Of a DNA stretch of 64,000 nucleotides, positions 1-64,000 are shown one piece after another (the first letter of the stretch is position 1; each line of letters begins with the position of its first letter). The DNA lies in contig NZ_BBZK01000004.1 of the NCBI RefSeq assembly GCF_001748085.1, positions 771,239 through 835,238 of the forward strand. Direction: 5' to 3'. Source of the stretch: Streptomyces sp. TP-A0874 (lineage in GTDB: Bacteria > Actinomycetota > Actinomycetes > Streptomycetales > Streptomycetaceae). The translations under genes were made by a program, and so were the position numbers. The notes beneath the pieces were generated by a model, which had not been told where the DNA came from, did not search any database, and worked only from the letters and a program-made list of their open reading frames with translations.

Positions 1-168
1 CTGTCGGCCGACTGGTCGGTCATCGTGCTGGGCGGTCCGTTCTGTCGTCGTCCGGCGGCTGGCGCCCGTACAGCACGTCCGGCGCCACCCCGGCTTCTCA
101 CCATTGTCCGCTGAGACGTCGTAACGGCCGCGTAAGCGGTGGTACGGGCCGGTTTGCCGAGGAGGTCC

Positions 169-208
169 GCGTCAGGGCCGTGCCACTCGGATGGCACGGC
201 CCTGACGC
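169..208 (-). terminator. Intrinsic terminator hairpin after the CotH operon
   Basis: A perfect 17-bp inverted repeat (169-185 pairs with 192-208) encloses a 6-base loop, CTCGGA. It lies 11 bases beyond the stop of the minus-strand CotH gene. There is no obvious T-tract, which is usual for actinobacterial terminators. Confidence 0.8.
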
Positions 209-218
209 AGGCCGGGGA

Positions 219-2138
219 TCAGCCGGTGACCTCCTTGTTCTTCGCCAGTGCCGCGGTACGGTCGGTGACCGTCGTGCGCAGCCTGCCGACCACGCTGTCC
301 AGGTCCTTGCCGTCCGCGCCCGCCGCACGGGCCTGGCCGGCGATGCTGTCGAGCGCCTTGATCGCGGTGTCGGAGCTGTAGAAGGACTTGTACAACTTCT
401 GGTAGGCGTCCTTGTACACCTCGTCGAAGGCGTCCGACTTCAGGAAGCGGTCCTTGAGGGCGTTGCCGCCGAAACCGCCTCCGGGGCCGCCGCCCCCTTC
501 CTTCCCGGGACCGGCTCCGGGGTCGCCCCGACCTCCGCCCGGGAAGCCCTCCGGCATGTCCTCAGGGTTCCACCGAGGAGCACCTTCGGGCATCCCTTCC
601 GGCATCCCCTCGGGCATTTCCGGCATTCCCTCGGGCATCCCCTCGGGCATTTCCGGCATTCCCTCGGGCGCGTCCGCCCCGGGTCCGGCACCGCCCGGGC
701 CGCCTCCTCGGCCCCCGCCGAGCGAGGTGCTGTCGTTCGGACCCGTCGTGGCGTCACCGGAGAAGGTGAGGTTGTAGTCCCAGCCGAGGACGGTGAACTT
801 CTTGGTGTCCAGGTCGTACCAGAGCAGGTAGTTCTTCCCCGGGCCGGACATGTCGTCGAAGTTCAGCAGCAGGTTCTGGGCGGCGATGTAGGTCGCGAGG
901 GACTCGACGTCCACGTACTTGTCGAGTTCCTTCTCGAACTCCTTGTCAGACGCCTCGTCGGCCCACTTGATGAGCTTCATGACCGGTTCCAGGTCCTGGC
1001 TGCCCACCTTGTTGAGCTGCTTGAAAGAACGCTCGTACTCGGTGGGGTCGTCACCTCGGTACGCGAAGCTGCCGTCGGCCCGCGCCTTGTACAGCACTCC
1101 GTCGCCGTCCTTGATCGACTCGGCGTAGCCGGTGTCGGGGTTCTCGACCATCAGCCTCGTCACCGCCGGGCGGTTGTTGACCTTGACCGAGGTGAAGGCG
1201 TACCTCTCGTTCTTCAGACCCGTGGTGTCCATCAGGCTCAACGAGAGCGCTTCGTTGACCGGCACCTGCTCGTCGCTGCCGGGGCGCAGCGAGATCTCCC
1301 GCTCGCCCTGGTAGGCACGGCCTTCGACGAACTCGTCGATCTTGACCAGCCAGGGGAGTTCCTCCGGCTTCTTCTCCGAGAGGTCGTACTGCATCATGCC
1401 GCCCATGCCGCCGGGGCCACCAGCACCACCGGCACCACCAGGCTGACCACCACCGGCACCACCAGCACCACCGGCGCCACCAGGCTGACCACCACCGGCA
1501 CCACCAGCACCACCGGCGCCACCAGGCTGACCACCACCGGCACCACCAGCATCACCGGCGCCACCCGGCTGAGCAGCACCGGCCCCGCCAGCATCACCGG
1601 CGCCACCCGGCCCGCCGCCGTTCCGAGGGCGGTCGCGGCCGGCGGAACCGCCCTCCTGCGGCCGATCCTGTCCGCCCTTCCCGGCGCCTCCGGGCATCTC
1701 CCGGCCGCCACCCGGCCCGCCGCGGCCACCGCCGCGCAGGGACATCAGTGTCGAGTTGCCCTTCAGACGGATGCCGACATCCTGCAGGTACACGCCGTCG
1801 ATGGTGAGGTCGGCCTTGATGTAGTCCTTGTTGCCGTCCTCCTTGAACTCCTTCATCATCTTGTTGAACTCGGTCTGCTCGTACTCCAGTTGAATGGAGT
1901 GGGAGACAGAGGTGTCGTACAGGTCGACCGTGCCTTCGACGTTCTCCGTGATGATGTCGGCCTCCGCGCGAGAGGCGGAGGTGACGTACGGGGAGACACG
2001 AACGTCACCGAAGGCGTACACCAGGACGGCCAGTCCCGCGCAGAGCGCTCCAGCGGGCTTCCAGTGGTGCCGCAGCCTGACCGGGATCCGATCTCGCAGC
2101 CGCCGGCGCTGCTGCCCTGCCTTTCCAGTGGTGGACAT
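219..2138 (-). CDS. CotH-kinase family secreted/membrane-anchored protein
   Basis: About 639 aa. CotH proteins are atypical kinases, first known from spore-coat proteins. A basic N-terminus and one hydrophobic segment (about residues 28-45, AGALCAGLAVLVYAFG) suggest a signal anchor, so the bulk should be outside the cell. The CotH core is visible as NLLLNFDDMSGPGKNYLLW followed by VLGWDYNLTF, which carry the family Asn/Asp residues. Two low-complexity tracts are unusual: a Gly/Ala/Gln repeat near residues 170-250 (unit GGAGGAGGGQP) and a Met-Pro-Glu-Gly repeat near 490-535. ATG at 2138 overlaps the upstream stop (TGATG); a GTG at 2141 is possible. Third gene of a VTC-DUF4956-CotH operon, a combination known in streptomycetes; its joint function is not settled. 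Confidence 0.85.
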   Translation of the reverse strand: MSTTGKAGQQRRRLRDRIPVRLRHHWKPAGALCAGLAVLVYAFGDVRVSPYVTSASRAEADIITENVEGTVDLYDTSVSHSIQLEYEQTEFNKMMKEFKEDGNKDYIKADLTIDGVYLQDVGIRLKGNSTLMSLRGGGRGGPGGGREMPGGAGKGGQDRPQEGGSAGRDRPRNGGGPGGAGDAGGAGAAQPGGAGDAGGAGGGQPGGAGGAGGAGGGQPGGAGGAGGAGGGQPGGAGGAGGPGGMGGMMQYDLSEKKPEELPWLVKIDEFVEGRAYQGEREISLRPGSDEQVPVNEALSLSLMDTTGLKNERYAFTSVKVNNRPAVTRLMVENPDTGYAESIKDGDGVLYKARADGSFAYRGDDPTEYERSFKQLNKVGSQDLEPVMKLIKWADEASDKEFEKELDKYVDVESLATYIAAQNLLLNFDDMSGPGKNYLLWYDLDTKKFTVLGWDYNLTFSGDATTGPNDSTSLGGGRGGGPGGAGPGADAPEGMPEMPEGMPEGMPEMPEGMPEGMPEGAPRWNPEDMPEGFPGGGRGDPGAGPGKEGGGGPGGGFGGNALKDRFLKSDAFDEVYKDAYQKLYKSFYSSDTAIKALDSIAGQARAAGADGKDLDSVVGRLRTTVTDRTAALAKNKEVTG

Positions 2139-2815
2139 CACAGATCAGTTGTGTCGTAGCCGGTCAGAACCGTCACTCGCTGGCCGGATGTGCGCTCCTG
2201 CAGCGCGGACACCAGGTCACTGGCCTCAGCGCCCTTCTTCATGCGCACGGTGTAGAACACCTCGGTCAGCGCGCCACCGCGGATGGTCTCGGTGCTCACC
2301 AGCTCGAACTCCGTGGTGTACCGGATGAGGACGTCGCGGATGGCGGCGGTGTAGTCCTCCCCGGCGGGCACCTGGACCTTGACCACCTGCCGCTGCACGT
2401 TCAGGGCGAACCAGTTGAACTTGAACATGAGGATGACGACCACGCAGATCACGATGGCGGCTACAGCGGCCAGCGTGTAGAAGCGGGCACCGCAGGCCAT
2501 GCCGATGGCCATCGCCAGGAAGACGAAGCCGACGTCCCGCGTCTCCTTGATCGCGTTCCGGAAGCGGATGACCGAGAGAGCACCGACCAAGGAGAACGCC
2601 CGCGCGAGGTTGGACCCGACGACCAGCATGATCAGCGCGACGATCATGCCGACGATCACGAGGGTCTGCACGTAGGACTGGCTGTAGGAGACGTTGCGGT
2701 GGGTGTACCGGTACGTGTAGCCGATCAACGTGCTCAGGACGAACGACAGCGCCATGGCCACGACGACGTCCGCGACGCTGAACGTGCCGCTGAGTTCCTG
2801 CAGATCGAAGTTCAC
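2138..2815 (-). CDS. DUF4956 integral membrane protein
   Basis: 225 aa with about four membrane segments in the N-terminal 150 residues, followed by a soluble C-terminal domain (from about residue 145) of ferredoxin-like appearance that ends in VLTGYDTTDL. The central stretch with SVIRFRNAIKETRDVGFVF is typical of DUF4956 proteins. Its start overlaps the VTC stop and its stop overlaps the CotH start, so translation of the three genes is probably coupled. The biochemical role is unknown. The partnership with a VTC polymerase suggests a role in building or exporting an anionic polymer at the membrane; that is inference. Confidence 0.85.
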   Translation of the reverse strand: MNFDLQELSGTFSVADVVVAMALSFVLSTLIGYTYRYTHRNVSYSQSYVQTLVIVGMIVALIMLVVGSNLARAFSLVGALSVIRFRNAIKETRDVGFVFLAMAIGMACGARFYTLAAVAAIVICVVVILMFKFNWFALNVQRQVVKVQVPAGEDYTAAIRDVLIRYTTEFELVSTETIRGGALTEVFYTVRMKKGAEASDLVSALQERTSGQRVTVLTGYDTTDL

Positions 2816-3750
2816 TGGGCTCCTGCTTTCATGGGCGCGTCGTGCGCCGTCCGCTGCTTGTGCAACGGCTCGTCAGTGGGGGTGGGGGTGGAGGACAGGT
2901 GGTCCGCCTCGTTGATGTGGAAGACGGACCGGGGTGCCAGACCGAAGGCCTCGATGGACTGCACGTACTTCGACACCCGGATGAGGTTCAGGTTCCGGCG
3001 AGCCGCCAGATCCGTGATCCAGTGCGGCGTGCGCTCGTTCACCTTGACCTCCATCACCGAGAGGTGCGGGGGGATCGTGAACCGGTTCTCCGGGCTCGGG
3101 ATGCCGAAGTGGAAATCCCGGTCCCGGCCGCGGATCCGTCGGTCGAAGGTGACCCGCAGTCCGGTGTCCGCGTCACGGCCGACCAGCGCCTCACGCTGGT
3201 AGCCGGTGATCGCGGTGGGCCGCAGGTCCAGCCGTACGACCAGGTCGAGCACCTCCTGGACGAAGGCGCCCTCCCGGGCGGAGTGCTCGATCATCTGCCG
3301 GTGGTCGCAGAGGTGCCGGGCCATCCCGTACGGGATGGCGATGCGGCGCTTCTGGGTGACCCGGTTGACCCGTTGTTTGATCTCCACACACACGGGCGAC
3401 TCGTCGGTCACGCCGTCGAGATCCCCGTAGTGGCGGATGCGCAGCTTTCGGCGGAACTTGATCCCCTCGATCTTCTCCCAGTAGAAACGCAGTTGGGGGG
3501 TGTCGTAGTAGAGGCTCCAGACGCCGTATCCACCCACCGGGCTGTTCCGGTCCCAGTCCATGCGCTGGGCCAGCTCGTCCCGGATTTCGAGGGCCTCCTC
3601 GACCGGTACCAGGTACTTCAGTTCGAACCGGTTGAACGCGTGGAGTCTGCTGGCCACGTTCAGCGGCGCCTCCGCCTCCGACGTGTCCGCGCCGTCCGCA
3701 GGTGTCTCCTGGCTCTGTGCTTTCCGCCACCTGGCCGCCGGTAGTGCCAC
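2812..3750 (-). CDS. VTC-domain polyphosphate polymerase-like protein
   Basis: About 312 aa from a GTG at 3750, chosen because GGAGG lies at the right spacing and upstream codons look non-coding. The VTC domain forms a basic tunnel that polymerises polyphosphate from nucleotide in yeast Vtc4. The conserved charged strands are present in order: FELKYLVP near the start, LRIRHYG, VEIKQRVNRVTQKRR, VTFDRRIRGR and VMEVKVNERTPHW. First gene of the operon with DUF4956 and CotH. It could be a polyphosphate polymerase or a related triphosphate-tunnel enzyme; the sequence alone does not decide. Confidence 0.85.
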   Translation of the reverse strand: MALPAARWRKAQSQETPADGADTSEAEAPLNVASRLHAFNRFELKYLVPVEEALEIRDELAQRMDWDRNSPVGGYGVWSLYYDTPQLRFYWEKIEGIKFRRKLRIRHYGDLDGVTDESPVCVEIKQRVNRVTQKRRIAIPYGMARHLCDHRQMIEHSAREGAFVQEVLDLVVRLDLRPTAITGYQREALVGRDADTGLRVTFDRRIRGRDRDFHFGIPSPENRFTIPPHLSVMEVKVNERTPHWITDLAARRNLNLIRVSKYVQSIEAFGLAPRSVFHINEADHLSSTPTPTDEPLHKQRTAHDAPMKAGAQ

Positions 3751-4059
3751 CCTGTGCCTCCGTCCTCTCGCGGTCCCGTCGACCGCGCGGCACACTAAAC
3801 CGGCGCCAGATGAGAAGAAGCTGAGAATTCGGAGGTAGTTCCAAGAGGACAGGGGGTGGATGCCAGGTAAACGCTGCGTAAACAAGGAGCCCCCCGCTCC
3901 CTCTTCTCCCCTGCCGACCCCGCACCCCGCCGGACGCGAGAACCGGTGCTGACGTGCGAGTTCACCCCACCCCCCGGTTCACCCCAGGGCTTGGCAGCCC
4001 TGCCCGGGCGCCCGAGGTCTCCCATCCCGCCCGGCATTCCTCGGAGCAGGCCCTCCCGA

Positions 4060-4749
4060 CTACGGCCGGGGCGGCGCGGCGGGAGGGAGCAGCCCGTCGA
4101 CGAGTGCGCGCAACCCCTGCTGGTAGGTGTCCCGTGCGGAGAGGGCGACCCACCGGTCACCGATCTCCGCCAGATACGGCACCTGGGAGGCGTCGAGACC
4201 GTCGAAGGAGGACTTGCGGTCGCCGGCACCCGGCCCGTCCGCGCGCCGACGCACAGTGCGGGCGCGGACTAGGATCTCGCCGACGGTGTAGTACCAGATG
4301 CTGCGGAACACCGTGACCGCTCGTTCCGTCGTGCAGCCGCACCGGACGGCCCCGGCCACGATGGCCTCGACCATCCACAGCGCCGATTCGTCCAGCAGGC
4401 CGACGAACCCGTCGACGGTGAGGGTCTCGGCGGCCCACGGCCACGCGTTGAGGGCGTCGTGCATCGCGGAGGCGACCGCGATGACGCGGGCGCGCGGCTC
4501 GTCGGGCAGCTCAGGGCGTTCGAGCTGGTCGATGTACTGGTTGAGCAGGAGGACCAGCAGATCCTCCTTGTTCTGAATGTGGTGGTACAGGGTCGTCGCG
4601 CCGATACCCAGTTCGGTGGCCAGGCGGCGGATGGTCAACCTCTCCCAGCCGTCCCGGTCGATGAGTCGCCGGGCCGCCGCAAGGATCTGGGTACGCGAGG
4701 TCACCGGCGGCCGGCCGGCGCGGCCGGGCGATGTGGGCGGTCGGGACAT
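4060..4749 (-). CDS. TetR/AcrR family transcriptional regulator
   Basis: 229 aa from the ATG at 4749. The N-terminal helix-turn-helix is clear (TRTQILAAARRLIDRDGW, then LTIRRLATELGIGATTLYHHI), followed by a C-terminal ligand-binding domain of the TetR_C type and a Pro-rich tail. It is divergent from an MFS exporter, with a perfect palindrome between them, so it most likely represses the exporter and itself until the drug binds. The ligand is unknown. Confidence 0.93.
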   Translation of the reverse strand: MSRPPTSPGRAGRPPVTSRTQILAAARRLIDRDGWERLTIRRLATELGIGATTLYHHIQNKEDLLVLLLNQYIDQLERPELPDEPRARVIAVASAMHDALNAWPWAAETLTVDGFVGLLDESALWMVEAIVAGAVRCGCTTERAVTVFRSIWYYTVGEILVRARTVRRRADGPGAGDRKSSFDGLDASQVPYLAEIGDRWVALSARDTYQQGLRALVDGLLPPAAPPRP

Positions 4750-4838
4750 CGCCCCATCATGCCGCGCCGCTGTCTCCCGGGGTGAAGTCGGTACCGGTTC
4801 CTGGGCTGTGTCCACGACCGTGGGCAGGCCGATGGTAT

Positions 4839-4858
4839 TTTCGGAACGCGTTCCGAAA
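4839..4858. promoter_or_regulatory. Perfect 20-bp palindrome, likely TetR operator
   Basis: TTTCGGAACGCGTTCCGAAA is fully self-complementary with no spacer. It lies 31 bases before the exporter ATG and about 90 bases from the regulator start, which is the classic place for an autoregulated TetR operator. Confidence 0.8.
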
Positions 4859-4889
4859 TCGGTGCGGCCAGTTCTGGGAGGGGAAGCGC

Positions 4890-6365
4890 ATGGCGCGGAG
4901 AGAGACGAATCAGGCGGCACCTGCGAGTGCGGGCGCCGGTCCGGGGCTGACGCTCACCGCGGTCGCCGTCGTGCAGTTCATGGTGTCGCTCGATCTCTCG
5001 GTGGTGAACGTCGGACTCCCGGAGATCGCCTCCGGCCTCGGCTTCGACACCGTGGGCCTGACCTGGGTGATCCATGCCTACGCCCTCACCTTCGGCGGGC
5101 TGCTCCTGTTGGGCGGCAAGGCCGCCGACCGGTACGGCCGCAGACGGACGCTGCTGTTCGGGCTCGGCCTGTTCGGACTCGCCTCCCTGGTCGGCGGCTT
5201 CGCCCAGGCGCCCGGCCAGCTCGTCGCCGCACGCGCCGCACAGGGCGTCGGCGCCGCCGCGCTGGCCCCGGCCGCGCTGGCGCTGCTGACCGCGACGTTC
5301 CCCACCGGCAGGCCCCGGGTCCGGGCCTTCGGAGTCTGGAGCGCGATGAACGCCGCCGGTGGGGCCTTCGGCGTCCTGGCCGGCGGCCTGCTCACCGAGT
5401 ACGCCGGCTGGCGTTGGGTGATGTTCGTGAACGTGCCGATGGCCGCCGTCGCACTGGCCCTGTCCTGGCGCGGCGTCGCCGGCGACCGGACGGCGCCGGA
5501 CGGTGGCCGCCCCGACGTACTCGGCGCCTTCCTGGCCACGGCCGGCCTGACCCTGCTGGTCTTCGGCGTCGTCCGCACCGACCAGTACGGGTGGACCTCA
5601 CCGGTCACCCTGACCACCCTGGCGCTGGCCGTGGCGCTGCTGGCCGCATTCGTCCACGTGGAGCGGACCACCGCCCGGGAACCGCTGCTCCGGCTCGGTC
5701 TGTTCACCAACCGCTCGGTGGCCGGCGCGAACGGCTACAACCTGCTCCTGGGCGCGGCCATGGCCTCGGCCTTCTACTTCACGTCCCTCTATCTCCAGCA
5801 GGTCCTCGGCAACGGCGCCGCGATGACGGGGCTCATGTTCCTGCCGTTCGCCCTCGGTGTGGTCGTCGGCTCGGTGCTGGCCGTCAAACTCGGGTACCGC
5901 CTGGCTCTCCGTACCCTCCTGGTCGGCGGGGGGCTCCTCACCGCGGCCGGGTTCGCCTGGTTCAGCGTGATCAGCCCGGACGGCTCGTTCGGCGTCGACG
6001 TCCTCGGCCCCTCGATCGTGGCCAGTGTGGGATTCGGCCTCTGCCTCGGGCCGGTCGTCTCCACCGCCACCGCGGGCGTCGCTCGCCGGGAGACCGGCAC
6101 CGCGTCGGGCCTGCTCAACAGCTCCCGTCAGATCGGCGCCTCGCTGGGACTCGCCGTCCTGGGCACCGCGGCCGAGCAGCGCACCGGCGGCTCCGTCAGC
6201 CCCCGGTCCCTCAACGACGGGTACGCGCTGGGCCTCGGTCTCGGCGCCGTGCTCCTGGTCGCCGCCGTCGTCATCGCTCTCACCGTGCTGCGCCGGACCG
6301 ACGCGCCCGCGAAGGAGCAGACGGACTCGCCCCAGCCGAGCCGCCCCGAGGCGGCCGCCCGGTGA
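4890..6365 (+). CDS. MFS drug exporter, DHA2/EmrB-QacA type
   Basis: 491 aa and about 14 predicted membrane helices, the DHA2 layout, for proton-driven efflux across the inner membrane. Motif A after helix 2 reads GGKAADRYGRRRTLLFG. The N-terminus has the family signature SLDLSVVNVGLPEIA. The ATG at 4890 follows GGGAGGGGAAG, a strong ribosome binding site; upstream in-frame sequence is just the operator region. Divergent from the TetR gene, which probably controls it. Substrate cannot be told from sequence. Confidence 0.92.
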   Translation: MARRETNQAAPASAGAGPGLTLTAVAVVQFMVSLDLSVVNVGLPEIASGLGFDTVGLTWVIHAYALTFGGLLLLGGKAADRYGRRRTLLFGLGLFGLASLVGGFAQAPGQLVAARAAQGVGAAALAPAALALLTATFPTGRPRVRAFGVWSAMNAAGGAFGVLAGGLLTEYAGWRWVMFVNVPMAAVALALSWRGVAGDRTAPDGGRPDVLGAFLATAGLTLLVFGVVRTDQYGWTSPVTLTTLALAVALLAAFVHVERTTAREPLLRLGLFTNRSVAGANGYNLLLGAAMASAFYFTSLYLQQVLGNGAAMTGLMFLPFALGVVVGSVLAVKLGYRLALRTLLVGGGLLTAAGFAWFSVISPDGSFGVDVLGPSIVASVGFGLCLGPVVSTATAGVARRETGTASGLLNSSRQIGASLGLAVLGTAAEQRTGGSVSPRSLNDGYALGLGLGAVLLVAAVVIALTVLRRTDAPAKEQTDSPQPSRPEAAAR

Positions 6366-6396
6366 GGCTTCCGGCGGGTGAACCGGGAGCGGCCGA

Positions 6397-7101
6397 TCAC
6401 GGTGTGCGGAAGCCGCGGAAGGTCACCTGTTTGTGAGTCGTGAAGCCGAGCCGCTCGTACAGCGCGATCGCGCTCTTGTTCTCCTCGGCGACGTGCAGGA
6501 AGGGGCGTTCGTCGCGGGCCACGATCCGCGCGACGAGTGCTCCGACCAGCCGTGCGGCGTGGCCTCGGCCACGGGCCTCGGGAGCGGTGCAGACGGCGCT
6601 GATCTCGGTCCAGCCCGGAGGCCGCAGCCGCTCCCCCGCCATCGCCACCAGCGTGCCGTTGTCGCGGACACCGAGGTAGGTGCCGAGTTCGTGCGTGCGC
6701 GGCCAGAAGGGCCCCGGTCGTGTCCGCTCGGCGAGATCCAGCATCTCGGCCGCACTGTCCGGGCCCAGCTCGACCACCTCCGTCCCCGTAACCGTCTGAG
6801 AGTGACCGGGCGGGACCGTGCCGGGCCGGACCATCTGGCGGCCCTCCAGACGAAAGACCGGATCCCAGTCCCGTGGAGGCGTGGCCGGGCAGCTGAACAT
6901 GTCGGCGAACCCGCCCGGACCGAGTAGTTCGGCGAGTTCGGCCCAGTCCGCGGCATCAGGGTCGGCGGGCACCGCGGCGAAGGTCGCGACCCCCGGCAGG
7001 TAGGTCGCGGCCTGACCGATCCGGCGGGCGAGGTGCGAGTGGTGACCGCTGAGTGACCGGCCCACCGGGTCGTCCAGTGCCAAGACGTCGTGGTCCGCCA
7101 T
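6397..7101 (-). CDS. GNAT family N-acetyltransferase
   Basis: 234 aa. The C-terminal half holds the GNAT acetyl-CoA fold: VCTAPEARGRGHAARLVGALVARI, then FLHVAEENKSAIALYERLGF. The N-terminal half is a divergent extension of the kind found in FR47-like acetyltransferases. It converges with the MFS gene, from which it is separated by about 30 bases. Substrate unknown. Confidence 0.88.
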   Translation of the reverse strand: MADHDVLALDDPVGRSLSGHHSHLARRIGQAATYLPGVATFAAVPADPDAADWAELAELLGPGGFADMFSCPATPPRDWDPVFRLEGRQMVRPGTVPPGHSQTVTGTEVVELGPDSAAEMLDLAERTRPGPFWPRTHELGTYLGVRDNGTLVAMAGERLRPPGWTEISAVCTAPEARGRGHAARLVGALVARIVARDERPFLHVAEENKSAIALYERLGFTTHKQVTFRGFRTP

Positions 7102-7569
7102 GCTGCTGTACCTCTCAGGTCATGCCGTGGAGTCAGTCGGCCCCCACCGCCCGAGGCCTGATGACCTCTCGGCGCCGCAACCGCCGGACCGCGCCGACCG
7201 GCGCCAGCGGACCGGTGGAGACCGCGGTCAGAGGCTGCCCGGGAGCGTCACGGCGCGGACCGTTCGGCCGCCGGTGTGCAGCGCCATGTCCGAGCGGGGA
7301 GATCACCGGCTTCGGTGACCTCGCCCGCCTGGACGGGCAACGTGCCGGCCCCTTGGCCGTTGCCGGCAGGGGCAGGCCGAAGGGGCCCGTCGACCGACGA
7401 ACTGTCGTGCGGCAGCCTATCGGCGGGCCGCAGCGCTGTGCGGGCGGCCCGTCCCGCAGCAGTCCCTGCCCTCGTCTGGTCCGAGCAGCGGTTCCGGGGT
7501 GCCCTATGCCTATGAGTGGGGCGGCACACCCTGGCCCGGGAGTCGATTCGGTGCCACGGAGGCCTCGCC
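7102..7569. other. Intergenic stretch, no gene seen
   Basis: 468 bases upstream of the GNAT gene and downstream of the M20 gene. Open frames here lack ribosome sites, domain features and convincing codon bias. It should hold the GNAT promoter, but I cannot place one with confidence. Confidence 0.4.
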
Positions 7570-8823
7570 TCAGCTGCCGAGCCAGGCGAGAGCGGCCACC
7601 GTCATGGCGCTCACGCCGGTGTCCAGGGTCGGCTGGACGACGGGGGCGAAGGTGGCGCTGTGGTTGACCGGGATGTCCTGGGACACCGTCCCCTTCCGTT
7701 CCGCCTCGGCATACCGCTCCGGATCGATACCGCCGATCGCCCAGTAGGTGAACGGCGCCCCGAACGCCCGGGGGATCTCGCTCATGTCCTCGCTGGCGGT
7801 CTGCGGCTCGGCGGTGTGCGCGTCGTCGCCGAAGTAGGCGGCGAACGCCCCGGCGACGCGCTCGGTCGCGTCCTCGTCGTTGACGGTGGGTGGGAAGGAG
7901 GACGTCCTCTCGAACTCGGGCTCCTTCGGCGCCCCGGACGCGTCGCACTCGGCGCGGACGATGCGTTCGATCGCCCGCAGGACCCCCGACCGCGTGGTGT
8001 CGTCGTAGGTGCGGACGTTGAGTTGGAGCACGGCGCTGTCAGGGATGATGTTGGGGCCGCTGCCCGCGTGGATGCTGCCCACGGTGAGGACGGCGGGGGT
8101 GGTGGCGGCCAGCTCCCGGGAGACGACGGTCTGCAGGCGTACGACGATCATCGCCGCCATCACCACGGGGTCGACCGCGGCCTGGGGCATGGAGCCGTGG
8201 GCCCCTCGGCCGTGCAGGGTGATCCGCAGGCTGTCCGCGGCCGACAGGAAGGAGCCCGGACGGGTGCCGACATACCCGGCCGGATAGGGCAGGACGTGTT
8301 GGGCGAGCACGACGTCGGGGCGTGGCGACTTCGCGGTGAGACCGTCGTCGATCATGGCGTCCGCGCCGTCGCCGTTCTCCTCGGACGGCTGGAAGAGCGC
8401 CACGAAGGTGCCTCGCCAGGCGTCCTTGGCCCCCGCCAGCAGCCGCGCGCAGCCGACCAGGCCGGCCACGTGGACATCGTGGCCGCAGGCGTGCATGACG
8501 GGCTGTTCGCCGCCGTCGTCGCTGACCATCACGGTGGAGGCGTACGGGAGGCCGGTCTGTTCGCGCACGGGGAGGGCGTCCATGTCCGCCCGGGCCATGA
8601 CGACCGGGCCGTCTCCGTTCGCGAGGACCCCGATCACGCCCGTGCCGCCCACGCCTTCGGTGACCTCGTAGCCGAACCTTCGCAGGGCGTCCGCCGCCTT
8701 CTTCGCCGTGCGGTGCTCCCGCCGACCGAGCTCGGGGTGCCGGTGCAGGTCCCGGTAGAGGTCCTCCACATCGGAACGGATGGCGTCGAGGCCGGCCAGC
8801 ACGGTCCGGGCGGGGTCGGTCAT
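7570..8823 (-). CDS. M20 family amidohydrolase (IAA-aminoacid hydrolase type)
   Basis: 417 aa from the ATG at 8823, which is preceded by GAGGAG; a 54-codon upstream extension is possible but looks non-coding. M20D dizinc motifs are present: VMARADMDALPV, MHACGHDVHVAGLVG, and the EENGDGADAMI stretch with the catalytic glutamates. The dimerisation domain follows (RITLHGRGAHGS). Such enzymes cleave N-acyl or amide-linked amino acids in the cytoplasm. It stands alone, so the substrate is open. Confidence 0.9.
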   Translation of the reverse strand: MTDPARTVLAGLDAIRSDVEDLYRDLHRHPELGRREHRTAKKAADALRRFGYEVTEGVGGTGVIGVLANGDGPVVMARADMDALPVREQTGLPYASTVMVSDDGGEQPVMHACGHDVHVAGLVGCARLLAGAKDAWRGTFVALFQPSEENGDGADAMIDDGLTAKSPRPDVVLAQHVLPYPAGYVGTRPGSFLSAADSLRITLHGRGAHGSMPQAAVDPVVMAAMIVVRLQTVVSRELAATTPAVLTVGSIHAGSGPNIIPDSAVLQLNVRTYDDTTRSGVLRAIERIVRAECDASGAPKEPEFERTSSFPPTVNDEDATERVAGAFAAYFGDDAHTAEPQTASEDMSEIPRAFGAPFTYWAIGGIDPERYAEAERKGTVSQDIPVNHSATFAPVVQPTLDTGVSAMTVAALAWLGS

Positions 8824-9048
8824 CCAGGCTCCTCGCGGTGGATGGGTTCGGTCCGCACTCCGGGGCACGGCGGCCGACCGCACTCCCCCATCGGCGTGGC
8901 GAGGCCTGCGACGTCCTGGTGGTCGTGTGTCGAGCCTAGCCGCGACCACGTCTTCGGCCACCCGAAACCATACGGAGCGTGACAAACACGGCGGCTGCCC
9001 GAACCCGGCCCCGGCACGGAACCCGGGCCGCGTCCGGCCTGCCCAGTC

Positions 9049-9720
9049 CTACTGGGTGTCGCGCCCACGCGCTCCCCCGCGTCCGCGGGTCTCGAACGGT
9101 TCGGGTGCGTTGAGGCCGTAGCGGACACCGAGCATGCGGATCACGAAGCAGATCGTCGTCGCTCCCAGCTCGGCCGGGAGGCCGTAGAGCCCCGTCTCGG
9201 CGGTGGCGACGGTCACCGCCGCGCCCACCAGGGCCGGGATGGCGTAGAGGTCGCTGCGGAGCACCGACGGGATCTGCCGGACGAGGGTGTCGCGGATCGT
9301 CCCCCCGCCCACAGCGGTGACCACTCCCAGCAGGATCGCCGGCGCGACGCCGAGCCCGGCGGCCAGGGCCTTGCTCGACCCGATGACGGCGAATGTGCTC
9401 AGCCCGATCGCGTCGAGCACGGTGATCGCCGTCCCGATCCGGCGCAGGTACTTGCTGAGGGCGAAGGCGATCAGTCCACCGATGGCGGCGAGCGTGTAGT
9501 AGCGCCAGTCCATCAGCGTCGCCGGGGGCAGCGAGTCGATGAGGACATCGCGGATGATGCCGCCGCCCAGTGCGGTGATCATGCCGAGGACGACCACGCC
9601 GACCACGTCCAGCCGCGCGGCACGAACCGCCGTCAGCGCCCCGTTCAGCCCGAACGCGAACGTGCCGGTCAGGTCGAGGGCGAGCAGCGGCGTGGGTTCG
9701 AGACTCATACCAGTCTGCAT
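9049..9720 (-). CDS. TRIC-type membrane protein (UPF0126/YadS-like)
   Basis: 223 aa, about seven membrane helices arranged as two copies of a three-helix glycine-rich repeat. The pattern GMITALGGGIIRDVLI recurs as GVVTAVGGGTIRDTLV, which marks the family of bacterial trimeric intracellular cation channel homologues. Members can pass monovalent cations; the physiological role in Streptomyces is unknown. Monocistronic by appearance. Confidence 0.88.
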   Translation of the reverse strand: MQTGMSLEPTPLLALDLTGTFAFGLNGALTAVRAARLDVVGVVVLGMITALGGGIIRDVLIDSLPPATLMDWRYYTLAAIGGLIAFALSKYLRRIGTAITVLDAIGLSTFAVIGSSKALAAGLGVAPAILLGVVTAVGGGTIRDTLVRQIPSVLRSDLYAIPALVGAAVTVATAETGLYGLPAELGATTICFVIRMLGVRYGLNAPEPFETRGRGGARGRDTQ

Positions 9721-10434
9721 ATCCCGCGCGGCGCTCCATCGCGACGATGTGGGGCGCGTCCTGCTCTCCGCCAGTCGAAGGACGACCGGTGTGGCTGCTC
9801 GTTGCCGCCGCTGCCTGCTCAGGCCGCAGAGACGGATCGGGAAGAGGGCGGTACGGGCTGGGGCGGTAGCGGAACGGCCGGGGACCGGAGGCGGCGGCGT
9901 GCGACGAGGCCGTCACGGTCGGCGAGGAGGTGTACGCCGGACGAGCTGAAGGTGTGCGCAGCTGGCGGAACGCGGGGCCTGGGGCTCAGGAGTTTCGGCG
10001 ACGCGGACCGGGCGAAGGCTCCTGACGATCGTCTCGAACCCATGTCTCCCCGGAGCGCGGCACGGCGGTAAGGCGGCCGCACCGTTTCGGCGCCAAGCAG
10101 GGTCCGCCTCCGGCGGCAGCGCCAACCGGGTGGTACCGGGAAAGGGGGATGGCCCCAGGTGGCCCGGCGAGGAGGTCAGAGAAGGGCCGAAGCCGCGATG
10201 CCGGTGCTGGCGCCCGCGACCCGGGGCGTCACGTACGCGGCCCGCCTGCGGCGATACGGCCATACGCGCAGATCGCCGTGGTGACACGGGCGGTCACCGC
10301 TCCTCAAGCAACGGCGAGCACCTCCGGGGGTACAAACGCGAGGGAGCGCTTGGGGAAGGCGACGCCGTCTTTGCGGGCCCCGCGTGCCCCCAGCGGTGCC
10401 CTGCCTCGACCGACGGCATGCCTTCCACAAGCGC
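9721..10434. other. Intergenic stretch, no gene seen
   Basis: 714 bases between the TRIC gene start and the stop of the kinase gene, both on the minus strand. It should include the TRIC promoter and the kinase terminator. Open frames have no initiation signals or recognisable domains. I see no RNA gene or repeat. Confidence 0.4.
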
Positions 10435-12354
10435 TCAGCAGGACTTGAGGTTCGGCTCCTTCGGCGCGGAGTCTCCCATGACCGACTTGAGATGACGGTT
10501 GTAGATGTCGGCCCACCGCGAAGGCTTCCCTGGAGACTTCTCCGTGATGGCGGACAGCGCCGTGCACACCTCCCGGTGCAGTCGCGGCTCCTCGGAGTCC
10601 ATCGCCACCCCGTAGCCCTCCGAGCCACTGAGGCTTTCGAGCGCCTTGGTCTTGGCGGAGTACTTGGCGGCGAGTCCGGCGACGATGACATCGTCGGTGG
10701 CCACCGCGTAGACCTTGGTCTTGGGGTCCAGCAGCGCCTTGACGCAGTCCTCGTAACCGGCCCGGAGAGCCATCTGCTTGCCCAGGCCCTGCTTTTCGAT
10801 CCACGGCACGTAGACCGAGTTCCTGGCGGTACACACCTCGACCTTCTTGTCGCCCTTCAGGTCGCTGAGGTCGTTGTACGGCCGGTTCTTCCGCACCAGC
10901 AGCCCCTTGAGCGCCTCGAAGTAGGGGCCGGCGAACTTCACCCCGTCCTCCTTCTCACGCTGCTCGTTGATGCTGTACGTGGCCAGCACGAGATCGAGCC
11001 TGCCGGACTTCAGAAGATCGCTGCGGTTGTCCGAGTTCACCGCGTGGAAGGTGACCTGGTCGTCCTTGAAGCCGAGTTCCCGGGCGATCTCCTTGGCGAG
11101 ATCGACCTCGAAGCCGCGGTAGGAGCCGTCGGCCCCCACGCTCAACCCGGGCTGGTCCTTCTTCACGCCGATCCGCAGTTTGTCGTGGGTGTCGCTGAAT
11201 CTGGGCGGGCGCTTCTCACTCCCCGCCACGGGTCCCTTGTCCGAACCCACCGCGTCGGAACCGTCGTCCATCTCCGACCAGACGAACCATCCCCCGCTCA
11301 CGACCAAGGCGGTGCAGAGGGCGGCCACCGCCACCTTCCACAGGCCGCGGCGCGCACCCGACCCCTCGCGTGCGGCCTCGCCGGACAGCGCCGGGACCGG
11401 TTCCCCGGGCCTTCCGTCGCCCAGCGGCTCGGGGTCGGAGGATTCACCGGGTCGCACAGCAGGAGGGTCCAGGGCCGCGTCCTCGGTGACGGCCCGAAGC
11501 ATCCGGTCCGCCTCAGCGGCGTCAGGACGCTGGTCGGGGTCCTTCTGGAGCAGAGCCTGGATCAGCCCGGCGAGCGGACCGGCGTACTTCATGGGCGGTA
11601 CCGGCGAGTCACGCACGGCGATGAAGATCTCGAAGCTGGTGGGGGCGTCGAAGGGCCGCCGGCCCTCCACCATCTCGTAGAGCGTGACGCCGAGCGCCCA
11701 CAGGTCCGACGCGGGGGTCGCCGGGTGCGGGTTGGCCGGTGTGTGGCTGAGCAGTTCCGGCGCCAGGTACTGCGGCGTCCCGATGATCTCGTGGGACCGG
11801 GTGACCTGCGCGGCGCCCTCGAAGGTGGCGATCCCGAAGTCCATGAGGAGCGCACGCCCGTCGGGGCGGAACAGGATGTTGTGGGGCTTCACATCTCGGT
11901 GCAGTACACCGGACTCGTGCACGGCGGCCAGCCCGCGCAGCACCTGGAGGCCGATGCGTGCCGCGTGGGGGACGGACAGCTGCCGCTGCTCGCGCAACAG
12001 GTCTGCCAGGGAGCGGGAGTTGAGCAACTCCATCACGATCCAGACCTGGTTGCCGTCCTCGATCACGTCGTGCACGGCGACCACGTTCTGATGACCGATC
12101 CGGGCGATGGCCTGCGCCTCGCGGCGCGCCCGGCTCACCCACTTCGCCTGCGCCTCGGCATCCGCCGCGCCCGGGTACAGCAGCCCCTTCACGGCCACCT
12201 TCCGGTCCAGGCTCGTATCGAGGGCTTCCCAAACGACGCCCATCCCGCCCCGCCCGAGTTGGCGTTGCAGTCTGTAGCGGCCCGCGATCACCATGTCCGG
12301 CTCGTCACCCCGGCCGCGGCCGGCTGTACCCTCGCTGCGCATCTGTTCCCCCAT
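10435..12354 (-). CDS. Ser/Thr protein kinase fused to a solute-binding (SBP_bac_3-like) domain
   Basis: 639 aa. Residues about 25-290 are a Hanks-type kinase with all key motifs: P-loop QLGRGGMGVVWEAL, Lys in VAVKGLLYP, HRDVKPHNILF, DFG in LMDFGIATF and GTPQYLAPE. One membrane helix follows (about 337-358). Residues about 390-639 form an extracytoplasmic glutamate/amino-acid-type binding domain (RIGVKKDQPGLS, YRGFEVDLAKEIARELGF, DLVLATYSINEQREK). The design implies an amino-acid-like ligand sensed outside and phosphorylation inside. Fusions of this kind are annotated in streptomycetes as bifunctional kinase/glutamate-binding proteins. No ABC transporter genes are adjacent, which favours sensing over transport. 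MRSEG at 12342 is an alternative start. Confidence 0.9.
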   Translation of the reverse strand: MGEQMRSEGTAGRGRGDEPDMVIAGRYRLQRQLGRGGMGVVWEALDTSLDRKVAVKGLLYPGAADAEAQAKWVSRARREAQAIARIGHQNVVAVHDVIEDGNQVWIVMELLNSRSLADLLREQRQLSVPHAARIGLQVLRGLAAVHESGVLHRDVKPHNILFRPDGRALLMDFGIATFEGAAQVTRSHEIIGTPQYLAPELLSHTPANPHPATPASDLWALGVTLYEMVEGRRPFDAPTSFEIFIAVRDSPVPPMKYAGPLAGLIQALLQKDPDQRPDAAEADRMLRAVTEDAALDPPAVRPGESSDPEPLGDGRPGEPVPALSGEAAREGSGARRGLWKVAVAALCTALVVSGGWFVWSEMDDGSDAVGSDKGPVAGSEKRPPRFSDTHDKLRIGVKKDQPGLSVGADGSYRGFEVDLAKEIARELGFKDDQVTFHAVNSDNRSDLLKSGRLDLVLATYSINEQREKEDGVKFAGPYFEALKGLLVRKNRPYNDLSDLKGDKKVEVCTARNSVYVPWIEKQGLGKQMALRAGYEDCVKALLDPKTKVYAVATDDVIVAGLAAKYSAKTKALESLSGSEGYGVAMDSEEPRLHREVCTALSAITEKSPGKPSRWADIYNRHLKSVMGDSAPKEPNLKSC

Positions 12355-12894
12355 ACGTTTTCGATATGGAGAGTAACCCTAGACGCACCATCAGCCACCC
12401 GGGTGTCACCGCAGACAAAGCGGTGACACCGGCCTTGCGGACCTGTGACATCACCGTGAGGCCGCCGCACTCCTGACGGCTTCAAACCTGATCCCGGACC
12501 CCGCTCATCCGGCTCCCGACGGTTGACCGACCCCCGTAGGGCCAGGCGGAGCGATCGTGGGAGAGCGTCGCGCCGGGGCCGTCCCGCTTCATGGTCGACG
12601 GTGCAAGGAACACGGCAAGCGCTCAAGCGGCGACTCGGCATGGACAGCATCACCGGTCTGGGAAACCGCCCCGGCCGGCGGGCGTCTGACGGACCCCCTC
12701 CCGCCGACGCCGGGAGGGGTATGGCGTGCTGATCGCGGCCGGCCCGCGGCACGGCGCCGCTCCGGCGGTCATCTTCGGCTGCATCGTGCCCGGGGCCCCT
12801 GATCACCGGCTGTCCTCCGGGGGCACTGGTCGGCCAAGCCCCTTTCCGTACCGAGCGAAGGAGCCCGGCTCCGGTAGCCGGCACGGCGACGGGC
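12355..12894. other. Intergenic stretch, no gene seen
   Basis: 540 bases upstream of the kinase and downstream of the disrupted beta-family gene. No open frame has a ribosome site or known domain, and no tRNA-like or repeat structure was noticed. It should contain the kinase promoter. Confidence 0.4.
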
Positions 12895-14114
12895 TCAGAG
12901 AGCTGGCAGGCTCCGCACGACGTAGGTCATGTGCTGGAGATTCCCCGTGCGCAGCCACTCCTTGGGCCCGCCCACCCCCTTGCTGACCGTGAGAGGTCCG
13001 TTCGCGCAGTCGCGCAGCCATTTTTCGCCCTGTCCGGCACCCGCTCCCCGGAACTCCGGGAGTTCCGTGATCTGACGTGCCGCCCTCCGATTGGTGGCGA
13101 TCCGGTCACTGCCCCGGGTCAGCATCTTGGACAGAACATACGAGTTCTCGGTGGTGTAGCCGAGCACGCCCCACGGCGGCCCGCCCTTTCTCCCAGGGGC
13201 CGGCGCCTGGGCGATAGCTTCCGTGTGCTGCACTCCGTAATCGCCGTAGCCGAGGTGCGGAGCATAGGCTCGGCCCATCGCCCGCACTTCGTGCCACATG
13301 CGCCGCTCCGCACGCGGCTCAGCACGCGGTCCGTGTTCCAGCATGTCGGCGGTGACCCGGGGGAAACCGCCGCCGAGCAGAGATACGGTCCGCCAGGGTG
13401 TCAGGGGTATCAACGCGTCGAGGGCGCGCAACGCCTCCTTACCTGCGTCGGGCCGCTCGTCGAGAACGGTTCGCATGTCGAGCAGCAGATCGAGGGGGAG
13501 CGCCGGACCGGTCCGCCTCAGCAGATTCCGGACGTCCTCGCCTAAGGGTTGTCCCGTAATCCCTGGTGGGCGCACGACGACAGCTACGGCACCTCGCCGC
13601 GTTGTCGGAACATCCCGATACGCCCAGTATCGGGACGTCCCTCCGCCTTGCGATGCACCGCATCTGACGCCGTGCGCTGATCCACCGGGGATTACGAGAC
13701 AACCCTCAGGGAGCCTTCCCACTCTCCCGTGACACGGACCCGGACGCCCAGTCCGCGGTGGCAACGCCGAGCGGTCTCCAGGGCCGCCGCCTGCTGCGCT
13801 TCGCTTCTCTCCGGTCCCGTGACAGGCCGCAGCCAACCCCACTCGCAGTAGACGGAGAACGCTTCTGTGAGGGCAGCAGCCTGCGCTTCCTCCCCGAAAG
13901 GGGCGTCGATCCATCCGCCGTGACGGCTCACCGCGCTCACTCGCGCGACGAACTTGCGGACGGCGGTTTCCAGTGTCGGCGGAACCGCACCGGGCAGCGG
14001 CGGGAGGTTCCACAGCGGCCTGATCGCGACGCGGACGTCCGGCCGCAGCCTTGCGTAGGCCTCGACCGCGTGCGGCCGGGCCGGCAGAACGGGAACATAG
14101 AGCGGTCCGGACAT
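12895..14114 (-). pseudogene. Beta family protein gene disrupted by a MITE
   Basis: The N-terminal part starts at the ATG at 14114 (MSGPLYVPVLPARPHAVEAY) and runs into the inserted element, stopping there at a TAA. The C-terminal part resumes on the far side in another frame (GEDVRNLLRRTGPALPLDLLL to the stop at 12895). Removing 164 bases (the 162-bp element plus a 2-bp duplication) joins GEWEGSL to GEDVRNLL in frame and gives a protein of 351 aa. I assign it to the 'beta family' (PF14350-like) from general likeness: a paired-domain protein with conserved Tyr/Trp-rich C-terminus (GYTTENSYVLSKML). Function of that family is not established. Confidence 0.7.
13545..13706. mobile_element. 162-bp MITE, copy 1
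   Basis: Terminal inverted repeats of about 19 bp (AGGGTTGTCCCGTAATCCC and its complement with one mismatch) bound a 162-bp element with no transposase. An internal hairpin has stem 13613-13621/13627-13635 and loop GCCCA. Left flank is TA and right flank CA, fitting a TA target duplication with one later change. A second copy of identical length sits at 43768-43929 with 17 differences by hand alignment. The parent is probably an IS that duplicates TA; none with these ends occurs in the window. Confidence 0.88.
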
Positions 14115-14163
14115 CGCGGCCCCCCTCGGCACCGTCCGTGCGCTTCCCTTCCCGCCAGGGTCC

Positions 14164-14190
14164 GCTCTTCTCAAAACTCTTGAAAAGAGC
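14164..14190. promoter_or_regulatory. Inverted repeat upstream of the beta-family gene
   Basis: GCTCTTCTCAA and TTGAAAAGAGC are 11-base arms with one mismatch, separated by 5 bases, about 50 bases upstream of the gene start at 14114. The AT-rich dyad could be an operator. No regulator gene is adjacent, so this is tentative. Confidence 0.35.
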
Positions 14191-14414
14191 GCAATTTCAG
14201 CCCAGATGGCTGAAGTGTGCACGTACCTGGCAATGCCATGACGCAGGTTGCAGGTTTCGTGGTGCTCAGCGGTCGGGCAGGCCAAGTCTGCAAATGGCGG
14301 TTTCGAGCCCCACCCGGACACCGGCATCCGGGTCGGGACGACGAACGGAAGCTGCTGCCCCTGTCCGCCGTCCGACGGCTACTGGCCCGGTGGACGTGGG
14401 ATAGGTTGCCCGCC

Positions 14415-14949
14415 ATGACCGAGCTAAGGGTTGTCCCGATCAGGACCGAGCGGCTCGTACTCCGTGAGCCCGCAGCCCGGGACCGGACGGCGTTCATCGA
14501 GCTGCTCGCCTCACCAGAGGTACACAGCTACCTCGGCGGCCCCCCGAGCCCGTGATGAACTCGAACGCGTGATGCCCGCGGTGCCCCGGCGGCGCCCTGG
14601 CCTTTTCGTGGTCGATCTCGACGGAACGGTGATCGGCATGGTCACGGTCAATCGGCGCGCCCCAGAACGTCCGGGTCACATCCGGCCAGAGGCCGGAGAG
14701 GCCGAGCTCGGCTACATGTTCCTGCCCGAGGCGTGGGGACACGGGTACGCCGCCGAGGCGTGCGCGGCGGCACTCCGATGGGTCGCCGACGCGCTCCCCG
14801 GCGAGCCGGTGGTGCTCTGCACCCAGGCCGTCAACAACCGCTCGGTGCGCCTCGCGGTGAAGCTGGGCTTCACCGAGGTGGAGCGGTTCGAGGAGTACGG
14901 CGCCGAGCAGTGGTTCGGCGTGTGGTTCTCGGAGCCGCCGTCCGGTTGA
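14415..14949 (+). pseudogene. RimJ/RimL-type GNAT acetyltransferase, frameshifted
   Basis: The first 42 codons (MTELRVVPIRTERLVLREP to YLGGP) are in one frame. The remainder (RDELERVMP, then GELGYMFLPEAWGHGYAAEA-like acetyl-CoA site and VNNRSVRLAVKLGFTEVERF) continues in the next frame. The shift falls at a run of six C at 14540-14545; five would restore a normal protein of about 178 aa. A sequencing error in the homopolymer, a true mutation, or slippage would all explain it. The intact protein would acetylate an amino group, possibly of a ribosomal protein or small molecule. Confidence 0.75.
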
Positions 14950-15113
14950 GCTGGTGCGGTCCTCCACTGCGTGTCCGTTCAGCGGGATGAGCAGGGTCTC
15001 CTATGCACCGCGCCCAGGGACACCTCATGCCGCGCGGTGGCGGCTTCCAAGTGGAGCCCCGGCCACAGGAAAACGGCGTCCCTGTCATGAGGTGGACGCA
15101 GTGACCAGGTGGT

Positions 15114-15848
15114 TCAGAGCCGCTGCCAGACCCGGGCCGGCGCCGACGCGGTGAGGACTCGGTCCGGGTGCCCCTGTCCGACGAGGCGGCCGTCCCGGAG
15201 CAGGAGGCACAGGCTCGCCGCGCGTGCGACCTCCAGATCGTGCGTGGCCTGGACGACCGTCACACCCTCCGCGACAAGCCCGGTCAGCAGCTCCCCGATC
15301 CGCTCCCTCGCCTCCGGGTCCAGACCGGTGGTCGGCTCGTCGAGCAGCAGCAGGTCCGACTCCTGAGCCAGTGCCTGTGCGATGAGGGCGCGTTGACGCT
15401 GCCCGCCTGACAGCTCTCCCAGTTGGCGTGCGGCCAGGTCTCCGACGCCGAGCCGGTCGAGTGCGGCGTCCACGGTTGCGCGGTCCTGGCGGGTGAGCCG
15501 GCGCCACGGCCCGCGTTCGCCCCAGCGCCCCATCTCCACCGCCTGCCGGACGGTGAGTGGCAGCGCATCGCCGACGGCTCCGCGCTGCGGCACGAACGCG
15601 GGTGGTCTACCTCCGTCGTGCTGGAGGTCACCGGCTGTCGGACGGATCACACCGGCGAGAACGCCGAGCAGTGTCGACTTGCCGCAGCCGTTCGGCCCGA
15701 CGAGGGCTGTTGCGGCCGACTTCGGTATCTCCGCGCCGACTTCATGGAGGACGGAGCGGCCTGGATAACCGGCGCACAGCCCGGAGAAGTAGACGCGCGG
15801 AGTCGGGTCGAGGGCCCGGGGGGACCGAGACCGAGGTTTATTGAACAT
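15114..15848 (-). CDS. aztA: Zinc ABC transporter ATP-binding protein AztA
   Basis: About 244 aa from the ATG at 15848. Walker A is GPNGCGKSTLLG, the signature LSGGQRQRALIAQAL and Walker B LLLLDEPTTGLD; the closing helix ends in VWQRL. It powers zinc import with AztB and AztC. It is divergent from aztB, with only 24 bases between start codons. A TACAAT -10 box on the minus strand (15861-15856) puts transcription start at or next to the ATG, so the mRNA is probably leaderless. The ATG at 15857 is an alternative start but would lie inside the promoter. Confidence 0.85.
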   Translation of the reverse strand: MFNKPRSRSPRALDPTPRVYFSGLCAGYPGRSVLHEVGAEIPKSAATALVGPNGCGKSTLLGVLAGVIRPTAGDLQHDGGRPPAFVPQRGAVGDALPLTVRQAVEMGRWGERGPWRRLTRQDRATVDAALDRLGVGDLAARQLGELSGGQRQRALIAQALAQESDLLLLDEPTTGLDPEARERIGELLTGLVAEGVTVVQATHDLEVARAASLCLLLRDGRLVGQGHPDRVLTASAPARVWQRL

Positions 15849-15865
15849 GATTTTCATTGTAGTCT
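15842..15865. promoter_or_regulatory. Zur-like box and divergent -10 elements of aztA/aztB
   Basis: TGAACATGATTTTCA (15842-15856) matches 14 of 15 bases of the streptomycete Zur palindrome TGAAAATGATTTTCA. On the minus strand TACAAT (15861-15856) suits aztA; on the plus strand TAGTCT (15860-15865) suits aztB. Each would start transcription at about the initiation codon. Zinc-bound Zur here should block both promoters. The -35 regions are weak. Confidence 0.75.
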
Positions 15866-15872
15866 CTTCGCC

Positions 15873-16751
15873 ATGGAATGGTTGACGGCCCCGTTCGAGG
15901 TGGCCTTCGTGCAGCGAGCCCTGTGGGGCGGCCTGCTCGTGTCCGCGATCTGCGCCCTGGCGGGAACCTGGGTGGTGCTCAGGGGGATGGCGTTCCTCGG
16001 GGACGCCATGTCCCACGGGCTGCTCCCGGGCGTCGCACTGGCCGCCCTGTTCGGCGGGAACCTGATGGCGGGTGCGGTGGCCAGCGCCGCCGTCATGACG
16101 GCCGGCGTCACCGCGCTCGGCCGCTCACCGAGGCTGTCCCAGGACACCGGCATCGGGCTGCTGTTCGTCGGCATGCTCTCCCTCGGCGTGATCATCGTGT
16201 CGCGCTCGCAGTCCTTCGCCGTCGACCTGACCGGCTTCCTCTTCGGAGACGTCCTCGCCGTCCGGCAGCAGGACCTCCTCGTGCTCGCGGTGGCGCTGCT
16301 CGCGGCACTTCTGGTGTCGGTCCTCGCCCACCGGGCGTTCCTGGCACTGGCCTTCGACTCGCGCAAGGCCCAGACCCTGGGGCTGCGGCCGCGTTTGACC
16401 CACGCGCTGCTGCTCGGCCTGCTGGGTCTGGCGATCGTCGCCTCGTTCCACATCGTCGGAACGCTGCTCGCCCTCGGACTGCTCATCGCACCGCCGGCGG
16501 CCGCCCTGCCCTGGGCCCGCAGCGTGCGCGGGGCCATGGTGCTCGCAGCCCTGCTCGGCGCCACCGCCACGTTCGGCGGCCTGCTGCTGTCCTGGCATCT
16601 GAGCACCGCCGCCGGCGCGACCGTGGCGGCTCTCGCGGTGAGCCTGTTCTTCCTTTCCCATCTGGCGTCCGGCCTGACGCACCGCCGCGCCCGGCTCGCC
16701 CCCGCCCCGGTACTCGAAGTCGACCGCAGAAAACCCGAGGAATCGTCATGA
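15873..16751 (+). CDS. aztB: Zinc ABC transporter permease AztB
   Basis: 292 aa, about eight membrane helices of the ABC-3 family (ZnuB/TroC type). Family stretches include LRGMAFLGDAMSHGLLPGVA near the N-terminus and FHIVGTLLALGLLIAPPAAA near residue 200. Starts at the ATG at 15873 with no Shine-Dalgarno sequence, consistent with a leaderless mRNA. Its stop overlaps the next start (ATGA), so the four plus-strand genes form one operon with aztA reading the other way. Confidence 0.88.
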   Translation: MEWLTAPFEVAFVQRALWGGLLVSAICALAGTWVVLRGMAFLGDAMSHGLLPGVALAALFGGNLMAGAVASAAVMTAGVTALGRSPRLSQDTGIGLLFVGMLSLGVIIVSRSQSFAVDLTGFLFGDVLAVRQQDLLVLAVALLAALLVSVLAHRAFLALAFDSRKAQTLGLRPRLTHALLLGLLGLAIVASFHIVGTLLALGLLIAPPAAALPWARSVRGAMVLAALLGATATFGGLLLSWHLSTAAGATVAALAVSLFFLSHLASGLTHRRARLAPAPVLEVDRRKPEESS

Positions 16752-17983
16752 CCGTCCGCAGAAACGTCACTCCCTGGGCTTCGGCCGCTCTGCTCCTCAC
16801 CACGCTGCTCGCCACGGGCTGCGCGGAAGACAAGGACAGCGGCTCCCGACCCGCCGCGAGAACCTCCTCCGACACTCCGCACGGCTACGTGGAGGGAGCC
16901 CAGGAGGCCGCCGAGCAGCAGTCCCGACTCCTCCTGAACGACCCCGAGAGCGGAGACAGCAGAATTCTCGACCTCACCACCGGCGAGGTGCACAAGACCG
17001 CCCGGGCGAAAGGCGCCGCCCAGCTCGGCACGGACGGCAGGTTCGGCTACCTCCACACCTCCGGCGGCACCCGTGTGATCGACAGCGGCGTCTGGATGGT
17101 GGACCACGGGGACCACGTCCACTACTACAGCGCGGCGATACGCGAGGTGGGTGAGCTTCCCGCAGGCAGCGGGGCGCAGGTGCGCAGCGATGTCGCCGTG
17201 ACCGCGGTGACCGACGAGGACGGGAGCGCCGTCCTCTACGACCGGGGCGGGTTGGAGAAGGGCGCGATCGAGCCCCTCCGGACGCTGCCGGGCGGCTACA
17301 CCGGCGCCGTCGTGCCGTACGAGGAGCATCTGATCGCCTTCGCCGGCGAGGGCGCCACCGCCGAGCTCGTCGTCCTCGACCGCGAGGGCGAGCGCGTCGC
17401 CTCCCCGGATGTGGAGTGCGAGGAGCCGCGGGGAGACGCCATCACGCGGCGTGGTGTGATCCTGGGCTGCGCCGACGGCGCCCTGCTCGTCCGCGCCGAG
17501 GACGGCGTCTTCACCGCCGAGCAGATCCCCTACGGAGAGGACGTCCCGACAGGGGAACGGGCCACCGCCTTCCGCCAACGCCCCGGCAGCGACACCCTCA
17601 CCGCCCCCGCCGGAGACGAGGCCGTATGGGTCCTCGACACCGCCGAACGCTCCTGGACCCGGCTGGAGACCGGCCCGGTCGTCGCGGCCAACACGGCCGG
17701 AGAGGGCTCCCCGCTGCTCGTTCTGGAGACCGACGGCTCGCTGCACGGGTACGACATCGCCTCCGGCAGGCAGACCACGCGGACCGAGCCGCTCCTGACG
17801 GGAGGAGAGCGGGCCGATTCCGATGGCAGCGATCCCCTCATCGAGGTCGACCGCAGCCGCGCATACGTCAACGACCCCGACGGGAAGAAGGTGTTCGAGA
17901 TCGACTACGCCGACGGGCTGCGCATCGCCCGCTCCTTCGACCTGGACATCAGGCCGGTCCTCATGGCGGAGACCGGCCGATGA
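16748..17983 (+). CDS. AztD-like lipoprotein, first paralogue
   Basis: 411 aa. Signal peptide with a lipobox (LLATGCAED, Cys near residue 25), so it is a membrane-tethered extracytoplasmic protein. The rest is beta-propeller-like. A histidine-rich motif, MVDHGDHVHYY (about residues 117-127), resembles metal sites in AztD zinc chaperones, which hand zinc to AztC. It lies between permease and binding-protein genes with ATGA overlaps on both sides. It is related to the downstream aztD in layout but has its own histidine cluster, so it may do a separate step of zinc capture. Confidence 0.7.
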   Translation: MTVRRNVTPWASAALLLTTLLATGCAEDKDSGSRPAARTSSDTPHGYVEGAQEAAEQQSRLLLNDPESGDSRILDLTTGEVHKTARAKGAAQLGTDGRFGYLHTSGGTRVIDSGVWMVDHGDHVHYYSAAIREVGELPAGSGAQVRSDVAVTAVTDEDGSAVLYDRGGLEKGAIEPLRTLPGGYTGAVVPYEEHLIAFAGEGATAELVVLDREGERVASPDVECEEPRGDAITRRGVILGCADGALLVRAEDGVFTAEQIPYGEDVPTGERATAFRQRPGSDTLTAPAGDEAVWVLDTAERSWTRLETGPVVAANTAGEGSPLLVLETDGSLHGYDIASGRQTTRTEPLLTGGERADSDGSDPLIEVDRSRAYVNDPDGKKVFEIDYADGLRIARSFDLDIRPVLMAETGR

Positions 17984-18957
17984 GCCGCACCGAGGCGAAA
18001 CGGCGCCTGAGGGTGGGCATCGCACGCCTGCGGAGTCTGATCGTGGGCCTGCTGGCCCTCGTCACGGCCGCCACCACCACCGCCTGCACCATCGACGATG
18101 ACCGGGCCGGCGTCGTTGTGACGACCAACATCCTCGGTGACATCACCCGGGAGATCGTCGGTGACGAAGCGGATGTCACCGTGCTGATGAAGCCCAACGC
18201 CGACCCGCACTCCTTCGGTCTCTCGGCGGCGCAGGCAGCCGCGTTGGAACGGGCCGATCTGGTGGTCTACAACGGGCTGGGACTCGAGGAGAACGTGCTG
18301 CGGCACGTGGACGCCGCCCGCGATTCCGGTGTCGCCACCTTCGCGGCCGGTGAGGCACCTGACCCGCTCACCTTCGATACCGCCGAGGACGGCGGTCCGG
18401 AGGGTGAGGGAGGACGACCCGACCCGCATTTCTGGACCGACCCCGACCGGGTGCGCGAGGCGACCGGCCGGATAGCCGATCAGGTCATCGAGCACGTCGA
18501 CGGCGTGGACGCCGGTGCGATACGGGCCAACGCCGACCGCTACGCCGGAGAACTCAAGGACCTCGCCGACTGGATGGAGAAGTCCTTCGACCGTATCCCG
18601 GAGGGCCGACGGGCCCTGGTGACCAACCACCATGTCTTCGGCTACCTCGCCGACCGCTTCGGCTTCCGGGTGATCGGCGCGGTCATCCCCAGCGGCACCA
18701 CACTGGCCTCACCGAGCTCCTCCGACCTGCGCTCACTCACCGAGGCGATGGAGCGGGCGGACGTCCGCACCGTGTTCGCCGACTCCTCCCAGCCCACACG
18801 GCTCGCCGAGGTACTACGCGCGGAGATGGGCGGACCGGTCCGGGTCGTCGAGCTGTACTCGGAGTCACTGACCGCCGAGGGCCGGGGCGCCGACACCTAC
18901 CTGCGGATGATGCGCGCCAACACCGCCGCCATGGTCGACGGCCTGACCGGCGACTGA
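17980..18957 (+). CDS. aztC: Zinc ABC transporter substrate-binding protein AztC
   Basis: 325 aa, cluster A-I zinc-binding protein (ZnuA-like). Lipobox TTTACTID near residue 35. Metal ligands can be placed as His in NADPHSF, His in RPDPHFW, His in TNHHVFGYLADRFGF and the late acidic site VFADSS. The short acidic Gly/Glu insert (EDGGPEGEGG) stands where ZnuA has its His-rich loop, as expected for AztC, which depends on AztD for loading. Start overlaps the previous stop (ATGA). Confidence 0.88.
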   Translation: MSRTEAKRRLRVGIARLRSLIVGLLALVTAATTTACTIDDDRAGVVVTTNILGDITREIVGDEADVTVLMKPNADPHSFGLSAAQAAALERADLVVYNGLGLEENVLRHVDAARDSGVATFAAGEAPDPLTFDTAEDGGPEGEGGRPDPHFWTDPDRVREATGRIADQVIEHVDGVDAGAIRANADRYAGELKDLADWMEKSFDRIPEGRRALVTNHHVFGYLADRFGFRVIGAVIPSGTTLASPSSSDLRSLTEAMERADVRTVFADSSQPTRLAEVLRAEMGGPVRVVELYSESLTAEGRGADTYLRMMRANTAAMVDGLTGD

Positions 18958-19043
18958 CCTCCTGAACCTCCCGCACACGGCTGACGGGCCGACACCGTCA
19001 CATCGCACTGCCGCCACCGGGCGGCGTGGAAAGGAACACACCC

Positions 19044-20234
19044 ATGAACAAGTCGATACGAGGCAGAGCCCTCACGGGCACGGCGCTCGCCCTGGCGGTG
19101 TCCGCCGTACTGACCGCCTGCGGAGGGGAGGACTCCTCCCCCGACGCCGGGGCAGCGGGCAGCAGGACCGCCACTGCGGTCAGGGACCCGCTGGTCGCCA
19201 CCTTCGACGGCGGCCTGTACATCCTGGACGGCGAAAGCCTGAAGCTGACCGAGACCATCGAGCTTCCGGGCTTCAACCGGGTCAACCCCGCCGGTGACGA
19301 GGACCACGTCGTCATATCCACCGACACCGGCTTCCGCGTACTGAACGCTACCGAACAGGTCCTCACCGACATCGAGTACGAGGGCGCCAAGCCCGGCCAC
19401 GTCGTCCGTCACGCGGGCAGGACCGTGCTCTTCACCGACGGCACCGGAGAGGTCAACATCTTCGACCCGGCCGAACTGAGCAGCGGCAGGAAGCCGGAAG
19501 GACGCACCTACACCTCCGCCGAGGCACACCACGGTGTCGCCGTCGAACTGGCCAACGGCGAACTCCTCAGCACCCTGGGCACCGAGGAGAAGCGCACCGG
19601 CGCGCTGGTGCTGGACGAGCACGACAAGGAGATCGCGCGCGACGAGAGCTGTCCCGGCGTCCACGGCGAGGCGGCCGCGAAGGGCGAAGCCGTCGCCCTC
19701 GGGTGCGAGGACGGCGTCCTGATCTACAAGGACGGCAGCTTCACCAAGGTCGAGGCGCCCGACGACTACGGCCGCGTCGGCAACCAGGCCGGCAGCGAGG
19801 CATCGCCGATCCTCTTGGGCGACTACAAGACCGACCCCGAGGCGGAGCTGGAGCGGCCCACCCGCATCTCCCTCATCGACACGGAGAAGAAGAAGCTGCG
19901 CGTGGTGGACGTGGGCACCAGCTACTCCTCCCGCTCACTGGCCCGCGGGCCGCACGGCGAGGCCCTGGTCCTCGGCACCGACGGCGCCGTCCACGTCATC
20001 GACGAGAACACCGGCAAGACCGAGAAGAAGATCCCCGTCGTCGGCGACTGGCAGGAGCCGCTGGACTGGCAGGAGACCCGCCCCACCCTGTTCGTCCGCG
20101 GACACACCGCGTACGTCTCCGACCCCGGCAAGAAGGCGCTGCACGCCATCGACCTGGAAACGGGCGAGAAGATCGCCTCCGTCACCCTGCCGGAGAGCAG
20201 CAACGAGTTGTCGGGCGTCGTCGCCGGACACTGA
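19044..20234 (+). CDS. aztD: Zinc metallochaperone AztD
   Basis: 396 aa. Lipoprotein signal (SAVLTACGGED, Cys near residue 22) and a seven-bladed-propeller-like body. The stretch ELPGFNRVNPAGDEDHVVISTDTGFRVL is the family hallmark as I know it. In Paracoccus AztD binds zinc and transfers it to AztC in the periplasm; here it would be tethered outside the membrane. Separate ribosome site (AAGGAACA) 86 bases after aztC; last gene of the operon, followed by a hairpin terminator. Confidence 0.82.
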   Translation: MNKSIRGRALTGTALALAVSAVLTACGGEDSSPDAGAAGSRTATAVRDPLVATFDGGLYILDGESLKLTETIELPGFNRVNPAGDEDHVVISTDTGFRVLNATEQVLTDIEYEGAKPGHVVRHAGRTVLFTDGTGEVNIFDPAELSSGRKPEGRTYTSAEAHHGVAVELANGELLSTLGTEEKRTGALVLDEHDKEIARDESCPGVHGEAAAKGEAVALGCEDGVLIYKDGSFTKVEAPDDYGRVGNQAGSEASPILLGDYKTDPEAELERPTRISLIDTEKKKLRVVDVGTSYSSRSLARGPHGEALVLGTDGAVHVIDENTGKTEKKIPVVGDWQEPLDWQETRPTLFVRGHTAYVSDPGKKALHAIDLETGEKIASVTLPESSNELSGVVAGH

Positions 20235-20240
20235 CCGCGC

Positions 20241-20280
20241 CCCGCTGTCCTCACGGCCTTCCAACCGCGGGGACAGCGGG
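20241..20280 (+). terminator. Hairpin terminator after aztD
   Basis: CCCGCTGTCC (20241-20250) pairs perfectly with GGACAGCGGG (20271-20280) around a 20-base loop, beginning 6 bases after the aztD stop. Confidence 0.65.
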
Positions 20281-20523
20281 TTGCCGTGCTCTCGAACGAA
20301 AGCCGGGCTCAGCGGGCGGCACAGCCCATGGCGCTGGGCGAGACACCGGGTCCCGGACGAACAGCCGGGTCCGCGCCGGGAACGTCTCGCTCTCCGCGTG
20401 CCCGGCTGTGTCAAACGGCGCCGCTCACCACTCGTCAGGGGATGTGGGAGCGCGGTCGCGTAGGGACTGGCCCCCTGGCCACGGGTACGGTGGCCCACCG
20501 AAACGGGGAAGGCCGGAGGAGAC

Positions 20524-20697
20524 ATGGCGAACAGGTCCACGGAGTCAGCGCTGTACGACGCGTTCGCGGCCAGCGGGAAGGTGCTGACCGGCCTCGAAGT
20601 GCCGGACCTGCCGGCCCGGGGCGAACACACGGTCGACGAAGGCCTGGTCGAGCGGCGTCTGGCCGAGATGCAGGTGGGCTCGGAAGCAGTCCTATGA
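20524..20697 (+). CDS. Small protein of a sulfur-transfer cassette (unknown function)
   Basis: 57 aa, starting MANRSTESALYDAFAASG and ending QVGSEAVL, with no cysteine. It has a strong ribosome site (GGAGGAGAC). Its stop overlaps the start of the cysteine desulfurase (ATGA), so the two are translationally coupled. It is acidic and probably mostly helical with no membrane segment. I do not recognise the family. Coupling suggests a partner or accessory subunit of the desulfurase. Confidence 0.7.
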   Translation: MANRSTESALYDAFAASGKVLTGLEVPDLPARGEHTVDEGLVERRLAEMQVGSEAVL

Positions 20698-21881
20698 GCC
20701 GTCAGCTCCCGCCACCGCATCCGGGCCTCGCCGACGGTCCCGTCTACCTCGACTACAACGCCACCACCCCCGTCGACCCGCGCGTCGCCGAAACGATGGG
20801 CCCCCACCTGACCGCCCTCTTCGGCAACCCCTCCAGCAGCCACCCCTACAGCGTCGAACCGCGCCGCGCTCTGGCCCGGGCCCGCGCCCAGGTCGCCGAT
20901 CTGGTCGGCGCCCGCCCGCACGAGATCGTGTTCACCGCTTCAGGCTCCGAGGCCGACCTGCTCGCCCTGCGCGGTGTCGTCCTCGCCTCCGACCGTACCC
21001 GGCCGCACGTCATCACCCAGGCCACCGAGCACCCGGCCGTCCTCGCCACCTGCCGGGCGTTGGAACGCCTCCACCAGGCACGGATCACCGTGCTACCCGT
21101 CGGCCCCGAGGGCCTGGTTGACCCGGCCGCGCTCACCGCGGCGCTCGACACGGAGACCGTGCTCGTCTCGGTCATGGCCGCCAACAACGAGACCGGCGCT
21201 CTGCAGCCGGTCAGGGAACTGGCCGCCCTCGCCCATCGGGCCGGCGCGCTGTTCCACTGCGACGCGGCCCAGGCCGTAGGCAAGGTCCCCTTGGACGTCC
21301 GTGAGCTGGACGTGGACCTGCTCACCCTCGTAGGCCACAAGATGTACGCGCCCAAGGGCACCGCCGCCCTCTACGTCCGCGACGGCGTCAAGCTGGAACC
21401 AGTCGTCTACGGAGGCGGCCAGGAACGGGGCCTGCGCGCCGGGACGGAGAACGTCGCCTTGGCCGTCGCGCTCGGCACCGCCGCTCGGCTCGCCGCCGAG
21501 GAACTCGCCGCCGGCGCTCCCGCCCGGTTGGCGGCGCTGCGCGACGACCTCCACGCGCGCCTCGTCGGCGCACTGCCCGGCCGCCTACGACTCAACGGGC
21601 CCGACGGGCAGCGGTTGCCGAACACGCTGAACGTCAGCATCGACAGCGCGCGGGGACACGACGTCCTGGCCGCGGCCCCGCAGATCGCCGCCTCCACCGG
21701 ATCCGCCTGCCACAGCGGGGTGCACACCCCTTCCCCCGTCCTGACGGCCATGGGGCAGCGACTCGCCCGGGCCTCGGGCGCACTGCGCCTTTCCCTGGGC
21801 CGCTGGAGCACCGCCGAGGACGTAGCGACCGCCGCACGGGCACTCACCCACGCCGTCACCGCCACCACGAGCAGCCGGTGA
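20694..21881 (+). CDS. Cysteine desulfurase family protein (NifS/IscS-like)
   Basis: 395 aa, PLP-dependent class V fold. N-terminal VYLDYNATTPVDPRV, the PLP lysine in LVGHKMYAPKG (about residue 215), and the persulfide cysteine in STGSACHSG (about residue 337) are all present, so it should release sulfane sulfur from cysteine onto a partner. It is flanked by a small unknown protein and a TusA-like protein with overlaps on both sides, not by Isc/Suf scaffold genes. That suggests sulfur relay to a tRNA, cofactor or metabolite more than general Fe-S assembly. Confidence 0.9.
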   Translation: MSRQLPPPHPGLADGPVYLDYNATTPVDPRVAETMGPHLTALFGNPSSSHPYSVEPRRALARARAQVADLVGARPHEIVFTASGSEADLLALRGVVLASDRTRPHVITQATEHPAVLATCRALERLHQARITVLPVGPEGLVDPAALTAALDTETVLVSVMAANNETGALQPVRELAALAHRAGALFHCDAAQAVGKVPLDVRELDVDLLTLVGHKMYAPKGTAALYVRDGVKLEPVVYGGGQERGLRAGTENVALAVALGTAARLAAEELAAGAPARLAALRDDLHARLVGALPGRLRLNGPDGQRLPNTLNVSIDSARGHDVLAAAPQIAASTGSACHSGVHTPSPVLTAMGQRLARASGALRLSLGRWSTAEDVATAARALTHAVTATTSSR

Positions 21882-22174
21882 ACTCCGCCGATACTCCGGT
21901 TCCGCCGGCGGACGTCACGATCGACGGCACGGGGCTGCTCTGCGTCACTCTCCTGCTCCGGCTGCGCAAGGAGATCGACGACCGGGAGCCGGGCACCGTC
22001 GTCCACATCATCACCACCGACCCCGCGGCGCCGCTCGATCTGCCCGCCTGGTGCCATATGACCGGACACCACTACCTCGGCCCCATACCCGACCCTGACC
22101 TGGACGTCCACGCCCTCCGTCTCACCGCTCAACCGATGTCCACCCGGCCCGACGCACCGTGGCACCGCCGCTGA
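21878..22174 (+). CDS. TusA/SirA-like sulfur-carrier protein
   Basis: 98 aa from a GTG that overlaps the desulfurase stop (GTGA). The TusA fold is recognisable: DGTGLLCVTLLLRLRKEI with the acceptor cysteine near residue 23, then VHIITTDPAAPLDLPAWCHMTGHHYLG. The usual CPxP motif is reduced to Cys-Val-Thr-Leu; a second cysteine lies in the PAWC turn. It likely takes persulfide sulfur from the neighbouring desulfurase and delivers it elsewhere; the acceptor is not encoded nearby. Confidence 0.8.
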   Translation: MNSADTPVPPADVTIDGTGLLCVTLLLRLRKEIDDREPGTVVHIITTDPAAPLDLPAWCHMTGHHYLGPIPDPDLDVHALRLTAQPMSTRPDAPWHRR

Positions 22175-22547
22175 ACACGATGTGCGAGGTAAGCAGCCGC
22201 CACACCCGAACGAACGGTGTGCCGGCATGGGAGTGGCCCGCAGCGAGGGACCAGGCGGGTGAACCCCGGCGCACACCGGGGTTCGGCGGTGGCCACCGGA
22301 GCGGTATGACCGCGGTCCGGAGTCCGGCGCTGCACGCACGAACCGGATCGATGGCGGTACGGCCCGCCGCCCCGGCGGTACTGCCTCGAGGACGCCCGGG
22401 CAGCGTGATCAGCGGTTACCGGTGGTCGGTCACCACCGAGAGAGCACACCGTGCTCCATACAGCACCCTCATACCGTCGCGACACGATCCGCCCGGCTTT
22501 CCGGATGCTGGACGGCGCTCTTCCTTTCCCGGCTACACACCGTAGGC
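22175..22547. other. Intergenic stretch upstream of the cobalamin riboswitch
   Basis: About 370 bases between the TusA-like gene and the riboswitch. No supported gene. The metE promoter should lie in the right part; I cannot fix its hexamers. Confidence 0.4.
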
Positions 22548-22772
22548 TGGTCGCAGCAGTCGGTTCACCCCGTCCGCCAGGCAGGGTGTCGTAAGAGGGA
22601 ACCCGGTGAGAGTCCGGGGCTGCCCCGCAGCGGTGAGCGGGAACGACCGCCGTCACACGCACTGGGTCCGCGCAGGGCCCGGGAAGCGACGGCCAGTAGG
22701 TGTCCTCCGACAAGGAGGGCCTGCCCGCGAGTCCGAAGACCTGCCAGCTGCCCGTGTGCGGACCATTCCGCG
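22548..22772 (+). ncRNA. Cobalamin (B12) riboswitch
   Basis: The conserved cobalamin core is present in order: GGGAAcccGGTGagagTCC, the B12-box-like CTGCCCCGCAGCGGT, GGGAACGACCGCCGTCAC, CCAGTAGGTGTCC, and GCCCGCGAGTCCGAAGACCTGCC. It is about 190 bases upstream of metE on the same strand. Such elements switch off B12-independent methionine synthase when cobalamin is plentiful and MetH can work. Ends are approximate. Confidence 0.9.
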
Positions 22773-22811
22773 CGCGGACATCCCGGTGACCTCGAGGGCG
22801 GGTCGGGGGTA

Positions 22812-22832
22812 CCTCCGGACGGAGTCCGGAGG
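22812..22832 (+). terminator. Hairpin in the metE leader (expression platform candidate)
   Basis: CCTCCGGAC and GTCCGGAGG form a 9-bp stem with loop GGA, between the riboswitch and metE. It could be the terminator that forms when cobalamin binds. No T-tract follows, so control at translation is also possible. Confidence 0.45.
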
Positions 22833-22958
22833 AGTACACACCAGACGGAACGACCGTGCTTCTGCCGCGCGGGGTCGTGGCCGTCCGGTCTGTCATCACC
22901 TTCGCGTTCTCGTCCCGTCGCCGGGACCTCAGGGATTCATCTCGCGAAGGAGATCTCC

Positions 22959-25277
22959 GTGACCACGAAGTCCGCAGCCGCGGCGACACGGGCAACCGTG
23001 TACGGCTACCCCAGGCAAGGTCGGAACCGGGAGCTCAAGAAGGCCATCGAGGGCTACTGGAAGGGCCGCGTCACCGCTGACACCCTCCGGGAGACGGCCG
23101 CCGAGCTCCGGCGGAGCAACTGGCGGCAGCTCGCCGACGCCGGCATCCACGAGGTGCCGACCGGTGACTTCTCGTACTACGACCACGTCCTCGACACGAC
23201 CGTCATGGTGGGCGCCGTCCCCGAGCGGCACCGCGCCGCCGTCGAAGCCGGCGAGACGGACGGCTACTTCGCGATGGCCCGCGGCACCCAGGAGGTCGCT
23301 CCGCTGGAGATGACCAAGTGGTTCGACACCAATTACCACTACCTGGTCCCCGAACTGGGCCCCGACACCGCTTTCGCCGCCGACTCCACCAAGCAGGTCG
23401 CCGAGTTCAAGGAAGCCCTCGCCCAGGGCCTCACCGCGCGACCCGTGCTGGTCGGCCCCGTCACGTACCTCCTGCTCGCCAAGCCCGCCCCGGGCGTGCC
23501 CGCCGACTTCGAGCCGCTCACTCTCCTGGACCGGCTGCTTCCGGTGTACGCCGAGGTACTCGCCGACCTGCGCGCGGCCGGCGCCGAATGGGTACAGCTG
23601 GACGAGCCCGCCCTCGTGCAGGACCGCAGTCCTGCCGAACTGAACGCCGCCGAGCGGGCCTACCACGAGCTCGGCGCCCGCACCGACCGGCCCAAGCTGC
23701 TCGTCGCCTCCTACTTCGACCGGCTCGGCGACGCGCTTCCCGTCCTGGCCAAGGCCCCGGTCGAGGGTCTCGCCCTGGACTTCACCGAGGCCGCCGCAGC
23801 CAACCTGGAGGATCTGGCCGCCCTCGGCGGAGTGCCCGGCAAACGCCTGGTCGCCGGCGTCGTCAACGGCCGCAACATCTGGATCAACGACCTCCAGAAG
23901 TCGCTGGCCACCCTCGGCACCCTCCTCGGGCTCGCCGACCGGGTCGACATCGCCGCTTCCTGCTCCCTGCTGCACGTGCCGCTGGACGCCGCCGCCGAAC
24001 GGGACATCGAGCCGCAGATCCTGCGCTGGCTGGCCTTCGCCAGGCAGAAGACCACCGAGATCGCCACCCTCGCCAAGGGGCTCGCCCAGGGCACCGACAC
24101 GATCGCGGCCGAACTCGCCGCCAACCGCGCCGACCTGGTCTCCCGCTCCGGCTCGCCGATCACACACGATCCGGATGTGCGCGCCCGCGCCGAGGCCGTC
24201 ACCGCCGCAGACAGCCGCCGCTCCCAGCCGTACGCGGAGCGGGCCGTCGCGCAGCGCGCCCACCTCGGCCTGCCGCTGCTGCCGACCACCACCATCGGAT
24301 CCTTCCCGCAGACCAGCGAACTGCGCACCGCCCGCGCCGACCTGCGCGCCGGCCGCATCGACACGGCCGGCTACGAGGAGCGCATCAAGGCCGAGATCCA
24401 GGAGGTCATCTCCTTCCAGGAGAAGACCGGTATCGACGTCCTGGTACACGGTGAGCCCGAGCGCAACGACATGGTGCAGTACTTCGCCGAGCAGCTCACC
24501 GGCTACCTCGCCACGCAGCACGGCTGGGTCCAGTCGTACGGCACCCGCTACGTCCGTCCGCCGATCCTGGCCGGTGACATCTCGCGCCCAGAGCCGATGA
24601 CCGTGCGCTGGACGTCATACGCCCAGTCACTGAGCGACCGCCCGGTCAAGGGCATGCTCACCGGACCGGTCACCATGCTGGCCTGGTCGTTCGTCCGTGA
24701 CGACCAACCCCTCGGCGACACCGCCCGGCAGGTCGCCCTCGCCCTGCGCGAGGAGGTCACCGATCTGGAGGCGGCGGGTACCTCGGTCATCCAGGTGGAC
24801 GAACCCGCGCTACGCGAGACGCTGCCGCTGCGCGCCGCCGACCGGGCCGACTATCTCGCGTGGGCGACCGAGGCGTTCCGGCTCACCAGCGCCGGGGTCC
24901 GTCCTGACACCCAGATCCACACGCACATGTGCTACGCGGAGTTCGGTGACATCGTCCAGGCGATCGACGACCTCGACGCCGACGTCATCAGTCTGGAGGC
25001 CGCCCGCTCCCATATGCAGGTCGCCCGGGAACTCGCCGACCACGGCTACCCGCGCGAGGCCGGACCGGGGGTCTACGACATCCACTCCCCACGCGTGCCC
25101 AGTACGGAAGAAGCGGTGGAGCTGCTGCGCACCGGTCTGAAGGCGATCCCGGCCGAGCGGCTGTGGGTCAACCCGGACTGCGGTCTGAAGACCCGCGCCT
25201 GGTCTGAGACCCGCGCCTCCCTGGAACACCTGGTCGCCGCCGCGCGCACCGTCCGGAGGGAGCTGCCCGCCTCCTGA
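22959..25277 (+). CDS. metE: Cobalamin-independent methionine synthase MetE
   Basis: 772 aa from a GTG at 22959 preceded by GAAGGAG. It transfers the methyl of 5-methyltetrahydropteroyl-triglutamate to homocysteine in the cytoplasm. The N-terminal barrel starts with [21 protein letters not shown]; the catalytic barrel begins near residue 440 ([16 protein letters not shown]). Zinc ligands are seen in [12 protein letters not shown] (His and Cys), the downstream SLEAARS glutamate, and [10 protein letters not shown] (Cys). Length is normal for the family. Regulated by the cobalamin riboswitch in its leader. Confidence 0.97.
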
Positions 25278-25290
25278 CCCCGATCCCAGT

Positions 25291-25319
25291 GGGCCGGGAC
25301 GCCACAGGCGTCCCGGCCC
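25291..25319 (+). terminator. Intrinsic terminator after metE
   Basis: GGGCCGGGACGCC pairs perfectly over 13 bp with GGCGTCCCGGCCC around the loop ACA, 14 bases past the metE stop. Confidence 0.8.
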
Positions 25320-25429
25320 CGTCTCGCCAGCACACCACTACGAGGAAGGGCACGGAGGAGCCGGCGGTGCGCAGCAGGCCCCTGCGGAACGTCGTGGAAG
25401 GCAGGTGCGTGATCTCCATGCCCGCCGTC

Positions 25430-25820
25430 ATGGGTCAGGAGACGGGAAACCAGTCCGACAGGCGCTTCGCGAAGACCGGTACATCGATGTCGTCCCGCGC
25501 GGCTTCCTCGACGAACGGCCGGCCATGGAACCGGGCTGCGGGGCGATACCGGCGCTGACCCGTTGAACCGCAGGAAGACGCGTGGCGAGCCAGGGCGGGA
25601 CGGCCGCGATGGCGAGTTCATGTTTACTGCGGCGCTCGCGGCGAGCACGCTCGGTGAGCTTCGCGTCAAGGTCGTCGGGGAGTCGGAGTGTCACGGGCAG
25701 CCCGGCCAACGGAAGCTCCGCCGGACCGGCGGCGTTGGTCGCCACCCCGCCTACCAGGAGCTTCTCCACGACGGCACTCCGCCCACCACCCGACTCCCCA
25801 AGCAGCCGGGCTGAGAAGTT
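25430..25820 (-). pseudogene. Remnant of a ribbon-helix-helix antitoxin-like gene
   Basis: An open frame here encodes [34 protein letters not shown], the look of a CopG/Arc-type antitoxin DNA-binding strand and helices. No start codon with a ribosome site is evident. The sequence after it drifts; another frame gives [28 protein letters not shown] as a possible C-terminal remnant. No intact toxin partner is present. I read this as debris at the left edge of the acquired island. Confidence 0.4.
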
Positions 25821-25890
25821 CACTGGCCTGGATCGCCAGCCGAGAAGAGAAGGTGGAGGGGCAGTTTCGCGATCCTCTTTGGCTGGACCA

Positions 25891-25941
25891 TTGACACCCA
25901 CCCGGCGGCTGGCTACCTTCGCCGCATTGGTAGGGCCAAAT
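25891..25941 (+). promoter_or_regulatory. Promoter and operator of the NCS1 transporter operon
   Basis: TTGACA (25891-25896), 17-bp spacer, TACCTT (25914-25919) form a good sigma-70-type promoter. The predicted start near 25926 lies at the edge of ATTGG-TAGGG-CCAAAT (25926-25941), a dyad. The same half-sites with the same spacing lie over the start of the facing HpaB operon, as expected for a shared GntR/FCD repressor. Confidence 0.7.
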
Positions 25942-26075
25942 CGTACCCGTCGATCGGTAACACCCAGATGCACATCGCGTCCTGAGTCGATTACGCAGAG
26001 ACGTTTCCTGGCAGCCCTTCACTCCGATCGAGTTCCGAGATACGAATGCCCGCGAACACAAGAAAGGGCAAGGAC

Positions 26076-27494
26076 GTGTCTGACCAAAATGAGGTGGCGA
26101 GATCGATCGCCGTCGAGTCACACGGCGTCGACTACATCCCGCCGAATGAACGTCATGGCCGTGCTCGCAACCAGTTCAGCGTGAGGTTCGCGCCAGCGGT
26201 CTACCTCGCCCCCATGGTGATCGGTGTCCTCGCCATTCACATGGGACTCGGCGTCATCGGAGCGATCACAGCACTTCTGGCAGCGAACCTGCTCGCCGGG
26301 TTGCTGGTCGGCTTCTTCGCAGCGATGGGTCCGAAGTTGGGTATGCCGCAGATGGCGATGGGCCGGATGGCCTTCGGCTTCGTGGGCAACTACCTGCCGG
26401 CCGTGCTGTCGGGACTCACGTGCATGGGATATTTCGCGGTCGGCATCGTCTTGAGCGCTGAGGCGCTTGAGAGCGCATTCGGAGTGCCCTATCTCCCGAC
26501 ACTGATTGTCTCGGCGACCATCTCGGTACTCCTGACCGCTTTCGGGTACGACCTGCTTCATCTCGTCAGTAAATGGGTGACGGCAGCCGGCGTCGTCGTG
26601 TTCGTGGTGGTCACCGGGTTCATCGCCGGCAACGCGACGAGTCTCGACGCCGGGGCCACGACGGACACAGCGGACTTCTGGCTGTCCTGGTCGATGATCT
26701 TCGCTCTCGCCTTCACGATCAACGGCGCATGGGTGATCGCCGCATCGGACTACTCCAGGTACCTGCCCGCTGACACCCCGACCCTGCGCATCGCCGTTCC
26801 CGCCGGCCTCGGCGTAGCGTCCGGCTATGCATGGCCCATGATCCTGGGTGCCTTTCTCGCAGCTTCGACCACGGGGGGCCAGGGCGATGTCTTCGACGGT
26901 CTCGACAACATCCTGCCCGGCGCCTTGGGGCCGGTGGCCATCGCCATCCTCGGAGTGTCCTCAATCCCTCACAACTCGGCCAACCACTACGCATCCGTCA
27001 TGTCTCTGCTGTCCACGGGGATCCGGTTCACGCGTCTGAACGCCACCTACGTCACGGGGCTCATCGCGCTCATCGCGGCGCTGGCCTTCGGCGGCTCGAA
27101 GTTCGAGGAGAACTTCTCGAACCTGTTGGTCGTCATTGGTCACTTCATCCTGCCCTGGGCGGGGGTGGTCCTCGTGAACTTCTACCTGTTCCGTTCGCGG
27201 ATATGGGGCTTCCCTCGAGTCGAGAGCCTCTATCAGAACTCGGGTGAGTTCGGTGGCGTCAACTGGATCGGCATGGGATCTTTCGTAGGCGCAGCCGCCG
27301 TCACCATTCCACTCATGGCGAACTCTCTGTACACCGGGCCGCTCGGTGAGGCCATCGGCTTCGACATCAGCGACATAGCAGGCTTCGTGTTGGCCGGGAT
27401 CGTGTACTACGTCCTCGCTTCCCGCGTGGGTCGGTCCGCGGAGCCCGCAGCTGAACGGGCGACCGGCCACGATCGTGCGGTGATCGACGAATGA
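26076..27494 (+). CDS. NCS1 family nucleobase/cation symporter
   Basis: About 472 aa with 12 predicted helices (purine-cytosine permease family). GTG at 26076 follows AAAGGGCAAGGAC; ATG at 26046 is an alternative without a good site. The N-terminal SHGVDYIPPNERHGRARNQF and helix-1 stretch VRFAPAVYLAPMVIG are typical, as is the substrate-site region ASDYSRYLPADT. NCS1 proteins import cytosine, purines, allantoin, hydantoins, thiamine or pyridoxine, so this points to an N-heterocyclic substrate for the island. Overlaps the next gene by ATGA. Codon third positions are less GC-rich than in genes outside the island. Confidence 0.88.
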   Translation: MSDQNEVARSIAVESHGVDYIPPNERHGRARNQFSVRFAPAVYLAPMVIGVLAIHMGLGVIGAITALLAANLLAGLLVGFFAAMGPKLGMPQMAMGRMAFGFVGNYLPAVLSGLTCMGYFAVGIVLSAEALESAFGVPYLPTLIVSATISVLLTAFGYDLLHLVSKWVTAAGVVVFVVVTGFIAGNATSLDAGATTDTADFWLSWSMIFALAFTINGAWVIAASDYSRYLPADTPTLRIAVPAGLGVASGYAWPMILGAFLAASTTGGQGDVFDGLDNILPGALGPVAIAILGVSSIPHNSANHYASVMSLLSTGIRFTRLNATYVTGLIALIAALAFGGSKFEENFSNLLVVIGHFILPWAGVVLVNFYLFRSRIWGFPRVESLYQNSGEFGGVNWIGMGSFVGAAAVTIPLMANSLYTGPLGEAIGFDISDIAGFVLAGIVYYVLASRVGRSAEPAAERATGHDRAVIDE

Positions 27495-28345
27495 CGGCCA
27501 GGCTGAGCACCATGAGTCGCAGGACAAGCCCAACCCGGTCGCGCTGCAGGGCACGTAGGGGAGGCGGCCACCTCGCACAGACCGGCGGGACCGTAGTCAC
27601 GATCGGCAACTTCGACGGTGTTCACCGCGGCCACCAGGACCTGCTCCGAGAAGTGGTGGCATCGGCCCGCACGTTGGGGGCCGATGCCACGGCAGTGATG
27701 TTCGACCCCCACCCCCTGCGGGTCGTGCGTCCCGAAGCCGCGCCGACGCTTCTCACGACCGTCGCTTGGCGCGAACGCGCCCTGCGCGAGCTGGGAATCG
27801 AACACGTCCACGTCCTGAAGTTCACCCCCGGGATGGCGGACTGGTCCCCCGAGACATTCGCCCAGCGCATCTTGGTTGAGACCCTGGACGCTGTACGTGT
27901 CACAGTCGGCGCCGGGTTCAGGTTCGGAAAAGGTGCTCGCGGCACCACCGAGACCCTCGCGGATTTCGGCGCGGTGCACGGCTTCGAAGTCAACCCGGTC
28001 CCGTTGACACCTCAGCGCTCATCGACGGCGGTTCGCCGGGCGATAGCGGGTGGACGGTTGCACGACGTTACCGAGATGCTCGGTAGATACCACTCGGTAC
28101 CGGTCGAGATCACGCACAGTGGCCGGCGAACGCTCCAAGCAACCCCGGTCTATGACCTCGCAATGCCTCCTCCTGGGAGCTACCGAGCATTCCTGACAGG
28201 ACGATCGGGACGGACGGAGCCCGCCGCTGTGGCGGTTGCACCGACGAGGGCAGGGGTGACCATGACCTTGAAACCCGGGCCGGAAGTCGAACCCGTCACC
28301 CTCCTGAACGACCGACTCGTCGTGCACCTCATCGCCCAAGAGTGA
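27491..28345 (+). CDS. FAD synthetase-domain protein lacking riboflavin kinase
   Basis: 284 aa. After about 30 poorly conserved residues comes a RibF-type nucleotidyltransferase domain: TVVTIGNFDGVHRGHQDLL (the HxGH-like site), VMFDPHPLRV, FRFGKGARG and STAVRRAIAGG. In ordinary RibF a riboflavin kinase domain follows; here the last 100 residues do not resemble it. The protein could adenylylate FMN to FAD for the island's flavin monooxygenase, or act on another substrate with the same chemistry. Coupled by ATGA to the NCS1 gene. A short start nearer the domain is possible. Confidence 0.78.
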   Translation: MTARLSTMSRRTSPTRSRCRARRGGGHLAQTGGTVVTIGNFDGVHRGHQDLLREVVASARTLGADATAVMFDPHPLRVVRPEAAPTLLTTVAWRERALRELGIEHVHVLKFTPGMADWSPETFAQRILVETLDAVRVTVGAGFRFGKGARGTTETLADFGAVHGFEVNPVPLTPQRSSTAVRRAIAGGRLHDVTEMLGRYHSVPVEITHSGRRTLQATPVYDLAMPPPGSYRAFLTGRSGRTEPAAVAVAPTRAGVTMTLKPGPEVEPVTLLNDRLVVHLIAQE

Positions 28346-28354
28346 TCAACGCGC

Positions 28355-28435
28355 CCTATCAGGGCCGACTGTTGCAGGCACTGTTACAGGGGAGTAGCAT
28401 ACTCCAGCAGCTCTAGCATTGTCGGCCCTGATAGG
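28355..28435. promoter_or_regulatory. Long inverted repeat upstream of the GntR gene
   Basis: CCTATCAGGGCCGAC (28355-28369) is the exact complement of GTCGGCCCTGATAGG (28421-28435), 51 bases apart. Nested inside is GGAGTA-GCA-TACTCC (28391-28405). The structure is directly upstream of the GntR start and just after the RibF-like stop. It could be a terminator-antiterminator, a looped double operator, or a transcript-end hairpin. Confidence 0.55.
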
Positions 28436-28481
28436 AGTACGAGCGCCGCAGGGGTCCACTCGGCCTCGCAGCGGTGCGGTG

Positions 28482-29237
28482 ATGAGAATGCTTGAGACAT
28501 CCACGCAGGCCGGAGATGACCCGAAGCTGTATCCGGGACACTCAGCTAAGCACATCGTGCTGGAGATCGTCACCCACTTCGAGTCGCTCATCGCGAGAGG
28601 CGAGATCAAAGCCGGCGACAAGATTGCTACTGAGCGTGAGCTCGCTTCGACATACGGCATCTCGCGTACGACGGTCCGCGAGGCCATGTACGAGCTCGAG
28701 CTGAAGGGGCTTGTTGAAAGAGTCCGTCGCCGCGGCACCATCGTCACCGACTCGGGCAACCGTGGACTTATGAGCGAGGCGCTGCTCTCGGGGCTGTCGC
28801 GCGAAGGGCGGCAGATCGCGGAGATCCTCGACTTCCGAGCCGCGATCGAGCCAGCGATCGCCGCCCGTGCTGCGCGCTATGCGACAGAAGCGGAGATCCG
28901 AACGCTTGAGGAAATTCTCGGCAAGATGGCCACTCCAGGGCCGGCCGAGGAGCACCTTGCGTTGAATACGCAGTTCCACGAGCAGATCGCAATCGCTACC
29001 CATAATGTGCTGTTCGTCGATGTCGCCAAAGAGATCTCAAAATCGCTCAACGTGCTGATGCGGGCGCAGCTCGCGATGTCCTCTGAGCGGCGGACACAAC
29101 TCCTCGTCGAGGGTCACTCCGAGTTCGTCGACGCCATTCGCGAGCGCGACCCAGAGAGATCCTTCCAGGTCGCTCTGAAGCACGTCGAAGATGTCCAGAC
29201 GCAAGTGTCGTCTTCACTTCTCGCCAAGCGAGCGTGA
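28482..29237 (+). CDS. GntR family regulator, FCD (FadR) subfamily
   Basis: 251 aa from the ATG at 28482; an upstream TTG is possible but falls in the inverted repeat. Winged helix: GDKIATERELASTYGISRTTVREAMYELELKGLVERVRRRGTI-type arrangement over residues about 45-90. The C-terminal FCD ligand domain has the metal-site helices FRAAIEPAIAARAARYA and NTQFHEQIAIATHN and late GHSEFVDAIRERD. FCD regulators sense carboxylic acids and repress catabolic genes. It sits between the two operons that share the ATTGG-N5-CCAA site and is the obvious candidate for binding it. Confidence 0.92.
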   Translation: MRMLETSTQAGDDPKLYPGHSAKHIVLEIVTHFESLIARGEIKAGDKIATERELASTYGISRTTVREAMYELELKGLVERVRRRGTIVTDSGNRGLMSEALLSGLSREGRQIAEILDFRAAIEPAIAARAARYATEAEIRTLEEILGKMATPGPAEEHLALNTQFHEQIAIATHNVLFVDVAKEISKSLNVLMRAQLAMSSERRTQLLVEGHSEFVDAIRERDPERSFQVALKHVEDVQTQVSSSLLAKRA

Positions 29238-29252
29238 CCACGGCGACTCGCG

Positions 29253-30449
29253 TCACTCACGTCTCCGTGGGGTTTGGGCGTGGACGGTCAAGGCGGCGGG
29301 ATAACGCGCCGGGACACGCGTCCGACCGAAACCAGTGAGCATCTCGTAGCTGCTGCGCCCGTTGGCCCGTGCCCACTCCTCCGCCGTGGCCTCTCCATCA
29401 CTGCCGTCACCAAGCACAGTGACGATTTCTCCGGGGCGGACCGCACTGTCGCCGATATCGACAACGAACTGGTCCATGCACACCCGGCCCGCGATGGGCA
29501 GGGGATGACCCCGGTGGCCCACCCGGGCGGTGCCGCTGGCAGGTACCGGAAGCCCATCGGCATATCCCATCGGCACCAAAGCCAGCCGTGTCGCCGAAGT
29601 GGTGCGGTACGTGTGCCCGTAGGAGACACCGACATCAGCCGGCGCATCCTTCACATGAGTTACCCGGGCCCGCACCGACATGGCCGGTCGAAGCGCAACG
29701 GCGGGCCGTTGGGAGACCAAGGGGTTCACGCCGTACACCGCCAACCCGCAACGGACCATGTCGAAGTGCACGTCAGGCCGGGTCAGTGTGGCAGCGGAGT
29801 TCGCGAGATGTCGCCAGCGCGGACGCAGTCCCGCTGCCTCGGCCTCCGCGACCGCTAGGAGAAAGGCTTCGCGTTGTGCGTTGTTCGCCGGATCCTCCGG
29901 CACATCCGCGCAGGCGAGATGGGACCAGACACCGACTACATCGACCACGCCCTCGAGCTCCAGCGCTCGAGCCGCGGTGACGAGGGAACCCCACTCGCCG
30001 GCTGCTCCGCCCCGCCACATCCCGGTATCTGCTTTGAGATGCAGTCTCGCGGGCGTTCTTGAACGACGTGCCGCTTCGGCGATCTCGTTTAGTTGGACAC
30101 GTGCGTAGGCCGCGAGTTCGATGTCGGCTCGGATCGCGTCCTCGTAAGCTGCACCCGGCCCCGCCATCCAGGCCAGGATGGGTGCGCGGATACCGGCCCG
30201 GCGGAGATCGAACGCCTCCTGGAGGATCGCGACGCCCAGGTGTTCAGCGCCGGCGTCCAGGGCTGCTCGGGCCACCGTCACGGCGCCATGCGAGTAGGCA
30301 TCAGCTTTGACCACCATCATGAAGCGTGCTGCTTCGCACATACTTCTCAGCGATGCGATATTTTCTCGGACGGCTTCCAACCGGATCTCCCGCCAAGCGA
30401 GATCTTCTCGCCGCGCAGAGCCGGAGGCCTGATCAATCTCTGGTCGCAT
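29253..30449 (-). CDS. Alanine racemase family protein
   Basis: 398 aa, fold-type III PLP enzyme. The PLP lysine lies in MMVVKADAYSHGA, the catalytic tyrosine region in SYGHTYRT, and the substrate loop in GRVCMDQFVVDIGD. An N-terminal tail (MRPEIDQASGSARRED) precedes the barrel. It is last in the minus-strand operon, 74 bases after the TSUP gene. A second alanine racemase away from cell-wall genes may serve catabolism of a D-amino compound, or protect against a racemase inhibitor. Convergent with the GntR gene, only 15 bases apart. Confidence 0.88.
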   Translation of the reverse strand: MRPEIDQASGSARREDLAWREIRLEAVRENIASLRSMCEAARFMMVVKADAYSHGAVTVARAALDAGAEHLGVAILQEAFDLRRAGIRAPILAWMAGPGAAYEDAIRADIELAAYARVQLNEIAEAARRSRTPARLHLKADTGMWRGGAAGEWGSLVTAARALELEGVVDVVGVWSHLACADVPEDPANNAQREAFLLAVAEAEAAGLRPRWRHLANSAATLTRPDVHFDMVRCGLAVYGVNPLVSQRPAVALRPAMSVRARVTHVKDAPADVGVSYGHTYRTTSATRLALVPMGYADGLPVPASGTARVGHRGHPLPIAGRVCMDQFVVDIGDSAVRPGEIVTVLGDGSDGEATAEEWARANGRSSYEMLTGFGRTRVPARYPAALTVHAQTPRRRE

Positions 30450-30523
30450 GCTGATCGTTCCTCTCGACGCTCATACTCACTGACCCAGCGCCTGCGGCGC
30501 ATGGTCATCGGGACCCTCGACCG

Positions 30524-31297
30524 TCAGCCAGTGACGATGAGTGCGGCGGCGGAGGCGATACCGAGAACCGCGGTCCCCCACCTGATGGCAGACGTGGAGA
30601 GGCGGCGTGCTATCCGGACTCCGACCAGCGCGCCGACGGCCGAGGTGACCGCGATGAGTGCCGCGGCGTCCCAGTGCACCAGTCCCGAGAAGCTGAGGAT
30701 CAGCACAGCGATTGATCCGATGACGAATGACAGCAGGGATTTCCAGGCGTTGACGGTTTGAAGTGCCAGTGGCAGGAGGATGCCAAGAACGCCCATGATG
30801 AGAACCCCCATTCCTGCCCCGAAATAGGCGCCGTACATTCCGCAGCCGATGACGGCCAGGTCTCCCCAACGCGCCCTTGGTCGCGGTCCCGCACTCGCTG
30901 AGCCGGTGCGGACGTTCCTGGCAATACGCGGTTGAGCGGCCAGAAGCGCAACGGCGAAAAGAACGAGGATCGGAGCTATCCGCCGGAACACACCCTCATC
31001 TGTGAGTAGAAGGAGGGTGGTCCCTGCGATCGCTCCGGCAGCAGCGAGCACGACCAAGCGAATCGATTGGACGCCGTCGCTGTTCCTGATTTCGTCTCGG
31101 TAGGCAATTGCACCGGCAATATAGCCCACGAGCAGACCCACCGCCGACGTAGCGTTTGCCTCAAGCGCAGCGGAGCCGACCAGCAAGAGTGCCGGATAGG
31201 TGATCAGGGTGCCACCGGTGGCGATCGCATTCAGTCCGCCCGCGATGAGGCCGGCGAGCGCGATGATGGACGCGTCCGGAATGGACGGGTCAATCAC
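30524..31297 (-). CDS. TSUP (TauE/SafE) family membrane permease
   Basis: 257 aa, about eight helices in two related halves. The typical opening IIALAGLIAGGLNAIATGGTLITYPALL marks the TauE/SafE family, which moves sulfite, sulfonates or other small organic anions. GTG start overlaps the flavin-reductase stop (GTGA). Its place in the operon suggests it moves a degradation product or co-substrate of the pathway; direction cannot be told. Confidence 0.88.
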   Translation of the reverse strand: MIDPSIPDASIIALAGLIAGGLNAIATGGTLITYPALLLVGSAALEANATSAVGLLVGYIAGAIAYRDEIRNSDGVQSIRLVVLAAAGAIAGTTLLLLTDEGVFRRIAPILVLFAVALLAAQPRIARNVRTGSASAGPRPRARWGDLAVIGCGMYGAYFGAGMGVLIMGVLGILLPLALQTVNAWKSLLSFVIGSIAVLILSFSGLVHWDAAALIAVTSAVGALVGVRIARRLSTSAIRWGTAVLGIASAAALIVTG

Positions 31298-31878
31298 CAG
31301 TCCAGCCGGGGGGTGTCGAGGGCGAGAAGATTGGCGACCTCCGGGAAGAGTTTCGTCCCGTGATCGAGTCGCACGAAGCGACCATGGAAGAAGCCCAACA
31401 CTCCTTCATTGACTTCGCGCAGATGTGCTGCCTTGACTCTCCCCATCATGATGGTGTGGTCGCCGCCCGGGTACTGATCGGCGAGTTCACATTCCATTGC
31501 GACCACGAAGTCGTCCAGGATCGGCACACCGTCCTCCGACGTGGACCAGCTCAGGCTTTCGAACTTGGGTGCGTCCGGTCGCGCAAAGGCAAGCGCCGTC
31601 TCCCACTGCTGACTCATAAGGAAGTGGACGCCGAAGTACCCGGACCGGGTTATCGATTCACAGCTCGACGATCGATTGTCCACACACACGAGAACGAGCG
31701 GCGGGTCGAGAGAGACTGACGTGAAGCTGTTCACCGTGATCCCTTTGGGCTTATCACTCACAGGATCATGCGAAGTCACGATCGTCACGCCGGTAGGGAA
31801 GTTCGACCAGGCGTTGCGCAGGACCGGGCCTACTGCATCTCCGCGGATGGAAACAGTGTCCTGTTGGGTTTCAGTCAT
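31294..31878 (-). CDS. Flavin reductase (HpaC-like)
   Basis: 194 aa, FMN-binding split-barrel. Stretches typical of the family: NFPTGVTIVTS, KGITVNSFTSVSLDPPLVLVCVD, FGVHFLMSQQ and GDHTIMMGRV. It should supply reduced FAD or FMN to the HpaB-type oxygenase encoded at the head of the same operon. ATG at 31878 overlaps the M20 stop by 8 bases. Confidence 0.92.
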   Translation of the reverse strand: MTETQQDTVSIRGDAVGPVLRNAWSNFPTGVTIVTSHDPVSDKPKGITVNSFTSVSLDPPLVLVCVDNRSSSCESITRSGYFGVHFLMSQQWETALAFARPDAPKFESLSWSTSEDGVPILDDFVVAMECELADQYPGGDHTIMMGRVKAAHLREVNEGVLGFFHGRFVRLDHGTKLFPEVANLLALDTPRLDW

Positions 31879-33076
31879 CGGGTTCTCCCAAGAGGATGTC
31901 GAGAGCGACGCGGGTGTGTACGTGGGCGACGGCGCGGAGTTGGTCGATGTCGACGTACTCGTCGATCGCCCCCATGTTTCGGGCGGCGGGGCCGTATACG
32001 ACCGTCGGAATCCCATGCTCACGGAAGAGGCGGGCGTCGCTCGCACCGACTCTCGTGATGAGTGAGGACGGCGCCCCCAGCACGGCTTCGGTTGCGCGCA
32101 TCGCCGACATGACGATCCTGCGGTCAGGCGACGTACCGGACGGCTCCGACTGCCGGTCGATTTCCAACCATGCATCCGGAACAGCATCCGTGATCTGTTC
32201 GCGCAGACGAGCCATGAGGTCAGCCGTGGAGACGGTGGTCGGTACTCTGATGCTGACGTCGGCACGGGCGTCGGCAGCAACGAGATTCCGTGCCACGCCT
32301 CCTGTGATCCGACCGATGTTGACGGTCACCCGATCCGCGATGTCTTCCTCGGCACCCCCTCCGTTGTCATACCCACGGATGATTCGTAGCGCCTCCAGCA
32401 GTTTGTGGACCGCACTCTTCTCGCTCCCATAGGCAGCGTGGGAGGAGGTTCCTGGCGCATGCACGCTGAAGAAGCAGACGCCCTTCTCCGCGTTCCCGAT
32501 GACATCGGTGCCGCACTGATCGCCGATCAGAGCCGCCCGAGCCTTGCCGACCTCGTCGACGTTGTCCAGGAGCCACTCGGTGCCCCAGGCGCCACCGGCC
32601 TCCTCGTCACCGACGAAGGCGAACACGATACGGCGATCGAGACTGGAGGCGTGTGGCGCAAGCACCGACGCCAGGAGGAGTCCCGCGGCCACTCCGGCTC
32701 TCATGTCGGAGGCGCCTGCGCCGTAGATTCGACCGTCCTCGACCGCGCCGCTGTAGGGGCTGGAGTGGCTCCACTCCCCCGCCGCCGGTTCGAAAGTGTC
32801 GAGGTGGCCGTTGACGACCAGCGCGGGAGGGATGTCGGACGGGCCGATCGTGGCAACGACGCTGCACTTGCCGGCCTTGGGTTCGTAGGTGGCGCAGTCG
32901 ATTCCGCGCTCTCGCAAGAAATTGCTGACGAAAGCGGCGATCTCGGAGGTGTCCCCTGGAGGCATGGGTGCGGGCACCTGGACCAGTCGGGAACAGAGCG
33001 ACACGAGTTCGGCCTCGGCCGAGGCGACAGCATCCAGCACCGCCGCCTCGACCTCTCGTCGGTCTACTTTCGTCAC
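31871..33076 (-). CDS. M20 family deacylase (ArgE/DapE-like)
   Basis: 401 aa. Metal-site motifs are in place: VVNGHLDTFEP, GASDMRAGVAAGLL, VGDEEAGGAWG (catalytic Glu) and a late HGIPTVVYGP. The dimerisation domain follows near residue 190 (TSSHAAYG). Enzymes of this type remove acyl groups from amino acids in the cytoplasm. Overlaps the AstE-like gene upstream by four bases. Two deacylases in a row suggest a substrate with an amide or N-acyl bond. Confidence 0.9.
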   Translation of the reverse strand: MTKVDRREVEAAVLDAVASAEAELVSLCSRLVQVPAPMPPGDTSEIAAFVSNFLRERGIDCATYEPKAGKCSVVATIGPSDIPPALVVNGHLDTFEPAAGEWSHSSPYSGAVEDGRIYGAGASDMRAGVAAGLLLASVLAPHASSLDRRIVFAFVGDEEAGGAWGTEWLLDNVDEVGKARAALIGDQCGTDVIGNAEKGVCFFSVHAPGTSSHAAYGSEKSAVHKLLEALRIIRGYDNGGGAEEDIADRVTVNIGRITGGVARNLVAADARADVSIRVPTTVSTADLMARLREQITDAVPDAWLEIDRQSEPSGTSPDRRIVMSAMRATEAVLGAPSSLITRVGASDARLFREHGIPTVVYGPAARNMGAIDEYVDIDQLRAVAHVHTRVALDILLGEPDD

Positions 33077-34092
33077 CGCGGCACCGCCAGTTGCGCGACC
33101 CGCTCCCCTGCCGCGACCGTGGCGAAGGTCGTGGTTCGCATCAGAGGGCCGTCGTGGGGAGCGACGACCTTCTCGACGACCCGGCCGTGGGTGTCGGTGA
33201 TGGTGGCCAGGACGTCTCCCTCCTTGATCTGGGCGCCGAGTTCGTGATGGGTCTGCAGCAGCCCTCCGCGGCTGGTGCGGACCGCCGTCATGCGATTGAT
33301 CAGCATGGGTTCCGGGCGGGGGGCCTGCGCCCCCTTGAGAAGGCCGAGGTGGATGAGGAGGTTCGTGAGCCCGGCGACGGCATCGTCCGCGACCTCGTCC
33401 TCGATCCGGCCACCTTCACCGATCTCGATCCCGAATGCGGGAATGCCCCGCTTGGCGAGTTCGACGTGCGGTGTGCCCGGAAGTACGTAGACGCCGGCAT
33501 CGGTGTCGAGGATGTAGTTGGGTCCGAAGACCTGCGCAAGCTCCTTGGCACGCACCGCGGCCGCCCCGGCCGATGCCGGTGGCAGGAAGGCGTAGGGCTG
33601 GTAGCGGCCACCGGTGGTCGGGGTGTGCACATCGACCACCACATCCGCGGTGATCATGACGCTCCAGAGCTTCTCCGCCATGCGCTGCAGCGTGTTCCCT
33701 CCCGCGTCGCCGGGGAAACACTGCCAGGTGTCCCCTGGCATCTGGTCCATGGGGGACTTCCCGACCAGGAACTGCGGCAGGCGGTGCTGTCCGGACATCG
33801 CTAGGGGGTTCTGGACCGGGACAGCGATGATGGTGCCCGCCATCGCGGCGAGATCCAGGGAGTCGAGCAAGCGGTGAACGGCCTCCACGCCACATATCTC
33901 GTCACCGTGGATCGCAGCGCCGAGATACAGGGTGGGACCGGGCTGTTCGCCGGTTGCGAGCACGACCGGCATGTTGACGATGGTGCCGTCAGCGAGTTCG
34001 ACACCTCCGATCTCGCCATAGGTGAGGCGGCCCTTCTCCGCAGTCGCCGAACCTACGGTGACGGTGCCGTGCTGTTCGTTCTTCTCAGTCAT
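33073..34092 (-). CDS. Succinylglutamate desuccinylase/aspartoacylase family protein
   Basis: 339 aa, M14-like zinc deacylase. Zinc ligands are seen in AAIHGDEICGVEAV (His, Glu) and VVVDVHTPTTGG (His); the catalytic glutamate lies in FGIEIGEGG near residue 225. The C-terminal barrel (residues about 265-339) resembles that of AstE/AspA relatives such as DoeB. It removes a carboxyl-acyl group from an amino compound. Second gene of the operon, 62 bases after the oxygenase. Confidence 0.88.
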   Translation of the reverse strand: MTEKNEQHGTVTVGSATAEKGRLTYGEIGGVELADGTIVNMPVVLATGEQPGPTLYLGAAIHGDEICGVEAVHRLLDSLDLAAMAGTIIAVPVQNPLAMSGQHRLPQFLVGKSPMDQMPGDTWQCFPGDAGGNTLQRMAEKLWSVMITADVVVDVHTPTTGGRYQPYAFLPPASAGAAAVRAKELAQVFGPNYILDTDAGVYVLPGTPHVELAKRGIPAFGIEIGEGGRIEDEVADDAVAGLTNLLIHLGLLKGAQAPRPEPMLINRMTAVRTSRGGLLQTHHELGAQIKEGDVLATITDTHGRVVEKVVAPHDGPLMRTTTFATVAAGERVAQLAVPR

Positions 34093-34154
34093 TGACGTTC
34101 ACTTTCGTGTTGGTGGGACCGGCAGTCTTCTTGGAGCGTGTAGGGCAAGCCGAC

Positions 34155-35657
34155 TCAGACTGGCGCGGGACCGCCGGTCGCGATCCACGTGTCCAGCTCG
34201 TCAAGGCATCGCTGCGCCTCCTGCTGCACGAAGTCCCAGCTGAAGTACTGGTTCATGCGCGCCCGCGTGACGTGCTTGGCGCCGGCGTAGAACATCTCGT
34301 ACTGGATGTGCCTACTGGCGAACTCGGACCCGACCAGATCCCAAGCGGTCTTGACGAGGCGGTACCGGTTGCGGGCGTCTTCGGCCGAGTCGAGGCCGAA
34401 TGCCTCGAGCAGGATCGCCCTGGTCTCCTCGGACTCGAAGACCGACGCGTCTGCCGCCTGCTGGAACGGGTGACTGCCGAGTAGCTCCTGCAGCCCGAGG
34501 AAGAAGCCCGGAACGTGTTCCGTCGCCCAGGAGGTGGTCGCGTAGAGCGTTTGCAGGTTGGGCGAGACATACCCGGACGGCCACTGATGCGGGTCGGCAT
34601 CCTGGCCCGCGATGAGCCCCTCCAGCATCCCGACTTCAGTGGCGCGCACGGCGAACGCCTCTCGCACCGCGGGGATCCCCCAGGTGCCGGTGACTTCGCT
34701 GACCTTCCGCACGATACCGAGGGCCAGCCGCATCTTCGCCAGGAGGCGGGACTGCGCCTGCGCGTTACCCAGCACGTGGGCCGACGTCTGCGTGAACAGG
34801 GCGAGTCCTGTGTCGAGGTCCCGGTAGGAGAACACGCGCTCCCAGGGAACGTGCACGTCGTCGAAGAAGATGACGCAGTCGGTCTCGTCGTACCGGAACG
34901 CCAACGGGTCGTCCTCGGGACCGACGACGTACTGCTCAAACGACTTACGAGGCATCACCTTCACACCGGGCGCGCCTACGGGGGTGGCGAAAGTGACGGC
35001 GTACTGCTCCTCTCCCGGGCTGAGCGGGAGAATGCTGCCCACGAAGATCTCGTCGGCGAGCACGGCCGAGGTGGCGAGCAGTTTCGTCCCCCTGACCACG
35101 ATGCCCTCGTCGTCGGTCCTCACCACGTGGGCAGCCGGCGAGGCATGGGACGCGTCCGCCTCGGCCTTCCGTTGTTGTTTGCCGAACACGTCCGAGGAGC
35201 GGGCACGCCCCGGTGCGGTGACCGCGTACGTGACGTACAGGTCGTTGTCGCGCAGATACCGCCAGTAGGACATGAGGTTTTCGGAGTACGAGCGTCCACC
35301 GAGATCCGCGATCCCCGGTGTGGTGGCCATCGCGGTGATGTAGCTCGCCACATGGTCGGGTGAGCGGCCGATGAGGCCGTGGGTGAGAGCTGCCCAAGTG
35401 TCGTGGGCCCGGCGGCGGGCCGCGAGGTCGGCACTGTCCTTCGGGCGCTTCCAGATCACGTTGTGCTGTTCGCCGTCGTCTTCCACGTAGCTGAAGGTCT
35501 CGGGGTCCGCCGCCGCTGCGTCGTAGAGCCGTGCGACCGAGCGGACGGCGTTCCGGAACGCCGGATGTTCAGTGACGTCGGTGACTTTTTCTCCCCCGAT
35601 CAGTACACAGCGGCCGTCCCGCAGGCCCTTGATGTAGTCCTGGCCAGTTCTCGACAC
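34155..35657 (-). CDS. HpaB-type FADH2-dependent monooxygenase (large component)
   Basis: 500 aa from a GTG at 35657 with GAGGAGG in front. It belongs to the 4-hydroxyphenylacetate 3-hydroxylase family: N-terminal RTGQDYIKGLRDGRCVLIGGEKV, mid-domain RRRAHDTWAALTHGLIGRSPDH, the flavin region KLLATSAVLADEIFVG, and DDVHVPWERVF. Such enzymes use freely diffusing FADH2 from a reductase, here two genes downstream. Family members hydroxylate phenols but also open or hydroxylate N-heterocycles, so the ring substrate is open. First gene of a six-gene operon with a clear promoter and operator. Confidence 0.9.
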   Translation of the reverse strand: MSRTGQDYIKGLRDGRCVLIGGEKVTDVTEHPAFRNAVRSVARLYDAAAADPETFSYVEDDGEQHNVIWKRPKDSADLAARRRAHDTWAALTHGLIGRSPDHVASYITAMATTPGIADLGGRSYSENLMSYWRYLRDNDLYVTYAVTAPGRARSSDVFGKQQRKAEADASHASPAAHVVRTDDEGIVVRGTKLLATSAVLADEIFVGSILPLSPGEEQYAVTFATPVGAPGVKVMPRKSFEQYVVGPEDDPLAFRYDETDCVIFFDDVHVPWERVFSYRDLDTGLALFTQTSAHVLGNAQAQSRLLAKMRLALGIVRKVSEVTGTWGIPAVREAFAVRATEVGMLEGLIAGQDADPHQWPSGYVSPNLQTLYATTSWATEHVPGFFLGLQELLGSHPFQQAADASVFESEETRAILLEAFGLDSAEDARNRYRLVKTAWDLVGSEFASRHIQYEMFYAGAKHVTRARMNQYFSWDFVQQEAQRCLDELDTWIATGGPAPV

Positions 35658-35669
35658 CAGACCCTCCTC

Positions 35670-35714
35670 ATTGGTTGGTCCAATCAGAATGTGGGTCCAC
35701 CAGGCACCTGTCAA
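35670..35714 (-). promoter_or_regulatory. Promoter and operator of the HpaB operon
   Basis: On the minus strand TTGACA (35714-35709), 17-bp spacer, CATTCT (35691-35686). The predicted start near 35679 lies inside ATTGG-TTGGT-CCAAT (35670-35684), a 5-5-5 dyad. The same dyad overlaps the start of the NCS1 operon at 25926-25941. Confidence 0.75.
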
Positions 35715-36474
35715 GGCCTGGAGTCCTGCGGCTGCCGGGAGCAGTGGACCGTGTCCGGGCCGGCACCCGGGACGCAGGAGAGCCGGTGGGCTCTGCGAGC
35801 AGCGGCCGTGGAGGGCCCGGCGCGTCGGCGTCGAGCACCTCGCCGACGCCGACGCGCCACCCCGCCGTCCTCGTCCGGGGAGGAGACCCACAGGATGACG
35901 ACGCCGCAGGTCAGCGGGTTCTCGGTGAGATCCGTGGCAGCGCCGATGAGCAGCACGGCAGCGCCGGGAGCCGTCCGTTCTAGCCCAGTCCGCGCAGCTG
36001 GCTGGCCGAGGCCCACGTGGGACGGGGATCCTGCTTGTCCTACTGCTGCCGATCACAGCCTGGATCTTGCAGGTGTCGCCACTCCAGACATTCCGACTCG
36101 AGGTCGGCCTGCTCGTGTTCTTCCTCGCCTACACCTCTGTGTTCGCGCGTCGTTCGACAGAACGCTGCCGCCCGTGATGCGGCAGCACCCCTCACGGCGA
36201 GCTGAGAACACCGCCGAGCAGGAGCACCGACCCGGGCCTACCAGCTACGGGGACGAGGCGAGGTCGGGAGCGCCCGAGGCAACATCGAGGGAGGCCAGGC
36301 GGCTACGCCGGCCCAGCCCGGGCCCGTCACCTGTGCGCGGACTCGGGCAGGCCGCGTGTCATACGACCTGCGGGCGTATCAGCTGAAGCCGGAACGCAGT
36401 ACGGGCCGCTGGCCCACGAATGCCGGGGCCAGCGGTACGCCCCGCGCACCTTCTCGTGGAGTGCGCGGCGTCCG
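35715..36474. other. Right edge of the island with gene debris
   Basis: About 760 bases without an intact gene. One frame on the plus strand (about 36026-36177) encodes a short membrane stretch, ILLVLLLPITAWILQVSPLQ then LLVFFLAYTSVFARR, without a start or ribosome site; it looks like the tail of a lost membrane protein. This debris separates the island from the P450 gene. Confidence 0.45.
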
Positions 36475-37671
36475 TCACCCGCGGGTGACGCGGAGTTCGA
36501 CGAGGCCGCGGAAGGCGGGCACGGTGTGCCTTTCGGGAGCTGGGCCGGGAGCCAGGGCGAGCGAGGGGCAACGGTCGAGCAGGGTGGCGAGCGCGACCTG
36601 GGTCTCCACCCGGGAGAGTTCGGCCCCCAGGCACAGACGTGAACCGGCGCCGAAGGAGAGGTGCTGGATGTCCGAACGGGTCACGTCGAACCTCTCGGGC
36701 TCCGGATGCACGCTCGGATCGTGGTTGGCCGAGACCAGCGCCGCCCAGATCCATTCGCCGCGGACGACCGGACAGCCCGCTATCTCGGTGTCCTCGGTCG
36801 CGATCCGGTCGGTGAGCGTCACCGGGCTGTCGTACCGCAGGACCTCCTCCACCGCGTTCGGCATCAACGAAGGGTCCGCGCGGAGCAGTTCGAGCTGCTC
36901 GGGATGTTCCAGCAGGGCCAGGACGGCGTTGCCGATCAGGTCCGTCGTCGAGACGTTGCCTGCGACCAGCAGGGTCACCAGCGTCGAGATCAGCTCCTCC
37001 AGACTGAGCCGCCCCCGCTCGTCGTGCGCCTGCACCAGCGCGGTGATGAGGTCCGCCCGGGGCTCACGGGCGCGTGCCTCGATCTCCTCGATGAAGTACA
37101 CGACGGACTCCCGCCGGGACTGGGCGATGCGGGTCTGGTCCTCCGGTGACAGCGCGGGGTCGTATTCGCGCTTCAGGTCCTCCGACCAGCGGGCCAGCAA
37201 CTCCCGGTCGGCCTCGGGCAGCCCCAGCACCATGGCGATCACGCCGACTGACAGCGGCGCCGCGTACCGGGCCATCAGGTCGAAGGTGTCCTCGCCGGTC
37301 AGATCGTCCATCAGCCCGCTGGCCAGCGCCTCGATCCGGGGCCGCAGCGCGGTGACCTGTCGGCGCGCGAACGCCCTGCTGGTCAGCCCCCGCACCCGAC
37401 GAGCGTCCGGGTCGTCCATGAACATGATCGACGAGCCGGCCATGTCCCGTTGGAGTCGGGTGTACGGGCCGTCGAGGGCCCGCTGGGGGTTCTTCGCGTA
37501 CCGCGAGCTGCGCAGCAGCTCGGACACCTCGGCGTGCCGCAGGGCGAGCCAGCCCTCGGAGGTGTGGTCGTAGACCAGACCCCGGTCGCGGTGGTGGCGC
37601 AGCAGTGGATAGGGGTCCCTGCCGAACTCGGGGGACGCCCAGCTCACGTCTCCGGAGAGGTCCGAGGTCAT
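36475..37671 (-). CDS. Cytochrome P450
   Basis: 398 aa from the ATG at 37671 (a GTG at 37680 is possible). I-helix LLVAGNVSTTDLI, ExxR in VEEVLRY, and the haem loop FGAGSRLCLGAEL with the thiolate cysteine near residue 345. A bacterial class I P450 needing separate ferredoxin and reductase, none of which is nearby. It follows the NRPS on the same strand by 135 bases, so it likely oxidises a carrier-bound residue or the released product. Confidence 0.95.
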   Translation of the reverse strand: MTSDLSGDVSWASPEFGRDPYPLLRHHRDRGLVYDHTSEGWLALRHAEVSELLRSSRYAKNPQRALDGPYTRLQRDMAGSSIMFMDDPDARRVRGLTSRAFARRQVTALRPRIEALASGLMDDLTGEDTFDLMARYAAPLSVGVIAMVLGLPEADRELLARWSEDLKREYDPALSPEDQTRIAQSRRESVVYFIEEIEARAREPRADLITALVQAHDERGRLSLEELISTLVTLLVAGNVSTTDLIGNAVLALLEHPEQLELLRADPSLMPNAVEEVLRYDSPVTLTDRIATEDTEIAGCPVVRGEWIWAALVSANHDPSVHPEPERFDVTRSDIQHLSFGAGSRLCLGAELSRVETQVALATLLDRCPSLALAPGPAPERHTVPAFRGLVELRVTRG

Positions 37672-37806
37672 GATCAGCACCCCCTGTTTCTGCCGGCCGG
37701 TCCAGGCGTCGGAATGGCCCGAAGGGTGGCGGCGCGCGATCGGGCGGTCGGTGGCCGCGGGCTGGTCGTGCCGTGGACCGAGGTCCGGTGGGCGGTCGTG
37801 TCGTCC

Positions 37807-40800
37807 TCAGCTCGGTGCGTCACCACGGTCCCTCTCCCCTTCTTCCCGCTCCCACCGCGTCACGACGGCGGCGGCGAATCCCGCGACGGTCGGGTACCGC
37901 AGGATGTCGAACATGGAGCAGCGCTGCCCGAACTCGGCGGTGATGCCGCTGGCCAGCGCGGCGACGCGCAGCGAATGGCCGCCCGCGGCGAAGAAGTCCT
38001 CGTCCACCCCGATGCTCTCGACGCCCAGCACCTCGGAGAAGACGCGGACCAGCCGCTCCTCGACGGGCGTGCGCGGCGCGCCCCCGGCGGGAACCGGCAG
38101 GACCGGCTCGGGCAGCGCGGCCCGGTCGATCTTCCCGGTGGCCGTCCGGGGAAAGCGGACCAGCACCGCGAACGCCGCCGGCACCATGAAGTCCGGCAGA
38201 CGCTCACCGGCGTGCGCGCGTAGCTCGGCTTCGGTGGGCCGGGGGCCCGTCGGCCGGGCCGCGACGTACGCCACCAGGCGCGGCTCCCCGGCGAGGGGTC
38301 GCACGGTGACCACCGCTTCGGCGACGCCCGGGCAGCCCAGGAGGGCCGCCTCCACCTCGGCCGGCTCGACGCGGATGCCGCGCACCTTCACCTGGCCATC
38401 GCTGCGGCCGACGTGTTCCAGCTGGCTGTCGGAGGTCCACCGCGCCAGGTCGCCGGTCCGGTACATCCGGGCACCGGGCGGTCCGAACGGGTCGGGGACG
38501 AATCGTTCCGCCGTCAGCTCGGGCTGCCGGTGGTAGCCCTCGCCGACCAACCCGGCCATGTACAACTCCCCGACGACGCCGGGTGGGACGGGTTCGAGCC
38601 GGGCGTCCAGGACGTGGGCACGCATGTTGGCCAGCGGTCGCCCGATCGGTACCGCCGTCTCCCGCTCCGCGACAGCACCGGCCGCGGCGCCCGATGCGGC
38701 CGGCCCACCCGTGCCCCCGCCCGCGCTCCCGGCGGCGGGGTCCGTGGTCGGGTTGGGGTCCGGCAGGGTGTGGGCGGTGGCGTAACAGGACTCGCTCTGC
38801 CCGTAGGCGTTGACCAGCCGGACCCCCGGCCAGGTGGCGCGCACCCGGTCGACGAGGCTCGGTTGGAGCGCCTCCCCGGCACACACGACGGTGTCCGGGC
38901 GGACCCGTTCCGCCGTCTCCGGGAGGATCTCGGCCAGGACGGACGGAACGCCGCTCAGCACCGTTCCCGTCCAGCCGGTGTGTTCCGTCAGCTCCAGCAG
39001 GTCTCCCACCAGGTCCAGCGTGCCGCCGGTGAACAGCGCGGTGAACACCTCGAAGACCGAGACGTCGAAGGTGACCGAGGTGCTCGCCAGAACGCGGGGT
39101 GCCCCGTCCGGGGCGACCTGGGGGGCCAGTGCGAGAACGTCGTTGACGACCGTGCCGTGGCTGATCCGGGCGCCCTTGGGGACACCGGTGGAGCCGGAGG
39201 TGTACATGAGGTACGCGGTGTCGGCCGGGCCCGGCCCGTCGGCAGGGGCCAGCGGGCGGGCGCCGGGCCGGTCCAGGTCCTCCAGGAACACCGTCCGGGC
39301 GGAGGAGGGAGGCAGCCGGCGCGCGGTCGCGCGGTCGGTCAGGACCAGCGCGGGCTCCGCGTCGTCGAGGACGGTCCGGGCACGCTGTCCCAGCCAGCGC
39401 GGGTCGAGCGGGACGTAGGCCGCCCCGGACGCCAGGATGCCCAGCAGCGCGACGATCAGCTCCGGGCATCGGGGCAGCGCCAGGGCGACCACCGTCCCCG
39501 GCCGCGCGCCGCTCTCGCGGAGCGCGGCGGCGACGCCGTGCGCCCGGTCCATCAGCTCGCTGTAGCTCAGCGAGGTGTCGCCGCAGGTGACGGCGACCGC
39601 CTCGGGGGTCAGCTCCGCCTGCCGCGCGACCAGTTCCGGAACGGACAGCTCGGGCACCGGCACCACCGGTCCGATGGAACGGGCCAGCTCCCGCGTGCGC
39701 TCCTCGCCGGACAGCAGGAGCACGGCCCCGGCGGCCAGGGCCGGGTCGGTGACGGTCTGCTCCAGCACCCGGACGAACTGGGCGGCGATCCGCTCGACGG
39801 TCGCGGCGTCGAACACGTCCGTCGCGTACTCGACACGGGCCGTCGCGCCGCCGTCGGGCAGCTCGCAAACCTCGAAGAAGAGGTCGAACTTCGCCGTGCC
39901 GGTGGACACCTCGCACGGCAGTGCCCGTGTCCCCTCGAACGTCAGCCGCGGCCACGCCAGTTCTTCGGTCTGCCAGGCCAACATCACCTGGAAGAGGGGG
40001 TGGTAGGCGGTGGAACGGTCCGGGTTGACCGCCTCCACGACCTGGTCGAAGGGGATGTCGGCGTGGTCGTAGGCGGCCAGCGCGCGGCTCCGGACCTGCC
40101 GGAGCACCTCCTCGAAGGTCATCGCCCCCGTCAGCCGCACCCGCAGCACCCAGGTGTTCCCGAAGTAGCCGGTGGTCTCCGTCAGGGCCTCGTCGGTACG
40201 GCCGGCGCTCAGCGCGCCGACGGGCAGGTCGTCGCCGGCGCCGAGGCGGTGGAGCAGCACGGCGAACGCGGCTTGGAGCACCATCGACTCGGTGGCGCCG
40301 TACCGACCGGAGACGGCGCGGACCCGCTGCCGCAGCTCCGGCGGCAGCTCCACTCGGGTGACCGCCCCGCGATGGGTGGCGATCGGGGGACGGGTCCGGT
40401 CGTGGGGCAGCGGCAGTGGCTGCGGCAGCCCCGCCAGCTCCTGGCGCCAGTAGTCGAGTTGTCGCGCGCCCGGGCCGTCGCCGCCCAGCAGTTGCCGCTG
40501 CCAGTGGGCGAAGTCGGAGTACTCGACGGGCAGCGGCGCCCACTGCGGGGCCGCACCCCGGGACCGGGCCGCGTAGGCGGCCGACAGGTCGCGGGCCAGC
40601 ACCCCCTCGGAGGTGCCGTCCGTCGCGATGTGGTGGACGACCATGAGGAAGACGTGCTCGTCCGGGCCCACGGTGAGCAGTGTCATCCGGGCCGGAGGCT
40701 CGTCGGTCAGCGTGAAGCGGTGCCGCGCCTCCTCGTCGAGGGCCTCCCGCAGCTGGTCCGCTCCGACCTCCCGCACGCCCAGCGCGGGGCCGGCAGGCAG

Positions 40801-42852
40801 CAACCGGGGCACGGGTTCGCCGCCGATCTCCTCGAAGACGGTACGCAGGCTGCGGTGGCGCAGGCCGACGTCGGTGACGGCCGCGGCCAAGGCGCCCCGG
40901 TCAACGGAGCCCGACAGACGCCAGGCGACCGGCATGTTGTAGGCGCAGCCCTGCGCGTCGACGGCGTGCAGCAGCCACAGCCGCCGCTGCGCGAACGACG
41001 CCTCGCCGTCCGCTCCGGGCGGGGCGGACCGGACCGGGACGCGCGCCGGGGGGAGGCCGTCGCGGAGCGCGGCGGCGAGGCCTCCGACCGTCGGTGTCGC
41101 GAACACCTGGCTGATCGACAACTCTGCGCCGAAGGTGGTCCGCACGGCGGCGGCGAGCCGGGTGGCGAGCAGCGAGTGGCCGCCGAGGGCGAAGAAGTCG
41201 TCGTCCAGGCCGACCTCCTCGACGCCGAGGACCTGGACGAAGAGCGCGGCGAGCCGTTTCTCGTCGGCGGACACCGGCTCCTGGTACCCGGCGGCCGAGC
41301 GGTCGTCGGGCAGGGCCGCCCGGTGCAGCTTGCCGTTGGCGGTGCGGGGCAACCGGTCCAGCAGGACGCAGGTGCTGGGAACCATGTAGGGCGGTAGCGA
41401 CGAGGCCGCGTGGCTCAGGAGTTCGGAGGTGTCGGGGGATCGGCCGGGCGCGGGCACCACGAAAGCGGCCAGCCGGTGGGAACCGTGCCGGCCGGCTCGG
41501 GCGACGACCGCGACCTCGGCGACGTCCGGGTGCAGTTCCAGGGCGGACTCGACCTCGCCCGGCTCGATCCGGAAACCGCGTACCTTGACCTGCTGGTCGG
41601 CGCGGCCGGCGAAGAGGAGGTCGCCCTCCGGGGTCCGGCGGACCAGGTCGCCGGTGCGGTACATGCGGGCGCCGCCGGGGCCGAACGGGCAGGCGACGAA
41701 CCTCTCGGCCGTCAGGCCCCGCCGTCCGGCGTAGCCGTGGGCGAGCCCCGCTCCGGAGATGTACAACTCCCCGACCCTGCCGTCCTCGACCGGCCGCAAC
41801 CGTACGTCCAGGACGTGGAGGCCGGTGGCGTTGAGCGGGCCGCCGATGCGCACCGGGGCGTCGTCGCCCAGCACGCTGCTCGTGGACCACACGGTGGTCT
41901 CGGTCGGGCCGTAGAGGTTGACCACCTCGGTCGCGCAGCCGCGCAGCCGGGCGGCGAGCGTGTCGGAGAGCGGTTCCGCGCCGACGAACGCCCGGAGGCC
42001 GCGGACGGCCGCCGGGCCCTCCGGCTCGAAGGCGAGCAACTCCCGCCATAGTGACGGTGTCGCGTGCAGCACCGTCGCGCCCGTCTCCGTCAGCAGGGCG
42101 GCCAGCAGCCGTGGATCGCGGACGGTCTCCGAGTCGGCGAGGACGAGGGTCGCACCGGAGATCAGCGGACTGTACAGCTCGGGCACGGCCATGTCGAAGG
42201 CGACGCTGCTCACCGATACCAGGCGGTCGTCCGCCGTCAGCGGCATCACCCGTCGCATCGAGGCCAGCAGGTTGTCCAGCGCCCGCTGGGGAACCACGAC
42301 CCCCTTGGGCCGCCCGGTCGATCCCGAGGTGTAGACGACATAGGCGACCTCATCGGGCACCGCCCCGGTCACCTCGGGAACGGTTCCGGTCGGGTCGGCC
42401 TTCGGGACGGGTCGGGACGGCGGCGGGTCGCCGACGGGCCGGCCGCCGGTGTCAACGGCCAGCACCTCGGCGGCCCCGTACCCGGGTGCGGACGGGACGG
42501 TCAGCAGCAGGTCGGCACCGGAGTCCGCCAGCGTGTACCGCAGCCGGTCGGCCGGGTAGGTCGGGTCCAGCGGCAGATAGGCAGCGGCGGCCCGCCGCAC
42601 GGCCAGCAGCGCGACCACCATGCCGACCGAACGGGGCAGACAGACCGCGACGACCGTGCCCCGGCCCACCCCCCGGGCTCGGAGGGTTTCGGCCAACGCT
42701 CCGGACCGCTCCTCCAGTTGACCGTAGGTGAGCTGCTCGGCTCCGCTGACCACAGCGACCGCCTCGGGCGCGGCCGCGGCCCGTTCGCCGATCAGTGTGA
42801 TGAGGTCGGCGGTGCCCACGGGGCCCCCCACCGAGGCGACGTCGGTCGTCAT
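37807..42852 (-). CDS. Non-ribosomal peptide synthetase, A-T-C-A-T
   Basis: 1681 aa. Order: A1 (about 12-510), T1 (phosphopantetheine Ser near 555 in [11 protein letters not shown]), C (about 610-1050, active site HHIATDG near 741), A2 (about 1075-1590), T2 (Ser near 1625 in [11 protein letters not shown]). A-domain cores are intact ([24 protein letters not shown]). No starter C, thioesterase or reductase domain, so it should make a dipeptidyl thioester that another enzyme releases. By hand alignment to GrsA the specificity residues read D-M-P-H-F-G-L-V-W for A1 and D-V-F-S-V-A-A-Y-A for A2; I will not name amino acids. A2 has [11 protein letters not shown] where most have AYGPTETT. Start overlaps the PaiB stop by ATGA. 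Confidence 0.95.
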
Positions 42853-43622
42853 GGCTGTCCTCCGGTCGGGTCAGTGTCGGGAGCTGTGGTCCGGGCGGCG
42901 GGCGGGTCGGCGGAACGCACCGGCCGGGGCGCGTCGGACCGTGCCGCCCCACCCGGCGCGTCCGGTGGTGGTCCGGCGACGCCGAGGTCGCGCATGGTGT
43001 CCGCGACCTGGCGGGTGCGCTCCGAGCCCGCGGCGAGGACGTCGGCGATGGCGGTGCGCACCGGCCGGGGCTTGTCCTGGCTGAGCTTGAACATCCCCTC
43101 CGCCGCGGTGACCTGGAAGGAGAACGCCCCGGCGCCGCCGACGATGCGGGAGAAGTAGTGGAGTTCGTCCGTCATGTCCCAGCCGGTGCCGTGCTCGCGT
43201 TCGTAGGCCGTGACGGTCGCCTCGACGACGCGCAGCGTCTCCTCCGCGGTCCCCAACGGCTCCGGTGTGCCGTGGACGTGCACAGCGACGAAGTTCCACG
43301 TGGGCGCGACATCCCTGGCCTGGTAGACGGGCGGCGAGATATAGGCGTCCGGACCGGTGAAGACGAGGATCCCGGGACCGCCGGCGGCGAGCGCCGCCCA
43401 GTGCGGGTTGGCCCGGTTCATGTGGCCGAGCAGTTTCACCCCGACCAGCCCGCATGGCCCCGTACCGTGTTCCAGCCCCGATTCCTCGGCCGGAATGACC
43501 GGGAGATGGGTGGCGAAGGGACCGTGTTCTCCCTGGGTGATGAGCAGCGCCAACGGGAAAGCGGTGACGACCCGACGCGCCCATCCCGGAGATTCAGGAT
43601 GATAGGAGGGAGGAACGAACAC
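42849..43622 (-). CDS. PaiB-family FMN-binding protein
   Basis: 257 aa from a GTG at 43622 ([11 protein letters not shown]). Family stretches: [54 protein letters not shown] and [10 protein letters not shown]. PaiB proteins are annotated as negative regulators but have a flavin split-barrel fold and could act as a flavin enzyme in the pathway. The last 45 residues are Pro/Ala-rich filler. First gene of the P450-NRPS-PaiB strand and directly coupled to the NRPS. Confidence 0.85.
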
Positions 43623-43767
43623 CTGACCCCGTTTCCTTCGGTCTTTGAAAACCCCAATTCCGGTCAGCCGCAGACTCGGTGCCGAGGCAGTCGGATAGGT
43701 CAGATCAGCTCCACCTGGCAAAACTCACGCGTGGCCGGGCTGGTCAAACCCGCACGCGGGCGGCCTA

Positions 43768-43929
43768 AAGGCTGTCCCGTAATGCCTGGCGAGCGCACGG
43801 CGACAGCTACGGCACCTCGCCGCCTTGTCGGAACGTCCTGATACGCCCAGTATCAGGACGCCCTTCCGCCTTGCGATGCACCGCATCTGACGTCGTGCGC
43901 TGATCCACCAGGCATTACGGGACAGCCCT
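43768..43929. mobile_element. 162-bp MITE, copy 2
   Basis: Same length as copy 1. Perfect 20-bp inner terminal repeats (GGCTGTCCCGTAATGCCTGG and complement), flanked on both sides by TA (43766-43767 and 43930-43931). The internal hairpin has an 11-bp perfect stem (43834-43844/43850-43860) and loop GCCCA. It lies between the divergent PaiB and GTPase genes and ends 16 bases before the GTPase start, so it supplies most of the GTPase upstream region. Confidence 0.9.
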
Positions 43930-43945
43930 TACACTACGGGAAGCC

Positions 43946-45910
43946 ATGAGATCGGTAAACACCTGTATCCTCGCGCACATTGACGCTGGTAAGACCAGTC
44001 TCACCGAGCGTCTCCTCTACGACAACGGCGTTCTGGACACACTCGGGAGCGTCGACGCCGGAACCACCCGCACCGACTCCAACGAGATCGAACAACGCCG
44101 CGGTATCACCGTCCGAAGCGCGGTCGCCTCGTTCGACACCCGGGACCGCCGGGTCAACCTGGTCGACACACCCGGTCACTCCGAGTTCATCGCCGAGGTC
44201 GAACGGGCGCTTCGGGTACTGGACGGGGCGGTTTTGGTGGTCTCCGCCGTGGAAGGCGTCCAGGCGCAGACCCGGGTCATCATGAAAACCCTTCAAGAAC
44301 TGCGTCTGCCCACACTCGTCTTCGTCAACAAGATAGACCGGGGCGGTGCGCGCGGTGACGAGTTGCTCACCGAAATGCGGGCCCGGCTCTCGCCCCATCT
44401 CGCGCCCATGAACCGCGCGGAGAACCTCGGCTCCCCGGCGGCGGTCACCCGTCGAAGGGAGGATCCGGAGGCACTCGCAGCGGTGTTGTCCGAGCACGAC
44501 GAGGCGCTGCTGGCGGACCTGGTCGCCGACCGACCGCCGGACAGCGCCGACTTGGCCGCCCGCCTGGCGGAGCAGACTGCCCGCGGCCTGGTGCACCCCG
44601 TCTACTTCGGATCCGCCCGCACCGGGCAGGGCGTCGCCGACCTCGTCGAAGGCATCCGCACGCTGCTGCCGCCCGCGCCCGCCGACGCCGACGGGCCCCC
44701 GCGCGGCACGGTGTTCGCCGTGGAGCGGGCCCCCGGCGGCGCCAAGATCGCCTATCTGCGCCTGTTCGAGGGCGAACTCCGGCCGCGCCAACGGGTGTCC
44801 TGCTTCCACAACAGCGCGGACGGCACCGCAACCGGCTACTCCGGTCAGATCAGCGGCCTTCGGGTGGTCCGGGCGGGGGACGGAGCGCACGAGACGGTCG
44901 ACGCACGGGCCGTCGCCGGTGACCTGGTCAGCGTTCGCGGGCTCTCCCAGGTGCGCGTCGGCGACACCCTGGGCGCCCCCGACGACTCCGCGGGCAGCCA
45001 CTACTTCGCCCGCCCCACCCTGGAGACGCTGGTGCGGTCGGCCCATCCGCGGGACACCATCCGCCTGCACGCGGCGCTGGTCGCGCTGGCCGAGCAGGAC
45101 CCGCTGATCAGTACCCGCCCCGCGGCCGGCGGGCAGACCTCGGTGCTGCTGTACGGCGAGATCCAGAAGGAGATCATCGCTGAGACCCTGTCCCGGGAGT
45201 TCGGCGTCGAGGCCGCCTTCGAGCCGAGCCGCCCGCTCTACCTGGAACGGCCCGCCGGGCGTGGCGCCGCCTTCATCGGCATCACCCACACCCCCTTCAC
45301 CGCCGGGGTGGGCCTCCGGGTCGAGCCGGCGCCGCGTGGAGCCGGCGTGCTGGTCGAGCGCGAGGTGAAGTACGGAGCCCTGCCGGCCGCCTTCCACTCG
45401 GCGATCGAGAGCACCGTGCGGGCGACGCTCACACAGGGGCTGCTGGGGTGGCCCGTCACCGACTGCCGGGTGACGGTCACGCACACCGAGTTCGACAACG
45501 CCACGAGCTGCGGCGGCGACTTCCGCAACCTGACCCCCCTGGTCCTCATGCGCGCGCTGAGCCGTGCAGGCACCCGGATCTACGAACCGTGCCACGTCTT
45601 CGAGGCCGAGGCGCCGCTCGATCTCCTGGAGGCCGTCACCACCAGGCTGCTGTCCCTAGAGGCGCGCATCCGGGAGACAACGACCCGGGCCGGCAGCTGG
45701 GTCGTCTCCGGTGACCTGCCGGCCCGCCAGGTGCACACCATCACCCGGCAGCTGCCGGACCTGACCCGTGGTGAGGGCCACTGGTGGTCGCGGGCCCGGG
45801 GCGACCGGTCCTGCCGGGGCGCCGTGCCGAGTCGCGAACGGACCGACCGGAACCCGCTCGACCCCGGCGAGTACATGTTTCACTTTGTGGGCAAGCTCCG
45901 CACCAGATGA
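43946..45910 (+). CDS. Ribosomal-protection GTPase (TetM/OtrA-like)
   Basis: 654 aa, close to the 640-660 of the TetM/OtrA class. GTPase motifs: G1 AHIDAGKTSLTE, G2 RRGIT, G3 DTPGHSEF, G4 NKIDRGG. EF-G-like domains II-V follow, with C-terminal domain IV-V stretches VEREVKYGALPAAFHSAIEST and LRRT-like end. These proteins bind the ribosome and dislodge drugs from the decoding site. In a biosynthetic cluster it is most likely self-resistance, implying that the product acts on the ribosome near the A site; a duplicated EF-G-like role is the alternative. Monocistronic or read with the M3 gene 114 bases downstream. Confidence 0.9.
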   Translation: MRSVNTCILAHIDAGKTSLTERLLYDNGVLDTLGSVDAGTTRTDSNEIEQRRGITVRSAVASFDTRDRRVNLVDTPGHSEFIAEVERALRVLDGAVLVVSAVEGVQAQTRVIMKTLQELRLPTLVFVNKIDRGGARGDELLTEMRARLSPHLAPMNRAENLGSPAAVTRRREDPEALAAVLSEHDEALLADLVADRPPDSADLAARLAEQTARGLVHPVYFGSARTGQGVADLVEGIRTLLPPAPADADGPPRGTVFAVERAPGGAKIAYLRLFEGELRPRQRVSCFHNSADGTATGYSGQISGLRVVRAGDGAHETVDARAVAGDLVSVRGLSQVRVGDTLGAPDDSAGSHYFARPTLETLVRSAHPRDTIRLHAALVALAEQDPLISTRPAAGGQTSVLLYGEIQKEIIAETLSREFGVEAAFEPSRPLYLERPAGRGAAFIGITHTPFTAGVGLRVEPAPRGAGVLVEREVKYGALPAAFHSAIESTVRATLTQGLLGWPVTDCRVTVTHTEFDNATSCGGDFRNLTPLVLMRALSRAGTRIYEPCHVFEAEAPLDLLEAVTTRLLSLEARIRETTTRAGSWVVSGDLPARQVHTITRQLPDLTRGEGHWWSRARGDRSCRGAVPSRERTDRNPLDPGEYMFHFVGKLRTR

Positions 45911-46024
45911 TCACCGACCGAGGCGGACACCGTGTCGCCAGGGGCGACACCGCGGCGTTCCCGGAGCGGCGTCGGCCCCGCTTCGGTCCCGGCCACCCCG
46001 CCGGAGAACGAACCAGGACAACCG

Positions 46025-48037
46025 ATGCAGGAGCACGTCGCCACGGGGGAACGCCCCGGAGCCGTGGGCGGGCCCTCCCCCGCCGCCGAACTCGCCGCCG
46101 ATCCCGCCGGGTTCTCGCCGGACGCCGCGATCGCCGAGGCCCGTGAGCACATCGCCCGGCTGACCTCCGCCACACCCACCCCGGGCCTCCGCGGCGAGGA
46201 GGCGCTGCGGCTCCTCGACCACCACGACGAGGCGATGGCCTGCCTGGAGAACCTGGCGGACACCGCCCAGCTCGTCGCCGCCGCCCATCCGGACGCCGAG
46301 CAGCGTGCGGCCGCCGAGGCCGCCAGTCGGCAACTCACCGGGGTCGCCACCGAGTTGTGTCTGGACCAGGACGTCTACCGGGCGCTGAACGCCCTGGACG
46401 TCACCGACCAGGACGCGGCGACCCGGCACCACCTCAGGCGGACCCTGGAGGAGTACCGGCGGTCCGGTGTGGACCGGGATCCGGAGACCCGTGCGCGCAT
46501 CAGCCGGATACGCGACGAACTGGTCACCATCGGGCAGGAGTTCGACCGCAATATACGTGCGGACAGCCGGGTCGCCCTGCTGCCTCCGGAAGCGCTCGAC
46601 GGGCTGCCCCCCGACTACGTCCGGGCACACCCGCCGGGCGACGACGGCCTGGTCCGGATCACCACCGACTTCCCCGACTTCATGCCGTTCCAGACCTACG
46701 CGCACGACGGTGCCGCGCGGGAGACCCTCTGGCGACTGTTCCGGGAACGGGCCCACCCGGCCAACACCGAGGTGCTGCACCGCATGCTGGAACTCCGGCA
46801 CGAGCTAGCCGGAATCCTCGGCCACCCCTCCTGGGCGGACCACGTGACCGCGGACACCATGGTCGGCGGCGCGGCCGGCGCCGCCGACTTCATCAGCCGG
46901 CTCACGGAGGCCGCCGCGCCCCGCGTCGCCCACGAGTACGACGCACTGCTGGCCCGCAAACGCCGCGAGGACCCGGCCGCCTCCGCCGTCCACCACTGGG
47001 ACGTCGGCTATCTGGAGGACCGGCTGAAGGCGGAGCGGCTCACCTTCGACACCCGTGCGCTGCGGCCCTACTTCGAGTACACCCGGGTGCGTACCGGCCT
47101 GATGGCGCTCTCCGAGGAGATGTTCGGCATCGCGTTCCGGCGCCGCCCCGACCTCCCCGGGTGGCATCCGGACGTCGAGGCGTACGAGGTGCTCGACGAG
47201 GCGGGCGGGCTGCTCGGCCGGATCTTCCTCGACATGCACCCCCGGGCCGACAAGTTCCCGCACGCCGGAATGTTCCGCATGGTCAATGGGAAGGCCGGCC
47301 GGCGGGTTCCGGAGTGCGCGCTGCTGTGCAACCTGCCGCGGCCCGGCGCGGAGCCCGCGCTGCTCCTGCACTCGCAGGTACGGACGCTCTTCCACGAGTT
47401 CGGGCACCTCGTCCACCACGTCGTCGGCGGCCACCAGCCCTGGCACGGCGTCTCCGGCCTCACGACCGAACGGGACTTCGTCGAAGCGCCGTCACAGATG
47501 CTGGAGGAGTGGACCCTCGACCCCGAGACACTGGCCCGGTTCGCCGTCCACCACGAGACGGGTGAACCGCTGCCCGCCGAGACCGTCGCCGCGCTCCGCG
47601 CCTCCGAGGAGTTCGGCAGGGGCCTCGCGGTGGCCCGCCAGCTGTCCTACGCCGCCCTCAGCCTGGAACTGCACCGTGGGGCGCCGGAGGACATCGATCC
47701 GCCGGCGACCGAGCGCGCGGCGCTGACGACCCACACGCCGTTCCCCTACCCGGAGGGCGTCCACCTGCACCTGGCGTTCACGCACCTCAACAGCTACTCG
47801 GCGCTCTACTACACCTACCTGTGGTCCCAGGTGATCGCGAAGGACCTCTTCACCCGGTTCGAGGCCGAGGGGCTGCCCGCGCCGAAGAGCTGCCGGGCCT
47901 ACCGGGACACCGTGCTGGCCGCGGGCGGGAGCGCCCCGGCGGCGGAGTCCATCCGGACCTTCCTCGGCCGCGGCCACGCCTTCGACGCCTACCGGCGGTG
48001 GCTGAACGAGGACGCCGCCCAGCGCCCACTGCCGTAG
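46025..48037 (+). CDS. M3 family metallopeptidase, first copy
   Basis: 670 aa from the ATG at 46025 (AGGACAACCG in front). A thimet-oligopeptidase-type cytoplasmic peptidase. HEFGH near residue 458 (TLFHEFGHLVHHVVGG) and the third zinc ligand in DFVEAPSQMLEEW are canonical. The long helical N-terminal half forms the closed chamber that limits M3 enzymes to short peptides. This copy is closer to ordinary M3 enzymes than the other two in the cluster. It may trim or release a peptide product, or be a resistance hydrolase. Confidence 0.9.
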   Translation: MQEHVATGERPGAVGGPSPAAELAADPAGFSPDAAIAEAREHIARLTSATPTPGLRGEEALRLLDHHDEAMACLENLADTAQLVAAAHPDAEQRAAAEAASRQLTGVATELCLDQDVYRALNALDVTDQDAATRHHLRRTLEEYRRSGVDRDPETRARISRIRDELVTIGQEFDRNIRADSRVALLPPEALDGLPPDYVRAHPPGDDGLVRITTDFPDFMPFQTYAHDGAARETLWRLFRERAHPANTEVLHRMLELRHELAGILGHPSWADHVTADTMVGGAAGAADFISRLTEAAAPRVAHEYDALLARKRREDPAASAVHHWDVGYLEDRLKAERLTFDTRALRPYFEYTRVRTGLMALSEEMFGIAFRRRPDLPGWHPDVEAYEVLDEAGGLLGRIFLDMHPRADKFPHAGMFRMVNGKAGRRVPECALLCNLPRPGAEPALLLHSQVRTLFHEFGHLVHHVVGGHQPWHGVSGLTTERDFVEAPSQMLEEWTLDPETLARFAVHHETGEPLPAETVAALRASEEFGRGLAVARQLSYAALSLELHRGAPEDIDPPATERAALTTHTPFPYPEGVHLHLAFTHLNSYSALYYTYLWSQVIAKDLFTRFEAEGLPAPKSCRAYRDTVLAAGGSAPAAESIRTFLGRGHAFDAYRRWLNEDAAQRPLP

Positions 48038-48043
48038 TTCCCG

Positions 48044-48073
48044 CGCGCCCCGGGGTCGGCGCCCCGGGGCGCG
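48044..48073. terminator. Bidirectional terminator hairpin between convergent genes
   Basis: CGCGCCCCGGGG pairs perfectly over 12 bp with CCCCGGGGCGCG around the loop TCGGCG. It stands between the M3 peptidase (plus strand) and the N-monooxygenase (minus strand), where it can end both transcripts. Confidence 0.8.
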
Positions 48074-48122
48074 AACGGCACGGCACCGCCCCCGTACGGC
48101 GCGGCCCGGGGGGGGTGGCCCG

Positions 48123-49451
48123 TCAGGCGGTACAGCCGTCAGACGGGGTGACCGGCCCGGCGGCGACGGCGGCGGCGATCTCCCCCGAGCGCACTGCCAC
48201 GTTGGACAGCAGCGACGAGGACAGCCCGTGGGTGTGCTCGGTGCCGCCCTGGAGGTACACCCCCGCGTCGACGTCCGGGGCGGTGACCACCCGGTAGTCC
48301 CGCCGGATGCGGACCCGTCCCGCGTCGTCGAACACGCAGTGCCCTGCGGCCTCCCCGAGGACGGCGGCCGGGTCCATCGGCCGGTAGCCGGTGGCGAAGA
48401 CCACGACGTCCACCTCCAGTTCCCCCGGGGCGCCCGGCCGCTGGAGCAGCAGGGCGACACCGGCCGAGGTGGGTTTCACCGCCTCGACCACCGACAGGTT
48501 GACCAGGTGCAACCGCCGCCGGCCGGTGACCTTCTCCTCGTAGTGCCGCCGGTACAGCTCCTCTATCAACTCGAGATCGACCACGGAGTAGTTGGTGTTC
48601 GCGTGGTAGTCGTAGAACCTCTTCCGCACGGCGGGCGGAGCATCGTAGAAGTCGTCGACCGCCGAGGGGTCGAAGACGCGGTTGGCGAACGGGGAGTCGT
48701 CGGCCGGGCTGTACCCGTAGCGGGACATCACCGCGTACACCTGGGCGTCGGGGAACCGCTGGTGCAGGTGGGCAGCCGTCTCCGCGGCGCTCTGACCGGC
48801 CCCCACCACCGCGAACCGGGTCCCCGCCCCTTCCGGCCATGATGCGACCCGGGGCAGCAACTCCTCGCTGTGCCAGACCCGTTCGGAGCGCTCGACGCCC
48901 TCGGGCAGCGCCGGTGTGATGCCGGTGGCCAGCACGACGTTGCGGGTGCGGCGCACCACCTCGGCACGGTCCGTACCCGCCCCGTCAGGCCGCCGCTCGG
49001 CCGAGACCACGTCCCACGCCGTCACCCGCCCCCCGGAGCGGACCGGACGGACGTCGAGGACCTCCGCGCCATAGCGCACCTGGTCGGCGAACGGGGCCGC
49101 GGCCCACTCCAGATAGTCGTGGAACTCCACCCGGCTGGGGAAGTCGGAGCCGCGGTTGATGAAGTCGACCAACCGGTCCCGCTCCCGCAGGTAGGAGAGG
49201 AACCCGAAGCGGCTCGTCGGCGTGCGGAGCGTGACCAGGTCCTTCAGGAAGCTCACCTGCATCGTGGCGTCCGGCAGCATCAGCCCACGGTGCCAGCCGA
49301 ACTCTTCCTTCCGCTCCAGGAACACCGTGCGCAGCCCGCGCTCGCCGTGCTCCTCGGCCAACGCGATCGCCAGGGCCAGGTTGGACGGGCCGAAGCCCAC
49401 CCCGACGAGGTCGTGGAACGATGGGCTCCCGGTGGAAACGCTGTACGACAT
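48123..49451 (-). CDS. Lysine/ornithine N-monooxygenase family protein
   Basis: 442 aa, SidA/PvdA/IucD class, which hydroxylates a side-chain amine with FAD, NADPH and oxygen. FAD site VGVGFGPSNLALAIAL, NADPH site VVGAGQSAAETAAHL, ATGYRP and the C-terminal HTHGLSSSLLSNVAVR are intact, as is the substrate stretch WHRGLMLPDATMQVSFLKDL. It would make an N-hydroxy-lysine, -ornithine or related hydroxylamine for the product. No siderophore NIS or transport genes are near, which argues against a simple hydroxamate siderophore. Last gene of the minus-strand operon. Confidence 0.92.
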   Translation of the reverse strand: MSYSVSTGSPSFHDLVGVGFGPSNLALAIALAEEHGERGLRTVFLERKEEFGWHRGLMLPDATMQVSFLKDLVTLRTPTSRFGFLSYLRERDRLVDFINRGSDFPSRVEFHDYLEWAAAPFADQVRYGAEVLDVRPVRSGGRVTAWDVVSAERRPDGAGTDRAEVVRRTRNVVLATGITPALPEGVERSERVWHSEELLPRVASWPEGAGTRFAVVGAGQSAAETAAHLHQRFPDAQVYAVMSRYGYSPADDSPFANRVFDPSAVDDFYDAPPAVRKRFYDYHANTNYSVVDLELIEELYRRHYEEKVTGRRRLHLVNLSVVEAVKPTSAGVALLLQRPGAPGELEVDVVVFATGYRPMDPAAVLGEAAGHCVFDDAGRVRIRRDYRVVTAPDVDAGVYLQGGTEHTHGLSSSLLSNVAVRSGEIAAAVAAGPVTPSDGCTA

Positions 49452-49535
49452 GTGGTTCTCCCGTTCAGGTCGCTGGCCTCGTCGGCGCGGAGTCGCCCGG
49501 CCGCGCGGGAACCCGCCGTGCTGCCGGACGCCGCC

Positions 49536-50552
49536 TCACACCCGCAGGAGGGTGCAGAACCAGTGCAGCCCGGCGGACATCCCGGCCAGCGCCACGACGT
49601 CCCCCTCCGCCAGTTGGCCGGCATCCAGGTACCAGTCCAGGCAGAGCAGCGGATCCAGACCGCCGAAATGCCCGAACAGCGCCGCGAGATCGGCGTTGGT
49701 GCGCTCCGGGTCGATGCCCAGGACCACCGCCTGGCGGGCCAGGGTGATCTGGTCGGAGTGCAGCAGGATCACCCGGGACAGCTCGGACCTGGGAACACCG
49801 GCCCGGGCGCACGCCCCGTCGACGGCCTCGAGGAGCCGGGTGTGTGTCGACTCCGCGTAGGCGGTGAACCGTTCGGCGTCCCCGCCGAAGTGCTGGAAGA
49901 CCGCCACCGCCGGGTCGATCTCACGGTTGCCGCGCCCCTTGGGCGCCACCGGCGCGGCGGCACCGCCGTACTCCAGCCGGAAGAAGTCCGCGTACCGGGC
50001 GTCCGTCACCTGCTCGCTGGCCAGCCACCGCAGCGACGGGTGGCCGCGCCGCAGCACGGCGGCGACCGCTCCGTCGCTCTCGGCCGTGGAACCGTTGCCC
50101 AGGCGGTTCAGATGGGTGTCGCAGACCCGTTCGGCGGAGACGAGCAGCACTGTCCGTACCTCCTCGCGGGTGGCGAGGAGACCGGCGATGTTCTCGAAGG
50201 ACATCACCGCGGACATGCAGCCCTGCCCCAGGGAGACCGTGCGGACCTCGGGCATGCCCAGGTCCCGGGCGACCGCGGCGGAGAAGTCCCACAGCAGGTA
50301 CTCCGGCAGACCGCCGCTGACCGCCACGAGGAGATCGACCTCGTCCGTCGCGACCTCGGCCCGCCCCAGCGCCGCCCGGGCCGCCGCCACCGCGAAGTCG
50401 GTCGTGCTGATCCCGGCCGGCGCCCGGTGAAAGGTGCGGAATCCCATGGCCGCCACGATGTCCGCGCTGACCCCGTACCGGGGCACCGACGACGGAACGT
50501 CACAGGGCTCGCCCAGACTGCTCGCCAGCGCCGTGATCCCGAAGTCCGTCAC
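49536..50552 (-). CDS. KAS III-like ketosynthase with altered active site
   Basis: 338 aa; GTG at 50552 overlaps the M3 stop (GTGA). Thiolase fold of the FabH type. Nucleophile cysteine in SLGQGCMSAVMSFE (near residue 113), histidine in ILLHSDQITLARQ. Where FabH has the Asn of YGN the sequence reads FGHFGGLDP, so the Cys-His-Asn triad appears to be Cys-His-His. C-terminal MSAGLHWFCTLLRV matches the family end. Such divergent enzymes may do C-C, C-O or C-N acyl transfers, so it could release or extend the NRPS-bound dipeptide. No ACP or FabD-like gene is adjacent. Confidence 0.85.
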   Translation of the reverse strand: MTDFGITALASSLGEPCDVPSSVPRYGVSADIVAAMGFRTFHRAPAGISTTDFAVAAARAALGRAEVATDEVDLLVAVSGGLPEYLLWDFSAAVARDLGMPEVRTVSLGQGCMSAVMSFENIAGLLATREEVRTVLLVSAERVCDTHLNRLGNGSTAESDGAVAAVLRRGHPSLRWLASEQVTDARYADFFRLEYGGAAAPVAPKGRGNREIDPAVAVFQHFGGDAERFTAYAESTHTRLLEAVDGACARAGVPRSELSRVILLHSDQITLARQAVVLGIDPERTNADLAALFGHFGGLDPLLCLDWYLDAGQLAEGDVVALAGMSAGLHWFCTLLRV

Positions 50553-52525
50553 TGCCACGTGCCCTCGCCTCCCTGTCGGGTCTGTCGGTCGCCGGCGGAC
50601 GCCGACCCCGGTTCGTGGAGCTCCTCCAGTGCCGCCAGGTCCGGTGTGACCGAAGGGCCCCCCGTCTCGAAGTACGGGCCGAACGCGCTCCGCAGCTCCG
50701 GGCGGCTGGCGATCTCGGTCAACTCCAGGTCGCGGTAGGGGAGGTACAGCCTGGCGCTGTCGGCCGCCGCCCAGGTGTACCGGAAGTACCGGCCCGGCCG
50801 GGCCGCCACCGCGGGCCGGAGGAAGAACGCCGGGAGGTCCTCGTACGACACGCAGTCCGGCACTGGCAGCCAGCTCCGGATCCGCTCGTACGCCTCGGCG
50901 AGCCCGCCGTCGGAGCGGTGCAGTTCGAAGTCGAGCGCCGCGGTCACCGCCCGCTCCGGTGCGGCCCAGCGGTCCTCCAGTTCCTTCAGCCGGGCCGCGG
51001 TCCGCAGCGCCCGCCGGCCGTCCGCGTCCAGGCCGAGCCGGCGACCGAAGTCGGGACGGGAGACCCACTTCTCGAACCACGTCGGAAGGACCTCGCCGCG
51101 CTCCACCGGCAGCCGTTCCAACCCGGCGGCGTGCGGGAGCCGTTCCCGGACCAGCAGATGGTTCAGGGCGTGGCCGAACTCGTGGAAGAGGGTGTGCGCC
51201 TGGGAGAACGACAGTCCCTGCTCGGCCGCCGCGGGCGGGAAGGAGCAGGCGACATAGGAGACCGGGAGCTGGCTCAGCCCGGGCCAGTCGGTGCGGTTGC
51301 GGATCCCCCCGGTGTGGTTGGCATCGGCCTTGCCGGGGCGTCGCCACAGGTCGAGTTCGACGCGGCCGACCGGCCCGTCGTCGTCCCTTACGTCGAGGAC
51401 GATGTTCCCCGCCGGGCCGGGACCCCAGGAGGGCGGCCCGGGCCGGCCCTCGGGCGGTTCGGCGGAGTCCGCGTCGACCCGGCGGACGGAGAGCCCCAAG
51501 GTGGCGGCGGCGACCGAGAACAGGTGGTCCAGGCAGCCGGCCAGCGGAAGCCGGATGGCGGGCGGTTGACCCACCAACACGCGGACGGCGGAGCCGAAGT
51601 GGACTGCCCCCGGGTCCGGCTCGCCCAGTCGCCGCGCCAGCTCGGCCGCGAGCGCGGCACGGGTCCGGCGCGCCACGGCGGTCCTGGCCACGAGGAGGCG
51701 TTCCACCTCCGCCTCGGTGGTGCCGCTCCCGGCCAGCACCCCCGTCGCGCCCTCGACAGCCGCCCGGGCGCGCTGGGCGGCGGCCAGCCGGTCCACGGAC
51801 CCGACCAGCTCCGGAAGGTGCGCCGCCCGGCACGCCCGCCAGCGCGCCGCGAGCCGGGCGCGGGCCGGGCCCGCCAGCCGGCGGCCGAGCGCGCTGTGGA
51901 CGACCTCCGGATCGGCGCGGAGCGCGCCGGCGCCGTACTCGGCCAGGATGTGGCGCTGGTCCTCGGCGAGCGCGGCCAGGACTGCCCGGCCCTCGGCGAG
52001 TCGTTCCCGGACGGCCGTGTCGACCGCCTCCCGCTCCGCGCTGGGGGGCCGGCACAGCCGGACGTACTCCTGCCTTGCCTCCTCGATGTCGGTGGGGTCG
52101 GTACCGGCCCGGTCGCCGCCGAAGGCGGTGACGAACGCCGAGAGCCGGCCGAGGAGTTCGGGGTCCCTCGTGAACGCGGCGAGCCGGTCGGCCAGCCGCT
52201 CCGGGGCCGTGGGGGCCACGGAGCCCAGGTACAGCGCCACGAAGCTGACGTCGTTGTAGAGGGACATGATCCGCACCAGCGCGTCCGGTCCCGGCCTCTC
52301 GTGTGCCAGCACCGCGCGCAGGCGCCCCAGCTGGGCGTCGAGGAACGCCTCCGGCGAGGCGATGCGGACGCCCTCCGGGATCCGGATCTCCGGGCCCGCC
52401 GGGGCGGCGGCATCCGCATCGGCCACCTCCCCGGTGGTGTCCGCGCGCCCGGGCTCCACCACGGGGCCGGTGGCGCGCGCGGGATCGCCGGGAGCCTGCC
52501 GGTCGCCGACCAGTGGCTCAGCCAC
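50549..52525 (-). CDS. M3 family metallopeptidase, second copy
   Basis: 658 aa from a GTG at 52525 that overlaps the MATE stop by 8 bases. Zinc motif TLFHEFGHALNHLL near residue 452; a candidate third ligand lies in LPVERGEVLPTWFEKW. Upstream it has DLWRRPGKADANHTGGIRNRTDW, closely like the third copy (NSTSGIRNRVDW) and unlike the first. N-terminal 50 residues are Pro/Ala-rich. In one operon with the exporter, ketosynthase and N-monooxygenase, so it is likely a dedicated pathway peptidase. Confidence 0.9.
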   Translation of the reverse strand: MAEPLVGDRQAPGDPARATGPVVEPGRADTTGEVADADAAAPAGPEIRIPEGVRIASPEAFLDAQLGRLRAVLAHERPGPDALVRIMSLYNDVSFVALYLGSVAPTAPERLADRLAAFTRDPELLGRLSAFVTAFGGDRAGTDPTDIEEARQEYVRLCRPPSAEREAVDTAVRERLAEGRAVLAALAEDQRHILAEYGAGALRADPEVVHSALGRRLAGPARARLAARWRACRAAHLPELVGSVDRLAAAQRARAAVEGATGVLAGSGTTEAEVERLLVARTAVARRTRAALAAELARRLGEPDPGAVHFGSAVRVLVGQPPAIRLPLAGCLDHLFSVAAATLGLSVRRVDADSAEPPEGRPGPPSWGPGPAGNIVLDVRDDDGPVGRVELDLWRRPGKADANHTGGIRNRTDWPGLSQLPVSYVACSFPPAAAEQGLSFSQAHTLFHEFGHALNHLLVRERLPHAAGLERLPVERGEVLPTWFEKWVSRPDFGRRLGLDADGRRALRTAARLKELEDRWAAPERAVTAALDFELHRSDGGLAEAYERIRSWLPVPDCVSYEDLPAFFLRPAVAARPGRYFRYTWAAADSARLYLPYRDLELTEIASRPELRSAFGPYFETGGPSVTPDLAALEELHEPGSASAGDRQTRQGGEGTWQ

Positions 52526-54029
52526 GGTCGCCCACAGACTCTGCCTCGACGGCCGGGGCTTCGCTGACGGCCCAGTGGTCGCGGTACAGCGCACGGGCCA
52601 GGAAGACGACCATCACCACGGTGGCGGCGATCGAGCCCAACGCGATCGCCCAGAACGCCGACTCCAGCACGAAGACCGCGTACCAGGCGAGCGGGATCAT
52701 CAGCCCGTACGTCGTCAGCGTGGACGTCATCGACAGCAGGGTGCCGCGCTGGTGGACGGTGAGGAGCGTGGTGTACACGGCCTCGTAGACGTAGAGGGGC
52801 ATGGTGAGCATGAAGGCGAAGAGCATCAGCACCGCCAGCCGCACGTCCAACTCGTCGGTGCCGCCGAACAGCTGCACGAGCCAGGGGGACGCCAGCAGCA
52901 CCAGCACGGTGCCGATCGCGGTGGGTACTCCGGTGTAGGCCAGCAACTTCCGACCGTGGGTGCGCAGTCGGCCAGCGGAGGCGTCCCGGCCGACCTCGTA
53001 GCTGTAGTAGACGGACGCCGCGGCCACACAGGCCTGCGGAACCCGGCAGAACAGCGTGTAGACCTTGGCGCCCACCACCGACGCGGCGACCGTCTGCGGG
53101 CCGAGGGTGCCGATGAACAGGAACGGGACGACGGCGCCCATGTAGTCGTTGAAGTTGCGGACCCCGATGCCCTGGGAAACCCACAGCATCGAACGGAACT
53201 CGGCCAGCAGCGCCGCGCGATGGGGGCGGGCTCCGCCCTCCGCCTCCGCCGCCGCGGCTTCGTGCTCGGCAGGGTCCTCGGGGTGGGCCGGGTCCTCGGG
53301 ATGGGCCGCGTCGCCCTCCGACTGCCGCTGGAGTCGCCGTTGTCGGAGGAGCCGCAGGAAGGCCACCAGCCCTACGACGGCCATGGCGGCCTGAGCCACG
53401 ACGGTGGTGACCGCCACCGCCTGGGCCGGCGAGGCGAACACGGACTCCACACGGGTGTGCAGTACCACGTAGTTGAGCCCGGCGTTGCCGAGCAGCCCGA
53501 CCACCATGATCTGCACCGGCAGGTTCTTCATCCCGCAGATCCGCAGCGCCTCTACGAGCGAGGCCCAGACCACGGTCAGGGCGATCCCGAACAGCCGGGC
53601 CGCCAGGTAGTCCGTGGCCGGTGGGATCAGCTCGGAGTTCTGGCCGGCCAGCTCCAGCAGCCACTCGGCGCTGAGGGCCACCGCGACGGCGATCAGCTGG
53701 ACGACTCCGCAGCACAGCAGGAACGCCCCGGTGAGCACCGGCAGCCGCCGGTGGAGCCCGCCTCGTCCCTCGGCCATCGCCAGCCGGTTGGCGAAGACCA
53801 CCACCAGCCCGCTCGCGTAGGCGGTCAGGCCCAGCATGATCAGCTCGGCCAGTCCGACGGCTGCCACGTAGTCGACACCGAGCGGAGCGATCATGGCCAG
53901 GTCAGTCGCGCCGAACAGCGCGCCGACCGACGTCGCGAGCAGAACCACGAAAGCGAAATTGGTGAAGTTGCGGCGGGTCAGTTCGGTGTGCTCGCCACCC
54001 CCACCTTCCCCGCTCATCCGGCCGGCCAT
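52518..54029 (-). CDS. MATE family exporter
   Basis: 503 aa, about 12 helices in two related halves joined by a charged cytoplasmic loop with a short repeat (HPEDPAHPEDPAEHE, about residues 245-260). The N-terminal half opens with NFAFVVLLATSVGALFGATDL and the second with LWVSQGIGVRNFNDYMGAV. It likely exports the product, driven by sodium or protons. First gene of the leftward operon, divergent from the small-peptide transcript. Confidence 0.88.
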   Translation of the reverse strand: MAGRMSGEGGGGEHTELTRRNFTNFAFVVLLATSVGALFGATDLAMIAPLGVDYVAAVGLAELIMLGLTAYASGLVVVFANRLAMAEGRGGLHRRLPVLTGAFLLCCGVVQLIAVAVALSAEWLLELAGQNSELIPPATDYLAARLFGIALTVVWASLVEALRICGMKNLPVQIMVVGLLGNAGLNYVVLHTRVESVFASPAQAVAVTTVVAQAAMAVVGLVAFLRLLRQRRLQRQSEGDAAHPEDPAHPEDPAEHEAAAAEAEGGARPHRAALLAEFRSMLWVSQGIGVRNFNDYMGAVVPFLFIGTLGPQTVAASVVGAKVYTLFCRVPQACVAAASVYYSYEVGRDASAGRLRTHGRKLLAYTGVPTAIGTVLVLLASPWLVQLFGGTDELDVRLAVLMLFAFMLTMPLYVYEAVYTTLLTVHQRGTLLSMTSTLTTYGLMIPLAWYAVFVLESAFWAIALGSIAATVVMVVFLARALYRDHWAVSEAPAVEAESVGDRG

Positions 54030-54264
54030 TCAGTGGTCGCCAAGGGTCGGGCCTTTCTGGTGAATCAGCGGGCCTCATGCTGGACGCCGGACCGACGGGG
54101 GGTGCGGCGCAATCCGGGCAAAGGCTCTGCAATTGACGGCCCACAGTTACCTCTCAGGGGTGGGCTCGGGCCAGCACATCATATGCCGCTCCCGGCGTCG
54201 AGGGCTGTTCACTACCGCTCGAAGATGTGCACATCCCGCTCAACGCACAGTGGATTGCGGAGTA

Positions 54265-54578
<314 letters not shown>

Positions 54579-54819
54579 GGCTGAGCCTTCGGGCACCGTT
54601 CAGGTGCCGACTTCGTGCCGGTCGAGAGAGCTCCTCGCCGGCGCGGAGTCGCCACAGGCCAAGTCCGCGCCCCGTCGGCGGGGCGGACCACACGGGTCGA
54701 CCACGGGGATCGGGCATGCCGCCCCGGTCGCCTCCGAGGCCCTGGCCCCGGGCTGAAACACGGGGCTCCGTGACGACCGCGGGGGACCAGGGGTCGCACC
54801 ACCGCAGAGGGACGCGCAG

Positions 54820-56592
54820 ATGCAACTCGACGCCATCACCGGCCTTGACCAGGCCAGTCTTGCCGAAACTCGCCGGATTCTCCACGATATGAAAGAACGC
54901 CTCGACGCCATAGTCGCCGAGGACCGCCTGACGCAGGCCGCATTCGTGGAGCTGGCCGCCATCTACGACAACGCCGCCTACGTGTTCCTCTACCTTGAGT
55001 CGAATGAACAGCACGTTGACTATCGGGCTCTCCTGCCTTATCGGACGGCTTTTTTCAAGAACGACGTGCTCGACGGCCGACTCCGCGCGCTGTGTGCACA
55101 GTTGAACTGCGAGGACCCTGAACTCGAAGAGTGTCGGCGCGCTTACGTTGCGCATCTCGACGGGAAACTCACGGCTGATCCCGGCCGCGCCGAAGAACTG
55201 GAAAAATTGCAGGAACATGTAAAAGAAATCGCCCGCGCGGGAGACCGCGACCAGCTCGCCCTTCTCGGACGGCTGGGCCTCGACATCTCGTCCGGCTCAG
55301 CCCGGTCCATCGCGTACTCCGTGATCAGCGCCACCGGTGACGCCTCCCGGCGCGCCAAGCTCGCCGGGGCGATGACCACGCTGCGGGACAAGCGGCTCGG
55401 CGCGCTGCTGGAGACGACCGACCGGATGGTGGCCGTCCGGCGCGAGGACAGCCGGCACCGGGGCTTCGCCACCCCGCTGGACGAGACCATGCGCCGCTGC
55501 TCCCTGTCGGTCGAGGCGGCGCGCGGACTGGTCGACGACTACCTGGTGGGCGCCATCGAGGAACACCGCGCCCTGGAGGCGGAGATCCGAGAGGTCGTCG
55601 GCGAGGTCGCCGCCCCCATGGACCACTTCGGGCACTACCTGCGGAAACTCCAGGGCGACCTGCCGGTTCCCCTGTTCGACCTCCAGGACTGCCTGGGCTT
55701 CGTCCGACGCGTCGCCGAACGTGTCTTCGGCCTCACGATGAGCCAGCTCCCCGACAACGGCTCCCAGGTGCTGACCGTCGTGGTGTCCCGGGGAGAGCAG
55801 GTCGTCGGCTACATCAACTTCGACCTGTGGGACGCCGGGCGGAACCGCGCCGCGAACTCCACCAGCGGCATCCGGAACCGAGTCGACTGGGGCGACATCG
55901 TCCAGCTCCCCATCGCCTACGTCTCCTGCCGGTTCCACCGGCAGCCTGACGGCCGCGACCGCATCACCTTCCAGAACGTCCACAGCCTCTTCCACGAGAC
56001 CGGTCACGCCCTCAACCACCTGCTGGTCAGCAAGCGCCTGCCGACCGTCTCCGGCCTGGACTACCTGCCGCTCGAGCGCATCGAGGACCTCAGCATGTGG
56101 CACGAGAGGTGGGTGTACCACCCGGACTTCGTGGACCACCTCGACCTGTCCGCCGACGAACGCGCGGGCATGGAGTTCTGCCAGCGGGCCAAGATTCTGG
56201 AGTACCAGCGCACCCACGTCGAACGTGCCGTCACCGCCGCGCTCGACTTCGGCGTGCACGGCGCCGAGGAGGGCGGGCTGCGGGCCGAGTTCGACCGGCT
56301 CGACGAGCGGTTCGACATCTCCCGCTACTGCTCGCTGGGGGACTACCCCGTCTACTTCTCCTGGCCCATGATCAACGCCAACCCGGGGGCCAGCTTCGTG
56401 TACACCCGGAGCGCCGCGGCCAGCGCCGAGGCCTTCGCACCCGTCCTCGGGCGTCGGCTCGACGATCTCGACCCGGCCGAGTTCGAGGGGCGGTTCGCCG
56501 CCTGCTTCGACTACGACCTGCCGAGCGGTACACCGGACATCCGGTCCATCTTCACCTCTTACCGAGACCTCCTTGGAAAGCCGATCTCATGA
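54820..56592 (+). CDS. M3 family metallopeptidase, third copy
   Basis: 590 aa. Zinc motif SLFHETGHALNHLL near residue 392 and LPLERIEDLSMWHERW downstream, sharing GIRNRVDW and RTHVERAVTAALDF with the second copy (RTDW; AAPERAVTAALDF). The two clearly form a subgroup distinct from the first copy. It is the gene after the small peptide and overlaps the O-methyltransferase by ATGA. Likely cuts the modified peptide or a peptide intermediate in the cytoplasm. Confidence 0.9.
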   Translation: MQLDAITGLDQASLAETRRILHDMKERLDAIVAEDRLTQAAFVELAAIYDNAAYVFLYLESNEQHVDYRALLPYRTAFFKNDVLDGRLRALCAQLNCEDPELEECRRAYVAHLDGKLTADPGRAEELEKLQEHVKEIARAGDRDQLALLGRLGLDISSGSARSIAYSVISATGDASRRAKLAGAMTTLRDKRLGALLETTDRMVAVRREDSRHRGFATPLDETMRRCSLSVEAARGLVDDYLVGAIEEHRALEAEIREVVGEVAAPMDHFGHYLRKLQGDLPVPLFDLQDCLGFVRRVAERVFGLTMSQLPDNGSQVLTVVVSRGEQVVGYINFDLWDAGRNRAANSTSGIRNRVDWGDIVQLPIAYVSCRFHRQPDGRDRITFQNVHSLFHETGHALNHLLVSKRLPTVSGLDYLPLERIEDLSMWHERWVYHPDFVDHLDLSADERAGMEFCQRAKILEYQRTHVERAVTAALDFGVHGAEEGGLRAEFDRLDERFDISRYCSLGDYPVYFSWPMINANPGASFVYTRSAAASAEAFAPVLGRRLDDLDPAEFEGRFAACFDYDLPSGTPDIRSIFTSYRDLLGKPIS

Positions 56593-57263
56593 CGGGAAGC
56601 CCCGACCACTACATCCGTTCCATGCTGGGCCCCCGGGACGGCGTCCTGGACGAGATCCTCCGGGACGCCCTGCTCGACAAGCGCCTGCCGGCCATCCAGG
56701 TCGACGACAACGGCGCGCGGATGCTCCAGCTCATCACCATGCTGCATCGCCCGCGGCTGGTGGTGGAGGTGGGCACCCTCTTCGGATACTCCGCCGTCCA
56801 CATCGCCCGGGGCCTGCCGCCGGACGGCCGTCTGGTCACCATCGAGTCCAATGCCGAGTCCGCCCGGCTGGCCGAGGGGTACCTGAAGCGCGCCGGGGTC
56901 GCCGACCGGGTCGAGGTGGTGCACGCCGACGCCGCCACCCACCTGGCCACGATGGACCCCGACAGCTGCGACATGGTCTTCGTCGACGGGGACAAGAAGA
57001 GCTACCCCCAGTACCTCAAGCTGTGCTTCCCGCTGCTGCGCAGCGGGGGCCTGCTCATCGCCGACGACACCGCCCCGGGGTTGGATTTCAGCGGCGAGTC
57101 GGAGCCGGGCGCCGACCCGGACCGGGAGGCGGTCGCCATCAACACGTACGTACGGGCGGCGGCCCGCAGCAACCGGTTGTTCTCCGCGTTCGTCGGGACC
57201 ACCCACGGGCTGATGGTGAGTTACAAGGACTGGCCGGCCGAGCAGCCGACACCACCGGCGTGA
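56589..57263 (+). CDS. SAM-dependent O-methyltransferase (catechol/caffeoyl-CoA type)
   Basis: 224 aa, PF01596-like. SAM site VVEVGTLFGYSAVHIARGL, then VTIESNAESARLAEGYL, and the metal-binding VFVDGDKKSYPQYLKL with GLLIADDTAPG. These enzymes use a divalent metal to methylate vicinal hydroxyls; related ones methylate other hydroxyl or carboxyl groups, including hydroxylamines. Coupled to the M3 gene by ATGA. Confidence 0.88.
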   Translation: MTGSPDHYIRSMLGPRDGVLDEILRDALLDKRLPAIQVDDNGARMLQLITMLHRPRLVVEVGTLFGYSAVHIARGLPPDGRLVTIESNAESARLAEGYLKRAGVADRVEVVHADAATHLATMDPDSCDMVFVDGDKKSYPQYLKLCFPLLRSGGLLIADDTAPGLDFSGESEPGADPDREAVAINTYVRAAARSNRLFSAFVGTTHGLMVSYKDWPAEQPTPPA

Positions 57264-57328
57264 TCGCAGCCCCACGCGCGGTGGGTAGGCCGGTCAGGAC
57301 CACGGGATTCGATCTGGAGGAACAGCGA

Positions 57329-57400
57329 GTGCGCGGAACGAACACGACCCCCACCCCGGGGTGCGCCGGCCGGCGGACCCCCGTCCGGGGGCGCGACTGA
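57329..57400 (+). CDS. Possible 23-aa leader ORF before the TPR gene
   Basis: A GTG at 57329 with GGAGG eleven bases upstream opens a frame reading VRGTNTTPTPGCAGRRTPVRGRD, here broken as VRGTNTTPTPGC and AGRRTPVRGRD. Its TGA overlaps the ATG of the TPR gene (TGATG). The TPR gene has no good ribosome site of its own, so this mini-ORF may serve translational coupling. It could also be chance. Confidence 0.35.
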   Translation: MRGTNTTPTPGCAGRRTPVRGRD

Positions 57401-58635
57401 TGACGGCGCACGACAAGCTGCCCTTCCACCGCAGCGCGTTCCACCGGACGATGCTCGGCCTCAGCCACGAAGCCGAGGGCACCGGCGAACCGGACATCTT
57501 CTCCCAGGGCTGTGTGGAGGCGTTCGAGAACGCCGACTGGGACCGCTTCGGCTACCCGTTCACCCAGGTCTTCGAAGCCGCGGTCCTCCAGGAGACCGCC
57601 GCCCTGGAGCAGATCCCCTACGCCGACCTCGCCCGCCTGACACACCGGCCGACGGCCGCCATGCGCCGGCTCGGCGAACTGCTGGACAACCGCCTCGAAC
57701 TGGACTTCGTGCGGCGGATCAACCTGGCCTCCGCCCTGACCAGTGTGGCCCGGCTCGACCTGGCCCACGAGGTGCTCACCGAGGCGACGGAACTGGCCGT
57801 CACCGACCGGGACCGGTTCGAAGCCGCCTGGCTTACCTTCGTCGTCTCCAACCGCCGTGACGACGGGGAGGACTCGGCAACGGCCTTCACCGCCATGCGG
57901 ACCGCCGCCGGCACCGGTGACGTCCCCGTGGCCCGGGTGCTCGACGCCTGCACGCAGGGCGTGGTCTGGTACCTGAAGCGGAAGGAGATCTCGGAGGAGG
58001 ACTTCCGCTGGTGCGTGCGCACCGGCAACGCCCTCGCCAAGCGCGGCGCGACGGTCGACGACGCCGCCGTCTCCTCGTGGTACCGGGGGCTCGCGATGCT
58101 CCCCGCGGCGAAGGGGATGCCGGAGCAGACCCGCGCCTACATGGAGGCCGCGCGCCGGGCGGCCGAGGAGACGGTCCGGCGCCAGCGGCGGGCCGATGCG
58201 CTGAACCTGCTGAAGACGTACCACGAGTCCTCCCTCAAGGAGCACATGTACGTCACCCGCGACCGGGACGCGGCGGTCGCGGCGGGCCGGGACCTCATCG
58301 CGCTGGACCCCGCCTGGTCGGTCAGCTACGGCGAACTGGCCGAGGCCCACGTGCGGTTCGGCAGCCCGCTGGAGGCGGCGGAGCTGTACGACCAGGCCGT
58401 TGCGGCCGGGCCGCCCTACGTCGGCCACCACCTGCTGAAGTCCGCCGGCTGCTGGGAACGGGCCGACGAGCCCCGGCGCGCGCTCGACGCCTACCGGAGC
58501 CTCGCGCGCCTGGTCCCCGGCAACGCCGAGGTGCTGGCCGGCGGCCTGCGCTGCGCCCGTCTCCTGGCGGACCCCTCGGCCAGCGCCTTCGAGACCGCGC
58601 TCGGCCGGCTCGGCGTCTCGGGGACGCCGCGTTGA
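57400..58635 (+). CDS. TPR-like helical repeat protein
   Basis: 411 aa, all-helical, with tetratricopeptide-like repeats in the C-terminal third (SYGELAEAHVRFGSPLEAAELYDQAVAAG, then CWERADEPRRALDAYRSLARLVPGNAEVLAGGLR). The N-terminal half (LPFHRSAFHRTMLG) has no known domain I can name. No signal peptide. Probably a cytoplasmic scaffold or substrate-binding protein; coupled to the PQQ-like gene by overlapping TTGA, which suggests the two products work together. Confidence 0.75.
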   Translation: MTAHDKLPFHRSAFHRTMLGLSHEAEGTGEPDIFSQGCVEAFENADWDRFGYPFTQVFEAAVLQETAALEQIPYADLARLTHRPTAAMRRLGELLDNRLELDFVRRINLASALTSVARLDLAHEVLTEATELAVTDRDRFEAAWLTFVVSNRRDDGEDSATAFTAMRTAAGTGDVPVARVLDACTQGVVWYLKRKEISEEDFRWCVRTGNALAKRGATVDDAAVSSWYRGLAMLPAAKGMPEQTRAYMEAARRAAEETVRRQRRADALNLLKTYHESSLKEHMYVTRDRDAAVAAGRDLIALDPAWSVSYGELAEAHVRFGSPLEAAELYDQAVAAGPPYVGHHLLKSAGCWERADEPRRALDAYRSLARLVPGNAEVLAGGLRCARLLADPSASAFETALGRLGVSGTPR

Positions 58636-59864
58636 AGCAGCCCGTGAGCGCGGTCCCCGACACGGGGCGGCAGCCGGCCACCCCGGCGTCCCGACATGAT
58701 CCGCTCAAGACCGTGCTGCCGCTGCGCGAGGAGGCGCCCGCCGCGATCCGCTGGGACACCGAACCGGCCGTCTGCGGGTACACCCGACTGCTCCACCACA
58801 ACGAGCGGCTCGGCACCGACATCCCGGTCCCCGTCTCCGCATCACCGGTCGCGGTGCCCGGGGCCGGCGCGGTCGTCGGCACCTACGACGGCCTGGTCCG
58901 CTTCCACAACCGCGCGTTGAGCAGGACGTACTGGCAGACGGCGCTCGGTGCGCCGGTCTACGCCTCCCTCGTCGCCGACCGGCGGCGACAGCGGGTGGTG
59001 GCGGCGACCACCGCCGGCCGGATCGTCTGCCTCGACCTGCGGGGCCGCACGGTCTGGCAGGCCGAGGCCGAGACCCCCGTCTACGCCACCCCCGCGGTGG
59101 TGCCCGCCGCCGACCTGCTGGTGGTGGCCGGGTTCGGCAGCCGCTGCCTGGGATTCGACCTCGCTACCGGAAAACGCCGGTTCGCCCGCGAGCTGCCCGC
59201 GCCCTGGCACGCCGAGGACGGCTCCGCCGCCCACCGGGACCCCTACGCCAGCCCGGCGGCGACCACCACCGGGAGCACCGTCGTGGCCTGCGCGGAGCAT
59301 GTGCTGGCCCTGGCCCCGGACGGCTCGGAACGCTGGCGGCACGAGCTGGGGCATTCCGTCAGGTCCTCGCCCGTGGTGCTGCACGACCGGGGCGAGGTCG
59401 CCGTCTGTTCCGTCGACGGCCGGTGCCTCTTCCTCGACCTGGACACCGGGAAGCCGCTCGGCCAGGTGGATTTGGGCGGCAAGGTGATCGCCAGCCCGGT
59501 CGCCGCCGGCGGCCTGCTCGTGGCCGGCACCCAGCACGGTCGGACCGTCGGGATCGACGTGGCCCGCCGCGCCGTCGCCTGGGGCGCGCCCGGCTACGGC
59601 CCGCGCGAGTACACCTCGTACACCCTGCTGCCGGACGGCAACCTCACGTTCCTCTCGGCCCGGGGCAACGCCGTCGGCCTGCGCCGCGAGGACGGTCACT
59701 TCCTCTGGGAGACCAGCCAGGTACTGGGCCTGGCGGACCACGACCCGGCCCTGGACACCACACCGGTGGTGGCGGGCGACGGCAGCATGTACTGCGGCTC
59801 CTACACCGGGATGCTGTACCACTTCCGGTTCCGACCGGAAGAGAACGACAAGGAGCGGTCATGA
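58632..59864 (+). CDS. PQQ-like beta-propeller repeat protein, cytoplasmic
   Basis: About 410 aa from a TTG that overlaps the TPR stop; a GTG at 58644 is an alternative. Six or more blades with the PQQ-enzyme signature: RIVCLDLRGRTVWQAEAE, RCLGFDLATGKRRFARE, HVLALAPDGSERWRHELG, RCLFLDLDTGKPLGQVDLGG. No signal peptide or lipobox, unlike secreted quinoproteins and AztD. Catalytic residues of quinoprotein dehydrogenases are not evident, so a scaffold role is more likely than an enzyme. Next to the TPR and SDR genes with overlaps. Confidence 0.82.
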   Translation: MKQPVSAVPDTGRQPATPASRHDPLKTVLPLREEAPAAIRWDTEPAVCGYTRLLHHNERLGTDIPVPVSASPVAVPGAGAVVGTYDGLVRFHNRALSRTYWQTALGAPVYASLVADRRRQRVVAATTAGRIVCLDLRGRTVWQAEAETPVYATPAVVPAADLLVVAGFGSRCLGFDLATGKRRFARELPAPWHAEDGSAAHRDPYASPAATTTGSTVVACAEHVLALAPDGSERWRHELGHSVRSSPVVLHDRGEVAVCSVDGRCLFLDLDTGKPLGQVDLGGKVIASPVAAGGLLVAGTQHGRTVGIDVARRAVAWGAPGYGPREYTSYTLLPDGNLTFLSARGNAVGLRREDGHFLWETSQVLGLADHDPALDTTPVVAGDGSMYCGSYTGMLYHFRFRPEENDKERS

Positions 59865-60616
59865 AACGGGCTCTGGTGATCGGAGCGAGCCACAGTCTGG
59901 GCTCCGCCCTGGCGGGACGGCTGGCGGCCGACGGCTGGTCGGTGACCGGCACCGGACGGCGGCCGGCCGAGGAGGTCGAGGACGCCTCGGCCTTCGACTA
60001 CGTCCGCCTCGACCTCTCGGACAACGCTGAGGTCGAGCGGTTCGTCGAACGGGCCGGCGGCGGGCCGTACGACCTGATCGTCCACAACGCCGTCACCTAC
60101 GGCGCCATGAGCGGCCAGCCCGTGCCGGAACTCGACGCGCTGGAGACCATGTTCCGGGTCAACGCGCTGGTCCCGTACCGCCTGCTGCACGGTCTCCTCG
60201 CCGCACAGCCCGCCGACCGGCACTGCAACTGTGTGGTGATCAACTCCGACTCCATCTACCACTCCACCCCGCAGACCGCGGGCTACGCCGCCAGCAAGGC
60301 GGCGCTCCGGGTGCTGACGGCCTCCCTGGCCACCCTGTTCCGACCCGCCGCCGTCAGCGTCGCGACCCTGCTGCTGGGGCCGCTGCCCGACCCGAAGAAA
60401 CTCGAGAACTTCCAACAGGTGGCCGACCGGCACGGAGTCGAGGCGGCGGAGGTCCGTCGCCGGTTCCTGCGCAAGGCCAACCCGTGGTACGTCATCGACG
60501 ACCTCATCGACTTCGACGCCTGCTACCGCAGCGTCGCCTACCTCGCCGACCTCGGCCCGTCGGCCAACGGCATGATGTGCCGGCTCGACGGCGGCTCCGC
60601 CGGCTCCCTCATCTGA
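59861..60616 (+). CDS. Short-chain dehydrogenase/reductase
   Basis: 251 aa. NAD(P) site ALVIGASHSLGSALAGRL (GxSxxxG), HNAV in LIVHNAVTYG, and the catalytic Ser-Tyr-Lys as INSDSIYHS then GYAASKAAL. It reduces or oxidises a carbonyl/hydroxyl. Coupled by ATGA to the PQQ-like gene and followed by an aminotransferase: a keto-to-amine or alcohol-to-amine conversion is a natural reading. Confidence 0.9.
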   Translation: MKRALVIGASHSLGSALAGRLAADGWSVTGTGRRPAEEVEDASAFDYVRLDLSDNAEVERFVERAGGGPYDLIVHNAVTYGAMSGQPVPELDALETMFRVNALVPYRLLHGLLAAQPADRHCNCVVINSDSIYHSTPQTAGYAASKAALRVLTASLATLFRPAAVSVATLLLGPLPDPKKLENFQQVADRHGVEAAEVRRRFLRKANPWYVIDDLIDFDACYRSVAYLADLGPSANGMMCRLDGGSAGSLI

Positions 60617-60687
60617 CCACCGCCTCGGCGGCGCCCCCGCAGCCGCTCCCCGCCCGACTCCGGGCACCACCCCGCGACGGAGAACCC

Positions 60688-61938
60688 ATGGCACGTGAAC
60701 TCAGCACCCTGTGGCCCCTGATGATGCCCATCGAGCGGCAGGGCGACGAAAACTGCACCGTCGCGGCCAAGGGCGTCCGGCTCACCTTCCTCGACGGCCG
60801 AGAAGCACTGTGCGGCACCAGCGGCCTGTGGAACACCATCCTCGGCTACGGCAACGAGGCGATCGCCGGCGCCGTGCACCAGGCGCTGCTCGACGCCTCC
60901 TACCTGACCGTGTGGCGATACGAGAACGCCTACGCGCGGCGGGCCGCCGAGGCCCTCACCGAAGTGGCCGGCCGCGACCACTACGGCCGGGTCCTGTTCT
61001 CCACCAGCGGCTCGGCGGCCAACGATCTCGTCACCAAGGTCGTGCGGCACTTCTTCGCGCTCCGCGGCGAGCACAGCCGCAAGGGCATCGTCGGGCTGGA
61101 GGGCAGCTGGCACGGCCTCACCTTCGGGGCGGCCGCCCTCACCCACGGCGACCTCGGCAACCGGGTCTACGGGATCGACCGGCGGCTGGTCACCCATGTG
61201 CGGCCCAACGCCACGGCGGAGCTGACGGAACTGCTGGAGCGGCACCGCGGCCGGATCGCCGCCGTCGTGGTCGAACCGGTCATCGGTACCGGCGCGTTGG
61301 AACTCTCCGAGGAGTTCGTCGCCGCGCTCCTGCGGCTCCGCCGCGAACACGGCTTCCTCCTCGTCGCCGACGAGGTCACCAGCGGCTTCTGGCGGGTCGG
61401 CCCGTTCTTCGTCAGCCAGGGCTGGCCGGAACAGCCCGACCTGCTGGTCACCTCCAAGGGCCTGACCAACGGCACGGTCGCGGCCTCCGCGGTGATCGTC
61501 GCGCGCCATATCGCCGACGAGTTCATCGAGGCGGGAGCCGTCCTCGGCCACGGCGAGACCCAGGCCGGGGCGCCGGCGGCCGCCGCCGCGATCCTGGCCA
61601 CCATCGAGGAGATGCGCAGACTCGACGCGCCCGCGCTCAACGCGGCCCTCGCCGCCCGGCTGGACACCGAACTCGCGGCTCTGACCGATGAGATGACGGA
61701 AGTCACCGGCTCGACCGGGCGCGGCTGCCTCCGCGCGATCGAGTTGCGGCACCCCGCCACCGGCGGGCAGCTCACGGACGAGGAGGTCGCCGACACGGTG
61801 GCGGCCATCCGGGCCGAGGGGGCGATCGTCCACCCGGGCCCCAGCTGCGTGCAGCTGCTGCCGGCGCTGATCTACACGGCGGAGGACCTGAGCGAGCTCT
61901 TCGCCCGCATCCGCGCCGGCCTCAAACGCGGCACCTGA
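60688..61938 (+). CDS. Class III aminotransferase
   Basis: 416 aa with GACGGAG before the ATG. PLP fold type I: LFSTSGSAANDLVTKVVR, the Asp in LVADEVTSGFWRVG, and the PLP lysine in LVTSKGLTNGTVAAS; a Trp/Tyr-rich N-terminus (LCGTSGLWNTILGYGN, YLTVWRYEN). From memory it resembles the class III aminotransferases of daptide-type RiPP pathways, which aminate a peptide C-terminus, but the other daptide marker genes (iron dehydrogenase, recognition protein, N-methyltransferase) are not here. Free keto- or aldehyde-acids are the ordinary alternative. Last gene of the rightward operon and of the cluster. Confidence 0.88.
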   Translation: MARELSTLWPLMMPIERQGDENCTVAAKGVRLTFLDGREALCGTSGLWNTILGYGNEAIAGAVHQALLDASYLTVWRYENAYARRAAEALTEVAGRDHYGRVLFSTSGSAANDLVTKVVRHFFALRGEHSRKGIVGLEGSWHGLTFGAAALTHGDLGNRVYGIDRRLVTHVRPNATAELTELLERHRGRIAAVVVEPVIGTGALELSEEFVAALLRLRREHGFLLVADEVTSGFWRVGPFFVSQGWPEQPDLLVTSKGLTNGTVAASAVIVARHIADEFIEAGAVLGHGETQAGAPAAAAAILATIEEMRRLDAPALNAALAARLDTELAALTDEMTEVTGSTGRGCLRAIELRHPATGGQLTDEEVADTVAAIRAEGAIVHPGPSCVQLLPALIYTAEDLSELFARIRAGLKRGT

Positions 61939-62197
61939 TCCGGGTCCCGCCCTCGGACGACGAGACCGACCGGCGCCGTCGACGCCGGCCGCTACCCGCC
62001 GGTGCCGGTCCCCCTGGGACATCCCGCTGCTTCGTCGAAACGGCGCCGAGGTCGAGCACCAAACACATTGTTGCGGTAGAGGGTGAACCCCAAGTGCTCC
62101 CGGGCGATATCAGTTCGGCCTTAGAGCTCGTAACACGATCTTGTTCAACTTTCCCGATCGGGCGTGACCGGTCAGGTGATTCGGCCCTTCGTGAGGT

Positions 62198-62536
62198 GTG
62201 GGTACTCGGCCGTGGATCGTGGATGACGAGTTGTGGGTGTTGATCGAGCCGTTGCTGCCGCCGTGGCCAGAGCGGTCACCAGGGCCGCGGCCAGTGTCGG
62301 ACCGGCTCTGCCTTCAGGGCATCCTGTACGTCCTCTACAACGACATAGCCTGGCAACACCTGCCCCTGGAACTGGGCTTCGGATCCGGGCAGACCTGCTG
62401 GCGGCGCCTGGACCGCTGGCAGAAGGCCGGCGTCTTCGATCAGCTGCACCGCATCCTGCTCGCCGAACTCAACGCGGCCGGCGAACTCGACTGGTCACGG
62501 GCCTGTGTGGATGGCTCCCACATCCGGGCAAAAAAG
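62198..62536 (+). pseudogene. IS5-family transposase, N-terminal fragment
   Basis: About 113 codons matching the start of IS5/IS427-type DDE transposases: WIVDDELWVLIEPLLPPWP, LCLQGILYVLYNDIAWQHLP, and the first catalytic Asp in ACVDGSHIRAKK. The frame is then lost at about 62536, exactly where IS110 sequence begins. The rest of the transposase is not found before the window end. Confidence 0.85.
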
Positions 62537-62553
62537 TGCCTCTATGGCTTTCG

Positions 62554-63756
62554 TCAAGCTGCTGCGGTGACCGGGGGTTCATAGAAGGTGCCGTCTCTGA
62601 GCATGGCGAAGAGCACGTCGATGCGTCGTCGGGCGAGGGCGATCAGGGCTGCGACGTGGTGCTTCCCTTCACGGCGTTTCCTGTCGTAGTAGGTGCGGGA
62701 CTCCGGTTGTGAGAGTGAGGCGAACGCGGCGAGGTAGAAGGCACGTTTGAGCTGTTTGTTGCCTCGTCGGGCGGGGTGTTCACCGTGGATGGAGGAGCCG
62801 GAGGCACGGGTGACCGGGGCCAGGCCGGCGTAGGCGGCCAGGTGTCCGGCCGTGGCAAAGGCGCTGCCGTCGCCGACGTCGATGAGGATGCGGGCGGCGG
62901 TCCTGACCCCGATGCCGGGCATGGAGGTCAGGACCGCGGAAAGAGGGTGAGCCTCCAGAAGTTCCTCGATCCTCGAGGCGAGGAGTGTGCGCTGGTCCAG
63001 CACGGAGCCGAGCGTGGAGACGAGACTGGGGATGATCAGGGCGGCAGCGTCGGTGCCCGGGACGATCACGCTCTGTTCGTCGAGTGCGGTGAAGATGTCC
63101 TCGACCAGGCGCTCGGCCATCCGCGGCGCCTTCGGCCGCAGCAGTGTGACCAGCCTGCGTCGTCCTGCTTTCCTGAGTTGGGCCGGGGAGCCGAAGCGTT
63201 CGAGCAGGGTGAGCACGGCGGGGTGGCCCAGGCGAGGGCCAACGACCTTTTCCAGCGGTGGATGGATCTGTGTCAGCAGGCCCCGCAGGCGGTTCTTGGT
63301 CCGCGTCGCCTCGGTGGCCAGGTCGTCGTCGAACCCGGTGAGCATCTCCAGCTCGGCCACGGTCTCGTCGGCCGGTTCAACGGCACGCAGTGTGTGCGGC
63401 ATCGCTCGGGCGGCGTCCGCGATGACGTGTGCGTCGCGGGCATCGGTCTTGGCCTCACCCGGGTAGAGGTCGGCGATGCGCCGCATCGTCAGGCCCGGGA
63501 GGTAGGCGACGCGGCAGCCCGCGTCACGGGCCACGGCCAGCGGCAGCGCACCTATGGAAGCAGGCTGGTCGACCACCACCAGAACAATGCCGTGTTTGGC
63601 CTGGAGCTTGGTGAACACCTCACGAAGCTTCGGTTCGGTGTTGGGCAGCCGCTTGTCGAAGACCTTTTTGCCCGCTGGAGCCAGTGCCGTGGCGTGGTGT
63701 TCGCCCTTGCCGACGTCCAGACCCAGATAGATGTCGATCTCGCCGTCAGCGGTCAC
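62554..63756 (-). CDS. IS110-family transposase
   Basis: 400 aa. N-terminal DEDD RuvC-like domain (IDIYLGLDVGKGEHHATAL with the first Asp, VLVVVDQPASIG, and KTDARDAHVIADAAR with later acidic residues) and C-terminal Transposase_20 domain (LTSMPGIGVRTAARILIDVGD, then ASGSSIHGEHPARRGNKQLKRAFYL with the likely serine nucleophile). Full length, no frameshift, so it may be active. Confidence 0.95.
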   Translation of the reverse strand: MTADGEIDIYLGLDVGKGEHHATALAPAGKKVFDKRLPNTEPKLREVFTKLQAKHGIVLVVVDQPASIGALPLAVARDAGCRVAYLPGLTMRRIADLYPGEAKTDARDAHVIADAARAMPHTLRAVEPADETVAELEMLTGFDDDLATEATRTKNRLRGLLTQIHPPLEKVVGPRLGHPAVLTLLERFGSPAQLRKAGRRRLVTLLRPKAPRMAERLVEDIFTALDEQSVIVPGTDAAALIIPSLVSTLGSVLDQRTLLASRIEELLEAHPLSAVLTSMPGIGVRTAARILIDVGDGSAFATAGHLAAYAGLAPVTRASGSSIHGEHPARRGNKQLKRAFYLAAFASLSQPESRTYYDRKRREGKHHVAALIALARRRIDVLFAMLRDGTFYEPPVTAAA

Positions 63757-64000
63757 GTGCTTGCTCCTGTGCTCGTGCTCTTCCCGGCCCTCACCTACGG
63801 CATCAGCGTGCCGGCATCCACGTTACGAAGAGACTTCCTCCCCCGTCCGGGATCGGTGCTCAGGCCTCTAATCAGCGGTCTGCCAATGCCTTCGATCCCG
63901 GTGACACCACTTTTTCGATCATCATCGACGAGGGGGCGAAGTCATGCCGGGGCCGAAGGCCGGGAGCCTCCTTGCGAGGCCACGAAGAAGGTAACGGGGG
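63757..64000 (-). other. Non-coding end of IS110, possible bridge RNA
   Basis: About 240 bases upstream of the transposase start with no gene. In IS110-group elements the non-coding end before the recombinase gene encodes the bridge RNA that pairs with target and donor DNA. I infer that such an RNA lies here; I have not resolved its loops. Confidence 0.4.

Follow-up and report, generated by a model that had tools for sequence, protein, structure and literature searches.

Gene content of the locus

The window, by which we mean the whole stretch of 64,000 nucleotides analyzed from Streptomyces sp. TP-A0874, carries a group of 16 genes (Table 1). The gene set named in the preliminary description is present in full and is borne out by Pfam and NCBIfam models and, for the TPR protein, by a structure model that confirms the TPR fold (its Pfam TPR rows fall below the curated cut-off). 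The best structure matches are repeat proteins for the TPR model and BamB for the propeller model. The nonribosomal peptide synthetase (NRPS) consists of two AMP-binding, one condensation, and two carrier domains, with nothing beyond the last carrier. Among the three M3 peptidases, M3a is an ordinary oligopeptidase A/Dcp-type enzyme, and M3b and M3c are a divergent pair with a mutual identity of 33%. M3b carries the motif HEFGH, and M3c has the M3 zinc peptidase signature, with His392, Glu393, His396, and Glu422 (the last of which we take to be the third zinc ligand) invariant among 22 aligned sequences. The SDR retains Ser129, Tyr142, and Lys146 in at least 12 of 13 aligned sequences. In two of the four aligned KAS-like proteins, Asn replaces what is presumably the FabH catalytic His. 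The window ends at the end of its contig (835,238 bases), with an IS110 transposase at 62554-63756, and the cluster may continue beyond that point.

Table 1. Features of the cluster, with positions in the window
Feature	Position	Strand	Basis
Cytochrome P450, likely product oxygenase	36475-37680	-	PF00067; B93 copy 64% identical
NRPS, A-T-C-A-T, without release domain	37807-42852	-	Pfam/NCBIfam domains
PaiB-like FMN-binding protein	42849-43721	-	PF04299 (FMN_bind_2); also in B93
OtrA-like ribosome-protection-type GTPase, predicted self-resistance	43946-45910	+	NF000120, 815.9 bits
M3a, oligopeptidase A/Dcp-type M3 peptidase	46025-48037	+	PF01432, 342.6 bits; predicted start
Lys/Orn-type N-monooxygenase	48123-49451	-	PF13434, 348.3 bits
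KAS III-like protein, active-site Cys retained	49536-50552	-	PF08541; alignment of 4; predicted start
M3b, divergent M3 peptidase	50549-52594	-	PF01432; start uncertain, likely further in
MATE exporter	52518-54029	-	PF01554
55-aa PAFF-family peptide, predicted precursor	54411-54578	+	
Codon of peptide residue 14 (Pro), X after PAFF, predicted modified residue	54450-54452	+	
M3c, family-specific M3 peptidase	54820-56592	+	PF01432; 19/19 clusters
O-methyltransferase	56589-57263	+	PF01596; 19/19 clusters; predicted start
TPR superhelix protein, likely peptide holder	57400-58635	+	Model pLDDT 91.9; PDB TPR matches
BamB-like beta-propeller ("PQQ" protein), likely scaffold	58632-59864	+	PQQ_2; model pLDDT 87.9
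Short-chain dehydrogenase (SDR)	59861-60616	+	PF00106; 18/19 clusters
Class III aminotransferase, daptide type	60613-61938	+	NF041821, 555.5 bits (cut-off 450)

Core genes of the cluster family

We compared 19 clusters (17 actinobacterial and 2 Rhodobacterales-type), scoring a gene as absent when the fetched stretches held no match above 55 bits. Loci L022 to L029 and L037 to L047, which are repeats or pieces of genomes already counted, were excluded. The peptide gene (on a separate contig in one case), M3c, the O-methyltransferase, and the TPR protein are found in all 19 clusters, and the BamB-like propeller and the SDR in 18 each. These genes, and not the NRPS, are the core of the family. 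The contig of L009 ends inside the TPR gene, and no call is made there on propeller, SDR, or aminotransferase; that of L016 stops 142 bases before the peptide gene. MATE exporters (15 of 19) and KAS III-like proteins (6 of 19) are less widespread. The N-monooxygenase of the original gene set is confirmed in the window but is confined to it, as the fetched stretches of the other 18 clusters yield no match above 55 bits.

The gene directly after the SDR encodes an aminotransferase (8 clusters) or an aldo-keto reductase (7 clusters) in 15 of 18 cases. Relatives of the daptide-type aminotransferase (7 of 19 clusters; NF041821 was applied to 4) and aldo-keto reductases (8 of 19) are mutually exclusive across the clusters.

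Relationship of the NRPS to the peptide genes

In Streptomyces sp. B93, 14 of the 16 window genes are kept together, the missing two being the N-monooxygenase and M3a. On this ground we regard the window cluster as one unit, as had been proposed, and reject the notion of chance neighbors. The NRPS, OtrA-like, and P450 genes of B93 lead straight into the peptide operon, on whose far side lie KAS, M3b, MATE, and PaiB; the gene order differs from that of the window.

An alternative is that two unrelated clusters adjoin here, one for the peptide (MATE to aminotransferase) and one for the NRPS (P450 to M3a). The preliminary description had named separate occurrence of the halves in other genomes as evidence against a single cluster, and for the peptide half such separation is common: most relatives have no full NRPS (17 of 19 clusters, in the fetched stretches), PaiB, or close P450. 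Close full-length NRPS relatives, however, sit with the peptide family. A full NRPS and the peptide family occur together in five of the six close cases observed, directly so in B93 and by deduction in three others, three of the four further close NRPS relatives lying on contigs identical in length to contigs that carry M3c or the peptide. Moreover, the peptide cluster of G1020 adjoins a stand-alone adenylation-carrier protein that is a relative of NRPS module 1. With the same genes contiguous in another order in B93, two independent clusters are scarcely probable.

The five close NRPS relatives (1,633 to 1,713 amino acids) likewise stop after the last carrier domain, and the adenylation pockets are almost identical among all six proteins. 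At the presumed pocket positions, the residues are not known to match any substrate code.

A family of short peptides with a PAFF motif

The 55-residue peptide is the product of a real gene, because its relatives adjoin the same genes in other genera. It has 11 acidic and 2 basic residues and ends in SAA, an end that varies among other family members. A search with the peptide gave at least 239 matches at E ≤ 10, its own sequence included, and the motif counts cover the best 120 of these (E ≤ 2.2e−14, own peptide included). The pattern P-A-F-F-X-(6 residues)-F-F is present in 118 of the 120, although this conservation is inflated because the search selects by common 5-residue words. In all 118, the spacing from X to the next FF is constant at 6 residues, and X is Arg in 77, Pro in 36, and another residue in 5 (Arg or Pro in 113 of 118). 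When counted from nine residues before PAFF, the Arg at X is the sole Arg in 42 of the 77 Arg-type matches; the other 35 contain further Arg residues, which counts against a special role for X. The peptide of L013 has a single Arg. Conservation covers the N-terminal half and, toward the C-terminus, a D-x-E-L-D-x-x-L motif; there is no long variable core.

More than 100 close relatives are named only as hypothetical or uncharacterized in the sources listed, and the window's peptide has no match in scans with Pfam and NCBIfam models. The family, which would be one of ribosomal precursors, has no name so far. No description of it came up among the papers listed in the literature searches; KKPAFF is absent among the literature matches listed, and other motif strings occur in papers whose titles concern unrelated subjects. 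The family spans several actinobacterial families and two Rhodobacterales-type genomes. Within a phylum-wide sample of 396 genomes, the window's own genome was the only match, and a plasmid search with M3c returned zero matches.

Enzymes that follow the identity of residue X

Arginase genes were observed in all 8 clusters with PAFF-Arg peptides vs none of the 11 others in the fetched stretches (Fisher's exact test, P = 1.3e−5, if the clusters are independent). The 11 non-Arg clusters include L009 and L030, which are near copies of each other. Mapped on a tree, the Arg/non-Arg trait changes only twice, and the arginase matches it in two of two independent pairs (sign test, P = 0.5); because the tree holds just these two independent changes, the arginase statistics are weak. 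A JmjC hydroxylase is present in 6 of 8 Arg clusters vs 0 of 11 non-Arg clusters, and a DUF6445 protein in 0 of 8 vs 6 of 11, always with Pro at X. Because the distributions of arginase, JmjC, and DUF6445 proteins track X, we suggest that the peptide is probably a precursor and X its site of modification. The fetched stretches of L012, L014, L016, and L017 contain none of P450, JmjC, Asp/Arg hydroxylase, or DUF6445 proteins, and the origin of an alcohol for the SDR in these four clusters is unexplained because they have no oxygenase of the types sought.

The same distributions bear on the possibility that the peptide assists the TPR and propeller proteins in a structural or regulatory capacity and that the product comes from the NRPS and tailoring enzymes alone. 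Both proteins do resemble repeat scaffolds, and the peptide has an acidic composition and two conserved ends. We nevertheless consider such a role very unlikely, given that most clusters have the peptide without a full NRPS in the fetched stretches, that arginase and two types of hydroxylase vary with a single residue of the peptide, and that the M3 peptidases, of which a cluster can have three, would be left without an obvious job.

A recurrent ribosome-protection-type gene

The preliminary description took the GTPase for a ribosome-protection gene and as a sign that the product acts on the ribosome. NF000120 is the best NCBIfam model for this EF-G/OtrA-like protein, yet the score lies below the curated cut-off of 900 bits for OtrA, which leaves the assignment at OtrA-like; in 41 genomes, the window's own included, no match exceeds that cut-off. 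The recurrence of the gene within the family supports the earlier idea: OtrA-like genes were observed in 6 of the 19 clusters vs a background of 0.078 per Mb in the 41 genomes. Because of this recurrence, we suggest that some products of the family hit the ribosome where tetracycline-type protectors work. The predicted product of the window cluster is a small-molecule antibiotic that acts on the ribosome, and the family may serve as a guide to unexplored antibiotics.

Proposed pathway

In all 19 clusters (once across two contigs) a short gene-encoded putative precursor is kept beside tailoring enzymes, and one of its residues tracks a predicted modifying enzyme, albeit over only two independent changes on the tree. 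From these sequence comparisons, we propose that the clusters likely represent a new RiPP-type family that is joined to an NRPS in the window. It is fairly probable that the peptide is made by the ribosome as the precursor of a small product, modified at X and joined here to the NRPS.

The reactions, in their predicted order, would center on the residue right after PAFF, which is Pro14 in the window and Arg in most relatives. The TPR protein and the BamB-like propeller would hold the peptide and so take over the task that usually falls to an RRE domain. The Pfam scan gave no PqqD-like RRE for the 16 proteins, although such scans miss weak RREs, and the propeller may instead be catalytic because the enzyme tetrathionate hydrolase is among its lower structure matches. 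In Arg-type relatives, arginase would convert X to ornithine, which the JmjC enzyme would then hydroxylate; in Pro-type relatives, the DUF6445 protein would oxidize Pro, a role that would fall to the P450 in the window. The SDR could yield a carbonyl and the daptide-type aminotransferase then an amine, with the aldo-keto reductase substituting for the aminotransferase in most Arg-type clusters, and the O-methyltransferase may cap a hydroxyl. M3c and M3b, as zinc peptidases for short peptides, would excise the modified piece at putative cut sites. Where the dimodular NRPS is present (the window, B93, and a few other genomes), it may couple the excised piece to one or two more amino acids, and the KAS III-like protein is a candidate for the release step. 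Export of the product would fall to the MATE protein and protection of the producer's ribosomes to the OtrA-like GTPase.

The preliminary description had suggested a precursor or a scaffold, and the most likely roles are indeed those of a precursor or of a workbench. As a workbench or carrier, resembling TglA and the amino-group carriers, the peptide would have an amino acid built on it and released, and most of it would be recycled or discarded. The retention of both the N-terminal half and the C-terminal motif without a long variable core is consistent with such a role. M3 peptidases are suited to releasing very small pieces and fit it as well, as does an ATP-grasp ligase in L011 and L013 that could join a freed residue. 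Against it, Pfam and NCBIfam gave no row resembling a peptide aminoacyl-tRNA ligase or LysX/Y/Z for the 16 cluster proteins, and the residue that the enzymes track is internal, not C-terminal. Amino-group carrier proteins of the LysW type have zinc-binding Cys residues and a C-terminal EDWGE; the window's peptide has neither Cys nor an end of this type, and we rejected this assignment. Overall, a workbench is unlikely, and we favor the precursor.

More tentatively, and with more doubt than confidence, we conjecture that the family is a new class of precursors read by a TPR-propeller pair and not by an RRE, in which X is swapped together with its enzyme set. The excised residue would be passed to an NRPS or to an ATP-grasp ligase, and the outcome would be small antibiotics aimed at the ribosome. 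If true, a ribosomal pathway would supply building blocks to a nonribosomal one, a hybrid mode of biosynthesis that would be unusual. The pairing of residue X with particular enzymes would make function directly testable with purified components.

Comparison with known systems

The preliminary description knew of no pathway with this gene set, and our searches of papers, as distinct from a database of characterized clusters, likewise gave no close characterized cluster. The nearest systems share single elements with the family. Daptide (mpa) biosynthesis (PMC10036551) needs a C-terminal Thr, the DUF-RRE protein MpaB, the alcohol dehydrogenase MpaC, an N-methyltransferase, and an RRE-dependent intramembrane peptidase. 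The window cluster resembles it in an aminotransferase of the same equivalog, a short ribosomal precursor, and a proposed carbonyl followed by transamination. However, the peptide ends in Ala, and an SDR, an O-methyltransferase, the TPR and propeller proteins, and M3 peptidases stand in place of the daptide enzymes. Pfam and NCBIfam gave no row for MpaB or MpaC among the 16 proteins (best 25 rows in the longer tables). With the aminotransferase fitting but the C-terminal Thr, MpaB, and MpaC missing, we rejected a daptide assignment.

In biphenomycin (bip) biosynthesis (PMC12707348), an Arg next to Phe is converted to Orn by the arginase BipC, and the Orn is hydroxylated by the JmjC enzyme BipG. 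Arginase and JmjC genes likewise lie beside a Phe-Phe-Arg motif in 6 of 8 Arg-type relatives. The window differs in having Pro in the peptide and no arginase, which is confined to the Arg-type relatives. Pfam rows of the MNIO, radical SAM, or TldD type are missing among the 16 window proteins, and given the lack of the first two, we rejected a biphenomycin-type RiPP. The peptide arginases FlmR and OhkR act in systems whose precursors carry a DD(I/V)LF motif (PMC12703449). Orphan precursor families, an arginase, and a conserved C-terminal acidic motif are shared with our family; the motif itself is another one, and the main text of that source contains none of M3 family, peptidase, KKPAFF, or Streptomyces.

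Finally, 3-thiaglutamate is built on TglA, a ribosomal workbench peptide of 50 residues to which a residue is added C-terminally from tRNA and which later undergoes proteolysis (PMC9016710). Like TglA, the window's peptide is ribosomal, and work on the peptide followed by proteolysis is proposed for it. Unlike in the TglA system, no tRNA-dependent adding enzyme was observed among the 16 cluster proteins, and the residue in question lies inside the peptide.

A conserved gene set around a short peptide gene

Every gene named in the preliminary description was present in the window (Pfam, NCBIfam), and we judge the cluster that it reported to be real. The NRPS has two adenylation domains, one condensation domain and two carrier domains and, as claimed from the sequence, a release domain is absent (Pfam). 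The genome holding the window measures 5.1 Mb in 18 contigs, and the right edge of the window is the end of contig C4 (835,238 bases). A transposase gene separates the cluster from that end, and further cluster genes could lie past it. The lower-GC stretch to the left is probably catabolic and outside the cluster.

Features of the cluster, its surroundings and related loci (L and G labels denote relatives' loci or genomes; G000 is the genome holding the window)
Feature	Source	Position	Strand
Cluster, 16 genes	window	36475-61938	
P450, NRPS, PaiB, left to right	window, cluster part 1		-
OtrA-like GTPase, M3a	window, cluster part 2		+
N-monooxygenase, KAS-like, M3b, MATE, left to right	window, cluster part 3		-
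Peptide, M3c, O-methyltransferase, TPR, propeller, SDR, aminotransferase	window, cluster part 4		+
IS110-type transposase	window	62554-63756	
Lower-GC stretch: HpaB-type hydroxylase, flavin reductase, M20 peptidase, AstE/AspA-type hydrolase	window	30524-36056	
APH-type phosphotransferase and EPSP-synthase-like protein with N-terminal HTH, beside SDR	L016	7540-10138	
Second OtrA-like gene	G000:C7	63540-65417	
Pentapeptide-repeat protein inside cluster	L018	13620-14288	
Pentapeptide-repeat protein inside cluster	L030	10221-10940	

Relatives were traced through M3c, the family-specific one of the three M3 peptidases in the window. It has relatives at 13 loci in named genomes. Sampling of the order found it in 6 of 391 genomes (all of the window's genus, its own genome included), and sampling of the phylum in 1 of 396, the window's own. 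The families of three relatives gave 4 of 346 genomes (family of L013, its genome included), 2 of 300 (family of L011) and 2 of 295 (family of L014), both genomes in each of the last two being already known. Tracing yielded 19 distinct clusters. M3c, the O-methyltransferase and the TPR protein occur in all 19, the propeller and the SDR in 18 (the missing case, L009, stops at its contig end) and the MATE exporter in 15. The peptide gene is found at 18 of the 19 loci, and the 19th genome (L011, Micromonospora tarensis) carries the peptide on another contig. Both L011 and L013 hold an ATP-grasp ligase, an Asp/Arg-hydroxylase-type protein, an OtrA-like gene and other NRPS modules or pieces; the two are likely a sister product line.

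The 55-aa peptide had no match in Pfam or NCBIfam. Searching with an alignment of 13 peptides returned at least 239 related proteins at E ≤ 10, a lower bound because scoring was limited to the 7986 candidates sharing most words. Among the matches listed, the best 120 (own peptide included) all have E ≤ 2.2e−14, none has a Pfam domain, and each source name shown for them is either "hypothetical protein" or "uncharacterized protein." The motif PAFF is present in 118 of these 120, a conservation somewhat overstated, like the figures that follow, because relatives were picked by common 5-residue words. The residue right after PAFF (X; Pro14 in the window peptide) is Arg in 77 of the 118, Pro in 36, Gly in 2, and Ala, His and Asn in 1 each. 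The spacing from X to a second FF is exactly six residues in all 118, where E or D always follows, mostly then A-E-A. The C-terminal part contains D-x-E-L-D-x-x-L, whose Asp, Glu, Leu, Asp and last Leu are invariant in the 13 aligned peptides. We place the peptide as a predicted new precursor family of the RiPP kind, in the window joined to an NRPS.

Candidate peptide-binding and maturation proteins

The TPR protein is modeled as an all-helical TPR superhelix (pLDDT 91.9), with structure matches that include consensus TPR arrays, APC/C subunits, the TPR part of OGT and LGN. The PQQ-like protein is modeled as a propeller (pLDDT 87.9) whose main natural match is BamB; an enzyme, tetrathionate hydrolase, is among its matches from rank 33. 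These models point to scaffolds, although catalysis is possible as well. Because a scan of the cluster proteins gave no Pfam match to a PqqD-like domain, we propose that the TPR and propeller pair may bind the 55-aa peptide.

M3b and M3c are 33% identical, and the profile of M3c shows only a remote likeness to M3 enzymes of solved structure, oligopeptidase A among them (2.4e−24). More than one M3c/M3b-type gene is present in 6 of the 19 clusters (window, L015, L018, L020, L021 and G866), which fits a short peptide cut at more than one place.

The SDR is known in 18 clusters. In 15 of them the gene directly after it encodes a daptide-type aminotransferase (6 clusters), an aldo-keto reductase (7) or, in one cluster each, a DegT aminotransferase (L019) and a GSAM-like aminotransferase (L014). 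In L018 the aminotransferase, and in L010 the reductase, lies at another position of the cluster, and neither type was seen in the cluster stretch of L016. No cluster combines a daptide-type aminotransferase (7 of 19 clusters) with an aldo-keto reductase (8 of 19), though a DegT-like match lies ~3.5 kb away from the reductase of L010. Of the six daptide-type aminotransferases other than the window's, three were run against the NCBIfam daptide-type model NF041821 (cut-off 450) and passed (L015, 577.1 bits; L018, 544.1; L020, 558.2), and those of L030, L049 and L050 were assigned by 56 to 74% identity to the window's. We infer that the SDR would form a carbonyl, which would next be aminated or reduced.

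Predicted link between the NRPS and the peptide

In Streptomyces sp. B93, 14 of the 16 window genes lie in one stretch, only the N-monooxygenase and M3a being missing. Its NRPS is 60% identical to the window's, and the next gene encodes an alpha/beta hydrolase that could be a candidate for product release; no such hydrolase lies next to the window's NRPS. Among the best 120 of 7892 NRPS matches, beyond which further relatives are possible (the B93 NRPS is itself not among the 120), at least four others fall within this length class (1633 to 1664 aa, 58 to 64% identical). Three of these four are on contigs identical in size to one bearing M3c (P0097 and P0098) or the peptide (P0199), and the fourth, P0253, has no such partner contig among the matches listed. 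The M3c-type partners of P0097 and P0098 are 42 to 43% identical to M3c versus 36 to 38% to M3b. Adenylation-pocket surroundings consist of nearly the same residues in these six NRPSs (the window's, that of B93 and the four others). Given the B93 stretch, the three shared contig sizes and the like pockets, we predict that in some genomes the NRPS forms part of the peptide cluster.

Predicted self-resistance

An OtrA-like gene is present in 6 of the 19 clusters (window, L011, L013, L018, L020 and L051); no OtrA-like gene, the window's included, passes the curated cut-off of the OtrA model (NF000120, 900 bits). The background is 28 such genes in 25 of 41 genomes (40 relatives and the window's own, which has 2), or ~0.078 per Mb, so that a random 35-kb stretch would hold one in ~0.3% of cases. 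The six clusters occupy four separate positions on the tree, and shared descent weakens any P value for this recurrence. The ribosome, which the preliminary description had suggested as the site of action, is our predicted target of the product. The second OtrA-like gene of the window's genome scores 864.8 bits, above the cluster's own 815.9. The pentapeptide-repeat proteins inside two Pro-type clusters are possibly another kind of self-protection.

Residue X and its accompanying enzymes

Variation at X is accompanied by variation in gene content. An arginase gene is present in all eight PAFF-Arg clusters (L011, L012, L013, L015, L017, L019, L021 and L033) and was found in none of the 11 non-Arg clusters (10 Pro, one of them TAFF-Pro, and 1 Gly). 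A JmjC hydroxylase occurs in 6 of 8 Arg-type versus 0 of 11 non-Arg clusters; DUF6445 proteins show the opposite pattern (0 of 8 versus 6 of 11). The corresponding Fisher values (arginase, 1.3e−5; JmjC, 0.001; DUF6445, 0.018) presuppose independent clusters, which the 19 are not. L009 nearly duplicates L030, and on a tree of five joined proteins two Arg/non-Arg changes suffice, one between the two Rhodobacterales-type clusters and one in actinobacteria. Arginase follows both (2 of 2; sign test, P = 0.5), and so low a number of independent changes is among the weakest points of our reading. In 42 of 77 Arg-type peptides the Arg of PAFF-Arg is the sole one, the other 35 contain further Arg residues, and Pro-type peptides lack Arg in 29 of 36 cases, all counts starting nine residues before PAFF. 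The pairing of arginase with a JmjC hydroxylase in Arg-type clusters is telling because biphenomycin uses the same pair: arginase and then a JmjC hydroxylase modify an Arg adjoining Phe (PMC12707348).
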